Positions 1-64,000 of a stretch of 64,000 nucleotides of DNA are shown piece after piece. Below the pieces are notes generated by a model. The model ran no database searches. It worked only from the letters and a program-made list of their open reading frames with translations, and was not told the origin of the DNA. Each line of letters opens with the position of its first letter. Position 1 is the stretch's first letter. This DNA comes from Terebella lapidaria. Its lineage: Eukaryota > Annelida > Polychaeta > Terebellida > Terebellidae. Position numbers and translations under genes: made by a program. The stretch is from NCBI GenBank assembly GCA_949152475.1, contig OX424561.1, positions 2,356,001 to 2,420,000 of the forward strand, given 5' to 3'.

Positions 1-99
1 AAACTCGGCATTGTGTGAATTTGATCATTTGACTTCTGTCATGCGACATAAAGTTTGTTGCAAGTTGAAAGTTCGATATGTCAAAGATTTATAATGTAC

Positions 100-771
100 C
101 AGGGCTCCCGATAGCGTAAAATAATGCGTAATTACGCATGACTTTTTGAAATTTACGCAGTGCTATCACGGCCAGTGCGTATGATTACGCACTCGAAAGA
201 TTTGTGGAAACTAATTTAAAAACAATGACATCGATTTATTAGCTCAAAAAACGAAGTTCTAGAAAATAATCAAAAAATGTCAATTTCCGCCAAAGTGACG
301 CATGCGCAATGCACTCGCTGGCGAATAAGTTGTGGGACACGTCATCAAAATTCGAGCACAATAAACTACAGCGCCCCCGTGCGAATGGCTGCAACATCGA
401 AAGCCTATGTGTGCGCCCCCTTGCGAATATAAATTTAAGGATTTCCCCACTTTCGTTTCTTCAACACGACTCGACAATGAATCGACGAACTATTCGAGAG
501 TAAAACAAATGCGTTTCCTGCAATAGAAGACCTTCAGAAAGCTACTGTGGGCAAGGGCTATCGTTGACTATTAAGATTGTGCTGAAATTTTGAGAAAAAC
601 CTGTAGGATATGCGAGATTTGTAAACATAATGGAAGCTGTCACTTTGACTGAAAAAAAAAAAAATCACTACATCCTTTTCTGAAAATTACCCCTTCATTT
701 CAAAATTTACCCCTTGTATATTGACCCATGGGGTACGGTACTCCTTCGGAAAAATCCTACCGGGAGCCCTG
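100..771. mobile_element. Non-autonomous hAT-like DNA transposon (672 bp)
   Basis: The element starts CAGGGCTCCCGATAG and ends with the near-exact inverse, CTACCGGGAGCCCTG. TGTAC flanks it directly on both sides (95-99 and 772-776), a 5-bp target-site duplication. CAGGG-type ends are common in hAT elements, which usually duplicate 5-8 bp. No transposase frame lies inside. The interior holds the palindrome TGCGTAATTACGCA near 125-138. Assignment to hAT is inference from the ends; the element boundaries are read directly. Confidence 0.72.
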
Positions 772-776
772 TGTAC

Positions 777-1868
777 TTTAACCCAGTGATTATTGTATTT
801 TAGGCGCTCTATAAAACACGCACGTGAATCTTAATTTGCACGCTCAGGCGCGTGCGATCAGTCACGCTCCTCAAAAACGAAGGCCTGTCAAATGATATAT
901 ACTTACAAATAATAAATAGGATAAATATCCACTATATATATTCAAGAATATATTTTGAAATCAAGATATACTTATAAATAATAAATAACATATCCACTTT
1001 ATGTTGCGTGTCTTATCTATAATGGTTGTTATCAAACATCATTCAACAGGGGACAGACAGCATTGTACTATCAGTGCTTTTTGGCGCCAAAATCATAAAC
1101 GGATATCGTCTGTAATCATCAGTGACATACATTTTGGCGGGAAAATTACGTTTATATTGATAACGCCAGCAAAAACAGTAAAATGATGTCATAAGACTAA
1201 TAAAGCAGTGCTGCCAGCTGGTGATTGCAGATATTTCTGATAACCCCTCATTACAACAACATGCCCATATGCGGAAATTTCAATAAATTTATAAACATGG
1301 AAGGAAATAATATGAAAACTAAGAATTAAAATGATAATTTTATAAATATATAACCCTATATTTGGTGCGCATATTTCACCTTACACAACGAAAACCTATA
1401 ATAATGGGGCTTACACACTTGGTTGCACCGGTAGTAATCAAGTAGTCTGCAATATGAGTATTGTTTCCATGGTGACTTGGTCCATGTTGAACAAAATGGA
1501 AAGCTAATATCCACATCCTTACCCAAACATGTCCATAGAGCTACGCTATTGTCATTGCCACACCTGGGGAGTGATCGTGGCCGTGACTGTTTCATTGACC
1601 GTTTCCGTGACTGTGGCTGTGACCATACATGTACTTTTGTTCATTGATTCTTTTTCTTTTTATAAAGCATAGAATAAACCGATCAGTGATTTTCAGTAGG
1701 CCTGGTCTAAAGAATTCTAACCATCATTCGGCTTATAAAATATAGCAGCTTAAAAGTAGAAGCATAAGCATAAATCGGTCAATAATTTTCAGTAGGCCTA
1801 GTCTATTGGTGCCTTGAAATAATCTGTCAGATGCATTTGTGATTGCAATTCAGTCATATTGTCCAGTC
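777..1868. other. Intergenic AT-rich sequence with one direct repeat pair
   Basis: No coding frame or RNA gene is recognisable. A 36-bp segment at 1674-1709 is repeated in direct orientation with few changes at 1770-1805; both contain TTTTCAGTAGGCCT. The stretch 1560-1625 is a loose GTGACTGT-type low-complexity repeat. I see nothing else I can support. Confidence 0.5.
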
Positions 1869-1876
1869 GACTCATC

Positions 1877-2479
1877 GGACTACCCGGGATCCGACCGCAG
1901 CTGGGGTGCGGCCGCTTTACAAACGTATAGACATAGTGTGGCGGTCACACCTCGGCTGGGCTATTTGTGGACTGGCTGCGGCCACCTATACAAATCAATA
2001 AAAGATGCCGGCACCAAACGTGGTGAATGGTTGATTTATCAACTGTTTGTTTTAACACAGTCTGATGATTCTCATAATTTTGACACACCAGTATAAGCGT
2101 GACATGAAGATCTAATTGAAATTATCAATTGACAACACAAAGCATTTTCAATGATAAACATTTACTAATTGCCGTGAATATTAATGCCCAATAGTCTCAA
2201 GTAAGAAAAATAACACGTCAACTAAATCTACAAAAACATCAAACAATATCGAGCTGTAGCACAAACTTTTAGAAATGTAAGAATCACGCCGCCCAAGCAG
2301 ACATCACAATGGTGTGCGGCACATCATATTGTGTGTTAAAACCACGTGCTAGCACCTCACAATGTGTGTACAAGACATCACAATGTGTGTGCATGTTTGT
2401 TCTGTCTTTTGTCTAGCGGCCGCACCCCGGCTATAACACGGGGGCCGCACCCCGTCGGCAGCCGGAGCCCGTATACCCT
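1877..2479. mobile_element. Non-autonomous hAT-like element with 8-bp target duplication
   Basis: Exact 8-bp copies of GACTCATC flank the element (1869-1876 and 2480-2487). The first and last ~37 bp are diverged inverted repeats ending in the GC-rich block GGGGTGCGGCC. A second inverted pair, GCGGCCGC with adjoining bases, lies near 1908 and 2416. The GC-rich ends stand out from the AT-rich surroundings. The 85-codon open frame starting at 1839 begins outside the element and resembles nothing I recognise, so I do not call it a gene. An 8-bp duplication favours hAT. Confidence 0.68.
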
Positions 2480-2580
2480 GACTCATCTAGATAGGCCGTC
2501 TCATTGAACACTAAAACCCCTCCCCCCACTTCTGTGACCCCTGAGGCAGTGATTTTCACTGTATAATATTGAGGTGGGGC

Positions 2581-2619
2581 TAGATCCAGTGTATCCGCGC
2601 TCTCGAGGCACTGGATCTA
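2581..2619. repeat. Hairpin with 11-bp perfect arms
   Basis: TAGATCCAGTG at 2581-2591 is exactly inverse to CACTGGATCTA at 2609-2619, with a 17-nt GC-rich loop. It lies just upstream of a dispersed repeat that starts near 2650. The role is unknown. Confidence 0.6.
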
Positions 2620-2649
2620 AAGTGGGGCGAGATTTGGTTTGGCATTGTG

Positions 2650-3006
2650 CCAAATTGAAGTTGGGTCTGGGGCGAGCGTGAGGCGGAAAAAAACCCACTA
2701 ACCACTTTCATGACTTTGTCTTTGAAGTTTGCTTTTGTTTTTGAAATCATGACGCAGTATTCTTCACACTTATTGCAACGCTATATGTCGGTTCTGACCG
2801 TTCACTCACCAAATATCTGAAGTAGATCCACGGCGCTGGCAAATCAGTGAAGACTGGGCACTGGTGAACGTCTGAATCTTGCTTCCGCTCTCTCTAGACA
2901 AAAGAAAGTAATCAGCGCACAGTATCACGTGATCACAAGAAGATTTTTCATTCGCGTGGGGGCGCTGGTATAGTAAGGAACAGACTGCCGTATTCCCCCA
3001 TATACA
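2650..3006 (+). repeat. Dispersed repeat family, copy 1
   Basis: This segment is a diverged copy of 53563-53925. Shared landmarks, in the same order, are GGGCGAGCGTGAGGCGGAAA, an ACTCACC block, ATCACGTGATCACAA, a TTCATTCG block with GGGGGCGCT, and a C-rich tail. The two copies are ~51 kb apart in the same orientation. No terminal inverted repeats or coding frame are evident, so the class is unknown. The sequence from 3007 to 3392 shows nothing recognisable. Confidence 0.6.
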
Positions 3007-3392
3007 TACATGTATAATTTTCCACTCGAATCTGTCATTGGTCACTTTACTGTATCCGTATAATTACTAGTCTTTCCATTGCAGGGGATGTTTGAATTTA
3101 CATTTTATGCAAATAGGCCCTATCATGGACGAAGGGAAAAATGTATGTAGGTCCTACTGTAAATATTGAATGGCGGTCGGTGTCCAAGATAGTATTGACC
3201 AACATTGCATCACCAATAACCCAAAACCATACTGAAGGCAATACTTTTTCAATGTATAGAAGTCCGTTATAAAATGACAAGCCACATTACGTTGTGCCTC
3301 AAGCATAGGTCTGATATCATGATGCTATCAACGACACACCAAAGGGGTAAACGATGTACAGGCTAAACTTTTGCAATTGGACTTCTCAGTTA

Positions 3393-3702
3393 GATTTCGC
3401 CGAGTGTCACTGCGGAGCAGTGATAAAACAGACAACCGTTGCAAACTGCACTTAGTGTCTAAAGTATTGTTTGAGAATTCATCATCTCTACAGTGCATTC
3501 AGCCCAATTTTTCAGTAATATTGCTCAATCTTGGCTCAAAACATTTCTACAACACACTGATACAATCATTGTAATCCTTGTAATATTCTCCTCCATTTTC
3601 GATTTTCATGGCATCAAATCATCAATTCTGAAATTCAAATGCTAAATTTCAAAACGCAAAAAAGACCCTATTTCGCCAAGGCTGCACTGCAGCGTTTTCT
3701 CG
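3393..3702 (+). mobile_element. Helentron-like subtype A 3' end (solo)
   Basis: It holds an inner terminus, GATTTCGCC followed by the hairpin CACTGCGGAGCAGTG, and about 277 bp later an outer terminus, ATTTCGCCAAG followed by GCTGC-ACT-GCAGC and GTTTTCTCG. The same pair closes every subtype A element downstream. No matching 5' end is visible to the left, so the rest of the element is missing or diverged. The sequence continues directly into a TTTG run at 3703. Confidence 0.65.
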
Positions 3703-3724
3703 TTTGTTTGTTAGTTTGTTTGTT

Positions 3725-6551
3725 ACTTGGCGAAATCTTCGATTTTGCCAAGTATGTTAGTTGGTTTTTCTGTATGTAATTTTGTAAGTTTGTTTGTTTG
3801 TCCGTTCACCCTCTAGGGGGCGCAATTTCAGTCCGATTTTTGTAAAATTTTCACCAGACATGCACATCTAAATTGTTAGATCCCCCATCGTTTTTCAAGG
3901 TCGTAGGTCAAAGGTCAAGGTCACAGGAACGTTTTGAAAATCGTTTGCCATTCAAGCCAATGATAAACTTAAAACGTCCATATCTCAAAAACTATTGCAG
4001 ATAGAGCAAAAATAACGTTATTTTCGGATCAGTAACATAGGTATTATATATGAAAAGCATAGATTATGCAAATTAGCATGTACTTCACTATGATGACGTC
4101 ATCTCACACCAAACCGGAAGTAGAATTATTTTTCAAGCAAATGGGCTCAGGGTGCCCGAAGATCAGTTATTAGACCATTTCGATGTGTTTCAAGGCCGAA
4201 AATTGATACTTTCCCCTATTATCACCCACTTTTCCATCATAACCTCCATATCTCAATAAATATTAATCGTAGCACAAAAAGGACGTTGATTTCGGACCCG
4301 TAGGGCTATTTGGCAATATACTAGTGTGGTTTGGTATCAGATTACACCTGTGGTGTCAAATTACACCAAAGCGAAAATAGAAGCTTGTATGCATCTGAAT
4401 ACTGATCTCAAACAACATTTCTGCTGTTTTCAAACTCAGTGATGTCCACATGATCTGATGAAGCCTAAAAGTCACGCTTGAATGCAATCTCTATGAAGCT
4501 AGGGGCTCCTAAATATTGGCATATTTGGGGGTGACGAACCGGCGTTGGCTAGGCAGCACTGTTGCCGGTCTTAAGCAGTGATCAACTCAATACCAAAGAT
4601 CTTGTATATACACCTGATATTGGCTGCTTCTTATTTTACATGCAGGAATCTTTGTTCGCACCATACAGGCCACAATTTTGTGTCATCCTGACCAAACTTT
4701 CCACACGTAGCAACTACGGGCTACCTCAGATCATCCCAAGTTTTCAAGCTCGAGATTCGAATGATGACATCACAAAAACTTGCAAACAATGGCATAATTC
4801 CTATCTCTCATCATTGGCGTTTTTTTTCAATTTTTCAGCATTTCACACAGCAGTCAAATTCTGACCGATTTTTACAGGGTTCAGCATGTTGTATCAATTG
4901 ATATCCTCCATGAAAGAATAAAGTTTTGACTGGATTTAGACTTCATGAACTAAAATGTGGATTTTTCAAATAGGTTTATATAATGTACAGTATTCGCTGT
5001 AGAGAGAAGCAGATTTCACTGTTGTGAGGCTCGATAAATTCTGGTTTAATTTGTCACTGTCTGATACACCATGATAATTTTATTTGCTATAACGTCATGA
5101 ACACAGAGGCAGGTAGGTCAATTATCTAACTGTTTAGAAAGCTTTCAAACATCCACTGTGCACGCAATTTCAGAACTATTTGCCTGTTATTTTGAGGACA
5201 TATGTTGAATACTGATATCAAGTCATACTCTGAGTTCTGAGACGCTATGTGGAAGGTAGCTTCAATTTTCGAAGTACAGTTCTACTACGGGAAGTATTCG
5301 GTTATCCTAGAGTGCAACAGTTTACACCATTGGAAAGCTTGTTCAATTCTGCCCAAGGTAGGTCATGTGCAATTTTGCTCTTCCACAATATATTTTATAC
5401 TATGACGTATTAAACGTAAGTCTCGTCATATCAATTTTTCGATTTTTCAACAAAAATTTACAAATCCACTGTACACTTAATTTTGAAGCTATTCAACTGT
5501 AATTTGAAATAACTGTATGAAATATTATTACCCAAGGATAAGTTGAGTACCAGCTATATCTCGGTTTTTAATTATTGTAGATTGAAATGAATTACAGCAT
5601 TGCAAAACTTATTCAATTCTACGCAAGTCATGTTATGTGTGAAACTTGTCTACGTGGACACAATTTTTATGCTATATCATATGATAGATACCTTCATACC
5701 AGTTATTCAACTTTTCACCGAAATTTCAAACATCCACTTTGCACTCACTTTTGAAGGTATTGTATTGTTCTTTTAAAATATATGGGATATCGAATAGCTT
5801 TGAAATTGCTCAACATATGATACCACATAATTCATCATCATATGATAGCTTTTTGTTGCTTCCTCGTCTACGTGTATCCTATTCTTGTAATCTGTAAACC
5901 AGTTACATTGTTGTAAACCAGTTACATCATTGTCATTGTGTATACAATTCGTTAACCTCTTTAACTGACATGCTGTGAATATTGATGAGTTATTTGCACA
6001 GTTGAATCAAACAATTAAAACCAACGTTACCGGTAATAACCACAAAATCCTATTAATTTTAACGTGTCAGATTTTCTCGAAGTGTCAATACCATCCATTG
6101 ACATCTACGTGATGAAGCTACATCTATTGATATCAATAATGCATGTAGTAAGTGCAAATGTCCCACCATTACAGTTTTTGTTTATAACACAAACTGCTCG
6201 TCAATGACATTTCAGAATTAAAACTTCAATTAGTTTTTTACAGTCAGATTTCGCCAAGTGTCACTGCGGAGCAGTGATAAAAAACAACCACTGTATATTG
6301 CAATTAATGTCTGAAGTATCGCTCAAGACGTCAGATCTAAAGTCTGTCCAGCTCAATTTTCAAGTAATTACTCAACATCAGCTCAAAACAATTGTGCACT
6401 GCGCTCATGTAAGCTCATTGTAATGCTGTTATCTAATTTTATGTATGGCAAATATCATCAAATCTGTCAAAATTCTAAAACCTAAAACGCAAAAATCTAA
6501 AACGCAAAAAAGACGCTGCATTTCGCCAAGGCTGCTTGCAGCGTTTTCTCG
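3725..6551 (+). mobile_element. Non-autonomous Helentron-like element, subtype A (copy E1, complete)
   Basis: The 5' end is ACTTGGCGAAAT, folding with GCCAAGT 22 bases on into a terminal hairpin. The 3' end has ATTTCGCCAAG (inverse of the 5' end), the hairpin GCTGC-TT-GCAGC and GTTTTCTCG. The flanks are T on both sides, as expected for Helitron2/Helentron insertion between T and T. Inside are the left flank with CCCTCTAGGGGGCGC, the AGGTCA triplet at 3905, a CRE at 4094, one 257-bp-type unit, and a unique ~1.9-kb middle. That middle has three diverged repeats (around 5150, 5460 and 5730) of the form CATCCACTGTGCACGC. It is nearly identical to 25694-28533. It encodes no protein. Confidence 0.8.
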
Positions 6552-6553
6552 TT

Positions 6554-6607
6554 ACTTGGCGAAATCTTCGATTTTGCCAAGTATGTTGATCGGTTTGGAT
6601 GTTTGTT
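6554..6607 (+). mobile_element. Orphan subtype A 5' hairpin
   Basis: A 54-bp unit consisting only of the terminal hairpin (ACTTGGC/GCCAAGT), the ATGTTGATCGGTTTGGATG spacer and a TTTG run. A second, identical hairpin follows at 6608. In a nested-insertion reading, this hairpin belongs to the body that resumes at 10171, and the elements 6608-8428 and 8435-10170 were inserted into its TTTG tract. Confidence 0.65.
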
Positions 6608-8428
6608 ACTTGGCGAAATCTTCGATTTTGCCAAGTATGTTGATCGGTTTGGATGTGTGTTTGTTTGTTTGTCTGTTCGCCCTCTAGAGGGCGCAATTTT
6701 CATCTGATTTTTGTGAAATTTTGACCACACATGCACATCCAAATTCTTAGATCCCCCATTGTTTTTCAAGGTCGTAGGTCAAAGGTCAAGGTCACAGGAA
6801 CGTTTTGAAAATCGCCTGCCATTTAAGCCAATGATAAACTTAAAAGGTCCATATCTCAAAAACTATTGCAGATAGAGCAAAAATAACATCATTTTCGGAT
6901 CAGTCACATAGGTATAATATATAAAAATCATAGATTATGCAAATTAGCATGTATTTCACTATGATGACGTCATCTCACACCAAACCGGAAGTAGAATTAT
7001 TTTCCAAGCAAATGGACTCAGGATGCCCAAGGATCAGTTTTCAGGCCATTTTGGTGTGTTTGAAGGCCAAAAATTGATACTTTCCCCTATTATCACCCAC
7101 TTTCCAATGAAAACCTCCATATCTCAGCGAATATTGATCGTAGAGCGAAAAGGACGTTATTTTCGGACCCGTAGGGCTAATCGGTATTTTATTAGGTGTG
7201 GTTTGGTATCAGATTACACCTGTGGTGTCAAATTAGACCAAACCGGATGTAGAATTATTTTTCAAGCAAATTGGCCCAGGATGCCCAAGGATCAGTTATA
7301 AGGCCGTTTTGGTGTGTTTCAAGGCCAAAAATTGATATTTTCCCCTATTATCACCCACTTTCCATAAAAACCTCCATATCTCATTAAATATTGATCGTAG
7401 AGCAAAAAGGACGTTATTTTGGGACCCAAAGGGCTAATTGGCATTGAACTAAGTGTGGTTTGTTATCAGATTACACCTATGGTGTCTAATTACACCAAAC
7501 CGGAAGTAGAATTATTTTTCAAGCAAATGGGCTCAGGATGCCCAAGGATCAGTTATTTTTCCAGTTTGGTGTCTTTCAAGGCCCAAAAATGATACTTTTT
7601 CTTATTATCACCCACTTTCCATAAAAACCTCCACATCTCATTAAATATTGATCATAGAGCAAAAAGAACGTTCTTTTCTCACCCACAGGGCTAATTTGCA
7701 ATATAAGAGGTGAGGTTTGGTATCAGAATACAGCTGTGGTGTCATATTACACAAAACCAAAAGTAGACATATTTTGAAGCGAATAGGCTCAGGATGCCCA
7801 TTGTTCAGTTCTCAGGCCGTTTTAGTGTAAAAAAAAAAACATATACTTCTATCAAGTTGACATGCTGTGAATACTTTTGAGTTATTGGCACAGTTGAATT
7901 ACACAATTGCCACCAACGTTACAGGTAGTAACTACAAAATCAAAAAATCCAATCAATTTTAACGTGTCAGATTTTTTCAAAGTGTCAATACTATTGTAAC
8001 TGTCATGATTAAACTACATCTATCAGACACCAATAACGCATTTAGTAAGTGCAATTGTCCCACCAATACAGTTTTTGTTTATAACACAAACTGCTCCTCA
8101 ATGACATTTCAAAATTAAAAATTCAATTAGTTTTTCACAGTTGGATTTCGCCAAGTGTCACTGCGGAGCAGTGATAAAAAACAACCACTGTATATTGCAA
8201 TTAATGTCTGAAGTATCGCTCAAGAAGTCATCAAATCTGAAGTGTGTCCAGCTCAATCTTCAAGTATTTGAGCAACATCAGCTCAGACAATTGTGAACAG
8301 CGCTGATGTAATCTCATTGTAATGCTGTTATCTAGTTTTATGGCAAATATCAAATCTGTCAAAATGCTAAAATCTAAAACGCAAAAAAGACGCTGCATTT
8401 CGCCAAGGCTGCTTGCAGCGTTTTCTCG
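6608..8428 (+). mobile_element. Non-autonomous Helentron-like element, subtype A (E2, complete)
   Basis: 5' hairpin, TTTG run, CCCTCTAGAGGGCGC hairpin, AGGTCA triplet at 6776, CRE near 6965, then about four tandem 257-bp units (6990-7800). A right flank with the inner terminus near 8155 and the outer terminus ending at 8428 follows. Inserted between T and T. Short open frames in the array come from the repeat and are not genes. Confidence 0.75.
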
Positions 8429-8434
8429 TTTGTT

Positions 8435-10170
8435 ACTTGCCAGAATCTTCGATTTTGGCAAGTATGTTGGTCTGTTCGTGGATGTGTTTGTTTGTGTGTT
8501 TGTTTGTTTGTTTGTTTACAGCCTAGCGTCCACATTTCTCACCCGATTTCCTCCAAATTTCGTGTACATATTCTCTAGTATACCGCGCGGAAAACGTCCT
8601 ATTTTGGTGTATGTAGGTCAAAGGTCAAGGTCAAGGTCAAGCAAAACGTTGAAAACACATAAGTGGCCATAACTTCGGTTCTAATAGTGCTAGAGACTTC
8701 AAATCAAGTTCATATTGTAGATAAACTCGAGTTCTATCTTTCGTGACCTTGACCTTGACATTTGACCTTGAACTTGAGAAGTTCGCCTGAGGTCGAATAT
8801 TTGACCTTGGAGGTCACCTCCTCCGATTTTCGATCTGATGCTTGGAAACGATGTGGGACCGGTCCCTTATGCTCAATGTCAATTTTTAGCCCAATCGGCC
8901 AATTCGTTATGACGTAATTGACGTTTCTATGGCAACGAAATCGGTCCCATTATAAGCCAAATTGCATTTTTCAAGCTGTCCATGCTGATAAAAGCGTCAA
9001 AAATGTGCGTAAGAATCCAATGAAGAACCTGTTAATTAGCAAGGATGACTTCTTTTGATCCACGAAATTTCAAGGTCGTAGGTCGAAAGTCAAGGTCAAC
9101 ATTGACCCGCAAGTGAAAACCATGTAGGTCACTATATCTCAGGAAGTAAGCAAGATAGAGACACGAAAGTAAATCCACAGTATTGCACTCACTTAGCTCA
9201 ACAACTTTTGCATTTACACCTAAGGCGTATGACCGATAGCCTTTGCAAGCGCCTAAGGTCGAAATTGACCTAAAAAATGACCTTGACCTTGACCTTTTGC
9301 AAAAATATCGAGTAGTAATTCATTTGAAAGGTCTTCAAGAGTACTTTCCAAATGTGTTGTCATTTTTGGAATCGGACGTCAATTGACGTCATAATGACGT
9401 CGAATGTGATTTCAGACTGACATTTAGGCCTTTTGAGTGTCAGGTGTGCAAACTTACAAGATTCACTGCGGACCTAACAGCTGCAAACGATGTGGATTCG
9501 GTCTATGATGCTCTCTGTCAAGTTTTAGCTCAATCCATATATCCATTTTGACGTAATTGACGTTTTTGTGGCAACAAATCGCTAAATTTTCAAAGAAAAC
9601 TTATTATTTCAAGATATTATGATCTTGTCTGCTGATAATATAATACATATATAAATTATTTTGACATGCATATTCAAAAAAATCATTTCACAGTGAGTTT
9701 GCAGCATAGAATTGACGACAAATGACGTCATAATTACGTCAAAATCACATAAATGGCCATTACTTCGAAACTAATCGTCGTAGAGAGTTCAAACTAAGAC
9801 CATATTGCAGCATATTAAAAAATCTTCCTTATTTGACTTTGAATTTGACCTTGTTCTTGAGACTTTGTGATGAGCTCAATGTCGAGGGCAAGTACGAAGT
9901 TCAGCTCACCATATCGGGTAGTATACCTTTAGAAAGTTTTTGGTCTCCTAAGTCCAGTGATGTCTCATTTTTGGCACTGTGACGTTCAATGAGGTAACAA
10001 TGACAGTATGAGTAGTTTGTGAAGTAAAGTGAAGTAAAATGAAGTAAAGTAAGTAAGTAAACGTAGTAAGTAGGGAAGTAAGTTTCGTCAATTTGTTAAA
10101 TCCATATGTCATGTCATTGGCATATGACATATATTTTGGTTCTGGCAAGTGTGTGCCCTATGGGCTCTCG
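8435..10170 (+). mobile_element. Non-autonomous Helentron-like element, subtype C (complete)
   Basis: The 5' end is ACTTGCCAGAAT, folding with GGCAAGT. The 3' end is GGTTCTGGCAAGT (12 of 13 bases inverse to the 5' end), then the hairpin GCCC-TAT-GGGC and TCTCG. Both flanks are T, so the ends are well defined. The interior is unlike subtype A: it is dense in AGGTCA and TGACCT (four AGGTCA at 8615-8639) and has a CRE pair at 9384-9402 and a GTAA-rich run at 10018-10085. It is inserted in the TTTG tract between the E2 3' end and the body at 10171. Confidence 0.75.
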
Positions 10171-12009
10171 TTTGTTTGTTTGTCCGTTCGCCCTCTAGGG
10201 GGCGCAATTTTTATCTGATTTTTGTGAAATTTTCACCAGACATACAAATCCAAATTGTTAGATCCGGCATTGTTTTTCAAGGTCGTAGGTCAAAGGTCAA
10301 GGTCACAGGAACGTTTTGAAAATCGTTTGCCATTTAAGTCAATGATGAACTTAAAACCTCCATATCTCAAAAACTATTGCAGATAGAGCAAAAATAACGT
10401 TATTTTCGGATCAGTCACATAGGTATAATATATAAAAATCATAGATTATGCAAATCAGCATGTATTTCACTATGATGACGTCATCCCACACCAAACCGGA
10501 AGTAGAATTATTTTTCAAGCAAATGGGCTCAGGATGCCCAAGGATCAGTTATTAGGCCATTTTGGTGTGTTTCCAGGCCAAAAATTGATACTTTCCCCTA
10601 TTATCACCCACTTTCCATAAAAACCTCCATATCTCCATAAATATAGATCGTAGAGCAAAAAGGACGTTATTTTCGGACCCGTAGGGCTAATTGGCATCAT
10701 ATTAGGTGTGGTTTGGTATCAGATTACACCTGTGGTGTCAAATTAGACCAAACCGGAAGTAGAATTATTTTTCAAACAAATGGTCTCAGGATGCCCAAGG
10801 ATCAGTTATTAAGCCAATTTGGTGTCTTTCAATGCCCAAAAGTGATACTTTCCCCTATTATCACTCACTTCCCATGAAAACCTCCATATCTCAGTAAATA
10901 TTGCTCGTAGAGCAAAAAAGACGTTATTTTCGGACCCATAGGGCTAATTGGCATTAAACTAAGTGTGGTTTGTTATCAGATTACACCTGTGGTGTCAAAT
11001 TACACCAAACCGGAAGTAGAATTATTTTTCAAGCGAATGGGCTCAGGATGCCCAAGGATAAGTTATTAAGCCAATTTGGTGTCTTTCAAGGCCTAAAAGT
11101 GATACTTTGCCCTATTATCACTCACTTCCCATAAAAACCTCCATATCTCATTAATTATTGATCGTAGAGCAAAAAGGACGTTATTTTGGGACCCAAAGGG
11201 CGAATTTGCAATATAATAGGTGAGGTTTGGTATCAGAATGCAGCTGTTGTGTCAAATTACACCAAACCGAAAGGAAAATTTTTTATATACTAGGTGTGGT
11301 TTGGTATCAGATTACACCTGTGGTGTCAAACTACACAAAACCGAAAGTAGAATTATTTTCAAGCGAATTGGTTCAGGATGCCCATTGTTCAGTTCTCAGG
11401 GCGTTTCAGTGTAAAATAAATTATACTGCTATCAAGTTGACATGCTGTGAATACTTTTGAGTTATTGGCACAGTTGAATTACACAATTGCCACCAACGTT
11501 ACAAGTAGTAACTACAAAATCGAAAAATCCAATCAATTTTAACGTGTCAGACTTTTTTATAGTGTCAATACTATGGTAACTGTCATGATCAAACTACATC
11601 TATCAGACACCAATAATGCATTTAGTAAATGCAATTGTCCCACCAATACATTTTTGTTTATAACACAAACTGCTCCTCAATGACATTTCAAAATTAAAAA
11701 TTCAATAAGTTTTTCACAGTTGGATTTCGCCAAGTGTCACTGCGGAGCAGTGATAAAAACAACCACTGTATATTGCAATTAATGTCTGAAGTATCGCTCA
11801 AGAAGTCATCAAATCTGAAGTGTGTCCAGCTCAATTTTCAAGTATTTGAGCAACATCAGCTCAGACAATTGTGAACAGCGCTGATGTAATCTCATTGTAA
11901 TGCTGTTATCTAGTTTTATGGCAAATATCATCAAATCTGTCAAAATGCTAAAATCTAAAACGCAAAAAAGACGCTGCATTTCGCCAAGGCTGCTTGCAGC
12001 GTTTTCTCG
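10171..12009 (+). mobile_element. Helentron-like subtype A body (E4) without adjacent 5' hairpin
   Basis: Starts in the TTTG run and continues with the usual left flank (CCCTCTAGGGGGCGC, AGGTCA triplet at 10287, CRE), about four 257-bp units, the inner terminus near 11724 and the outer terminus ending at 12009. The 5' hairpin is absent here; the orphan hairpin at 6554 is the likely original end. Confidence 0.7.
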
Positions 12010-12031
12010 TTTGTAATTTTGTTTGTTTGTT

Positions 12032-14492
12032 ACTTGGCGAAATCTTCGATTTTGCCAAGTATGTTGATCGGTTTGGATGTTTGTTTGTAATTTTGTTTGT
12101 TTGTTTGTCTGTTCGCCCTCTAGAGGGCGCCATTTTTGTCAGATTTTTGTGACATTTTGCCCACACATGCACATCCAAATTCTTAGATCCCCCATTGTTT
12201 TTCAAGGTCGTAGGTCAAAGGTCAAGGTCACAGGAACATTTTGAAAATCGCCTGCCATTTAAGCCAATGATAAAATTAAAAGGTCCATATCTCAAGAACT
12301 ATTGCAGATAGAGCAAAAATAACATTATTTTCGGATCAGCAACATAGGTTTAATATATAAAAAGCATAGATTATGCAAATTAGCATGTATTTTACTATGA
12401 TGACGTCATCTCACACCAAACCGGAAGTAGAATTATTTTCCAAGCAAATGGACTCAAGATGCCCAAGGATCAGTTTTTAGGCCATTTTGGTGTGTTTGAA
12501 AGCCAAAAATTGATACTTTCCCCTATTATCACCCACTTTTCAACGAAAACCTCCATATCTCAGTGAATATTGATCGTAGAGCAAAAAGGACGTTATTTTC
12601 GGACCCATAGGGCTAAATGGCACTATTTTAGGTGTGGTTTGGTATCAGATTACACCTGTGGTGTCAAATTAGACCAAACCGGAAGTAGAATTATTTTCCA
12701 AGCAAATGGGCCCAGGATGCCCAAGGATCAGTTATTAGGCCGTTTTGGTGTGTTTCAAGGCCAAAAATTGATACTTTCCCCTATCATCACCCACTTTCCA
12801 TAAAAACCTCCATATCTCAATAAATATTGATCATAGAGCAAAAAGGACGCTACTTTCGGACCCATAGGGCTAATTGGCAATATAATAAGTGTGGTTTGGT
12901 ATCAGATTACACCTGTGGTGTCAAATTACACCAAACCGGAAGTAGAATTATTTCTCAAGCAAATGGGCTCAGGATGCCCAAGGATCAGTTATTTTTCCAT
13001 TTTGATGTCTTTCAAGGCCCAAAAATGATACTTTCCCCTATTATCACCCACTTTCCATGAAAAACCTCCATATATCAGTAAATATTGATTGTAGAGCAAA
13101 AAAGACGTTATTTTCGGACCCATAGGGCTAATTGGCATTAAACTAAGTGTGGTTTGTTATCAGATTACACCTGTGGTGTCAAATTACACCAAACCGGAAG
13201 TAGAATTATTTTTCAAGCAAATGGGCTCAGGATGCCCAAGGATAAGTTATTAAGCCAATTTGGTGTCTTTCAAGGCCCAAGATTGATACCTTCCCCTATT
13301 ATCGCCCACTTTCCATAAAAACCTCCATATCTCATTAAATATTGATCGTAGAGCAAAAAGGACGTTATTTTCAGACCCAGAGGGCTAATTTGCAACATGA
13401 TAAGTGTGGTTTGGTATCAGATTACACTTGTGGTGTCAAATCACACCAAACCGGAGGTAGAATTATTTTTCAAGCAAATGGTCTGAGGATGAAGAGGATC
13501 AGTTATTAGGCCGTTTTGGTGTGTTTCAAGGCCAAAAATGAATACTTTCTCCAATTATAACTCACTTTCCATGAAAACCTCCATATCTCATTAATTATTG
13601 ATCGTAGAGCAAAAAGAACGTTATTTTCAGACCCGGAGGGCTAATTGACAATATATTAGGTGTGGTTTGTTATCAGATTACACCTGTTGTGTCAAATTAC
13701 ATCTAACCGGAAGTAGAATTGTTTATATACTAGGTGTGGTTTGGTATCAGATTACACCTGTTGTGTCAAATTACATCAAACCGGAAGTAGAATTGTTTAT
13801 ATACTAGGTGTGGTTTGGTATCAGATTACACCTGTGGTCTCAAATTACACAAATCCGAAAGTAGAATTATTTTCAAGCGAATGGGCTCAGGATGCCCACT
13901 GTTCAGTTCTCAGGCTGGTTTAGTGTAAAATTAAAAAAAAACATATACAGCTATCAAACTGACATGCTGTGAATACTTATAAGTTATTTGCACAGTTGAT
14001 TTAAACAATTGACACACCATGATAATTTTACTTTCTATAACTATGGTAATTGTCATGATTAAGCTACATCTATTGAGACTAATAACGTATGTATTAAGTG
14101 CAATTGTCCCACCACTACAGTTTTTATTTATAACACAAACTGCTCCTCAATGACATTTCAGAATTAAAAACTCAATTAGTATTTTACAGTTTGATTTCGC
14201 CAAGTGTCACTGCGGAGCAGTGATAAAAAAAAAACCAACCACTGTATATTGCAATTAATGTCTGAAGTATCGTTCAAGAAGTATGTCCAGCTCAATTTTT
14301 AAGTATTTGATCAACATCAGCTCGAAACAATTGTGCACAGCGCTGATGTAAGCTCATTGTAATGCTGTTATCTAGTTTTTTATGTATGGCAAAAATCATC
14401 AAATCTGTCAACATTCTAAAACCTAAAACGCAAAAATCTAAAACGCAAAAAAGACGCTGCATTTCGCCAAGGCTGCTTGCAGCGTTTTCTCG
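12032..14492 (+). mobile_element. Helentron-like subtype A element (E5)
   Basis: Complete, with 5' hairpin at 12032, AGGTCA triplet at 12212, about six 257-bp units, a cluster of short partial units near 13660-13860, inner terminus near 14190 and outer terminus ending at 14492. From about 12105 onward it is almost identical to the following body (14493-16878), offset by 2,389-2,390 bp. Confidence 0.75.
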
Positions 14493-16878
14493 TTTGTCTG
14501 TTCGCCCTCTAGAGGGCGCCATTTTTGTCAGATTTTTGTGAAATTTTGCCCACACATGCACATCCAAATTCTTAGATCCCCCATTGTTTTTCAAGGTCGT
14601 AGGTCAAAGGTCAAGGTCACAGGAACATTTTGAAAATCGCCTGCCATTTAAGCCAATGATAAACTTAAAAGGTCCATATCTCAAGAACTATTGCAGATAG
14701 AGCAAAAATAACATTATTTTCGGATCAGCAACATAGGTTTAATATATAAAAAGCATAGATTATGCAAATTAGCATGTATTTCACTATGATGACGTCATCT
14801 CACACCAAACCGGAAGTAGAATTATTTTCCAAGCAAATGGACTCAAGATGCCCAAGGATCAGTTTTTAGGCCATTTTGGTGTGTTTGAAGGCCAAAAATT
14901 GATACTTTCCCCTATTATCACCCACTTTTCAACGAAAACCTCCATATCTCAGTGAATATTGATCGTAGAGCAAAAAGGACGTTATTTTCGGACCCATAGG
15001 GCTAAATGGCACTATTTTAGGTGTGGTTTGGTATCAGATTACACCTGTGGTGTCAAATTAGACCAAACCGGAAGTAGAATTATTTTTCAAGCAAATGGGC
15101 CCAGGATGCCCAAGGATCAGTTATTAGGCCGTTTTGGTGTGTTTCAAGGCCAAAAATTGATACTTTCCCCTATCATCACCCACTTTCCATAAAAACCTCC
15201 ATATCTCAATAAATATTGATCATAGAGCAAAAAGGACGCTATTTTCGGACCCATAGGGCTAATTGGCAATATAATAAGTGTGGTTTGGTATCAGATTACA
15301 CCTGTGGTGTCAAATTACACCAAACCGGAAGTAGAATTATTTCTCAAGCAAATGGGCTCAGGATGCCCAAGGATCAGTTATTTTTCCATTTTGATGTCTT
15401 TCAAGGCCCAAAAATGATACTTTCCCCTATTATCACCCACTTTCCATAAAAACCTCCATATATCAGTAAATATTGATTGTAGAGCAAAAAAGACGTTATT
15501 TTCGGACCCATAGGGCTAATTGGCATTAAACTAAGTGTGGTTTGTTATCAGATTACACCTGTGGTGTCAAATTACACCAAACCGGAAGTAGAATTATTTT
15601 TCAAGCAAATGGGCTCAGGATGCCCAAGGATAAGTTATTAAGCCAATTCGGTGTCTTTCAAGGCCCAAGATTGATACCTTCCCCTATTATCGCCCACTTT
15701 CCATAAAAACCTCCATATCTCATTAAATATTGATCGTAGAGCAAAAAGGACGTTATTTTCAGACCCAGAGGGCTAATTTGCAACATGATAAGTGTGGTTT
15801 GGTATCAGATTACACTTGTGGTGTCAAATCACACCAAACCGGAAGTAGAATTATTTTTCAAGCAAATGGTCTGAGGATGAAGAGGATCAGTTATTAGGCC
15901 GTTTTGGTGTGTTTCAAGGCCAAAAATGGATACTTTTTCTCCAATTATAACTCACTTTCCATGAAAACCTCCATATCTCATTAATTATTGACCGTAGAGC
16001 AAAAAGAACGTTATTTTCAGACCCGGAGGGCTAATTGACAATATATTAGGTGTGGTTTGTTATCAGATTACACCTGTTGTGTCAAATTACATCTAACCGG
16101 AAGTAGAATTGTTTATATACTAGGTGTGGTTTGGTATCAGATTACACCTGTTGTGTCAAATTACATCAAACCGGAAGTAGAATTGTTTATATACTAGGTG
16201 TGGTTTGGTATCAGATTACACCTGTGGTCTCAAATTACACAAATCCGAAAGTAGAATTATTTTCAAGCGAATGGGCTCAGGATGCCCACTGTTCAGTTCT
16301 CAGGCTGTTTTAGTGTAAAATTAAAAAAAACATATACAGCTATCAAACTGACATGCTGTGAATACTTATAAGTTATTTGCACAGTTGATTTAAACAATTG
16401 ACACACCATGATAATTTTACTTTCTATAACTATGGTAATTGTCATGATTAAGCTACATCTATTGAGACTAATAACGTATGTATTAAGTGCAATTGTCCCA
16501 CCACTACAGTTTTTATTTATAACACAAACTGCTCCTCAATGACATTTCAGAATTAAAAACTCAATTAGTATTTTACAGTTTGATTTCGCCAAGTGTCACT
16601 GCGGAGCAGTGATAAAAAAAAACCAACCACTGTATATTGCAATCAATGTCTGAAGTATCATTCAAGAAGTATGTCTAGCTCAATTTTTAAGTATTTGAAC
16701 AACATCAGCTCGAAACAATTGTGCACAGCGCTGATGTAAGCTCATTGTAATGCTGTTATCTAGTTTTATGTATGGCAAAAATCATCAAATCTGTCAACAT
16801 TCTAAAACCTAAAACGCAAAAATCTAAAACGCAAAAAAGACGCTGCATTTCGCCAAGGCTGCTTGCAGCGTTTTCTCG
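14493..16878 (+). mobile_element. Helentron-like subtype A body (E6), tandem duplicate of E5
   Basis: Same order as E5: left flank, AGGTCA triplet at 14601, CRE, six 257-bp units, short units near 16050-16250, and the two 3' termini. It lacks a 5' hairpin and joins directly to the E5 3' end through one TTTG. Only scattered single-base and small indel differences from E5 are visible, so the duplication is recent. Confidence 0.75.
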
Positions 16879-18992
16879 TTTGTTTGTTTGTTTGTATGCA
16901 CGTTCGCCCTCTAGGGGGCGCAATTTACGTCCGATTTTTGTGAAATTTTTACCACACATGCACATCCAAATTCTTAGATCCCCCATTGTTTTTCAAGGTC
17001 GTAGGTCAAAGGTCAAGGTCACAGGAACGTTTTGAAAATCGTCTGCCATTTAAGCCAATGATAAACTTAAAAGGTCCATATCTCAAAAACTATTGCAGAT
17101 AGAGCAAAAATAACATTATTTTCGGATCAGTCACATAGGTATAATATATAAAAATCATAGATTATGCAAATTAGCATTATTTCACTATGATGACGTCATC
17201 TCACACCAAACCGGAAGTAGAATTATTTTCCAAGCAAATGGACTCAGGATGCCTAAGGATCAGTTTTTAGGCCATTTTGGTGTGTTTGAAGGCCAAAAAT
17301 TGATACTTTCCCCTATTATCACCCACTTTACAATGAAAACCTCCATATCTCAGTGAATATTGATCGTAGAGCAAAAAGGACGTTATTTTCGGACCCGTAG
17401 GGCTAATTGGCATTTTATTAGGTGTGGTTTGGTATCAGATTACACCTGTGGTGTCAAATTAGACCAAACCGGAAGTAGAATTATTTTTCAAGCAAATTGG
17501 CCCAGGATGCCCAAGGATCAGTTATAAGGCCGTTTTGGTGTGTTTCAAGGCCAAAAATTGATACTTTCCCCTATTATCACCCACTTTCCATAAAAACCTC
17601 CATATCTCATTAAATATTGATCGTAGAGCAAAAAGGACGTTATTTTGGGACCCAAAGGGCTAATTGGCATTAAGCTAAGTGTGGTTTGTTATCAGATTAC
17701 ACCTATGGTGTCTAATTACACCAAACCGGAAGTAGAATTATTTTTCAAGCAAATGGGCTCAGGATGCCCAAGGATCAGTTATTTTTCCAACTTGGTGTCT
17801 TTCAATGCCCAAAAGTGATACTTTCCCCTATTATCACTCACTTCCCATAAAAACCTCCATATCTCAATAAATATTGATCGTAGAGCAAAAAGGACGTTAT
17901 TTTGGGACCCAAAGGGCGAATTGGCATTAAACTAAGTGTGGTTTGTTATCAGATTACACCTGTGGTGTCAAATTACACCAAACCGGAAGTAGAATTATTT
18001 TTCAAGCAAATGGGCTCAGGATGCCCAAGGATCAGTTATTTTTCCATTTTGGTGTCTTTCAAGGCCTAAAAATGATACTTTCCCTTATTATCACCCACTT
18101 TCCATAAAAACCTCCACATCTCATTAAATATTGATCATAGAGCAAAAAGAACGTTATTTTCTCACCCGGGGGGCTAATTTGCAATATAATAGTTGAGGTT
18201 TGGTATCAGAATGCAGCTGTTGTGTCAAATTACACCAAACCGGAAGAAGAATGTTTATATACTAGGTGTGGTTTGGTATCAGATTACACCTGTGGTGTCA
18301 AATTACACAAAAGCGAAAGTAGAATTATTTTCAAGCGAATTGGCTCAGGATGCCCATTGTTCAGTTCTCAGGCCGTTTTAGTGTAAAATAAAACAAACAT
18401 ATACTGCCATCAAGTTGACATGCTGTGAATACTTTTGAGTTATTGGCACAGTTGAATTACACAATTGCCACCAGCGTTACAGGTAGTAACTACAAAATCG
18501 AAAAATCCAATCAATTTTAACGTGTCAGATTTTTTCAAAGTGTCAATACTATGGTAACTGTCATGATCAAACTACATCTATCAGACACCAATAACGCATT
18601 TAGTAAATGCAATTGTCCCACCAATATAGTTTTTGTTTATAACACAAACTGCTCCTCAATGACATTTCAAAATTAAAAATTCAACTAGTTTTTCACAGTT
18701 GGATTTCGCCAAGTGTCACTGCGGAGCAGTGATAAATAAACAACCACTGTATATTGCAATTAATGTCTTGAAGTATCGCTCAAGAAGTCATCAAATCTGA
18801 AGTGTGTCCAGCTCAATTTTCAAGTATTTGAGCAACATCAGCTCAGACAATTGTGAACAGCGCTGGTGTAATCTCATTGTAATGCTGTTATCTAGTTTTA
18901 TGGCAAATATCATCAAATCTGTCAAAATGCTAAAATCTAAAACGCAAAAAAAAACGCTGCATTTCGCCAAGGCTGCTTGCAGCGTTTTCTCG
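16879..18992 (+). mobile_element. Helentron-like subtype A body (E7)
   Basis: TTTG run, CCCTCTAGGGGGCGC, AGGTCA triplet at 17003, CRE, four to five 257-bp units, a short partial unit at 18250, inner terminus near 18706 and outer terminus ending at 18992. No 5' hairpin is present at its start. It differs from E5/E6 by many substitutions and is closer to E2. Confidence 0.7.
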
Positions 18993-18994
18993 TT

Positions 18995-19144
18995 ACTTGG
19001 CGAAATCTTCGATTTTGCCAAGTATGTTGGTCGGTTTGGATGTATGTTTTTTACTTGACGAAATTAAATTTCGTCAAGTATGTTGGTCAGTTGCGTTTGT
19101 CTGTTTGTCTGTTTGTTACTTGACGAAATTAAATTTCGTCAAGT
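18995..19144 (+). mobile_element. Stack of three Helentron-like 5' hairpins (A, B, B)
   Basis: One subtype A hairpin starts at 18995. Two subtype B hairpins lie at 19053-19079 and 19118-19144, each with ACTTGACGAAATT perfectly inverse to AATTTCGTCAAGT around a single central base. ATGTTGGTC follows each, then TTTG/TCTG-rich spacers. Three starts with no bodies between them are what nested insertion into the 5' TTTG tract would leave. Confidence 0.7.
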
Positions 19145-19298
19145 ATGTTGGTCAGTTGAGTTTATCTGTTTGTTTGTTTGTGTGCACTCTACAGGTCACA
19201 ATTTTGGTCGTATCGTCATGAAGCTTCACCAGAAGGTAGACAATCAATTTCGGACCAAGTGGTAAACTTTAAGGAGGTCAAGGTCAAAAATTGAGGTC

Positions 19299-20275
19299 AA
19301 GGTCATAGAAAAGGTCAAAATCGAAAAATCGCAATAACTTCGCTTCTAATTGAGATTATTTTTTCTGGGTATTTATATATTTCTCTATGGTCAATTCTGC
19401 ATCATCTGATGCATGTCCGATGGTCGTACGACCAAAATTCCCGATTTTCGGTCCAGGTCGAAAATTTGGGGGTCAAGAATTTAGGTTTTTCCTGTCTCAC
19501 AATATTCAAAATCATATTATAGAGCCAGGTTCCAATATATGTTGCTGATTTTTACTCAGGAGTTGTGCCTTATCACGCAGAACAAGATCCTGAAGTTTCA
19601 GAGCTCAGGGTCAAGGATTAGAGTTAAGGTCATAGTAAAGGTCAAAATCGAAAAATCGTGATAACTCCGCTTCTAATCAAGATTATTTTTTCTGTGTATT
19701 TTTATATTTTTCTATGGTCAATTCCGCATCACATGATGCATGTCTGATGGTCGTATGACCTAAACTCTCGATTTTCGGTCCAGGTCGAAAATTTGGGGGT
19801 CATGAACTTAGGTCTTGCTTGTCTCAATTTTCAAAACCCTATTGTAGAGCGAGGTTCCAATATATGTTTCTGATTTTTACCCAGGAGTTGTGCCTTCTCA
19901 CGCAGAACATGACTGTGAAGTTATAGGGCTCAAGGTCAAGAATTACAGTTAAGGTCATAGTAAAGGTCAAAATTGAAAAATCGTGATAACTCCGCTTGTA
20001 ATCATGATTATTTTTTCTGATTATTTTTGTATTTTTCTATGGTCAAATCCGCATCATATGATACATGTCCGATGGTCGTATGACCAAAACTCTGGATTTT
20101 CGGTCCAGGTCGAAAATTTGGGGGTCATGAATTTAGGTTTTTCCTGTCTCACAATATTCAAAACCACATTATAGAGCCAGGCTCCAATATATATTGCCGG
20201 ATTTTACTCAGGAGTTGTGCCTGATCACGCAGAATAAGATTGTGAAGTTGTAGAACTCAAGGTCACGAGTTTTCC
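19299..20275 (+). repeat. 326-bp tandem repeat, three units
   Basis: AAGGTCATAG recurs at 19299, 19625 and 19951, exactly 326 bp apart each time. The first unit contains the perfect palindrome GGTCGTACGACC near 19420, which has decayed to GGTCGTATGACC in the later units. Each unit also holds GGTCCAGGTCGAAAATTTGG. Confidence 0.75.
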
Positions 20276-20392
20276 CGATCGAATTCTGCACGCTGCCAGT
20301 CCAATGTACAGCCATGGCATAATTCAGTGTTTATCCTGAGCGAAGTCTCTCCTACGCACTATACTTTACACGTGTTGAGTTTCAATGAACAG

Positions 20393-20465
20393 AATGGCGC
20401 AGTCAGTAGAGGCGTTAGGTATATGTGCGAGGGGTCAGTGATTCGATTCTCACCGTTGACTGATA
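20393..20465 (+). ncRNA. tRNA-like / SINE-head segment
   Basis: TGGCGCAGTCAGTAGAGGCG resembles a tRNA A box and D arm, and GTGATTCGATTCTCAC resembles a B box and T arm at about the right distance. A run of nine T follows at 20466, suitable as a pol III stop. The acceptor stem does not close, so this is not a functional tRNA; a tRNA-derived SINE head or tRNA pseudogene is more likely. The rest of 20290-21280 shows nothing recognisable. Confidence 0.4.
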
Positions 20466-21312
20466 TTTTTTTTTCTTCTAAAATTCAATTCCAAATGACT
20501 TTTTCTATTTCTGAGTGGTCTTGTAAGCATCCCAAACCTGCCATGCTTTATATGTAATTCTATTGTTTCGAATTATAATGATCACCTTTGAAGGAAAAAA
20601 CACTGTTCCACGAACAGTGACAAACTATTTTATCGGGCTTTCTAGTGGTATCATCAAAATCTAGTTTGTTCTTTATATTTAAAGTTACAAGCCGCTTTAA
20701 ATTCAGCATTACGGCCACAACTGTGAATGACCTGTGGTATTAGCTGCTAACAAATGCATGACAAAAGGCGTGTACCAGATGATATGTCTGCTTCATATGA
20801 TGCATGTGGGATTGGGGGTCTGGTAAGTTGCATGGCGAATGGCCCAGATTAAACACTGTATCGTGTGTACAGGGTCTCATTGGTTTCATTATGATCGAGC
20901 GATGCATGTTTTTGTCATAACGCGTTTGTGTTAACTCGTTTCTTCATAGCCTTAAAATATGACCTAATTACAACTGTTTGTTGTTTACTTGTTGTCAATG
21001 AAATTTCATATTTGTGCGGGAATATTTGCTGTTTGTTATTCGCTCATTTTTAGGCTATCGATATTTGTTTTTGGATTTTTGTAATTTTGATATATTTTAG
21101 GTTTTTTAGTAGTGGCATCATCAAAATTTTGTGCCGTTAGCATGGTTAGAGGTAATATATTATGTTGATACATACGCAAACTAGATGTTTCAAATGGTTC
21201 AGTTTCCAATGCTATATGTTGTCAGGGGATGCCATAAATGTGTAAATAATGAGTAAATGTTTTGAATGTAAACAAATGTGTAGATTTTCGTCAAGTGTTG
21301 GCCTATGGCCGA

Positions 21313-23493
21313 TTTTTTGTTTGTTTGCTTGTTAGCGCTCCACAGGTCACAATTTTGAATGTAGAATCATGGAATTAGGTCAGAAGATGTACAATCCAAT
21401 ATAGATGGATGAGTTCATTTTTGGGAGGTCAAGGTCAAATATTGAGGTCAAGGTCACGCAAAACGATAAAAACACATAAATGGCCATAACTCCGGTTCTA
21501 ATTGTCCTAAAGACTTCAAACCAAATTCATATTGTAGATAAACTCGAGTTCTATCTTCTGTGACCTTGACCTTGGCATTTCACCTTGACCTTGAGAAGTT
21601 CGCCATGAGGTGAATGACAAGGTCAAGTACGAAGGTCAGCGCACCATATCGAGTAGTATATCGTTTGAAAGGTCTTGACCCCCTGATTGCAGTGATACCC
21701 TATTTTCGGCGCTGCGACGTACACTGACGTCACAATGACGTCATAAACGTCAAATTTCCGAAATTTCAAAAGGCCATAACATCGTCAATACTTTATGGAA
21801 TCTCTTCAAACTTGATATGCATATTGACAGCAATGACCTCTACGAATTAAAGTACAAAGGTCAAAAGATAAGGTCAAGGTCATCGAAATCCCAGAAAAAC
21901 ACGTTTCCGGTAATAACATCCGTTTGATTTGTCGTAGGTTCATGAATTTTGAACCATATCCTTCAGAAGAGGTATAGTAATCGAGTGTATATGTCAATTT
22001 TATGATTGACCTCGAAATTTGTCAGGAAAATAAGGTCATATGAGGAAAACTTCAAGGTCAAATTTTCAAACTAACTGAAACCTATCAAGTAGTATATCAA
22101 ATGAAAAGTCTTGATTCCCTGGTACATACTTTCTCATCAGTTTTGAGATGTGACGTTTATTGACGTCACAGTGACGTCATAAACGTTAATTTTTCGAAAT
22201 TTCAAACGGTCATAGTGTCCACAAATCTTGTTTGATTCTAATGAAATTATACAGGTTTAATATATGTCTTCATGCACAGGCAATGCACAATTTTCGTGAC
22301 TCAAGGTCAAAGATCAAGGTCAAGGTCACGCAAAATGTTGAAAACACATAAGTGGCCATAACTCCGGTTCTATTTGTTATAGAGACTTCAAACCAAGTTC
22401 ATATTGTAGATAAACTCGAGTCCTATCTTCTGTGTCCTTGACCTTGGCATTTGACCTTGACCTTGAGAAGTTCGCCATGAGGTGAATGTCAAGGTCAAGT
22501 ACGAAAGTCAGCGCACCATTACGAGTAGTATATCGTTGGAAAGGTTTTGAGCCCCTGTTTGCAGTGATACCCTATTTTCGGCGCTGCGACGTACACTGAC
22601 ATCACAATGACATCATAAACGTCAAATTACCGAAATTTCAAAAGGCCATAACAGCGTCAATACTGTATGGAATACCTTGAAACTTGACATGCATATTAAT
22701 AGCCCTGATCTTTACGAATTGAAATACAAAGGTCAAAGGTCGAGGTCAAGGTCATCGAAATCCCAGAAAAAACACCTTTTCGGTTATAACATCTGTTTGA
22801 ATCGTTGTAGTCTCATAAAATTTGAACCATATCATTCAGAAGAGGTATAGCAATCAGACTTATATGTCAATTCCATGATTAACCTTGAACTTGATCGGAA
22901 AAATGAGGTCACATGAGCAAAACTTCAAGGTCAAATTTTCAAACTAACTAAAAGCTATCAAGTAATATATCAAATGGAAGGCCTTGAACCCATGATAAAT
23001 AGTTTCCCATCAGTTTTCAAATGTGACGTTTATTGACGTCACAGTGACCTCATGTACGCAAATTTTTCGAAATTTCGAAAAGCCACAGTGTCCGGAATTC
23101 TTGTTCGATTCTGATGGAATTGTTCAAGTATAATTTATATCTTCATGCACGGGCAATGCACAATTTTCGTGACCCAAGGTCAAGGGTCAAGGTCAAGGTC
23201 AAAGAAAAGGTCAAAATCACAAAAATTGCCATAACTTCGGAACTATTCGTCAGAGAAAGTTCAAACTGGGACCATATTCTAGCATATCAAAAGGTCTTTG
23301 TCCGCTGACCTTGAATGTGCACTTTGACCTTGACCTGGAAAAGTTTGCCCAAGTAAAAATTTCATGGAAAAAGTATCTTTCTTCAAATGTTGAGGAGTTG
23401 TTCAGTAAATCTTTTCAATGTGTAAATTATGGGTAAATGTTTTAAATGTAAACAAATGTTTAGTCATTTCGTCAAGTGTTGGCCTATGGCCGA
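21313..23493 (+). mobile_element. Helentron-like subtype B body (B2)
   Basis: Starts with TTTG and CTCCACAGGTCACAATTTTG, then AGGTCA/TGACCT-rich sequence in two diverged ~0.9-kb repeats (21430-22250 and 22310-23100), including CRE pairs at 21725-21743 and 22161-22179. It ends with ATTTCGTCAAGTGTT, GGCC-TAT-GGCC and GA. It has no 5' hairpin of its own. A short frame from 23114 is repeated at 25218 but looks non-coding. Confidence 0.65.
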
Positions 23494-25598
23494 TTTTTTG
23501 TATGTTTGTTAGCGCTCTACAGGTCACAATTTTGATCATAAAGTCCCGAAAATTCGTCAGAAGATGTGCAATCAAATATGGATGGATGAGTTCATTCTTG
23601 GAAGAAATCGGTCAATTGATGACGTCACTAAAAATCATTGAAAATCGAAAAATCCCTATCTCTCATCATTGGCGAATTTTCAAAAATTCGTAACTTGTCC
23701 AGTTTTTTAGATATTGATTTGAAAATTCATACACACATGTAGAGTGGCAACTTCTATCGATTAATGAAGTTTGATCCGGATCCGATCCGGATTACGGATT
23801 TGACAGCCATTTTAATTTAACATTGAAAACTCCATTTAATAAATATTTTTTATTATATTCCGGTTTGTTAAGCATATATCACGTTGATTTCTTGCAGAAA
23901 GTGGTTGGACGTTATTGGTCACAAAGTATCAAAGTTTGATCCGGATCCGATCCGGCTCACGGATTCCACAGCCAATTGAATTTAACATTGAAAACTCCAT
24001 TTAACAAATATTTTTTATTATATTCCGGTCTGTTAAGCATATATCATGTTGGTTTCTTGCAGAAAGTGGTTGGACGTTATTGGTCAAAAAGTATCAAAGT
24101 TTGATCCGGATCCGATCCGGATCACGGATTCTACAGCCATTTGAATTTAACATTGAAAAAAACTGCATTTAACACATTCAGTTTTCGGGCAATCATCCTG
24201 AAACTGGTTTGATGGCTAGATATGTGACTCGAACTGTATGGCATGTTTTTAAAAGAAATCGGTTCATTGATGACGTCACTAAAAAAATTTGAAATATTGA
24301 AATATTCCTGTACATAGGGCTAAATTAAAAAAAATCGTCACTTGCTCAGTTTTTCAGATATTGATATGACATTTTATACAACCATGTAGAGTGACAACTT
24401 CTATCAATTTATGAAGTTTGATCCGGATCCGATCCGGATTACGGATTTCACAGCCATTTGAATTTGACATTGAAAACTCCATTAAACAGATACTTTTTAT
24501 TATATTCCAGTCTATTAAGCATATATCACGTTGATTTTATTGCAGAAAACGGTGGTTCATTATTGTTCACAAAGTATCAAAATTTGATCCGGATCCGAAT
24601 GAAGGTCAAATATGAAAGTTAGTGCACCATATCGAGTAGTGTATCGTTGGAAAGGTCTTGAACCCCTGATTCCAATGGTATCTTATTTTCGGCGTTTCGA
24701 CGTATACTGACGTGACAATGACGTCATATATGTTAAAATTCCGAAATTTCAAAAGGCCTTAACAGCGTCAATACTTTATTGAATCTCTTGAAACTTGATA
24801 TGTGTGTTAGTAGCATTGACTTCTACAAATAGAAATACAAAGGTCAAAGGTCAAGGTCATTGAAATCCCAGAAAAACACCTTTTCGGTTATAACATCTGT
24901 TTGAATCGTTGTAGTCTCATAAAATTTGAACCATATCATTCAGAAGAGGTATAGCAATCAGACTTATATGTCAATTCCATGATTAACCTTGAACTTGATC
25001 GGAAAAATGAGGTCACATGAGCAAAACTTCAAGGTCCAATTTTCAAACTAACTAAAAGCTATCAAGTAATATATCAAATGGAAGGCCTTGAACCCATGAT
25101 AAATAGTTTCCCATCAGTTTTCAAATGTGACGTTTATTGACGTCACAGTGACCTCATGTACGTACATTTTTCGAAATTTCGAAAAGCCACAGTGTCCGGA
25201 ATTCTTGTTCGATTCTGATGGAATTGTTCAAGTATAATTTATATCTTCATGCACGGGCAATGCACAATTTTCGTGACCCAAGGTCAAGGGTCAAGGTCAA
25301 GGTCAAAGAAAAGGTCAAAATCACAAAAATTGCCATAACTTCGGAACTATTCGTCATAGAAAGTTCAAACTGGGACCATATTGTAGCATATCAAAAGGTC
25401 TTTGCCCGCTGACCTTGAATGTGCACTTTGACCTTGACCTTGAAAAATTTGCCCAACGTAAAAATTTCATGAAAAAAGTATCTTTCTTCAAATGTCGAGG
25501 AGTTGTTCAGTAAATCTTTTCAATGTGTAAATTATGGGTAAATGTTTTAAATGTAAACAAATGTTTAGTCATTTCGTCAAGTGTTGGCCTATGGCCGA
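23494..25598 (+). mobile_element. Helentron-like subtype B body (B3)
   Basis: Same start (CTCTACAGGTCACAATTTTG) and the same 3' terminus as B2. The first ~1.1 kb is unique and includes the 165-bp repeats described separately. From about 24620 to 25598 it is nearly identical to 22510-23493, offset ~2,104 bp. It is followed by TT and a subtype A hairpin at 25608. Confidence 0.65.
23767..24600 (+). repeat. 165-bp tandem repeat with GGATCC/CCGG palindromic core
   Basis: The core GATCCGGATCCGATCCGG occurs after AAGTTTGATC at 23767, 23932 and 24097 (165-bp steps), again at 24414, and truncated near 24580. A ~650-bp larger block beginning TGATGACGTCACTAAAAA (23617 and 24269) is also duplicated, so the array was copied as a unit. 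No coding frame is seen. Confidence 0.7.
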
Positions 25599-25607
25599 TT
25601 TTTTGTT

Positions 25608-25693
25608 ACTTGGCGAAATCTTCGATTTTGCCAAGTATGTTGATCGGTTTGGATGTTTGTTTGTAATTTTGTTTGTAATTTTGTTAGTTTGTT
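25608..25693 (+). mobile_element. Subtype A 5' end interrupted by E8
   Basis: Complete 5' hairpin (ACTTGGC/GCCAAGT), the ATGTTGATCGGTTTGGATG spacer and a TTTG/TAATTTTG tract that ends in TT where E8 begins. The matching body resumes at 28534 with TTTGTTTG and the left flank. Confidence 0.7.
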
Positions 25694-28533
25694 ACTTGGC
25701 GAAATCTTCGATTTTGCCAAGTATGTTAGTTGGTTTTTCTGTATGTAATTTTGTAAGTTTGTTTGTTTGTCCGTTCACCCTCTAGGGGGCGCAATTTCAG
25801 TCCGATTTTTGTAAAATTTTCACCAGACATGCACATCTAAATTGTTAGATCCCCCATCGTTTTTCAAGGTCGTAGGTCAAAGGTCAAGGTCACAGGAACG
25901 TTTTGAAAATCGTTTGCCATTCAAGCCAATGATAAACTTAAAACGTCCATATCTCAAAAACTATTGCAGATAGAGCAAAAATAACGTTATTTTCGGATCA
26001 GTAACATAGGTATTATATATGAAAAGCATAGATTATGCAAATTAGCATGTACTTCACTATGATGACGTCATCTCACACCAAACCGGAAGTAGAATTATTT
26101 TTCAAGCAAATGGGCTCAGGGTGCCCGAAGATCAGTTATTAGACCATTTCGATGTGTTTCAAGGCCGAAAATTGATACTTTCCCCTATTATCACCCACTT
26201 TTCCATCATAACCTCCATATCTCAATAAATATTAATCGTAGCACAAAAAGGACGTTGATTTCGGACCCGTAGGGCTATTTGGCAATATACTAGTGTGGTT
26301 TGGTATCAGATTACACCTGTGGTGTCAAATTACACCAAAGCGAAAATAGAAGCTTGTATGCATCTGAATACTGATCTCAAACAACATTTCTGCTGTTTTC
26401 AAACTCAGTGATGTCCACATGATCTGATGAAGCCTAAAAGTCACGCTTGAATGCAATCTCTATGAAGCTAGGGGCTCCTAAATATTGGCATATTTGGGGG
26501 TGACGAACCGGCGTTGGCTAGGCAGCACTGTTGCCGGTCTTAAGCAGTGATCAACTCAATACCAAAGATCTTGTATATACACCTGATATTGGCTGCTTCT
26601 TATTTTACATGCAGGAATCTTTGTTCGCACCATACAGGCCACAATTTTGTGTCATCCTAACCAAACTTTCCACACGTAGCAACTACGCGCTACCTCAGAT
26701 CATCCCAAGTTTTCAAGCTCGAGATTCGAATGATGACATCACAAAAACTTGCAAACAATGGCATAATTCCTATCTCTCATCATTGGCGTTTTTTTTTCAA
26801 TTTTTCAGCATTTCACACAGCAGTCAAATTCTGACCGATTTTTACAGGGTTCAGCATGTTGTATCAATTGATATCCTCCATGAAAGAATAAAGTTTTGAC
26901 TGGATTGGTTGAACGCCAAAGACTTCATGAACTAAAATGTGGATTTTTCAAATAGGTTTATATAATGTACAGTATTCGCTGTAGAGAGAAGCAGATTTCA
27001 CTGTTGTGAGGCTCGATAAATTCTGGTTTAATTTGTCACTGTCTGATACACCATGATAATTTTATTTGCTATAACGTCATGAACACAGAGGCAGGTAGGT
27101 CAATTATCTAACTGTTTAGAAAGCTTTCAAACATCCACTGTGCACGCAATTTCAGAACTATTTGCCTGTTATTTTGAGGACATATGTTGAATACTGATAT
27201 CAAGTCATACTCTGAGTTCTGAGACGCTATGTGGAAGGTAGCTTCAATTTTCGAAGTACAGTTCTACTACGGGAAGTATTCGGTTATCCTAGAGTGCAAC
27301 AGTTTACACCATTGGAAAGCTTGTTCAATTCTGCCCAAGGTAGGTCATGTGCAATTTTGCTCTTCCACAATATATTTTATACTATGACGTATTAAACGTA
27401 AGTCTCGTCATATCAATTTTTCGATTTTTCAACAAAAATTTACAAATCCACTGTACACTTAATTTTGAAGCTATTCAACTGTAATTTGAAATAACTGTAT
27501 GAAATATTATTACCCAAGGATAAGTTGAGTACCAGCTATATCTCGGTTTTTAATTATTGTAGATTGAAATGAATTACAGCATTGCAAAACTTATTCAATT
27601 CTACGCAAGTCATGTTATGTGTGAAACTTGTCTACGTGGACACAATTTTTATGCTATATCATATGATAGATACCTTCATACCAGTTATTCAACTTTTCAC
27701 CGAAATTTCAAACATCCACTTTGCACTCACTTTTGAAGGTATTGTATTGTTCTTTTAAAATATATGGGATATCGAATAGCTTTGAAATTGCTCAACATAT
27801 GATACCACATAATTCATCATCATATGATAGCTTTTTGTTGCTTCCTCGTCTACGTGTATCCTATTCTTGTAATCTGTAAACCAGTTACATTGTTGTAAAC
27901 CAGTTACATCATTGTCATTGTGTATACAATTCGTTAACCTCTTTAACTGACATGCTGTGAATATTGATGAGTTATTTGCACAGTTGAATCAAACAATTAA
28001 AACCAACGTTACCGGTAATAACCACAAAATCCTATTAATTTTAACGTGTCAGATTTTCTCGAAGTGTCAATACCATCCATTGACATCTACGTGATGAAGC
28101 TACATCTATTGATATCAATAATGCATGTAGTAAGTGCAAATGTCCCACCATTACAGTTTTTGTTTATAACACAAACTGCTCGTCAATGACATTTCAGAAT
28201 TAAAACTTCAATTAGTTTTTTACAGTCAGATTTCGCCAAGTGTCACTGCGGAGCAGTGATAAAAAACAACCACTGTATATTGCAATTAATGTCTGAAGTA
28301 TCGCTCAAGACGTCAGATCTAAAGTCTGTCCAGCTCAATTTTCAAGTAATTACTCAACATCAGCTCAAAACAATTGTGCACTGCGCTCATGTAAGCTCAT
28401 TGTAATGCTGTTATCTAATTTTATGTATGGCAAATATCATCAAATCTGTCAAAATTCTAAAACCTAAAACGCAAAAATCTAAAACGCAAAAAAGACGCTG
28501 CATTTCGCCAAGGCTGCTTGCAGCGTTTTCTCG
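25694..28533 (+). mobile_element. Helentron-like subtype A element (E8), near-identical to E1
   Basis: It matches 3725-6551 along its whole length with only a handful of substitutions, a one-base T-run difference near 26797, and a ~12-bp insertion near 26907. Both copies begin at ACTTGGCG and end at TTTTCTCG, and the flanks outside differ, so these are true element ends. Both lie between T and T. The one-base indel changes the frame that opens at 4562/26531, arguing that the frame is not coding. Confidence 0.82.
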
Positions 28534-31030
28534 TTTGTTTGTTTGTCTGTTCGCCCTCTAGAGGGCGCAATTTTCGTCTGATTTTTGTGAAATTTTGACC
28601 ACACATGCACATCCAAATTCTTAGATCCCCTATTGTTTTTCAAGGTCGTAGGTCAAAGGTCAAGGTCACGGGAACGTTTTGAAAATCGTCTGTCATTTAA
28701 GCCAATGATAAACTTAAACGTCCATATCTCAAAAACTATTGCCGATAGACCAAAAATAATGTTATTTTCGGATCAGTCACATAGGTACAATATATAAAAA
28801 TAATAGGTTTATGCAAATTAACATGTATTTCCCTATGATGACGTCATCTAACACCAAACCGGAAGTACAATTATTTTTCAAGCAAATGGACTCAGGATGC
28901 CCAAGGATCAGTTATCAGGCCATTTGGGTGTGTTTGAAGGCCAAAAATTGATACTTTCCCCTATTATCACCCACTTTTCCATAAAATCCTCCATATCTCA
29001 GTAAATATTGATCGTAGAGCAAAAAGGACGTTATTTTCGGACCCGTAGGGCTAATTGGCAATATACTAGTTGTGGTTTGGTATCAAATTACACCTGTGGT
29101 GTCAACTTACACTAAACCGGAAGTAGAATTATTTTTCAAGGAAATGGGCTCAGGATGCCCAAGGATCAGTTATTAGGCCGTTTTGGTGTGTTTGAAGGCC
29201 AAAAATTGATACTTTCCCCTATTATCACCCATTTTCCAATAAAAACCCCAATATCTCAGTAAATATTGATCATAGAGCAAAAAGGACGTTATTTTCAGAC
29301 CCATAGGGCTAATTGGCAATATACTAGGTGTGGTTTGTTATCAGATTACACCTGTGCTTTAAAATTACACCAAACCGGAAGTAGAATTATTTTTCAAGCA
29401 AATGGGCTCAGGATGCCCAAGGATCAGTTATTAGGCCGTTTTGGTGTGTTTCTTTCCCTTATTATCACCCACTTTTCCATAAAATCCTCCATATCTCAGT
29501 AAATATTGATCGTAGAGCAAAAAGGACGTTATTTTCGGACCAGTAGGGCTAATTGGCAATATACTAGCTGTGGTTTGGTATCAAATTACACCTGTGGTGT
29601 CAAATTACACCAAACCGGAAGTAGAATTATTTTTCAAGGAAATGGGCTCAGGATGCCCAAGGATCAGTTATTAGGCCGTTTTGTTGTGTTTGAAGGCCAA
29701 AAATTGATACTTTCCCCTATTATCACCCATTTTCCAATAAAAAACCCCATATCTCAGTAAATATTGATCATAGAGCAAAAAGGACGTTATTTTCGGACCC
29801 ATAGGGCTAATTGGCAATATACTAAGTGTGGTTTGGTATCAGATTACACCTGTGGTGTCAAATTACACCAAACCGGAAGTAGGATTATTTTTCAAGCAAA
29901 TGGTCTCAGGATGCCCAACGATCAGTTATTAGACCGTTTTGGTGTGTTTCAAGGCAAAAAATCAATACTTTCCCTTATTATCACCCACATTCTCCATATC
30001 TCATTAAATATTGATCGTAGAGCAAAAAGGACGTTATTTTCAGACCCAAAGGGCTAATTAGCATTATAATAAGTGTGGTTTGGTATCAGATTACACCTGT
30101 GGTGTCAAATTACACCAAACCGGAAGTAGGATTATTTTTCAAGCAAATGGTCTCAGGATGCCCAACGATCAGTTATTAGGCCGTTTTGGTGTGTTTCAAG
30201 GCAAAAAATCAATAATTTCCCCTATTATCACCCACATTCCATAAAAACCTCCATATCTCATTAAATATTGATCGTAGAGCAAAAAGGACGTTATTTTCAG
30301 ACCCATATGGCTAATTGGCATTATAATAAGTGTGGTTTGGTATAAGATTACACCTGTGGTGTCAAATTACACCAAACCGGAAGTAGAATTATTTTTCAAG
30401 CAAATGGGTCGAGGATGTCCATATATCAGTAATCAGGCTGGTTTGGTGTGTTTCAAAGCCAAAAATTGCTAAGCTTTAACCAATTATCATCCACTTTCCA
30501 TAAAAAATTCCAAATCTCATTAAATATTATTATTTTCAGACCCAGAGTGCTAATTGGCATTATACTAGGTGTGGTTTGGTATCAGATCACACCTGTGGTG
30601 TCATATTACACCAAACCGGAAGTAGAATTATTTTTCAAGGAAATGGGCTCAGGATATGCCGATAGATCAGTTATTAAGCCTTTTTGGTGTGTTCCAAGGC
30701 CAAAAATTGCTACTTTCCCCTATTATCACCCACTTTCCATAAAATTTGTATATCATAGTAAATATTGATCATAGAGCAAAAACAACGTTTTTTCAGACTC
30801 ACAGTTCTAGGTTGCAATCAGTCTACGTAATATGGTTTGGTATAAAATTACACCTTTGGTGTCAAATTACACCAAACCGGAAGTAGAATTATTATTCAAG
30901 CGAATTGGTTCAGGATGCCCACGGAACAGTTATTAGGACATATTAATCTAATCAGCATATATTTCACTATGATGATATCATCTCACACCAAACCGGAAGT
31001 AGGATTATTTTTCAAGCAAATGAGCCCAGA
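28534..31030 (+). mobile_element. Helentron-like subtype A body (E9), 3' truncated
   Basis: Left flank with CCCTCTAGAGGGCGC, AGGTCA triplet at 28650, CRE, then about eight 257-bp units, the longest array in the window. Near 30945-31000 a piece of left flank (TTTCACTATGATGATATCATC, CRE lost) recurs. The 3' termini are absent: the element breaks at about 31030 into an inverted piece of another family. Confidence 0.65.
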
Positions 31031-31379
31031 ATGCCCATAGTGAAGGTCAAAGAACAAAATGGCTTATATTTTCTTTATTATCGACTTTACAGCTTGGGAA
31101 TCAATTGTGAACATGTAGAAAAATATTATGCTGAATATTCTCTCTACCTAGAACTTGACCTTGTTCAAATTTTCAAAGTCAGAGCACAAAATGGTAATCA
31201 CTCTCTTACTATCGACTTTACAGCTCAGGAATCAATTGTGGAGATATGCTGAATATTCTTGTGGCCTTTGATTTGACTAGCGACTATATTTTTGAGGTCA
31301 CGTGACAAAATAGGTAATATCTAAAATATAAAACATCTATTATCCGTTATTCTTCCTTAGCCCTTGGGCTAATTTTTTA
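31031..31379 (-). mobile_element. Inverted 5' fragment of the TTAGCC repeat family
   Basis: Read on the minus strand it begins with the palindrome TTAGCCCAAGGGCTAA (31357-31372) preceded by six A, then two ~130-bp units matching the units at 49442-49950 (CATTTTGTGCTCTGAC type). It is cut off at the left by E9. The terminal palindrome is inverse to the one at 43021-43036. Confidence 0.6.
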
Positions 31380-34155
31380 AATATGCTACTTCTCCGTTTC
31401 AAATAAGCTCTGATCTAGATTTGTTTGCCTTTTGTAGGCAAACAAATAGTCAAGTCAATATTATGGTATGGTGCATGCCATAATCGGACCCAGGAAATCC
31501 ATATCCGCTCTGTCTTAGTGATTGCAATGTTAATCGCTTGTGTATTTGTATTTAAAAGCATTTCTTTGAAATAAAGGTGGTATGATAAAGGATCGAATAA
31601 TTGAAAATGCACATGGTCTTTGCAAAGTCGCGTTATGTCCGATGCATCATAGGTCCTACAGTTGTGGACTTCTGGACACGTTATGGCGAAAAGCAACGTC
31701 CCGGTATATGGTGTTACCATTACAGAAACTACTGCAATATGCATGTATGATGTGGACCACTGAAATGTTCACAACACAAACATTACACATCGCACATATG
31801 AATGTGTATAAACGAATATATTTATTACAAAATGAAATATGTTTTATTCTGCAAACTCATACATTCTGAAACTATACATTTACATGAGTGTAGAACATAC
31901 ACAACTTTTAATTATTGATTAACGAAGTCGAGATAATGCTTACAAAATTCCACTGACAAGATAAAGATTGCCAGTCACTATATTACATATACACATAAAT
32001 GCCGCATTTGTATATACATCGAGTACTAGAGTTCCTGCATGCGGAACATGTTATATAGACTTCAACAGAGCCTTTGCTCCTGCTTAAATCGACAATTTTT
32101 ACAAAAAAGAAACGAGTGGGCAACAACGCCCCAGTTGGATGGCAACACAATGTCAGTCCTGTGGTCAAACAGGATTATTACGTCATTTGCGAATCATCCA
32201 TTAATTTGAAAAAAAGACGGCTCGCTGATTCTTCCTGCAACACCAGAAATATTGTAAGGGTTATTTCGTAATATCATCCTATCATGAGTAGCATTGCGGC
32301 AATGTGTTGGCAGTGTTGCATCTGTCGATGGCTGCTTGCTATTCTATAGGATCACTCACCATCCAACTGAGTAGTCTGTGCCCGTCTATCCAAGTAGGTA
32401 GGATTCTACGTCCGTCTTAGACATTTCATATCAGACAGAAGAGCACCTGTCGATACATAATTATAAGTGTTACATCACATATATCTACGAACGCCCTTGA
32501 AATATTATACATTATCTTCATTTCTTAAACTCTTTTTTTGACAATGAACTATATTTACCAGCATTTGTATGCTTCTTCAATTCCTTCACATTGAAGGATT
32601 ATCTACCAGCATCATCTTGTCCACAATGATGCATCAGTGTCCATATTGCTCGATCAGTATTGTCGAGTCGATACTGACTTTCTATAATTAAAAATAATAA
32701 TTTCAGCATTCGCATATATTTCTTGTGTGGACGTTGTTATGCAATTGCGTCGACATGATATTAAAATAGACAATGCATATTTCATTAAGTACACCTGTAT
32801 GTACTCCATTTAGTCCCCCGACAATGTCTTACCTTTCTCTGGCCGTGGTCACTTCCGCCTGTACCAATTCTCACCAGGTCTACTGACCTAGTGATGGCAA
32901 TCCGCCTTAATGTTCGCGGAAGTCCGTGATTCTCACCAGGTCCACTGACCTGGCGACGACCCACATTAATATTCACTAAAGTTGCGATTCTCACTAGGTC
33001 CACTAAACTAGTGATGGAATTCCTTTGCCATAGTTGCCTTCACTGCATGGTTGACTGAGTTATTCCGGTGTTGCTTCAATGTATCTTATGATTAATTTTA
33101 CTTCACCTTTTGTTGCAACTTGCTTGTGTTGTTCATTCAATGCTACAAGGACAATTTTCGCGCTTTAAAAAAGGGCGAATATACATGCACTTCAAAAGCT
33201 GTCACATATTATTGGCATATTTGGTATTGGTTGGGGTTTGTTATTGTTGTCACTACTCGGTGAGCTTGAGTTTGTTGCTTTTGGCAATACTTGTTGCTAT
33301 TATTCTATCGTGGCTCATAGTGGGCAATGATTTGATATTGGCAGACAAAAGTATGCTTCAAACGGAGTTTGTAACGGAGTTTGCCTGATTGACCTGTTTG
33401 ATATAATCTTACTTTTAAAACATATTCTTATTTCTGAAACAGATCCGTTATGTGTAAATGTATGAAATGAGATTCCAGTTGTTGTTCACCTCTCAAAATA
33501 TTGACACATATTTTCATATTTTGTGAAGTGGTAGATACATATACTGCAATCTTGCAACGAACATCCGTTCATTACACTTTTGTATAGTAATTAAAACCAG
33601 AGGTATATATTTAAATATCATTTTTTGCTCGGCACATTGAAGCTCACGATTTTATAGTGGTCTGTGAACTCTGTTCTATATAATTCTTCATATATAGGTT
33701 GTGTGCACGAAATAAATTTGACTTCTCGTTCCTCGTCAGCTGAGTGGTGAAAATCAAGAGAATTTTGAGAAAACAAACACGAATTCAAATGTATGTCATT
33801 CGAAACATATTTAGAAATTTAGGCTGAATATTCGATGGAATGTCTTATTTAGCTGTATTGGTGGTGATAGATTGATACTTACATTGTTTCCATTTTGCCA
33901 TAATTCTGCATCAATTTTCACATTACAATGTGAAATAGTTCCAGAGCTGATAATGAACTTTTTGGGTAAAATGTTGGATATAGCTTGAATGGCAATTGTA
34001 TTGCAGGACCCATACTTCATCACGTTTTTTTCTTGTGTACGTTTTATATATGGCTGCCTGATAGAGTTTGGAGAACCAGTTGACAAGTAACAATTATAAA
34101 AAAAAACAGCTTTACTTACATTGCATATGCTACATGCACAATATGTATACTAGAA
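31380..34155. other. AT-rich flank downstream of the Helentron gene
   Basis: No recognisable gene. It holds a hairpin at 31420-31446 (TTTGTTTGCC/GGCAAACAAA, 7-nt loop) and three tandem palindromes at 32872-33013. Open frames of 60-109 codons occur on both strands (for example 31415-31744 minus and 33811-34086 minus) without recognisable domains. Part or all of this is probably the Helentron's 3' non-coding region, but its end could not be fixed. Confidence 0.45.
32872..33013. repeat. Three tandem ~60-bp units, each with an imperfect palindrome
   Basis: Palindromes at 32872-32893, 32934-32955 and 32992-33013 have the form CACYAGGTC, a 4-nt YACT spacer, then RACYWGG/AGTG. They are spaced 62 and 58 bp apart and each is preceded by TCT. 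They lie 1.1-1.3 kb downstream of the Helentron stop codon. They could be terminal structures of that element or an unrelated repeat. Confidence 0.6.
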
Positions 34156-37100
34156 TTACACTGTCAAAAATACTGCATCATGATCTGAATAATAGATATC
34201 TCTAACATCCGCATGTACACTATGTTCACTCTCTTGGGCAGGCTTGTTAAAGTAGATGTGATCAAGTAGTGATCCACTATCCGTAGTTGGAACAGTAACA
34301 TACTGTTTGAAGTCATGTTGTGACATCATAGACTGTATACGAGATTGTCGGGTTTGTAACAGGTCTTCGTTAAAATCTCCCAACACTACTGTGGGAACAT
34401 CAAGCGCTAGCAAACCAAGTAATGTCTCAAGTTTCCTTGTGAACGTGTCAACTGGCATACTTGGTGGCCTGTACACAAGTACCACACATAGTCTGCGTCT
34501 ACCTGCTTCTGTTATAACAACTATTGATTCCAGACCATTTACCCGCATGAGTTGCAATTCCTTTGGGTGCAACCACGATGAACAGCATATCATCAAACCA
34601 TGTTTGTTTGTTCTGTCAATGTCATTACGGAAAGCTAGTAGGTTGTGTTTCTGCAGGAAGTCATCGATGTTATGCTGGGGTTGCAGGTAGGTTTCTGTGA
34701 AACACATGACATCCACATTCGCATATATTTCTGTTTCACCCTTGCTGTTCAAATCTCCTATTTTCTCCAGGAAATAATGTACGTTCAAATGACCAACTGT
34801 CACCGATTGAGATGCTTTTTCAATGATAAATTTTGGCTGGTGTACGATCGGTAGAGTATGGCGGGCCAAGTCTTCCATTTCCTGTGCAATTTTTTTGTTA
34901 CATTTGATGCCTGCTGGATCGAACTCGGTGATATACAGGCCTTCGAGCCTTTTTACTCGACTGAATGCCACATATGCTTGTCCATTACCAAACTTTCGTG
35001 CTCCCTTCATGCTTACAACAATTTGATCCAAAGTCAGTCCCTGACATTTATGGATCGTGACTGCCCATGCCAAGGTCAAGGGGAATTGTCGTCTGGAAAT
35101 CTTTGCTCCTTTTTTACCGTGTTTGTCATACATGGCTTCGTGTCTGACTATCGGAGTGGCATCTTTATACTCATTGCGCCATTGACTAGCCACCCGAGCT
35201 TTTTTACCTACTCTGTCATTATCAAATTTAACAAGAACAGTTGTTACTCTGTTTGCATCATTTTTCACTATCGCTTCAACTGTTCCAAGCACACCATTCA
35301 CAAGACCGTCACTGGTGTCCACATTGCATGTCAACATAACACGTGCTCCAACAGCAAGAACCAAGACATTGTGCAAACCAGCTGTCTCGGAACGTTTCTG
35401 TGTTGTCATTCCTGTAACATCAACAAGTCCAGTGCTATCGGTTTTGTCATCGCAGGCTACAATCTTTATACGTTGGCCAGCATCTGGTGCAAGCTGGATT
35501 AGTTTTGCATCGTTGCGCCTATCAACATCATAGTTGAAAGCATATACGTGAAGTGCTTCGTCAGGATAGCCTGGATCATCAGAAGTGATTTCCCTAGATC
35601 GCAAGACATCTATGTCACTGGCTGTTACCTTTCCAACCCGTATACGGCAAAGCATACTTGCAAATTCCTCATCATTCTGTCGTACTATCTCATCAAGTTC
35701 ATGCAGAACAAAATTGTCCTTCCACAAAGAACCACTCAGATTGGCTAGAGGGTCGTGTACTGGGTCAAAAATGTTTGATTGCCGAACTGGAGGAAGCTGA
35801 TATAAGTCACCCACTGCCAGAATACACACATTGCCAAATAGCACGTCGTCACCAGCAGCATCCTTAATATCACAAAGTCGTTTGTGAATATGAAGCAACA
35901 TATCCGATCCTACCATGGATATTTCATCAACCACCAACACATGTAACTGTTCTAGGGTAGTTCGCAAAGTATTTAACTTTTCGAAGCTAAGTTGCTCGCC
36001 ACCTGTTCCATAGTTTCCAACTCTTAACAATAAAGCTGAGTGGATTGTCATGCCACCTATGCCAAAACTTGCAACGCCTGTAGGACCTGTGAGCAACACA
36101 GTGAGATCAGTTGGTTTAATGATCCTTGAGTGTGCTAGAAGCTTTTTGGTATCTGTTTGAATCAATTTTATTACGAATGATTTTCCAACACCTCCAGGAC
36201 CACTAAGAAAGATCCGGTATGGAATAATGGGTTCGTTGTTCCGTAAGGCCACCACAGCATCTTTGCACCATTTCCGATGGTAGAAAACGATCTCCTTTTG
36301 TTGCTCATTCAAGTTACGTACCATTGTTCTATACTCCGTTGGACTGAGTATTTCTTTCTGAGCTTCTGCCCTATACCTGAGACTCAAATCACAGCCTACA
36401 TCATTGGGTGCCTGCAACATGGCAGCATTGGCATCTAGGTCTTCCTGTTCTATGTCCCTCTCAACTTCAATGTCTGCATTTCTGTCCTGTTCATTTGAGT
36501 GCTCTGTGCCAGGAGCAATGTTAGCCCACATGTGTTCGGGTGGCCCGTGTTCAGCATGTTCATGTATTGCCTGATCTATGAGTTGTAAATTCTCAGTGAA
36601 ACGATTTTCATTTGAAATGACCTCTTCAATAACAGCATGGTAGTGTGAACTGAAATCTGGGTACTGGCCGATCAAGTCTGTGTCTTCATTTCTCCATGGC
36701 ATGTATAACATCAACTTTGCTCTGTAGAAGTTGCTAGTGTCTGAAGCGGAATTAAACCGGCGAAACCGTATGACTGCTTCATTTCTCCGTTTGTGCATTT
36801 TTCCTAGGTTGTTTTTCAGTGTAATCCGTTTAGGAAGTGTCTCTCTGCAATCATCAGAGTCAACTTCATTTTCCAGTATATGTGGCACACTGTCATCAGT
36901 GTCTTCCCGCTCTGTGTAACTGACTGTGTAGTTTGCAGCAAATGATGCCAAGCACATACCTTCTACACAATCAGGACGTGCGGCATATCGCATAATGATA
37001 TTCTTCTGAAAAATATCTTCATCTTCATTGTCTAATTTGTCTAGCTCATTCTTGGTCTTCAGAACATGAGCTCGTTCAGGTTTAGAGTCAGTGTTAACAA

Positions 37101-40100
37101 AGTAAACTTTTCTGCTCAGTTTCTTCATTGGAATAGACAAGATTCTGAAGGCCGCTTCTTGTGCGCTTACTTCCCGGTGGTTTAGAAACACTGAACCCAA
37201 GCGTCTTAGCACTGATTTGATGTCAGAATCTCTGTATTCTCTGCAAGTTTGTTTCAGTATTTCTCCTAACCCACTCTCGTTTTTTGTCATATATGCTGCC
37301 ACATACATTATACAGGCATATGCATCAACTACGTACTGTACGTCCATATTTGCTTGCCATGCCTTCAGTAGGATGGGATTATATGGATTCACATACATTT
37401 CACATGGCTCCCTCTTCAGCACGACATTCGTCCCCTTCTGTGATATGCCCACTGCTCCAGCATAGTCATTTGCATCAACATCAGCTTCTGACAACACGTC
37501 CTTCATTGATCCAACATCAGATACATCCTTGTCTAACAAGACGTTCTTCACAGACTTCAGCACTTCCGTTGCATCATGCTTTACCTTCTCGGCATCTTCC
37601 CCATCAGGTTCTCTAGCGATGATTGTACTTGTGTTGGGAGGACGTGGATAGCTGAATCTGCAGGTGCCTTTTTTCCGACAGTATGAGGAATGACTGTGGG
37701 TCTGCAGACGCTGCACCAAACCTTTCAAATAATCATCATCCTCAGGAAGACTGCAGGACACATGCTTGTCTATGAACTCACACACCTGCTGATCAGATTG
37801 CACATTAAGTTTCGGTGCGTCTTTGATCCAGAGAAGTGTATGTGCATGTGGGGAGCCTCGGGCTTGGAACTCAATGCGAATTACGTAATCAACAAGGCAG
37901 CCCAAGGGTTTGGCTGTTGATTTGATCACATCACTGAATAGCAATTCCAGTCTGTAGTGAAAGTGCCTCGCAGCTGTCACAGGGTTACTCCTCAGCCACA
38001 TGGATCTCTCTTGAAATGACAAGTTCTTCACATCTTCATCAGTTAGTTTTGTACCATACTGTCTGGCTATTGTTTGGATGAGATCGGGCCATTGCATGTC
38101 TGCAGCAGAAACAGTAAGAAACCATGTAGGTATTCCAAGCTGGCGAATCATAGCGAGAACATCATAGAAGAGGACTTGGAAGTATGCAGGTGATCCTCGT
38201 ATGTTTTTCAGGATTTTATATGCTTGATCGTCTCTTATCAAAGCATTCAACTTTTCGACACTGTTCACCATGCCAACGTTTAATCGTTGTCCTTGGAAAT
38301 GTTGTCCTACAGATCTTCGGAATACAAAATGATTGATGTCACTTTGCACCTGCTTATTTTCTGTTGCATACTGAGCACTGAGCAAATATTCTGTGCTCTT
38401 GGCAAATCGCCCATCACAATCCAGTAGCCTCTGGTTGAAGAATTTTCTGGGAGTAAGCTGGACTTTTCTGTCACTGGTCAATGCAAATTTCCCATCTGGG
38501 TACATGTCTGGAAAAGACAGTTCTTCAAAGTTTGGATCCGACAGCAATGGTCGGGGTTTTTCTTTTTCACCTGGAGCTACACTGACAATAAGATGTGATA
38601 TGTCGGAATTCTCTTTCATGAGACAAGTTTCAAATGGCAAGCCACGAATTTGGGAAAGCTGTTCCAATGCCTTATCGTCTTCCTCTAAGGACCTTTCATC
38701 TTCATCTATTGCATCACTTGAACTTTCTTGTTCACAAATGTTTTTCAATTCTCCACTATACCTTGCAGAAGATTCTGTATTGGATTGTTCATCACCGTCA
38801 TCTTCACACTCAGCGAAACTCTCTGTTTCATCCCTATCCTGAGTCACCACGGAAATCGGCTCCAACACTACATAATGAGATTGTCCAAGAAGTCCCAAGT
38901 GGAAGTTATACCTCGAGCCAAACCTTGATGGAACATTGTGGGATACTGAATCTGGTGATTTATGAACCGTAACATTTAATGCAAACATGTCTGCCAGCGC
39001 CTGTAGTGCAATATGTTCACCCCACTGTTCTCCAGATTCCAGTTTTTCAAGGTAGTTAATCCACAAGATTTCCTTCCTTGTTTCGGTGTCACCCACTTCA
39101 GCGATGGCTCTGTCAATATCAGACGGTTGTTCAGTATCAGCGTTACATGAATCAGCACAGGTCACAAGATTGCAAACAAAATCACGATAGTACTCTGGGT
39201 TACCAGACATGAAGTTAGCTAGATGCTTTCGCAAAGTAGCAGGGGTTAAAGTGGCGATATCAAGCCTTCGCAGGTGATGGCAAACGGAGTGGAACAAACA
39301 ATTCCCATCACCCGGCACATCTATGACATTCATGTCAAGCGTCTTAGCCACTCTGTTCAAGATGGAAATATTGGAGCCTTCACTGGGACAGACTATCTCA
39401 TACAGTGTATCTCTTGTGTCTTTTTTTATTTGCTTACAACTCCTGTGTATACTGGTACTCTTTTTGCGTTTTCTTGTCACCGATTTTTGTTTTGCAGTCT
39501 TACTCTCATGTTCGCCTCCAGTGGTGTTATTACTGGGTTCACCATGATCATTTGAATATGTTGTAAGCCTAGCATTAGAAGTCTCACTTTGCATTTCAAC
39601 GTCAGTTTTACTGGATAGTTCCGAATCACGTGCTGGATCACAAGGAGTCACCTGAGCTCCGCTCTCTTCCTTTCCATCCTGCTCATGCTCACTTGCCTGT
39701 GTCATCGCTTGCCACATCTCAGCATCGTCACCTTCAGCGTCATCAACCCAGTTTTTGTTAATCTGAATGTCTGCGTAATGTGGATTATTTTCTTTCAAGT
39801 ACTGCAATGCGGCGAGAACTTTGTTTGGTCTAACATAATCAAACATGTAGTGTGATTTATACTTGACATTCCTTTTGAATTTCAGTGCAAGTATCTGTGT
39901 CTGTGATGGCAGACGAGGCAACATGGAGCAAACAAAGTCTAACTTTGCTGGAACGTTCACTGCAGGACCGTGTATGGCTTGTTGCTTTCCACGTGGCAAA
40001 CCAACCATTTTCATGAACGGAATTCTTAGGGCTATTAATCGCAGCTCCATTGCGTTCAGTTCCTTGAGTTCTTGAGGTTGTTCAGCGAGTGTCATGCCAT

Positions 40101-41424
40101 TAGCTTTTGATTGTGCTGGCACAACACCCCGCTTCAGTAGGCGACTACAAGTACGACAAATATACTCTTCTCCATCTGCAGACTGCTTCCTATATTCTGA
40201 ATTTAACACGTTCTTCACTAGATCAGCCGGAACTTTGGTGTAGGCGCTTTCCTTTAGTTTCAATACTGATGTCTTGTAAAGAAGCCTGTTACATGAGCAG
40301 CATATATACCCACATGAATCTTTGACTCTCGTTAGAAATTTGGATACCACCTCACTGCTGCTAGGAACGTATGTACGTTTCTTAGTGAACTTGTAAACCC
40401 TGGCCTTTTTAAGTCTACTTTTCCTGTCATTGGGTGTTTCCAACAACCTTAACTGGGTTATTCTCTTCTTTTCATTCCCAAGTCTTTTGACTCTTTTTTC
40501 CAAACTTTCAGCAGAACGCAGTTGATGAATTTTCTCCTTCACCTTAACAAGCCTACTGCTTTTTTTCTCGAGAGTTTCATCAGCACGAAGTCGCTTCACT
40601 TTCAATTTCATCGTAACAAGCCTTCTGTGCCTTTCTTCATCAGTTTCGTCAGCATGAATTTGTTTCACTTTCTTATTCACCTTAGCAAGTCTGTTCTTTC
40701 TTTTCTCGGGAGATTCTTCAGCACGAAGTTGCTTCATTTTCTCATTCATCTTAACAAGTCTACTACTTTTTTTCTCAGGAGTTTCATCAGCACGAAGTTG
40801 CTTCACTTTCAATTTCATCTTAACGAGCCTACTGCTTTTTTTCTCAGGAGTTTCATCAGCATGAAGCTGCTTCATTTTCTTATTCATCTTAACGACTCTA
40901 CTCCTCTTTTTCTCAGGAGTTTCATCAGCACGAAGTTGCTTCATTTTCTCATTGATTTTAACGAGTCTACTGCTTCTTTTCTCAAGAGTTTCATCAGCAC
41001 GAAGCTGCTTCATTTTCTCATTCATCTTAACGAGCCTACTGCTCCTTTTCCCAGGAGTTTCATCAGCACGAAGTTGTTTCATTTTTTCATTCATCTTGAC
41101 GCGCCTACTGCTCTTTTTCTCAGGAGTTTCATCAGCACGAAGCTGCTTCATTTTTTCACTCATCTTTTTAAGTCTGTTGCACTTCTGCTCGTGTGTTTCA
41201 GTATTTCGCAACTTAGTCATTTTCACTCGTGCATGTGCAAGTCGATCACTTCTTGATTCTGTGCTCTCATTTTCCCGCTTCTTGCCTCTTCGTTTTACAT
41301 CACGATCAATGTTTGACTCACGCTGTTCTTCACTCCAATTGTTCCGTAAATTTTGCATCCTAAGTTTAGCATCCTTTCGTTTTTGAGCGTCACTTTTTTT
41401 CTTGCTCTTTGCCATTGCCTTCAC
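34156..41424 (-). CDS. Helentron (Helitron2-type) Rep-helicase-endonuclease polyprotein, 2422 aa, intact
   Basis: Rolling-circle transposon protein in one uninterrupted frame. In order: a basic N-terminus; 23-residue STPR-like repeats (residues ~27-330); Cys clusters (371-378, 423-426) and a DUF6570-like region (~450-560); OTU-type cysteine protease (~700-855) with Asp706, Cys709 (DGNCLFHS) and His850; Helitron-like N and HUH Rep region with His1193 and His1195 (RGSPHAH) and candidate tyrosines 1374/1378 (YVAAYMTK); PIF1-type helicase with GPGGVGKS at 1742-1749, Asp-Glu 1833-1834 and a GDLYQLPPV motif; and a C-terminal EEP endonuclease (~2205-2422) with GDFNED at 2349, LLDH and SDHDAV. The endonuclease marks the Helentron branch. 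It ends at TAA immediately after the EEP domain. All key residues are present, suggesting recent activity. The first ATG (MKAMAK) is used; Met4 is an alternative. Confidence 0.93.
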   Translation of the reverse strand: MKAMAKSKKKSDAQKRKDAKLRMQNLRNNWSEEQRESNIDRDVKRRGKKRENESTESRSDRLAHARVKMTKLRNTETHEQKCNRLKKMSEKMKQLRADETPEKKSSRRVKMNEKMKQLRADETPGKRSSRLVKMNEKMKQLRADETLEKRSSRLVKINEKMKQLRADETPEKKRSRVVKMNKKMKQLHADETPEKKSSRLVKMKLKVKQLRADETPEKKSSRLVKMNEKMKQLRAEESPEKRKNRLAKVNKKVKQIHADETDEERHRRLVTMKLKVKRLRADETLEKKSSRLVKVKEKIHQLRSAESLEKRVKRLGNEKKRITQLRLLETPNDRKSRLKKARVYKFTKKRTYVPSSSEVVSKFLTRVKDSCGYICCSCNRLLYKTSVLKLKESAYTKVPADLVKNVLNSEYRKQSADGEEYICRTCSRLLKRGVVPAQSKANGMTLAEQPQELKELNAMELRLIALRIPFMKMVGLPRGKQQAIHGPAVNVPAKLDFVCSMLPRLPSQTQILALKFKRNVKYKSHYMFDYVRPNKVLAALQYLKENNPHYADIQINKNWVDDAEGDDAEMWQAMTQASEHEQDGKEESGAQVTPCDPARDSELSSKTDVEMQSETSNARLTTYSNDHGEPSNNTTGGEHESKTAKQKSVTRKRKKSTSIHRSCKQIKKDTRDTLYEIVCPSEGSNISILNRVAKTLDMNVIDVPGDGNCLFHSVCHHLRRLDIATLTPATLRKHLANFMSGNPEYYRDFVCNLVTCADSCNADTEQPSDIDRAIAEVGDTETRKEILWINYLEKLESGEQWGEHIALQALADMFALNVTVHKSPDSVSHNVPSRFGSRYNFHLGLLGQSHYVVLEPISVVTQDRDETESFAECEDDGDEQSNTESSARYSGELKNICEQESSSDAIDEDERSLEEDDKALEQLSQIRGLPFETCLMKENSDISHLIVSVAPGEKEKPRPLLSDPNFEELSFPDMYPDGKFALTSDRKVQLTPRKFFNQRLLDCDGRFAKSTEYLLSAQYATENKQVQSDINHFVFRRSVGQHFQGQRLNVGMVNSVEKLNALIRDDQAYKILKNIRGSPAYFQVLFYDVLAMIRQLGIPTWFLTVSAADMQWPDLIQTIARQYGTKLTDEDVKNLSFQERSMWLRSNPVTAARHFHYRLELLFSDVIKSTAKPLGCLVDYVIRIEFQARGSPHAHTLLWIKDAPKLNVQSDQQVCEFIDKHVSCSLPEDDDYLKGLVQRLQTHSHSSYCRKKGTCRFSYPRPPNTSTIIAREPDGEDAEKVKHDATEVLKSVKNVLLDKDVSDVGSMKDVLSEADVDANDYAGAVGISQKGTNVVLKREPCEMYVNPYNPILLKAWQANMDVQYVVDAYACIMYVAAYMTKNESGLGEILKQTCREYRDSDIKSVLRRLGSVFLNHREVSAQEAAFRILSIPMKKLSRKVYFVNTDSKPERAHVLKTKNELDKLDNEDEDIFQKNIIMRYAARPDCVEGMCLASFAANYTVSYTEREDTDDSVPHILENEVDSDDCRETLPKRITLKNNLGKMHKRRNEAVIRFRRFNSASDTSNFYRAKLMLYMPWRNEDTDLIGQYPDFSSHYHAVIEEVISNENRFTENLQLIDQAIHEHAEHGPPEHMWANIAPGTEHSNEQDRNADIEVERDIEQEDLDANAAMLQAPNDVGCDLSLRYRAEAQKEILSPTEYRTMVRNLNEQQKEIVFYHRKWCKDAVVALRNNEPIIPYRIFLSGPGGVGKSFVIKLIQTDTKKLLAHSRIIKPTDLTVLLTGPTGVASFGIGGMTIHSALLLRVGNYGTGGEQLSFEKLNTLRTTLEQLHVLVVDEISMVGSDMLLHIHKRLCDIKDAAGDDVLFGNVCILAVGDLYQLPPVRQSNIFDPVHDPLANLSGSLWKDNFVLHELDEIVRQNDEEFASMLCRIRVGKVTASDIDVLRSREITSDDPGYPDEALHVYAFNYDVDRRNDAKLIQLAPDAGQRIKIVACDDKTDSTGLVDVTGMTTQKRSETAGLHNVLVLAVGARVMLTCNVDTSDGLVNGVLGTVEAIVKNDANRVTTVLVKFDNDRVGKKARVASQWRNEYKDATPIVRHEAMYDKHGKKGAKISRRQFPLTLAWAVTIHKCQGLTLDQIVVSMKGARKFGNGQAYVAFSRVKRLEGLYITEFDPAGIKCNKKIAQEMEDLARHTLPIVHQPKFIIEKASQSVTVGHLNVHYFLEKIGDLNSKGETEIYANVDVMCFTETYLQPQHNIDDFLQKHNLLAFRNDIDRTNKHGLMICCSSWLHPKELQLMRVNGLESIVVITEAGRRRLCVVLVYRPPSMPVDTFTRKLETLLGLLALDVPTVVLGDFNEDLLQTRQSRIQSMMSQHDFKQYVTVPTTDSGSLLDHIYFNKPAQESEHSVHADVRDIYYSDHDAVFLTV

Positions 41425-43016
41425 TTTTTACAACTGGTATATAGACAACTGTAAATCGAATGAACAAATTTGTCCAATGCTTATACACAATACTTTGTTA
41501 TATCAAACGTTGTACACCACATGTATCTATGATATATTATCTTGTATATGACATAACTTGTGTCAGTTTACGTGTATAGTTATTTACGTCAATAAATATA
41601 TATTCATACAACCTTATGACTAGTATATTTCAGTTCGTAGAAGAATTGACAACTGTGGTTTGTAAATCTCTTATAAATTGTGAAAGAAATTGTATAATGC
41701 TAATTTACAAATATACTAGTATTTGTGTGCTAATTTGTGTTGATGTAGTTGGTACACTTTTGAACAACGCACTTCTAAATGATGTGTATAATGTTTAAAA
41801 TAACGTGTGTGTTAGCAAAATTATCTGTTATTCTACACAATTATCTATAACGTCAATAAGTTCTTTTATATAAGCTTTATTATTCGACTACAAGATCAGG
41901 TGGATGAAAGTATATTTCAATGTTGCAAATTGTTTTGTACGACATTAATTATGAAATATTCATTGATCAAACTGCACAATAATAGTTGAACAATGTACAC
42001 ATTAGATTGAGCCAGTCAACTTGCAATGCTACAACGAACAGGTATTATACCAAACTTAATTGAAATACCGATACACTGAAATGGATTGTGCTCACTTTTG
42101 CAAAAAAATATACTTATAATTTATGTCAATAGAAATATGTCATAAAATCCTCAACCAAATCAGTTTTGCAATGTTTGCCAATATTTACCACATAAAAGGA
42201 TAAATTTTATAACGACTTTGCTTTACAACCAAAAAAAAATGAGGCTCAATTTACCGACAACTGCACTAAGAAATATAGGGAGCTCAAGCAGTTTTATTTA
42301 CACATTTTTGGCAAGAAGAAGCTTATTGTCAAAAAATATTTCCCACTAAAAAAAACACTGGCTAGTCAATGACTACTACAGAGCATGATGAGCTTCTAGT
42401 TCGTCAAAATTTTGATGCAAAATCTGGCAAAGTTTCAACCCGTCTGCAGACGGCGCAAGGTTCACTTGGAATTTGTTTGCTATTTGTACACATGCGTTGT
42501 TGAATGTGGTTTTGGAACTCAGCATACAGTGTCATTCAACAACCACTGATGCTGTTGTTAGTTTTGCAAGGGTTTAAGCAACTGCAAATATGCACCAACT
42601 AACAAAATGCAATTCACAGTTATTGGCCTTGGAGATAAGGAATTATTGTTCCGCCAATCTGAACAAAATCCCACTTGCACCAGAATGATGCTCTGCTATT
42701 GGTCACACCTGAAAATAGAAGAGAACAAATCACACTTATTATCTGTGTTAATCACATCATACAGGTCCATCAACTAGACAATATAAAATCGCTGATAACC
42801 ACATGAGTGTACCCCCTGATGCTCATAACGTGAGTCCCTCAAAACAATGAAACTAGACACTCTCTGATCTTGACAACTGCGTGGGTGTATTCCCCAAGCC
42901 CATCATCGCTGTTGCCCAAAACATAAATGCAGGTTATAAAATAAATATTTACAGCCCTGCCTTAACTTGCAAAATTCATGTTAATATATTCAGTAACAGC
43001 ACCATCATTACAATAA
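41425..43016. other. AT-rich region upstream of the Helentron gene
   Basis: No coding frame is supportable. It contains the perfect 14-bp palindrome CCGTCTGCAGACGG near 42437-42450, and a segment near 42865-42955 with weak similarity to 46135-46230 (GTGGGTGTA, AAGCCC, ATAAAATA). It presumably includes the Helentron promoter and 5' end, but no clear TATA box or terminal motif can be assigned. Confidence 0.45.
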
Positions 43017-44482
43017 AAAATTAGCCCAAAGGCTAAGATAGGTTACCGGACAATTTTGGTTTGGCCATGGCAGCATTGGCAGGTAACAGACCTTGAGATT
43101 TACCAATCAAAGTTCGCAGTGTAAACATATGACCTTGGGATTCACCAATCAAGATCATCCGTATGAACTTCGATGTTACCATTACATGTAGGTGTGCGGC
43201 ATTTGATATTCTATATGTTGGGGGGAATCGTTTAGGCCGCTCAGGTCAATTTACACATTCCAAGTCAGACATTTGGCACTCAAAGTCATCTGATGTCAAG
43301 TTCAAGGTCATCATTAGTTGTGCCATATATGTCTTCCTATATGTTCATAATGCAAACATGAGCTCTATCTGCAAGCATTTCATCTATAGAGGCAAATCTG
43401 GGCATTTTTTTACCCCAAAATGGCTGTTTGACCTTTCAAGGTCATCGAAGGTCAAATTCAAGGTCACCACACAAGTCGCCATATATGACTTCCCATTTCA
43501 AAGTGCCAATTTCTAAGCTCTATCTTCAAGCGTTCTATGAGTACAGTCCTGACAGCTCCCATTATGAAGGAAAAAAGTGCCGAAAATTTTCCAAGTCCAA
43601 AATTTTTTCAGAGTGAAAAAATTTTTTTGCCTAGAAATGGCCCAAAATGGATAGTAATGCGATTTGGGGCGAAAAAAAATTTTTTCCCCCGACTCGTCAA
43701 AAATTCAAAATGGCCGCCACACAAAGAGCAGCGATTCAAGGGCAACAAAACTTATACACGTCACAGAGGTATATAAGAGGAATCTTTTTAAGCAAAAATC
43801 TCAAAACTGATCAGACAGTTTTTGAGAAAATACAGACCAGGTGCAAATTTGAGCATTTTTCGACTCAAAAATGGCTGTTTTGACCTTTCGAGGTCATCCA
43901 AGGTCAAATTCAAGGTCACCACACCAGTCGCCATATATGACTTTTTATTTGAAAGTGTTAATTTTTAAGCTCTATCTTCAAGCATTCTATGAGTACAGTC
44001 CGGACAGCTCCCATTATGAAGGAAAAAAGTGCCAAAAATTTTCTAAGTCCAAAATTTTTTTCAAAGGGTGAAAATGTTTTTTTGCCCTAGAAATGGCCCA
44101 AAATGGATAGTAATGCGATTTGGGGCGACCCGCCAAAAATTCAAAATGGCCGCCACACGGAAACCGGCGAATTTAGGGCAACCAAACTTATACATATCAC
44201 AGAGGTATATGAGGGGAATCTTTTGAAACCAAAAACTCAAAACTGATCAGACATTTTTTGAGAAAATGGCCGTCAAAGTCCAAAATTGAGCGTTTTTCGA
44301 CAAAAAAGGCCGCCATTTTGAAAAAAATGCGAAAATCAAAAAACAAAAAAATACCTCCTTCTCAAAATATTTTTAGGCATTTTTGTGCAAAATTTCAGAA
44401 AGATTCGATCGCTAACTTTAAAGATAAAAATGTTAACGCCGGACGGACGGACGACGGACGCCATGCCAATAGGTTATCGAAT
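43017..44482 (+). mobile_element. TTAGCC-family non-autonomous element, copy 1 (3' hairpin broken)
   Basis: Begins with the palindrome TTAGCCCAAAGGCTAA (43021-43036), then TAGGTTACCGGAC (43039-43051). The interior has two ~454-bp tandem blocks with TTTCAAGGTCATC and CTCTATCTTCAAGC, and repeated AAAATGGCCGCCA. It ends with a short GGAC run and ATAGGTTATCG, where homology to copy 2 stops inside the left arm of the 3' hairpin. It encodes no protein. Confidence 0.7.
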
Positions 44483-46683
44483 GACAATGAATGTTTTCCA
44501 TCCTAACTATTTTATTATGCTTGATAATAGGCTTACCTATCAGAACGTTAACTCATTTTGTAATATCATTACTACAGCCACAAAATTTCTGTTGGGCAAA
44601 ACGTTTTCATCTAGTGAAACTAATGTTATTTTGTTCAGTTAATGTGTTTGAGTTTCAATGAAACCATCATACTCTAAACCCATATCCATTGCTTTCAAAT
44701 TTATTTTCAAATTACAGGTAATTAGGATGATCACATGTGTCATTATATATATTTCATACTGTTGTAATAGGTTATTATTTCTCATTCAATCTTTCCAAAA
44801 ATCAACACGTTTCGTGCATGAGCATTGATCAACATGCCTGTCCAATACTGCACTATATCCTGAAAATTACCACCCATCAACAGGCCAGGTGTGTCGAAAG
44901 GGCTCATTTTGTCACAAAATTTGACCCCGGTGAGTCAATTTGGTTGCTACGGCAACCAGAAAAGATAGGTATCCTGATTTCTCTATAAGGTGTGCCAGTA
45001 AGGAGAGCATGGTGCTTGCCTGACCCTTAATAACTAACTAACCAGACATGTCCCTGCAAAATATCATTAGAATCGGTTCAGATTTGCCAACTGTAGAGCA
45101 TTTACAAGAAAGTGTCTGCAAACGAGGCAGTGGCAGTGTGGTGATTGCAAATCCATAGTATCTGCAAAACTTCGTTAAGGGGACACAATAAATGATCACA
45201 CACATCAAACTGATATTTTACAGTGTTGTAATGAATTACACCACCAACTTTCAAGGGCAAGAGCAAGACCGGGTGGTAAATTTAGTGATCATTTGTGCAA
45301 GCAGGTTTCACATTGAAGCAATTTATTCGATAACCATGATGCGGTAACCCCTAATTTATTGTGTTGACCCTGATTTGTATAACAATTTTAGGAACCTTTA
45401 TTTTGTCATTATTTTGTATGATATTTGTTTGCCAAACTATGCAGTAAACACTTGATTTTTGATAAGTACTGAAATGAAAAGGTAGGGGAGGATAATTGCA
45501 AATGACTCAAAAATAGTCCAGATGTTATTCCCACATATCTCCATTATTATATCTTTGTTATCGGGTAAATTGCTATGGTGTGAGAACTTGACCCTTATAT
45601 TTACCACCAGATCTCGCTCTCACCCTTAAAATACTTACAGCTTAGTCAAGTGCTGATACAAGTGAGGTTTGGCTGTTGTCACAGAGTATGTGTTCGGACA
45701 AACTGTCAGTTTGCCAATACCTGAGGGCAGAAAGAATCAAATGTACAGTACAGAAACATGCCACATACTATTTTTACCTTTGAATGCACAGAACATAAAC
45801 TTCACAGAATGTGTGGTTACTGGTCAAATGAGTATTATTCAATTATTAAAGCAATAGAATTGAAGGATTAAGTTAAAATCATAATACCTCTAAAAGTGTG
45901 ACCATGTGCCAGATAGGAGAGTATTTGTCGAAGCACACGGTGTTCAATGTGTACTACGTTTTCAACTGTTCAGTCACCTGGAAATAAATGTCATTTATCT
46001 TCAGTGAGTATTTCATAGTTGATACACTTTCTGCTCACTGCCATGTACATAAAATCACAAGTAGGGTGATAATTGAGTGGAAGATTATCATGATAATTAA
46101 GCATAACCATCTGGTTGTACGAACAAACTAGAAGTTCTCTAGTCACTGATGACTGTGTGGGTGTACCACCATAAGCCCGTTATCAATTGCGTTCTTAACA
46201 CAAATTCAAATAACCGGTATAAAATATCTTGTCTGATTTATCTTGTCTACTTTGATTTATTTAACTTTGGCGAAAAAATAATTATTTCAGAGGATTTTTT
46301 TTGTATTTTTTTGACCGAATATGTAGAGAGCACAGTGGTATTCGCTCAAACTCCCAGATTCAATGTGACAAAACAATACACCCATGGTTTCTTGGCTCAA
46401 GTACCGTACACTGCTCCTTAATACCACTCGTCCACTGAAAATATACATGTACCATGTGATCTGTCTCGCACCTATTTAATCCTTATTGAATGTGGAGAAA
46501 GGCGCAGGAATGATACCTGGACCGATTTCTTTACTCAAAGATCACTATCTCAGCAACTTAACAAAATTGACGAACCCAAACGCTTGGCTCACTTTGCGCA
46601 CACGCTCGTTGTGTCTTCTATACCCAATCAGGTTTGAATGCCACAACACAAACTTAATTGAGAGTCTCGTTAAATGAGTAGTA
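44483..46683. other. AT-rich sequence between TTAGCC-family copies
   Basis: No gene seen. GGTTGCTACGGCAACC at 44942-44957 is an inverted motif resembling an RFX X-box. Two interleaved inverted pairs occur: ACACAATAAAT at 45183 with its inverse near 45355, and a GGTGGTAAAT-containing block at 45250-45291 with its inverse at 45590-45630. These are probably old MITE remnants. Short frames here have no recognisable domain. Confidence 0.4.
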
Positions 46684-46687
46684 TTAA

Positions 46688-47102
46688 CGTAGTCCGCTAC
46701 AAACATAGAGGTAAAGAAAAGTCAAAATTTAAAAGTCATATCTTGAATATTATATCTTCGAAATAACATATTTTTTTATAGAGTAAATGATCAACATTCT
46801 AATACTGAAAAGAAAATAGGGGTCACCGTGCTGGTTTTTTGGACATATTCGATCACAAATCACGAACTTTTACTAAAATGACTTAATTTATGGTATTTTT
46901 ACACATTTTCTGCCCATATTCACATCTTGCATCTTGGTTTCCAAGAGAACGGATACGGTGACCCCCTATTTTCTTTTCAGTTTTAGGATGCTGATCAGTT
47001 ACTCTATAAAATATGTCATTTTGAAGCTCTGGATTTTTTTAATAGTCATTTATTTTGAAAAACTCTTTCACCCTCTCCGCTCACTGTTTGCAGCGAACTA
47101 CC
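46688..47102. mobile_element. Foldback MITE, piggyBac-like (copy 1)
   Basis: Begins after TTAA (46684-46687) with CGTAGTCCGCTAC and ends GCAGCGAACTACC, inverse to the start. The following bases, TCAA, are a decayed target duplication. Internally AGGGGTCACCGTG and CGGTGACCCCCT are inverted, so the whole element folds back. It is the same family as 55212-55628, where both TTAA copies are intact. Confidence 0.65.
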
Positions 47103-47276
47103 TCAAAGACCAGGAGGGGGAAAAGACCCTCTTGTGGACAATCAGCAATATGAGCGATGTCCAGGCCATAGGTGAAAAACAGTAGGGCAATAATACTGAA
47201 CTTCCAATAGTGCAATGGGTGTATTTAAAACCAGTGTACTACACTGGTACAGTACTATCAATTTATAAGAGACAGA

Positions 47277-48812
47277 AAATTAGCCCAAAGGCTAAGATAG
47301 GTTACCGGACAATTTTGGTTTGGCCATGGCAGCATTGGCAGGTAACAGACCTTGAGATTTACCAATCAAGGTTCGCAGTGTAAACATATGACCTTGGGAT
47401 TTACCAATCAAGGTTATCCGTATGAACTTCGATGTAACCATTACATGTATGTGTGCGGCATTTGATATTCTATATGTTGGGTGGAATCGTTTAGGCCGCC
47501 TAGGTCAATTTACACATTCCCAGTCAGACATTTGGCACTCAAGGTCATCTGACGTCAAGTTCAAGGTCATCATTAGTTGTGCCATATATGTCTTCCTATA
47601 TGTTCATAATGCAAACACGAGCTCTATCTGCAAGCCTTTCATCTACAGAGGCAAATCTGGGCATTTTTTTACCCCAAAATGGCTGTTTTGACCTTTCAAG
47701 GTCATCGAAGGTCAAATTCAAGGTCACCACACAAGTCGGCATATATGACTTCTCATTTGAAAGTGCCAATTTCTAAGCTCTATCTTCAAGCGTTCTATGA
47801 GTACAGTCCTGACAGCTCCCATTATGAAGGAAAAAAGTGCCGAAAATTTTCAAAGTCCAAAATTTTTTTCAAAGGGTGAAAATTTTTTTTTGCCTAGAAA
47901 TGGCCCAAAATGGATAGTAATGTTATTTGGGGCGAAAAAATTTTTTTTCGCCGACTCGTCAAAAATTCAAAATGGCCGCCACACTGAGATCGGCGATTCA
48001 AGGGCAACAAAACTTATACACGTCACAGAGGTATATGAGAGGAATCTTTTTAAGCAAAAATCTCAAAACTGATCAGACAGTTTTTGAGAAAATATAGACC
48101 AGGTGCAAATTTGAGCGTTTTTCGACCCAAAAATGGCTGTTTTGACCTTTCAAGGTCATCCAAGGTCAAATTCAAGGTCACCACACAAGTCGCCATATAT
48201 GACTTCCCATTTGAAAGTGCCAATTTCTAAGCTCTATCTTCAAGCGTTCTATGAGTACAGTCCGGACAGCTCCCATTATGAAGGGAAAAAGTGCCGAAAA
48301 TTTTCTAAGTCCAAAAATTTTTTCAAAGGGTGAAAAATTTTTTTTGCCCTAGAAATGGCCCAAAATGGATAGTAATGCGATTTGGGGCGAAAAAAATTTT
48401 TTTGCCGACCCGCCAAAAATTCAAAATGGCCGCCACACGGAAAGCGGCAGATTTAGGGCAACCAAACTTATACATATCACAGATGTATATGAGGGGAATC
48501 TTTTGAAACCAAAAACTCAAAACTGATCAGACAGTTTTTGAGAAAATGGCCGTCAAAGTCCAAAATTGAGCGTTTTTCGACAAAAACAGCCGCCATTTTG
48601 AAAAAAATTCGAAAATCAAAAAACAAAAAAATACCTCCTTCTCAAAATATTTTTAGGCATTTTTGTGCAAAATTTCAGAAAGATTCGATCGTTAACTTTA
48701 AAGATAAAAATGTTAACGCCGGACGGACGGACGGACGGACGGACGGACGGACGGACGGACGACGGACGCAACGCCATGCCAATAGGTTATCGGACCAAAG
48801 GTCCGGTAACCT
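47277..48812 (+). mobile_element. TTAGCC-family non-autonomous element, copy 2 (complete)
   Basis: The same 5' palindrome (47280-47295) and GGTTACCGGAC as copy 1; the left flanks of the two copies differ, which fixes the 5' end. Two 454-bp blocks follow, then (GGAC)10 at 48721-48760. The 3' hairpin is at 48785-48811, with arms GGTTATCGGACC and GGTCCGGTAACC around AAA, matching the 5' GGTTACCGG. This layout (5' motif, 3' inverse with hairpin) again resembles Helentron-type ends. It encodes no protein. Confidence 0.72.
48721..48760 (+). repeat. (GGAC)10 microsatellite
   Basis: Ten uninterrupted GGAC units within copy 2 of the TTAGCC family. Copy 1 has only about two and a half at 44451, so the tract has expanded or contracted since the copies separated. 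Confidence 0.9.
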
Positions 48813-49346
48813 AAAATTGCATTGGTTTTCTGCTGTCTGTAAATGTTTAGAAGAAAAAAATCTTGTAAAAAGCACAATGATTCTTTTCGGGTTGGGAGAA
48901 TTTTGGAGGGCCTGTGTACTGTAGGGATGAGGGATGCGAACTTATTCTTAATATTGATCCAGTCATTTTTATGATACTATACCAGGCAGATATTCAGTAT
49001 GGAACAAAAAAAAACCCCATGTGGATACAATGCTGATATTTCCTGATTGAGATCAGCCAGGACAGGATGTCCATAGTTTGAATACCAGAATTTACATGTA
49101 AGACATTCTCAAACTAGTGTGATCATTCTCTGTATACATGTATATGCCGCAACGTAACTGGATTTGTCATTCCAATCTGTGAACTATGCAGGTGAGATTA
49201 TGGTTTCAAATATTTTCTTCATGCTAATCTATCTATGCTAAATCAATAAACATGATAAATGATTTGAACCAAAGGTGTGTCTGTCTGATATTCTGATTGT
49301 GATACATTTTAGACAACATATGTTGGCTTGGAGTTTCTGCCATTTT

Positions 49347-49425
49347 TACTGGGTAATATCACATTTCTACCATTAATACCCATGTTTTTACCCACGGTAG
49401 GGTAGAAATACCTTTTCTACCCAGT
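49347..49425. repeat. Imperfect palindrome with TACTGGGTA/TACCCAGTA ends
   Basis: The outer arms are exact inverses, and TTTCTACC is mirrored by GGTAGAAA further in. It sits directly before the ~130-bp repeat units at 49442. It may be a terminus of that element or a small foldback insertion. Confidence 0.5.
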
Positions 49426-49441
49426 AAAATGTGAAATATTT

Positions 49442-50372
49442 GCCATTTTGTTCTCTGACCTTTAAAATCAGGCAAAGGTAAAATTCGAGGTCACCAGAAT
49501 ATTCAGCATATAAGATTTCCTATATTTTCACTATGGATTCTTAAGCTGTGAAGTCCATAATAAGTGAGATATTAGCCATTTTGTTCACTGACCTTGGAAA
49601 TGAGCTCGGAGGTCAAATTCCTGGTCACCAGCATATTCAGCATATATGCTCACAATGGATTCCTAAGATTTCGAGTTGATAATAAACAAGATATTATCCA
49701 TTTTGTGCTCTGACTTTGAAAATAAGGCCAAAGGTCAAGTTCAAGGTCATGACTATTATATCCAGCATATATCATTTCCAATATGTCCACAATTGATTCC
49801 TAGGCTGTGAAGTTGATAACAGGCGAAATATTAGCCATTTTGTTCTCTGACCTAGATCAAAGGTCAAATTCAAGGTCACCAAAATATTCAGCATATATCA
49901 TTTCCTATATGTTCACAATTGATTCCTAATCTCTAATCTCAATATTGAGTGAGATATTAGCAATAATATGTCCCATTATAAAGCATCTAGGAGAATTTAA
50001 CATTCATGGGAAAATTCCATTTGGGCCAAGTTTGGACAAGAATGGCCCACTTCAAGGGCTAAATACACATCACAGGGATACATATATGAGGAGTCTTAAA
50101 TGCATCCATTAGGAAGTTACTGAACAGATTTTTAAACTCCCAAACTGGCTGTTTTTCGTCAAAAATGGCCGCCATTTTGAAAGATATATATGGAAATTAA
50201 AAAACTGAATAAAAAATACATCCCTCTCAGAATATTTTTTAGGTATTTTGTTCAATATTTCACAAAGATTCGACCATAAACTTTGAAGATGAAAATGTAG
50301 ACAGATGACGGCGACGGACGACGACGGACGCAATGCCACGGCTATAGGGTATCGAAATAAAAGTTCAAAAAC
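49442..50372 (+). mobile_element. TTAGCC-family relative with ~130-bp tandem units
   Basis: Units start at about 49442, 49575, 49697 and 49833 with CCATTTTGTTCTCTGACCT-like sequence and GGTCACCA. A 3' part follows that shares AAAATGGCCGCCATTTTG, a GACGGACG run and ATAGGGTATCG with the elements at 43 and 47 kb. The 3' hairpin is decayed. No canonical 5' end was found. Two inverted units of the same kind lie at 31031-31260. Confidence 0.6.
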
Positions 50373-50563
50373 CTAAAATACGTTGGCACATGAAACAAAT
50401 TTTGTGAATTCAGACAACTTCACAAGAAAGGCAATATATTTTGAGCAAACATTTTAGAAATTGTATGCAAGCATGCTTCATCTGCACCAATGTACAGGTT
50501 TTTTTTTTGCCAGACCATACACCATCCACAGCACTTCAACTTACACTATAGCTGCACCAGTGG

Positions 50564-51325
50564 AGATCTGCTTCCAGGTCTGTAGACAACTGCGAAGATC
50601 TGCTTCCAGGTCTGTAGACAACTGCGAAGATCTGCTTCCAGGTCTGTAGACAACTGCGAAGATCTGCTTCCAAGTCTGTAGACAACTGCGAAGATCTGCT
50701 TCCAAGTCTGTAGACAACTGCGAAGATCTGCTTCCAGGTCTGTAGACAACTGCGAAGATCTGCTTCCAGGTCTGTAGACAACTGCGAAGATCTGCTTCCA
50801 GGTCTGTAGACAACTGCGAAGATCTGCTTCCAGGTCTGTAGACAACTGCGAAGATCTGCTTCCAAGTCTGTAGACAACTGCGAAGATCTGCTTCCAAGTC
50901 TGTAGACAACTGCGAAGATCTGCTTCCAGGTCTGTAGACAACTGCGAAGATCTGCTTCCAGGTCTGTAGACAACTGCGAAGATCTGCTTCCAGGTCTGTA
51001 GACAACTGCGAAGATCTGCTTCCAGGTCTGTAGACAACTGCGAAGATCTGCTTCCAAGTCTGTAGACAACTGCGAAGATCTGCTTCCAGGTCTGTAGACA
51101 ACTGCGAAGATCTGCCTCCAAGTCTGTAGACAACTGCGAAGATCTGCTTCCAGGTCTGTAGACAACTGCGAAGATCTGCTTCCAGGTCTGTAGCCAACTG
51201 CGAAGATCTGCTTCCAGGTCTGTAGACAACTGCGAAGATCTGCTTCCAGGTCTGTAGACAACTGCGAAGATCTGCTTCCAGGTCTGTACACAACTGCGAA
51301 GATCTGCTTCCAGGTCTGTAGACAA
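50564..51325. repeat. 32-bp minisatellite, about 24 copies
   Basis: Each unit contains AGATCTGCTTCCAGGTCTGT followed by AGACAACTGCGA. The array is nearly homogeneous: the main variant is G or A after CCA, and three other units carry single changes (near 51116, 51193 and 51289). A-variants sit at units 4, 5, 10, 11, 16 and 18, suggesting six-unit (192-bp) amplification. Because 32 is not a multiple of three and no frame of the minus strand has a stop, three long overlapping open frames arise; they are by-products. Confidence 0.92.
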
Positions 51326-52036
51326 GTTGTACATCGATCATAGACAATGCAATAGAAAACGTCATCAACGTAATATTCATGGTAGGGTAGGACTCAAGAT
51401 GGGGATTGATAATCGTGACTGTAAATGAAAACATTTGTCTCAAAAACTCTGCATACTAGTCATGAAACGATTCATCGATGTATTTCAAACCACGATACAC
51501 TCGGCGATGCACAATACTATTATCGCGATACATCGCCTTACTAAATTATGTCAAAAGATCACCGTTGATTTGACAACAAACAATCGGTAATTTTGCCTGG
51601 AATTTCCAGCCAATAGAGATATACACACGATTCGGTATAAAATAGCCTCGAGGACGCTCAGATCCTTGTCACAACGTCCAAAGTTGTATGCTTTTTTGGC
51701 GTTTGCAACTATCTCCAGATCACATTCTGAGTATCTGAGCGAATCAAAACAAAAGCACGTGCGTGGTTGCATCGACGAGTACAACACTGATTGGTCAAAC
51801 ATTTAGATTCTGACGAATCACAGCCAGTCATTCACAGCAGCATGCTGGTGTGAGCTGAGCTGACCGTGACTGTCACAAACTTCCAATGATTTTATCATTT
51901 TACGTTTAAATATGTATCGTGATATGTATCGTATCGTGAGTACCGTATCGCAATACGTATCGTATCATGGCATAGATGTATCGTTTCATCCCTACTGCAT
52001 ACAACGACTCTGCACTGAGGATGGTAAATTCCGTGT

Positions 52037-53464
52037 GTAGCCTGGATCACTAAGTTATTGTGGCATTAAGAAAATGTTGCTAACTATTTAATGGGAAATT
52101 TTATTATGTGAAAACCTAAATATGTTATCACCTTATGTGAGCTATCTTTCAAATTATAACATAACTTTTTCTCTTTAATAGTCGTCTCTGTGAGGGAGAG
52201 TAGTGGAAGTGAAAATGAATTTCACTCGTGTGCCCAAAATGTTCATAACGTCACTAAGATATCATGGTACTGAATGTTCAAAGGTTGTGAAAGTTCTCAT
52301 TTGAACTTTGCCAGAGTATGTAGTGGTGCACTCGTGTGGAAAACGACAAATTCTTTTTTTATATTCAATAATTTAAATATTAACTCAGCTTAGAAGTCTT
52401 TTATCAGTTTTCATAAGAGGAAGTGACGATTTATGCAATTTCATCAATTTGACAAATTTTTATTGATAATATTTTGAAAGTTTCTTGTCTTTTCATCTTC
52501 GTTCGCATTTTTTTCTTCATATCATATGACAGGTGGGACAATAAACATAATCATGCATTTGTTTTTTACAGAAAAATACACGAAAACTAAACTGTACACA
52601 ACCAAACAAACATTACCACGATATCTTAGTTACCACGATAACTTAGTAACCGACCATATATATGCAGTAAGGTGAGTTATTTTAGATCCAAACTATACTC
52701 TGATTTTTTTAACTTGTTTACACCGGTTTTTGACGATATCTTTGCCGTGCTAAATCGTATCGTTCTATAACTTAGCATACCTCACCTGGGAGTCAAACGG
52801 TAATTTTCGACCGAGTTTCAGACTTCTATCGCAATAATTGAAGAAGTTGGCAATCTACCCCAATGTTAAATTTCAGCCAAAAACGGGATCTCGAGAATCT
52901 GAGCATATTCGAGGATTTTATCCTGTTTACATCCATCAGGAATCGATATATTGTTGTAATTTCAGACCAGAACACACATTGGGGTGTATTCTACACAAAC
53001 ATCTTGATTTCAAAAGATTGCACCACTACAAAACCGAGCAAATGCACAAAATTGTGTGCGGACCCAGAAATTAAATAACGGGGCTAAATTTAACATTGGT
53101 GTAGATTGCCAACTTTTTCAATTTTTGAGATAAAAATCTGAAATTCGGTAAATAATTGCCGTTTGTCTCCCAGGTGAAGTACGCCAAGTTATAGAACGAT
53201 CGCATTCAGCATCGCAAAAATATCAGCGAAAAACAGTGTAAACGAGTTAGAAAAATCAGAGTATACACTGCTACATGTCCCCCGGTGATTTTCATACTTG
53301 TTTTGATGTTTCGAAAAGTCACTTCTAATACAGGCGGCTGTGTTTTATGGCTAGTGATTCCCCAGATGTTGCTGTCACGTGGTACTAAATATAGCGTGAG
53401 ATGATCCCTTTAAATAATTAGCTAAATTTTCTGAATGCCACGATAACTTAGTGATCCGGGCTAC
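52037..53464. mobile_element. Element with ~58-bp terminal inverted repeats, containing a nested foldback
   Basis: GTAGCCTGGATCACTAAGTT at 52037 continues for ~58 bp, and its inverse ends at 53464 (…GTGATCCGGGCTAC) with about 85% agreement by eye. TGT lies outside each end, a possible 3-bp duplication. The interior shows TACCACGATATCTTAGT-type repeats near 52615-52650 and the nested foldback 52694-53265. No transposase is present. Confidence 0.6.
52694..53265. mobile_element. Foldback element with ~185-bp inverted arms
   Basis: The first ~185 bp (TATACTCTGATTTTTTTAAC onward) are inverse to the last ~185 bp (ending AAAAATCAGAGTATA). The arms match at most positions. TA at each edge suggests a Tc1/mariner-type target. 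The middle, 52880-53080, is unpaired and its open frames have no recognisable domain. Confidence 0.65.
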
Positions 53465-53562
53465 TGTTGCTCCATTTCGGACTGGACCTTCAAGGCCTTC
53501 TCAAGATTGTCCAATTTCCAAGAATGACCTCACAGGCTGACACAGCACCTCACAGTTAAAAG

Positions 53563-53925
53563 TAGGGCGAGCGTGAGGCGGAAATAAATCCACTTGGATG
53601 TTTGTTCTTGTTTTGGAAAGCTTGACACAGTTTTGTCTCCTTCACACTTATGACAACTCTAAATGATTTACTCACCCAATATCCGAAGTACGGTCGGCGG
53701 CAGATACAGATAAACAGCTGCTAAATATCAAAGTATGAGACAAAACGTGCAAAACGTACGGCTCTCTCAAAAGATAGGTATCAACTGATCAAGTAAACAG
53801 TGTCACTATCACGTGATCACAAACCAGTAGTAGCGCCACCACGTGAATAACATAATACAATGATATTTCATTCGTGCGGGGGCGCTAGTGTGAACAAGAG
53901 CGAATACCGTACTCCCCCGTAATAG
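53563..53925 (+). repeat. Dispersed repeat family, copy 2
   Basis: Diverged copy of 2650-3006 in the same orientation, sharing GGGCGAGCGTGAGGCGGAAA, an ACTCACCCAATATCCGAAGTA-like block, ATCACGTGATCACAA and GGGGGCGCT. The next ~200 bp (53926-54130) hold nothing recognisable. Confidence 0.6.
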
Positions 53926-54143
53926 GCAGGCGCCTTTTTAGGTTACCGTTCGAACCTTTATTCCGATTAACTTAGCCGTTGCGTCTGCCATTCGTCCACA
54001 TTTTATCTTTGAGTTTCGGTCGAACCTTTCTGACATTCCCATGAAAAAGAGTAAGAACATTCTCCCAAGAAGCATTTTTTTAAAGTTTGTTTATGTGGTA
54101 AAAAAAAGTACTTTTATTTCCGTAAAGTTTCAATATGAACGTT

Positions 54144-54204
54144 ACTGTGTACAGCGCTGTATGGACAATACACGATGTATTGTCCATGCAGCGCTGTACA
54201 CAGT
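54144..54204. repeat. Near-perfect 29-bp-arm hairpin, 3-nt loop
   Basis: Arms begin ACTGTGTACAGCGCTG and close around CGA with one mismatch in 29 pairs. AATATGAACGT flanks it directly at 54132-54142 and 54211-54221. It may be a tiny foldback insertion with an 11-bp duplication, or a small-RNA precursor; the sequence alone does not decide. Confidence 0.75.
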
Positions 54205-54533
54205 ACATGTAATATGAACGTATATTTTTGTTCAAACTATCTGATCAGCATTGACGTTCTTATTTCAGACACGCCAACTTTTAATTGGCACTTCTCTTAT
54301 ATGCATCTCCTTAAATTGCTCATGACGCCGGATACGTGGGGCCGAAAGTCAAGCAGCCAAATATTCACCAAATGGCCTCTGAATTTGAAACGCTTGTGCA
54401 TATAGGCCTATATTATATTTCTACTTTAGATTTGGAATACAAGAACGTTTGTGAAATTGAAACGCTTGTGAATATAGGGGAGAGACGTGTAATATGGACC
54501 AGTGTGACATCCATCTCCATGGTGATTGACGTA

Positions 54534-54740
54534 GGGTAGATTCAGGTTGACCGATACATTCAGGTTGACCGATACACGGAAGGTTGTGTTACGATAAAAT
54601 GAAATGCGATGAATCCAGTATTGATTTTATATGGCGAACATATTAATGATATGGGGACACGTGTTTTGATAATGAGTTTTCCTGTCTAATCGTGAACACG
54701 GGTCGAATGCTTAAGTGTATCGGTCAACCTTAATCTACCC
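54534..54740. mobile_element. MITE with 25-bp terminal repeats and TA duplication
   Basis: Starts GGGTAGATTCAGGTTGACC; its last 25 bp are the inverse with one mismatch. TA at 54532-54533 and 54741-54742 fits Tc1/mariner. The left 19 bp are repeated once in tandem just inside (AGGTTGACCGATACA at 54544 and 54562). Confidence 0.72.
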
Positions 54741-55211
54741 TAATTATGACGCTCATTATTTGTGACCTTCTGTCATTGATGAGAGCAACATCACAGAAAT
54801 CAGGGTATATGGAATGAAATTTGAATGAAAATCGCTGAAATTGATGTTATTTTTTCAATTGTAAATATTAACGGGATGGACATCCCATTGTATATATATC
54901 GAGGGCTAGATTGTGATTTCTTGATACAAAACACTAAACGTAGCATTTCGTCGGTAAGTTGTGATTATGCATTGAATTCATTGAAAAACAAATTACACGG
55001 ATCGTGGTGCATTTTAGTTACAGATTACACAAATAACGTGTAATATGGACCACTTGTATGCTTATTTTGCATCTTTCGTTACGGTGTCTGTTCCTGTGTG
55101 ACATCATTTGTATACAGCGCCACATACAAAGTATTATTTATACAATTCACACATGTGTAAGATATATCGGATTATCGAGAAGCCTTGCTGGAAAGTGACT
55201 AAAAGTCTTAA

Positions 55212-55628
55212 CGTAGTCCGCTACAAACAGTGAGGTAACGGAGAGTCAAAATTTAAAAGTCATTTCTTGAATATTATCTCTTCAAAATGACATTATTTTA
55301 TAGAGTAAATGATTAGCATCCTAATACTGAAAAGAAAATAGGGGGTCACCGTGCTCGTTTCTTCTACATATTCGATCAAAATCACACATATTTACCTAAA
55401 ATGACATAAATTCTGGCATTTTTGCACATTTTTGTGTCCATATTCACATCTTGCATCGTGTTTTCCATGCGAACGGATACGGTGACCCCCTATGTTCTTT
55501 ACAGTTTTAGGATGCTGAACAGTTACTCTATAAAATATATCATTTTGAAGCTCTAGATTATGTTGATACCGTATTTATTTTTTAAAAAACCTTTGACCCC
55601 CTTCCCTCACTGTTTGGAGCGGACTACC
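55212..55628. mobile_element. Foldback MITE, piggyBac-like (copy 2)
   Basis: Flanked by TTAA at 55208-55211 and 55629-55632. The terminal repeats, GTAGTCCGCT and AAACAGTGAGG, are inverted at the other end, and inner blocks GGGGGTCACCGTG and CGGTGACCCCC also pair. TTAA targets are typical of piggyBac; no transposase is present. Confidence 0.72.
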
Positions 55629-55973
55629 TTAAGTTCATATTACACGTCTCTCCCTTAATATTTAGCCTACCTTAGGTTTGGAATATAATCTCTAAGAATG
55701 TAAACAGTCTATAAGTAGGATGCATCTTTCAGTGACTTTAACATTGATCTAGATGACTTTGAAGGTCTGATGGAGCTTTTTTGACACCAAAGATTTTCTG
55801 TAGGTATAGAAAATTTGTGCTGACAACGAGCCTAACATATTCGAACTCTCACTTTCATTCGAAAACTGTAGCAATAACTGGCTTGTGCTAAGCAAAAACA
55901 ACATGCCAAAGACAATTGCGTGTAAACTAAAGTATTTATATACATATACATGACACAATTTGTACAGAAAAGC

Positions 55974-56405
55974 TCACTCATTGTTGACTGAGATCCCTGC
56001 GAGATCGTTGTTGATTGCTGGGGGTGTGTGGCAATGTGACTCGTTCCCCATAGCAAATGCATCGCCCTTTTGCGTAACTGTTGCGCAACAGTAGAGTCCT
56101 TTACGCCGCACATTGCACTGCCATTTAGTGACATTCTTCCCGATCCTTTTGATGCTATATTTGTAGCCTTGGCTATCTTTTAGTAAGTCTTTCCCTCTCT
56201 GACTTGCGTTCGGCTGGATTTTGAAGTGAGGAGGAGCACTTGTTGCAACAGCGGTCTTTCTACATGATGAGCATGTAATATATGTTGTGTCGAAATTTAG
56301 ACATCTTTCGTGCCTCTTCCGCAGGCACTTCCAGCACGACACCATGTCAGTTTCAGTCGTATTTTCTTGACATACGAAGCATTTGCTTATCTGAGCGCTC
56401 GCCAT
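55974..56405 (-). CDS. PHD-FLYWCH zinc-finger protein (143 aa)
   Basis: A single-exon frame in a strong Kozak context (AAACATGG). Residues 9-48 form a compact C4-H-C3 PHD-type finger: Cys9, 12, 24 and 27, His32, Cys35, 45 and 48, with the usual 2-, 4-, 2- and 2-residue spacings. Residues ~68-128 are a FLYWCH-type finger: SQGYKYSI, TKWQC (Trp95, Cys97), Cys106/107 and HCH (His124, His126). Both modules bind zinc and occur in chromatin or DNA-binding proteins; FLYWCH is also common in transposase-related genes. The C-terminus after ~128 is short and the stop is TGA. Function is unknown. It could be a terminal exon of a larger gene, or a domesticated or transposon-borne fragment. No promoter could be assigned. 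Confidence 0.75.
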   Translation of the reverse strand: MASAQISKCFVCQENTTETDMVSCWKCLRKRHERCLNFDTTYITCSSCRKTAVATSAPPHFKIQPNASQRGKDLLKDSQGYKYSIKRIGKNVTKWQCNVRRKGLYCCATVTQKGDAFAMGNESHCHTPPAINNDLAGISVNNE

Positions 56406-58180
56406 GTTTGACAGCTAATTCATATGCATGTTTCAACACACAACAGGAGCTTAAATACCGGTTTCTTGAAGGTATTATAGGAACTGCTCGCAACCAGATT
56501 TACTCTGAAATTCATCGAGAACTGCTCAAAATTCGCTTTAATTCCCTTCCATAAATCCAATTAACGCTATCACTGTATGCAGTCTATTTATTTCTGATCT
56601 TGATCATTATAGTATGAATTCTTTTGATGATATTAAGTAAGTATAACTGTCATATTTCAAAAGGAAAATATTTTATTGCAATTAAGGTATATCTGTGCCA
56701 ATCTTTGATTTATTGTAAAAAAAATTCAATTGGCAATTAATAGTTACCTCAGTGAAACTCACTGTCACGGGTGAGACAAACTTCCGACGCTCAGATTCAA
56801 TTAAGATTTTTAAACTCATTTACACAACTGCCATATTTCAGGAATTTGAATGGTTTGGTTGTATAACTTGCCAGTATGGATCTAGCTCACATGGTGGTAA
56901 AGCGGCTATCTTTTGCAACGTTTCAAAATTTTGCTCATATAAGCCTATCACAATCTATTGCAATATTACATTTTGGTTGAAATTTTAGCGTATATAGCTG
57001 CATGTCAACAGAGATTTTGTATGTTTTTGTATGTTTGTAAAATGTCAAAATGACTTTTGACATTTTACAAATAAACGTAGACCAAAATATGGCAAGAACA
57101 CCCGATTTAGGACAGAAAATGGACGAACTCGTCTGGAAATATTAATAAATTATTCCCACAAATCTCCCACAAATCTCGTAATCGGGTAAACCATTTGGAT
57201 GAGCAAGAAGTAAAAAAAAAACGACTACCGCGGATTGTCCTCCTTCGCCTATAACACTAACTATATGGTTTGTGACAATGATTTCATGGATACTTGGTTT
57301 CTTACTTGCGTATCAAATATATTGGTAGGCCTACTCGCTCAATATTCAAAGTCGCCCCACAAAGTGCTAGTCCCAAATAGTCGCCCCAATTTTTTTCCCT
57401 GAAATAGAGCAAAAAATTTCCGAATTGTTTTTCTATTTTTTGTTAGTATAGCCTAAGTGACGCTCGTGTGCGGGTCTATGTCTCACCCCACCCCCCAATC
57501 CCCCAACCCCCTCCCACACAACCACAACCGGTTCATACTCCAAAGTAGTGCTTCTAAATATCTGGGCTTCCATGGGCCATTGGGCCTAACGGGCTACGTG
57601 ATCACTCTTTATAGGTTCTCGAATTCACGTTGAAGACGATTTACCATTGTTTTGTCCCCCATACGAGTTGAACATGAAGTCGCCCCACATCCATACTCCT
57701 CCAATGTCGCCCCACATCCATACTCGCCCTAGGCTAATAAATCTGTCATAGAACATATATGTATACCCTAGTGTTTTATGACAAGAGCGAACAAGTGAGG
57801 GCACATACAAGGCAGGCTTACGATACAGGCCTAATAAGCTGACATTGACAAAATGAGGCACTAATCATCATAAAATGTATATTCTCCCCACGAATCGCAG
57901 CTTCAGAATAGTCGCCCCATGCAGGGTGCAGGCCAACTCGCCCCAATAGTGCACAATACTTGTCACAACCTTAACTATTTATCCCTCCGCTGTAAGAAAA
58001 AAGTCCGTCCTTGATATTGATGAAATCCATTTATAAAACTGTTCCAACCATTTCACCACCGGATGGAAAATATTCTTCGACACAATCAGCAACTGTTTAA
58101 ACCTTTCTTTATTCAGTTATGATAACTAATAAAATCAATATTGCATGGAAATAGTTCCGTCCTCCGCCGACGTCGGAACC
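56406..58180. other. Intergenic sequence with a hairpin and a TCGCCCCA motif cluster
   Basis: No gene seen. A perfect 17-bp-arm hairpin lies at 57034-57071 (TTTGTAAAATGTCAAAA, loop TGAC). From 57350 to 57945 TCGCCCCA recurs about six times, once within a tandem pair carrying CATCCATACTC at 57680-57725. C-rich runs occur near 57482-57520. Confidence 0.5.
57034..57071. repeat. Perfect hairpin, 17-bp arms
   Basis: TTTGTAAAATGTCAAAA is exactly inverse to 57055-57071 with a TGAC loop. No target duplication is evident. Confidence 0.7.
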
Positions 58181-58190
58181 CTATATAAAG
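58181..58190 (+). promoter_or_regulatory. TATA box of the OB-fold gene
   Basis: CTATATAAAG lies ~148 bp upstream of the start codon at 58330, implying transcription from about 58212 and a ~118-nt 5' UTR. GC content rises here (CCTCCGCCGACGTCGG just upstream, with a GACGTC half-CRE). Placement is inference from consensus and distance. Confidence 0.6.
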
Positions 58191-58329
58191 GCCCTGGTGT
58201 GACCCACGCGCCATTTCCGAGCGGATTTGCTGTGCGTGTAGCCTCGTCGAATAGCACCGAGAGTGAACGATTGAACAGTTGAATCACACCAGCCACCGGA
58301 CTTTGGAAAAAAAGTTGATTTTTCGCAAC

Positions 58330-61022
58330 ATGGAACACAACAATCAGGCAAGCGGGAGCAAAGATGACGGAGCTGGTCCGAGCAAGAAGTTCAAGTCAGA
58401 ATCTGAGCGCACATCACCCAACAGCAAGTGAGTATAGCCTATATACGTACCTCATAGTCATGCACACCTGGCTATCATGTACATCTAGAATCTGAATCTG
58501 CTGAATCTGTCTTTAAAAATAATAGAGTATAGACATGGAAGTCATATGCTCCAATATTGTAGCTTTCAAGATTTTGTTCATATAGATCTATGCGATAGGC
58601 GCCTAAAGGCCTATATTTTTTGCACAATGAAACGCTTGACCTAACGGGTGACAGTAAGACGCCAGCTTTCGTAGTGTGATATAGATCTTAAGAACTTGTT
58701 GGGTGTACTTTCCCAGAAATTTTCCCCTGTCTGAATCAGTATTCTCGGCTAGGATGTACGATTAACTAGGCAATTTTATTAGCAACTAATATCCCATACC
58801 TAGATTCCAGAATAGACGTAGAATGAATACCCAGTATTAAGTGTTCCGAGTAGTGATGGGACGATCATCGACTCTAGTCGAAAGTCAGTCGTTTGCTATG
58901 AAAATTCAAGCGCTCGATTATATATTTAGAGCTCGATTTTCATCAATGCGCTAAAGTACGGTAGTTGCTTTCCGATCTATTTCGTACTCATCTGCCCGGT
59001 GCTGTGCATTTCGTACCATCAATTATTTGGACCCACGCATGTACCTAACGAAGGGCGAACGTTATGATTTGGATCGAATTTAACGGAGTGCGAAGTGTTT
59101 GTTTGTGAGCACTGGGTGGGTACGATCAGTTAACTGGAAAAAAGATGGCAGAGAGCAATCAAAACTTGTCAAAAGTTGTTGTTTTTAATACTCAAAATTG
59201 GTCGTGATTAGTGAACTAAACTACATACAGGTAGGGGATGTCAGAGTGCCATCAACTGCTGAGATAATGTTCTTGTGTTATGTTCTGACTAGAATTACAT
59301 AACACTGATTTTATGTATGTTCATTCTCATTGATTTTCCCCAGTACAAAACTGTCCCTGGCAGCCATACGGACAGGCAGAGGCGTGGCTGAAGGCCGGGT
59401 GCAGATGCAAGTGGTCAAAAAAGCCAGTACTATGGTGTTCCAAGGTCGTAACGGGCCGCAAAGCAAGACTAAAGCAGTCGTCGCTGATGACTCCAACATT
59501 ATGGCTGTGTACATTATGGACGAAAGGATAGCCTCTAGCATGGCGGAGGGACGCTCCTACTCCATCAGCAAGGTCTCGATGGACAACGGGGTTGTAAGGA
59601 TATCTTCCTCAGCTTCCGCATACAGGCACGTTCACAACAAAATTCTTAGCTTCAATTTGTGCTTTTTAACTGCACCTCGCATGTTAACTGGCAATAGCTA
59701 TTCCTTCTCATGTTCAAATCCATATTTCTGATTTTTTTCACAACTTCATTGCCTTATCAGGCTTCTCTGATGTATTGTCATTTTGTATAGATATAAACAT
59801 AACATTACTTCTTTTGATATTCCAGGATTGGCATGATCCCAGTCCCAGCTGAGTTGTTGGCACAAGCGGATAACATTCTGACTGGACCGTGTATCGACTA
59901 TAAGCGCATCGAGGAGATCAAAGAGCTCCACCCACCCACAAGATGCTCTTTTCGAGGCAGGGTTATCTCCGTAAGTAAAAGTAGTGATTCAATTATACAA
60001 ATTATTATGAATCATAGATGTCTTCTGTATAATAGTTCATGCACTGGAGATTATGAATGTTTCTTGTCCCTGTGTAAATCATATAGTGTTGATGGTGTCG
60101 AGCATTAGTTGTTTTGAGCAGTAATAAATGACTTATTTAATTTAGAGTTAATGTTAGAGTCATGAGAATGAGTGATTTGTGCCTCTTTGGTCAATGCAGA
60201 TATTCACGAAATCTTACTCGTTTAATCTTCGTTGAGCAGCTTGAAATGTACTTTGAATCCTTTTATGTTGCAGGACATGGCGCTCCGCAATGTGCAGTCG
60301 GGTGGAACATCAACCGCTCTCAGAGACATCATCGTGTCAGACGACACCGGAGAGCTGCGATGCACACTGTGGCGTGATGCCACGAACTTGCAAACGCCGC
60401 CCGGTGTGAGAGTTTGCGTGAAGGATGCTACGCTGACCTTTAATTCGTTTCACAAATCAGTGGTGACCTCGATCAATGCTCCAGATGAGCTCGAAGTGAG
60501 TATTGATATGTATTCAATATAATCGTCGTCACATACGCATAGTATATGTACTCTTTATGCTCTCGTCACTATTAACCTTGTTAGTTCTGCACTGAGTGTG
60601 TCTATCAAGCATTCATAAACAGTGTAGTTTTAGTGAGCTTACAACACCTACCATTTTTTATTCGCAAGCCAAATAAATATGATCTAATTGTGAGCACTGA
60701 ACTTTGGGACACAGTATTCAATGTAATGTCCTTCTTCTCCCAATCCATCCCTCTAACTTGTGAAACGATAATTTTATTTTTTCAGGTGATTCAACAGTCC
60801 AAAAAAGCGCGAATCACTTTACTGGGCCTCGGTGCAACAGATGAGGACACCCTCACGATGTTAGCATCTGTCGATTCCATTGACATGGAGCTGCGGGTAG
60901 CAAAAAGGCTGCTTCTCAACGACAAGTCCGAGGACGACTTAATCGATGACTTACCCCTTGCTGGTGAAGGCTCAGTCGACAAAGGAGAACTTAAAGATTT
61001 CCATCCGGACACCCCTTTGTAA
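58330..61022 (+). CDS. Putative single-stranded-DNA-binding protein with tandem OB folds, 327 aa, five exons
   Basis: Coding exons by splice sites and phase: 58330-58427, 59344-59625, 59826-59970, 60274-60495 and 60786-61022 (984 nt with TAA). Introns 1, 3 and 4 are GT-AG; intron 2 starts GCACGT, a GC-AG intron, and is the only choice that keeps phase. The start codon has a strong context (AACATGG). Residues 1-33 are polar (GPSKKFK may be a nuclear signal). Residues ~40-127 (GRVQMQVV, KAVVADDSNIMAVYI) and ~155-250 (CSFRGRVIS, IIVSDDTGELRCTLW) each read as a five-strand OB fold like those of RPA70. The C-terminus is acidic. The role in DNA binding is inferred from the fold. RPA-like proteins are also carried by some Helitrons, but the introns and TATA box favour a host gene. 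Confidence 0.8.
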
Positions 61023-61350
61023 ATTGAAACTCAACCAGGAATTGTTCATTAGCTTTCTTAGTTCCATGTTCTTCCATCCTGACACCGCTTTGTAAATTGT
61101 ACAGGTGACGTGCCTATTCCCGAGCGGGGACTTAAACCCGAGCACCCCCGTCGTAATCGTCGTCGTTGATTGTACAAGGTGCAAGACATGACAAAGTGAT
61201 TGCATACAGTGCAAAGTTTAATGCATGCTACCACAACAACAGAATAAACGACGTAGACAGTACTAGGGGGTAGATAGTACTAGGGGGTGCTCGGGTCTAA
61301 GTCCGCACTCGGGAATAGGCACGTCACCTGTAACGCAACCAGGAATTGTT
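60999..61350 (+). repeat. Tandem duplication of the CDS end and 3' UTR, interrupted by a MITE
   Basis: TTCCATCCGGACACC with the following stop codon and ACCAGGAATTGTT (60999-61046) is repeated 74 bp downstream as 61073-61100 joined to 61333-61350. The second copy is split by the MITE 61102-61330. The duplication lies outside the frame's stop, so the protein is unaffected. Confidence 0.8.
61102..61330. mobile_element. Tc1/mariner-type MITE in the 3' UTR (229 bp)
   Basis: Terminal repeats of ~48 bp start CAGGTGACGTGCCTATTCCC and are inverse at the other end with few mismatches. TA flanks both sides (61100-61101 and 61331-61332). The undisturbed paralogous site at ~61027 confirms the insertion point. 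The interior has AGTACTAGGGGG twice. Confidence 0.85.
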
Positions 61351-61596
61351 TTGATAAATATGTTACCTCACTTGTTTAGATACAGTTTTTTTTAGTTGAC
61401 TTAGTTTATGTTCTTCAGTTTGTGTTTGGAAAAGCCTTTTAGTTCACTTAGTTCGTGTGTTTTACCTGACAAGTTCTTTAGTTTTTTGTTTGCAAACATT
61501 CTTGTCACTTAGTTCTCTCAGTTTGTGTCTTTATTTGTGCTGCCATATATGTGTTCTGTGATACAAATTGTGATATCTTATTCAAGTTTGGGTTAT

Positions 61597-61602
61597 AATA
61601 AA
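61597..61602 (+). terminator. Polyadenylation signal AATAAA
   Basis: AATAAA about 575 bp after the stop codon of the OB-fold gene, followed by T/GT-rich sequence. An AATAAA near 61241 inside the MITE is an alternative. Between them the 3' UTR (61385-61540) has loose repeats of CTTAGTT and TTTGTGT. Confidence 0.45.
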
Positions 61603-61789
61603 TATGTTCATTATCTCTACGCATTGTTTTTGCTCTTTCATAAAATTGCCTGTTGTGAACACTATCAGGCAATTGACATGGTGAGGCTACATTCCTTGAC
61701 ACCAACAATACAAGTAGTAACCAATGATTACTGCCCCCTGTGCACAAGTATCATGGAATTCCCCGAACAAAGGTTTTATCCGCTATAGA

Positions 61790-62250
61790 TTTGATACCTG
61801 TAGTAACAATATTAATTAGTTAATACCACTAACTTGTTACAACAGTTGAAACATTCGTTATCAGCAAATTGGAATACAGAAATCATTCGTAATGTTAGGA
61901 ATGGGTTTCCTATCCAGTCGTGTGAAAAGCTTCTCTGGAAATTTGTTAAGAAACAAGTCCTTGAATATTTCAGTTGTTACCATCATTACTGCATGGAATA
62001 AAAATAGTTAAAGCCTGGAACTGACATTGATGAAAGATATTGGCCAACAGTGATGATATTTTTTTCTGGATTAACATATTTTGGGCAATAAACCTTGCAG
62101 GCATCCGAATACGACGGAAAATTTGCTTCTGAATATTTCATTCACAAACCGGCATAGAAAGAACCGTAACCGCTTCAATGGATCATCCTGTACAAACACA
62201 AAGCGCTCCGCAGTGGGGCCGTAAAAAAATCGAATTGTAATTAGATTTTT
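61790..62250. other. Intergenic sequence, nothing recognised
   Basis: AT-rich sequence after the OB-fold gene. No coding frame with a recognisable domain and no repeat structure that I can support. Confidence 0.4.
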
Positions 62251-62257
62251 ACAGTTG

Positions 62258-62540
62258 GATTTCGCCAAGTGTCACTGCGGAGCAGTGATAAAAAAAACCA
62301 CCACCGTAATTAATGTGAGAAGTATTGTCAAGAAGTCATCACCTCCAAAGTGCGCCCACTCAATTTTGATGTAATTGCTCAAAATCAGCTCGAAACAATT
62401 GTTCACAGCGCTGATATAACCTCATTGTATTACTGTTTTCTACTTTTACAGCAAAAGTCTTAAAATCTGCCAAAATGCTAAAATCTAAAACGTAAAAAAG
62501 ACGCTGCATTTCGCCAAGGCTGCACTGCAGCGTTTTCTCG
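62258..62540 (+). mobile_element. Helentron-like subtype A 3' end (solo)
   Basis: Inner terminus GATTTCGCCAAGT with CACTGCGGAGCAGTG, then the outer terminus with GCTGC-ACT-GCAGC and TTTTCTCG ending at 62540. The hairpin loop ACT matches the solo end at 3670-3702 rather than the TT loop of the other elements. Confidence 0.65.
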
Positions 62541-62550
62541 TTTGTTTGTT

Positions 62551-62626
62551 ACTTGACGAAATAAAATTTCGTCAAGTATGTTGGTCAGTACGGTTTTTTA
62601 CTTGACGAAATAAAATTTCGTCAAGT
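62551..62626 (+). mobile_element. Two subtype B 5' hairpins in tandem
   Basis: ACTTGACGAAAT-AAA-ATTTCGTCAAGT occurs at 62551-62577 and 62600-62626, each followed by ATGTTGGTCAGTACGG and T-rich sequence. They lead into the 266-bp array; no 3' end is reached inside the window. Confidence 0.7.
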
Positions 62627-62689
62627 ATGTTGGTCAGTACGGTTTTTTTGTTTTTTTGTTTTTTTGTTTGTTTGTTTGTTCGCTCTATA

Positions 62690-64000
62690 ACTCGAAAACC
62701 GTTGGTCCTAGAGCAAAAAGGAGCTCAATTTCGACCCAAAGGGTAATATTAATCTATTCTATAATATTATATATCAAATTAAAGTCATTGGACACAGGTG
62801 GTGTCAAATTACACAAAACCGGAAGTAGAATTATTTGGAATCTCCAGGCCACCAGAAACGCATAGGAATTGGTTTGACACTTCTAGACCCAATATTAAGT
62901 GCGCTATGGCCAAATCCCCTATTATCGCCCATGTAAAGCTGTTTTTCAGTATATCTCAAAAACTATTGGTCCTAGAGCAAAAAGGAGCTTAATTTCGACC
63001 CAAAGGGTAATATTAATCTATTATATACTTTAAAATATCCAATTAAAGTCATTCTTAATGGTGGTGGTGTCAAATTACTCAAAACCGGAAGTAGAATTAT
63101 TTGGAATCTCCAGGCCACCAGAAAGGCATAGGAAGTGGTTTGACACTTCTAGACCCAATATTAAGTGCGCTATGGCCAAATCCCCTATTATCGCCCATGT
63201 AAAGCTGTTTTTTAGTATATCTCAAAAACTATTGGTCCTAGAGCAAAAAGGAGCTTAATTTCGACCCAAAGGGTAATATTAATCTATTATATACTATAAA
63301 ATATCCAATTAAAGTTATTCTTAATGGTGGTGGTGTCAAATTACTCAAAACCGGAAGTAGAATTATTTGGAATCTCCAGGCCACCAGAAAGGCATAGGAA
63401 GTGGTTTGACACTTCTAGACCCAATATTAAGTGCGCTATGGCCAAATCCCCTATTATCGCCCATGTAAAGCTGTTTTTTAGTATATCTCAAAAACTATTG
63501 GTCCTAGAGCAAAAAGGAGCTTAATTTCGACCCAAAGGGTAATATTATTCTATTATATACTATAAAATATCCAATTAAAGTTATTCTTAATGGTGGTGGT
63601 GTCAAATTACTCAAAACCGGAAGTAGAATTATTTGGAATCTCCAGGCCACCAGAAAGGCATAGGAAGTGGTTTGACACTTCTAGACCCAATATTAAGTGC
63701 GCTATGGCCAAATCCCCTATTATCGCCCATGTAAAGCTGTTTTTCAGTATATCTCAAAAACTATTGGTCCTAGAGCAAAAAGGAGCTTAATTTCGACCCA
63801 AAGGGTAATATTAATCTATTATATACTATAAAATATCCAAGTAAAGTCATTCTTAATGGTGGTGGTGTCAAATTACTCAAAACCGGAAGTAGAATTATTT
63901 GGAATCTCCAGGCCACCAGAAAGGCATAGGAAGTGGTTTGACATTTCTAGACCCAATATTAAGTGCGCTATGGCCAAATCCCCTATTATCGCCCATGTAA
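62690..64000 (+). repeat. 266-bp tandem array, about five units, continuing past the window
   Basis: Units step by 266 bp (for example GGTGTCAAATTACTCAAAAC at 63066, 63332 and 63598). Shared landmarks with the 257-bp family are AAACCGGAAGTAGAATTATT, CTATTATCGCCCAT, TATCTCAAAAACTATTGGTC and TAGAGCAAAAAGGAGCT. The last four units are almost identical and the first is more diverged. The repeated 66-codon frame starting MVVVSNYS is a by-product of the repeat. Confidence 0.85.

Follow-up and report, generated by a model that had tools for sequence, protein, structure and literature searches.

A 134-kb nest of Helentrons in Terebella lapidaria, very probably built by insertion into the TTTG tracts of resident elements

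How transposon 5′ hairpins come to stand alone or stacked, apart from a succession of bodies that have no hairpin of their own, is the question raised by a stretch of the Terebella lapidaria genome (GCA_949152475.1, contig OX424561.1, positions 2,356,001–2,420,000, forward strand; the window, 64,000 nt in all). Coordinates are those of the window unless prefixed with C7, which denotes contig numbering (window 69328–71101 is C7:2425328–2427101). The elements share a layout of TT, a hairpin made of a subTIR and its inverted copy, a short spacer, a (TTTG)n tract and a body; the hairpin is read as ACTTGGCGAAATC..GATTTTGCCAAGT, followed by (TTTG)n. At the 3′ terminus stand a copy of the subTIR and a palindrome, read as ATTTCGCCAAG + GCTGCTTGCAGC + GTTTTCTCG, and type A closes with CTCG. 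Most A bodies of this stretch contain tandem repeats of ~257 bp. Canonical Helitrons begin with TC, end in CTRR, lack subTIRs and insert between A and T; the ends seen here differ, with TTACTTGG at the 5′ side, CTCG at the 3′ side and subTIRs present. What the elements do display is a 5′ hairpin, a microsatellite, central repeats, a 3′ subTIR with palindrome, no target-site duplication and, in the autonomous partner, a Rep/helicase fused with a C-terminal endonuclease. Helentrons and HINE/DINE-1 elements are described as having a 5′ subTIR with its inverted copy, a microsatellite mostly of 4-nt units, central repeats and a 3′ subTIR with palindrome; they make no target duplication, use T-rich targets and own their terminal Ts, and the autonomous partner encodes Rep, helicase, endonuclease and OTU (PMC4067079, PMC7492417). 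All of these features, as given in the sections cited, are common to the Terebella elements, whose hairpin types A to F may represent several Helentron families with the same TTTG tract beside the 5′ hairpin.

The stretch very probably consists of Helentrons nested by insertion into residents' TTTG tracts beside their 5′ hairpins. The nest spans C7:2297654–2432079 (134 kb), takes in the whole window and reaches ~58 kb further left and ~12 kb further right. It holds 20 hairpins and 22 3′ ends, with identical counts on re-annotation without the best-match filter, and a separate search of 214 kb for palindromes (stem of at least 10, one mismatch, loop 2–8) returned the same 20 ACTTG..CAAGT hairpins and none additional. 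The stacked hairpins of a preliminary description (6554/6608; 18995/19053/19118; 25608/25694) are all present, as are its six hairpin-less bodies, two of which nevertheless start 7 bases further on (21320 for 21313, 23501 for 23494); its idea of nesting was right in kind but wrong in some pairings and boundaries. Elements enter the resident's tract on the same strand and without target duplication, the resident's hairpin staying on the left while its body moves to the right; when this is repeated, the hairpins accumulate at the left and the bodies at the right, the one series mirroring the order of the other.

One element of the window has been split and can be reassembled. Its pieces, like all other parts given here except one reading frame, lie on the + strand: a 5′ hairpin with spacer and first tract piece (6552–6605), a second tract piece (12010–12029), and the body with 3′ end (14493–16878; 100% identical over 2386 bp to 66942–69327). 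Joined, with two inserts removed plus one TT per insert, they equal the intact element at 66868–69327 in 2460 of 2460 bases. They are therefore one element, interrupted at two points of its own TTTG tract, and the hairpin at 6554 belongs with body 14493, not with body 10171, a pairing rejected because its alignment to the intact copy had 139 mismatches and 699 gap columns. The first insert comprises E2, a complete A element (6606–8428; hairpin 6608, body and A 3′ end), the complete C element (8433–10170; C hairpin 8435, C 3′ end), and the A body of TCCG subtype in whose tract the C element lies (10171–12009), which has no surviving hairpin and supplies one of two excess 3′ ends. The second, delimited by the composite, is E4, a complete A element in the same tract (12030–14492; 99.1% identical to the element at 66870).

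To the left lies the 3′ part of a long Helentron, Aut2 (1–3702), whose terminus at 3669–3702 has subTIR, palindrome and GTTTTCTCG; its hairpin is read at C7:2332885, and its extent is placed by bracket order. E1 (3723–6551) is a complete non-autonomous element of the long A subtype, 99.4% identical to E8 and 99.3% to E0, with flanks that differ from theirs. The 20 bases between (3703–3722) are a proposed middle tract piece of the element whose body, of TATGCACG subtype, occupies 16879–18992, and whose hairpin would be that at C7:2330002, ~43 kb to the left and outside the window, by bracket order; the tract joined from hairpin, piece and body aligns with an intact element of the same subtype in L027, repeat numbers differing. 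Next comes an orphan A hairpin (18993–19050), for which bracket order proposes the body at 69328–71101 as partner, the tract halves of the two being TATGTTTT + TTTGTTTGTCCG. A B hairpin (19051–19115) pairs by the same order with a B body pushed right (21320–23500) by a complete B element (19116–21319), both with annotated ends. The B body at 23501–25605, or else its neighbour, lacks a surviving hairpin and accounts for the second excess 3′ end.

The body at 28534, which had been thought to end at 31030, forms the left portion of Aut3, an autonomous Helentron. Its 5′ hairpin and tract occupy 25606–25691, with hairpin and spacer as in an uninterrupted paralogue at −23117, and the remainder (28534–62540) holds ~257-bp repeats, a Rep frame and a 3′ end at 62507–62540; we infer the full extent, since 51.5–62.2 kb has little match to Aut1 or Aut2. 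The frame, of 2422 aa, runs on the − strand (34156–41424) with profile domains STPR, DUF6570, OTU (704–838), Helitron_like_N (998–1198), PIF1 (1737–1936) and Exo_endo_phos (2236–2415). The Rep region is 91–95% identical to Aut1 and Aut2 and colinear in parts, and the interior of Aut2 has a 2307-aa frame with a Rep match. A truncated A body ending at 31030 and a segmental duplication covering 31–51 kb were both considered and dropped, because Rep frames are present; Pfam matches of a 300-aa frame at 50541–51443, within a 32-bp tandem repeat, were weak and not credible. Beyond Aut3, two stacked B hairpins and the start of a B element fill 62549–64000, and the nest runs on to C7:2432079.

Empty sites, in the form of paralogous copies within the one assembly, show the insertions from the other side. 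E8, a complete element in the Aut3 tract (25692–28533, delimited by comparison with E1 and the paralogue), had been placed inside the 25608/28534 element, and this was upheld: in the paralogue at −23117, which is Aut2, that hairpin and spacer run straight into the body start found in Aut3, the differences being 20 bp in the tract, a single gap and 7 mismatches over 288 aligned columns. Elsewhere, an 8.2-kb A nest within a D element can be compared with a D unit 3 kb on whose tract is uninterrupted, and an A element within one 1.4-kb repeat unit with a later unit that lacks it. As to the ends, TT precedes 74 of 74 exact A hairpins and T follows 58 of 58 exact A 3′ ends (54 continue as TT, 4 as TA), in keeping with the Ts described earlier on both sides. 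All four A 3′ ends without TT precede TA, which excludes a 2-bp duplication of TT at the target, and the split element is restored exactly when TT is counted once per insertion. Insertion into the TTTG tract inside an older 5′ end, with the body pushed right, thus agrees with the earlier account on the strength of empty sites, order and a prediction given below, but the point is not simply T^T, because two Ts per insertion are the element's own; it reads G^T in tracts (G^TTTG) and probably A^T where host DNA was the target. Of the four host insertions for which both flanks are available, their ends being paired by proximity, three read A/TT...CTCG/T, slashes marking the element ends, and one lies in a T run; at these junctions one T is assignable to either end.

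The mirror order was examined by typed last-in-first-out pairing against 1000 type shuffles and 1000 order shuffles. In the C7 nest all 20 hairpins pair among 22 3′ ends, a result reached by no shuffle of either kind. Three further nests, the best matches of one search and not a random sample, gave 9 of 10 hairpins paired with 9 3′ ends on C1 (reached by 1 type and 0 order shuffles), 5 of 5 with 5 on C14 (44 and 8), and 5 of 5 with 6 on C12 (340 and 57), the last by itself no evidence on types. Two of the 22 3′ ends in the C7 nest, those of bodies 10171 and 23501, have no hairpin, and for C hairpin 18734 in the C1 nest no 3′ end of its own was found. In C12 a D 3′-like copy lies inside the D body at 13683, the true D end being at 14743 and a further D hairpin at 14747, beyond the nest. 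The bracket strings cover the nests tested, and so omit D hairpin 14747 and later D units (C12) and the B hairpins after 14689 (C14); D and C ends left of the first hairpin are also left out. The order on C14 was written down before the sequence was fetched and then found: B end, TCTG-type A body, A end, E body, E end; where the A end lay had been known beforehand. For a second prediction (P2, C1:73750523) the expected TCTG body came next, in sequence that covered the body and not its 3′ end.

Genome-wide, a pattern for two successive hairpins, the first A-, D- or E-like and the second of any of these types, gave 89 matches and the reversed pattern 0, so the arrangement is not due to chance. 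Among 74 exact A hairpins (exact matches to one 34-base pattern, diverged A hairpins left out), 41 have a different 5′ hairpin motif 15–51 nt before them, 23 follow immediately on the 3′ end of some other element and 10 lie elsewhere; with repeated left contexts removed the figures are 33, 20 and 10 of 63. Applied to 4000 random positions, the same classifier labelled 42; among 867 GTTTG sites in the element-rich C7 stretch it labelled 96. CAAACAAAC occurred in the 40 nt to the left of none of the 74 hairpins. The hairpin at C3:25027519, counted as elsewhere, probably lies within the 3′ part of a B element.

These counts bear on what the elements recognize. A plain preference for any TTTG microsatellite, with nesting arising since elements carry most such tracts, is a reading to which we give not quite an even chance. 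Among the first 100 matches listed for C1:0–33.5 Mb there were 44 TTTG tract places of at least four units, 16 of which follow a CAAGTATGTT hairpin end; 20 of the other 28 were examined and classed by eye (L092 and L094 doubtful), 12 as element tracts and 8 as standing alone. These element tracts favour such a preference; against it stands the absence of exact A hairpins from stand-alone tracts (0 of 74, though 8 of 36 classed tracts stand alone, in a small sample unweighted for tract length). Because most classed tracts lie in such elements, self-targeting and TTTG-targeting are only partly separable. Tentatively, the TTTG tract may be an evolved landing pad, to which the machinery, perhaps Rep on the resident hairpin, steers new copies. 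Mechanistically, the Rep-helicase-endonuclease of autonomous copies would make a rolling-circle intermediate, which would be joined into the T-rich strand beside the resident's hairpin, where the tract, or Rep bound at that hairpin, may offer a preferred nick or single-stranded site. Slippage between neighbouring identical stacked hairpins could lose or multiply them, and loss would account for the few hairpin-less bodies. A circle integrating through homologous recombination at the tracts would swap hairpins and bodies; this was rejected, because spacer and body subtypes, judged by eye, stay together.

Rolling-circle read-through, yielding units in which several 5′ ends share a single 3′ end and whose stacks then move as units, is improbable as the general explanation. 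It is described for plants (PMC12628747) and proposed for Fusarium (PMC5148889), in the parts of those papers cited, and one E-type hairpin pair is found again at several places; but every hairpin of C7, C14 and C12, and 9 of 10 on C1, can be matched in the right order with a 3′ end of its type, and hairpins stand to 3′ ends as 20/22 (C7), 10/9 (C1), 5/5 (C14) and 5/6 (C12). Read-through may lie behind some stacks, e.g., in L028. A head-to-tail tandem array, in which hairpin-less bodies would have multiplied through slippage or unequal exchange between TTTG tracts, is very improbable: the neighbouring A bodies 12104, 14493 and 16879 do resemble a 2.4-kb tandem repeat, and the L028 repeat units, with stacks of 2, 3, 4 and 1 like hairpins, indicate that such changes occur, but body 14493 matches an element 52 kb off at 100% identity and its own neighbour at 99.1%, both tract halves are preserved exactly, differently typed 3′ ends stand in mirror order, and the 2460-base composite contradicts an array origin for the 6.5–17 kb stretch. 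Tandem arrays occur at loci L027–L029, outside this stretch. An assembly artefact is scarcely credible, for although long near-identical repeats are easily misjoined, the same grammar appears on C1, C7, C12 and C14, the junctions are exact and the prediction held.

Nesting by insertion into residents' tracts has partial precedents. FoHeli, a Helitron2 of Fusarium oxysporum, has a 5′ hairpin, several stacked 5′ termini and one nested example, with self-insertion proposed (PMC5148889); the first two features and self-insertion recur in Terebella, whereas the FoHeli account, as cited, gives a single nested case and a composite model in which there is one 3′ end, and Terebella has nests many levels deep, 3′ ends to match nearly all 5′ ends, a defined tract site and exact empty sites. 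Tandem Helitrons of plants, with many 5′ ends, one 3′ end and a proposed rolling-circle amplification (Xiong et al. 2016, via PMC12628747), share the multiple 5′ ends and array-like look, but the cited passage does not mention the mirror order of typed 3′ ends seen here. In Lepidoptera, (GAAA)n microsatellites are reported to be disrupted by Helitron-like elements (Coates et al. 2010, cited in PMC4067079), which likewise is insertion into a tetranucleotide microsatellite. The cited sections on Helentrons and HINEs mention neither the microsatellite as a pad for other members nor nests, both of which are found in Terebella. Helitron2 self-insertion and microsatellite targeting are thus already published, and deep pad-directed nesting adds to them; our literature search found no pad-directed nests as deep as those of Terebella.

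Site choice and exact ends of Helitron-type elements are still debated, e.g., the sharing out of terminal Ts, in the papers cited here. A nest supplies its own empty sites, so that ends, insertion order and relative age can be read from one assembly, and nests allow a direct test of whether pad, hairpin or both attract insertions. They also offer a specific way for a rolling-circle transposon to build large clusters while sparing host genes. If the tract is indeed a landing pad, kin would be a safe harbour for new copies, and the genome would preserve, over tens to hundreds of kb, a readable last-in-first-out record of insertions.

The window corresponds to C7:2356001-2420000. The annotated region around it (C7:2256001-2470000, 214 kb of contig C7) and further loci of the genome (761.6 Mb, 438 contigs) contain elements of several hairpin types that share one plan. 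The 5′ end of type A consists of TT, ACTTGGCGAAATCTTCGATTTTGCCAAGT and ATGTT, with a TTTG tract beyond a short spacer; its 3′ end is ATTTCGCCAAG-GCTGCTTGCAGC-GTTTTCTCG, and most A bodies in the window carry ~257-bp tandem repeats. Types B, C, D and E follow this plan in different letters, a type F (hairpin TACCCTC..GAGGGTA) also occurs, and all A–E hairpins and 3′ ends found in the 214 kb of C7 lie on the + strand. The plan matches that published for HINEs, which comprises a subTIR with an inverted copy, a microsatellite, central repeats and a 3′ subTIR with a palindrome (PMC7492417, PMC4067079). A elements also have a second 3′-end-like structure (subTIR copy and palindrome CACTGCGGAGCAGTG) ~250–310 bp before the true 3′ end (3394–3425, 6247–6279, 8144–8176 and 14193–14225 in the window, and in other A elements), which looks as if an older 3′ terminus had been absorbed. 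A further family, with a hairpin like TACCCTCGCCCCGATAGGGGCAGAGGGTA, has the hairpin–spacer–TTTG design in other letters (L080, L081, L085, L086, L089, L090, L093); its tract holds three A hairpins, two in identical context.

An autonomous partner of these elements lies in the window: its 2422-aa frame, at 34156–41424 on the minus strand, combines Helitron_like_N, PIF1 and OTU domains with an Exo_endo_phos domain at the C terminus, the coding signature of Helentrons. Within the C7 nest, Rep is matched three times, each time in a long open frame (the other domains were searched in the 2422-aa frame only). The nest's long Helentrons Aut1, Aut2 and Aut3 match one another at 91–95% around Rep and 71–77% across the last ~300 bp, with little match of Aut3 to the other two at 51.5–62.2 kb. 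Given this match and the Rep frame inside, what the preliminary description took for a body from 28534 to 31030 instead forms the left portion of Aut3, which is read as far as a 3′ end at 62540. Aut3 contains a 32-bp tandem array (50395–51462; most copies 94–99% alike), and Aut1 a 3508-bp tandem duplication of 99.97% identity (C7:2321535-2328549, L012–L013). Genome-wide, the Rep domain was matched at the 150 places scored among 234 candidates, many of them in open frames >2000 aa; several share the same score, and there are thus many apparently recent autonomous copies.

Nesting is proven, at the level of assembled bases, in one place, the split element at 6552–16878. Its pieces (6552–6605, 12010–12029 and 14493–16878) join into 2460 bases of gapless identity to an intact element at 66868–69327, which bears out the earlier proposal of insertion into the TTTG tract inside an older element; the hairpin at 6554 therefore belongs to the body at 14493, and its earlier pairing with the body at 10171, which leaves 139 mismatches plus 699 gap columns against the intact copy, is rejected. 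Both inserts (6606–12009 and 12030–14492) lie at G^TTTG within the split element's tract, each bringing one TT. The three hairpin stacks and six hairpin-less bodies of the preliminary description are all present, two body starts being off by 7 bases. Its placement of E8, a complete element (25692–28533), inside the 25608/28534 element is upheld by the uninterrupted Aut2 paralogue at −23117 (left of the window), where the same hairpin and spacer as at the E8 site join directly to the same body start; within the first 288 alignment columns the two differ by a tract 20 bp shorter in Aut2, by one gap and by 7 mismatches. On C12, an 8.2-kb nest of A elements occupies the tract of a D element, whereas the tract is uninterrupted in a D unit 3 kb beyond, and on C273 an A element within the tract of one repeat unit is absent from a later unit. 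The hairpin at C7:2330002, 3703–3722 and the body at 16879 fit an intact same-subtype element (L027) except in tract repeat number, and we propose that this hairpin and body pair via 3703–3722.

T was described earlier on both sides of element ends, and for type A this holds: TT precedes all 74 exact hairpins, and T follows all 58 exact 3′ ends, as TT in 54 and TA in four. The four TA cases exclude a TT target duplication. The simplest reading has TT...CTCG entering tracts at G^T and host DNA at A^T; the data are fitted equally well by an element that has a single T at each end.

Each nest was written as a typed string in which hairpins open and 3′ ends close, scored by the largest non-crossing equal-type pairing, and set against 1000 strings with the 3′-end types shuffled and 1000 with the entire order shuffled. 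In C7, all 20 hairpins were paired (22 ends), matched by no shuffle of either kind; in C1, 9 of 10 (9 ends), matched by 1 type shuffle and 0 order shuffles; in C14, 5 of 5 (5 ends), matched by 44 and 8; and in C12, 5 of 5 (6 ends), matched by 340 and 57, so that C12 by itself is uninformative on types. The C7 nest (C7:2297654-2432079) encloses the entire window; its two outermost C hairpins pair with the final two C ends, outside which no such element was found in the 214 kb. The C14 order was predicted beforehand, with the A end position known in advance, and then found (B end, TCTG-type A body, A end, E body, E end); for C1:73750523 the body was as expected and the 3′ end lay beyond the stretch read. 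There are published accounts of Helitron2 self-insertion, of stacked 5′ ends and of microsatellite targets. The open literature, mostly without subscription papers, yielded no account of Helentrons regularly inserting into one another's microsatellite and no description of mirror-ordered nests, which does not prove absence.

Hairpin stacks expand and contract, as in L028 (1166–8900), a tandem array of 1.4-kb units with 2, 3, 4 and 1 stacked, near-identical B-like hairpins ~55 bp apart. Given this variation, the bodies at 10171 and 23501, which have no hairpin, likely lost theirs through slippage. Composite transposition with several 5′ ends, proposed for Fusarium (PMC5148889), may account for some stacks. 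The head-to-tail D elements of L024, L027 and L029 (3′ end GAGCGATTGCTTC, then ATT, then hairpin), where 1.1-kb repeats of D 3′-like sequence also occur, are tandem, unlike the nests.

Genome-wide there are 74 exact A hairpins, and a census of their flanks found another 5′ hairpin motif 15–51 nt to the left of 41 (types A–E for 38, type F for 3) and the 3′ end of another element immediately before 23; the remaining 10 lay elsewhere. Once repeated left contexts were dropped, the counts were 33, 20 and 10 (n = 63). Applied to 4000 random positions, the same rule labelled 42, and it labelled 96 of the 867 GTTTG sites in the element-rich C7 stretch; no exact A hairpin (0/74) had a CAAACAAAC tract within 40 nt to its left. 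By a broader pattern, 89 stacked hairpin pairs were found vs. 0 for the pattern reversed. Dense hairpin-plus-TTTG units at C1:33.43–33.53 Mb and C1:38.54–38.64 Mb, among the first 100 places listed, are likely large arrays.

The elements are themselves a main source of TTTG tracts, and a preference for TTTG alone would therefore already suffice for much nesting. All 16 runs of at least three TTTG units in the 214 kb of C7 adjoin an element end; among the first 100 matches listed in C1:0–33.5 Mb, 44 tracts have four or more units, of which 16 come after a CAAGTATGTT hairpin end, and 20 of the remaining 28, inspected by eye, comprised 12 element tracts and 8 stand-alone ones. None of the 74 exact A hairpins lies in a stand-alone TTTG tract, which hints, short of proof, that insertion is guided by the resident element.
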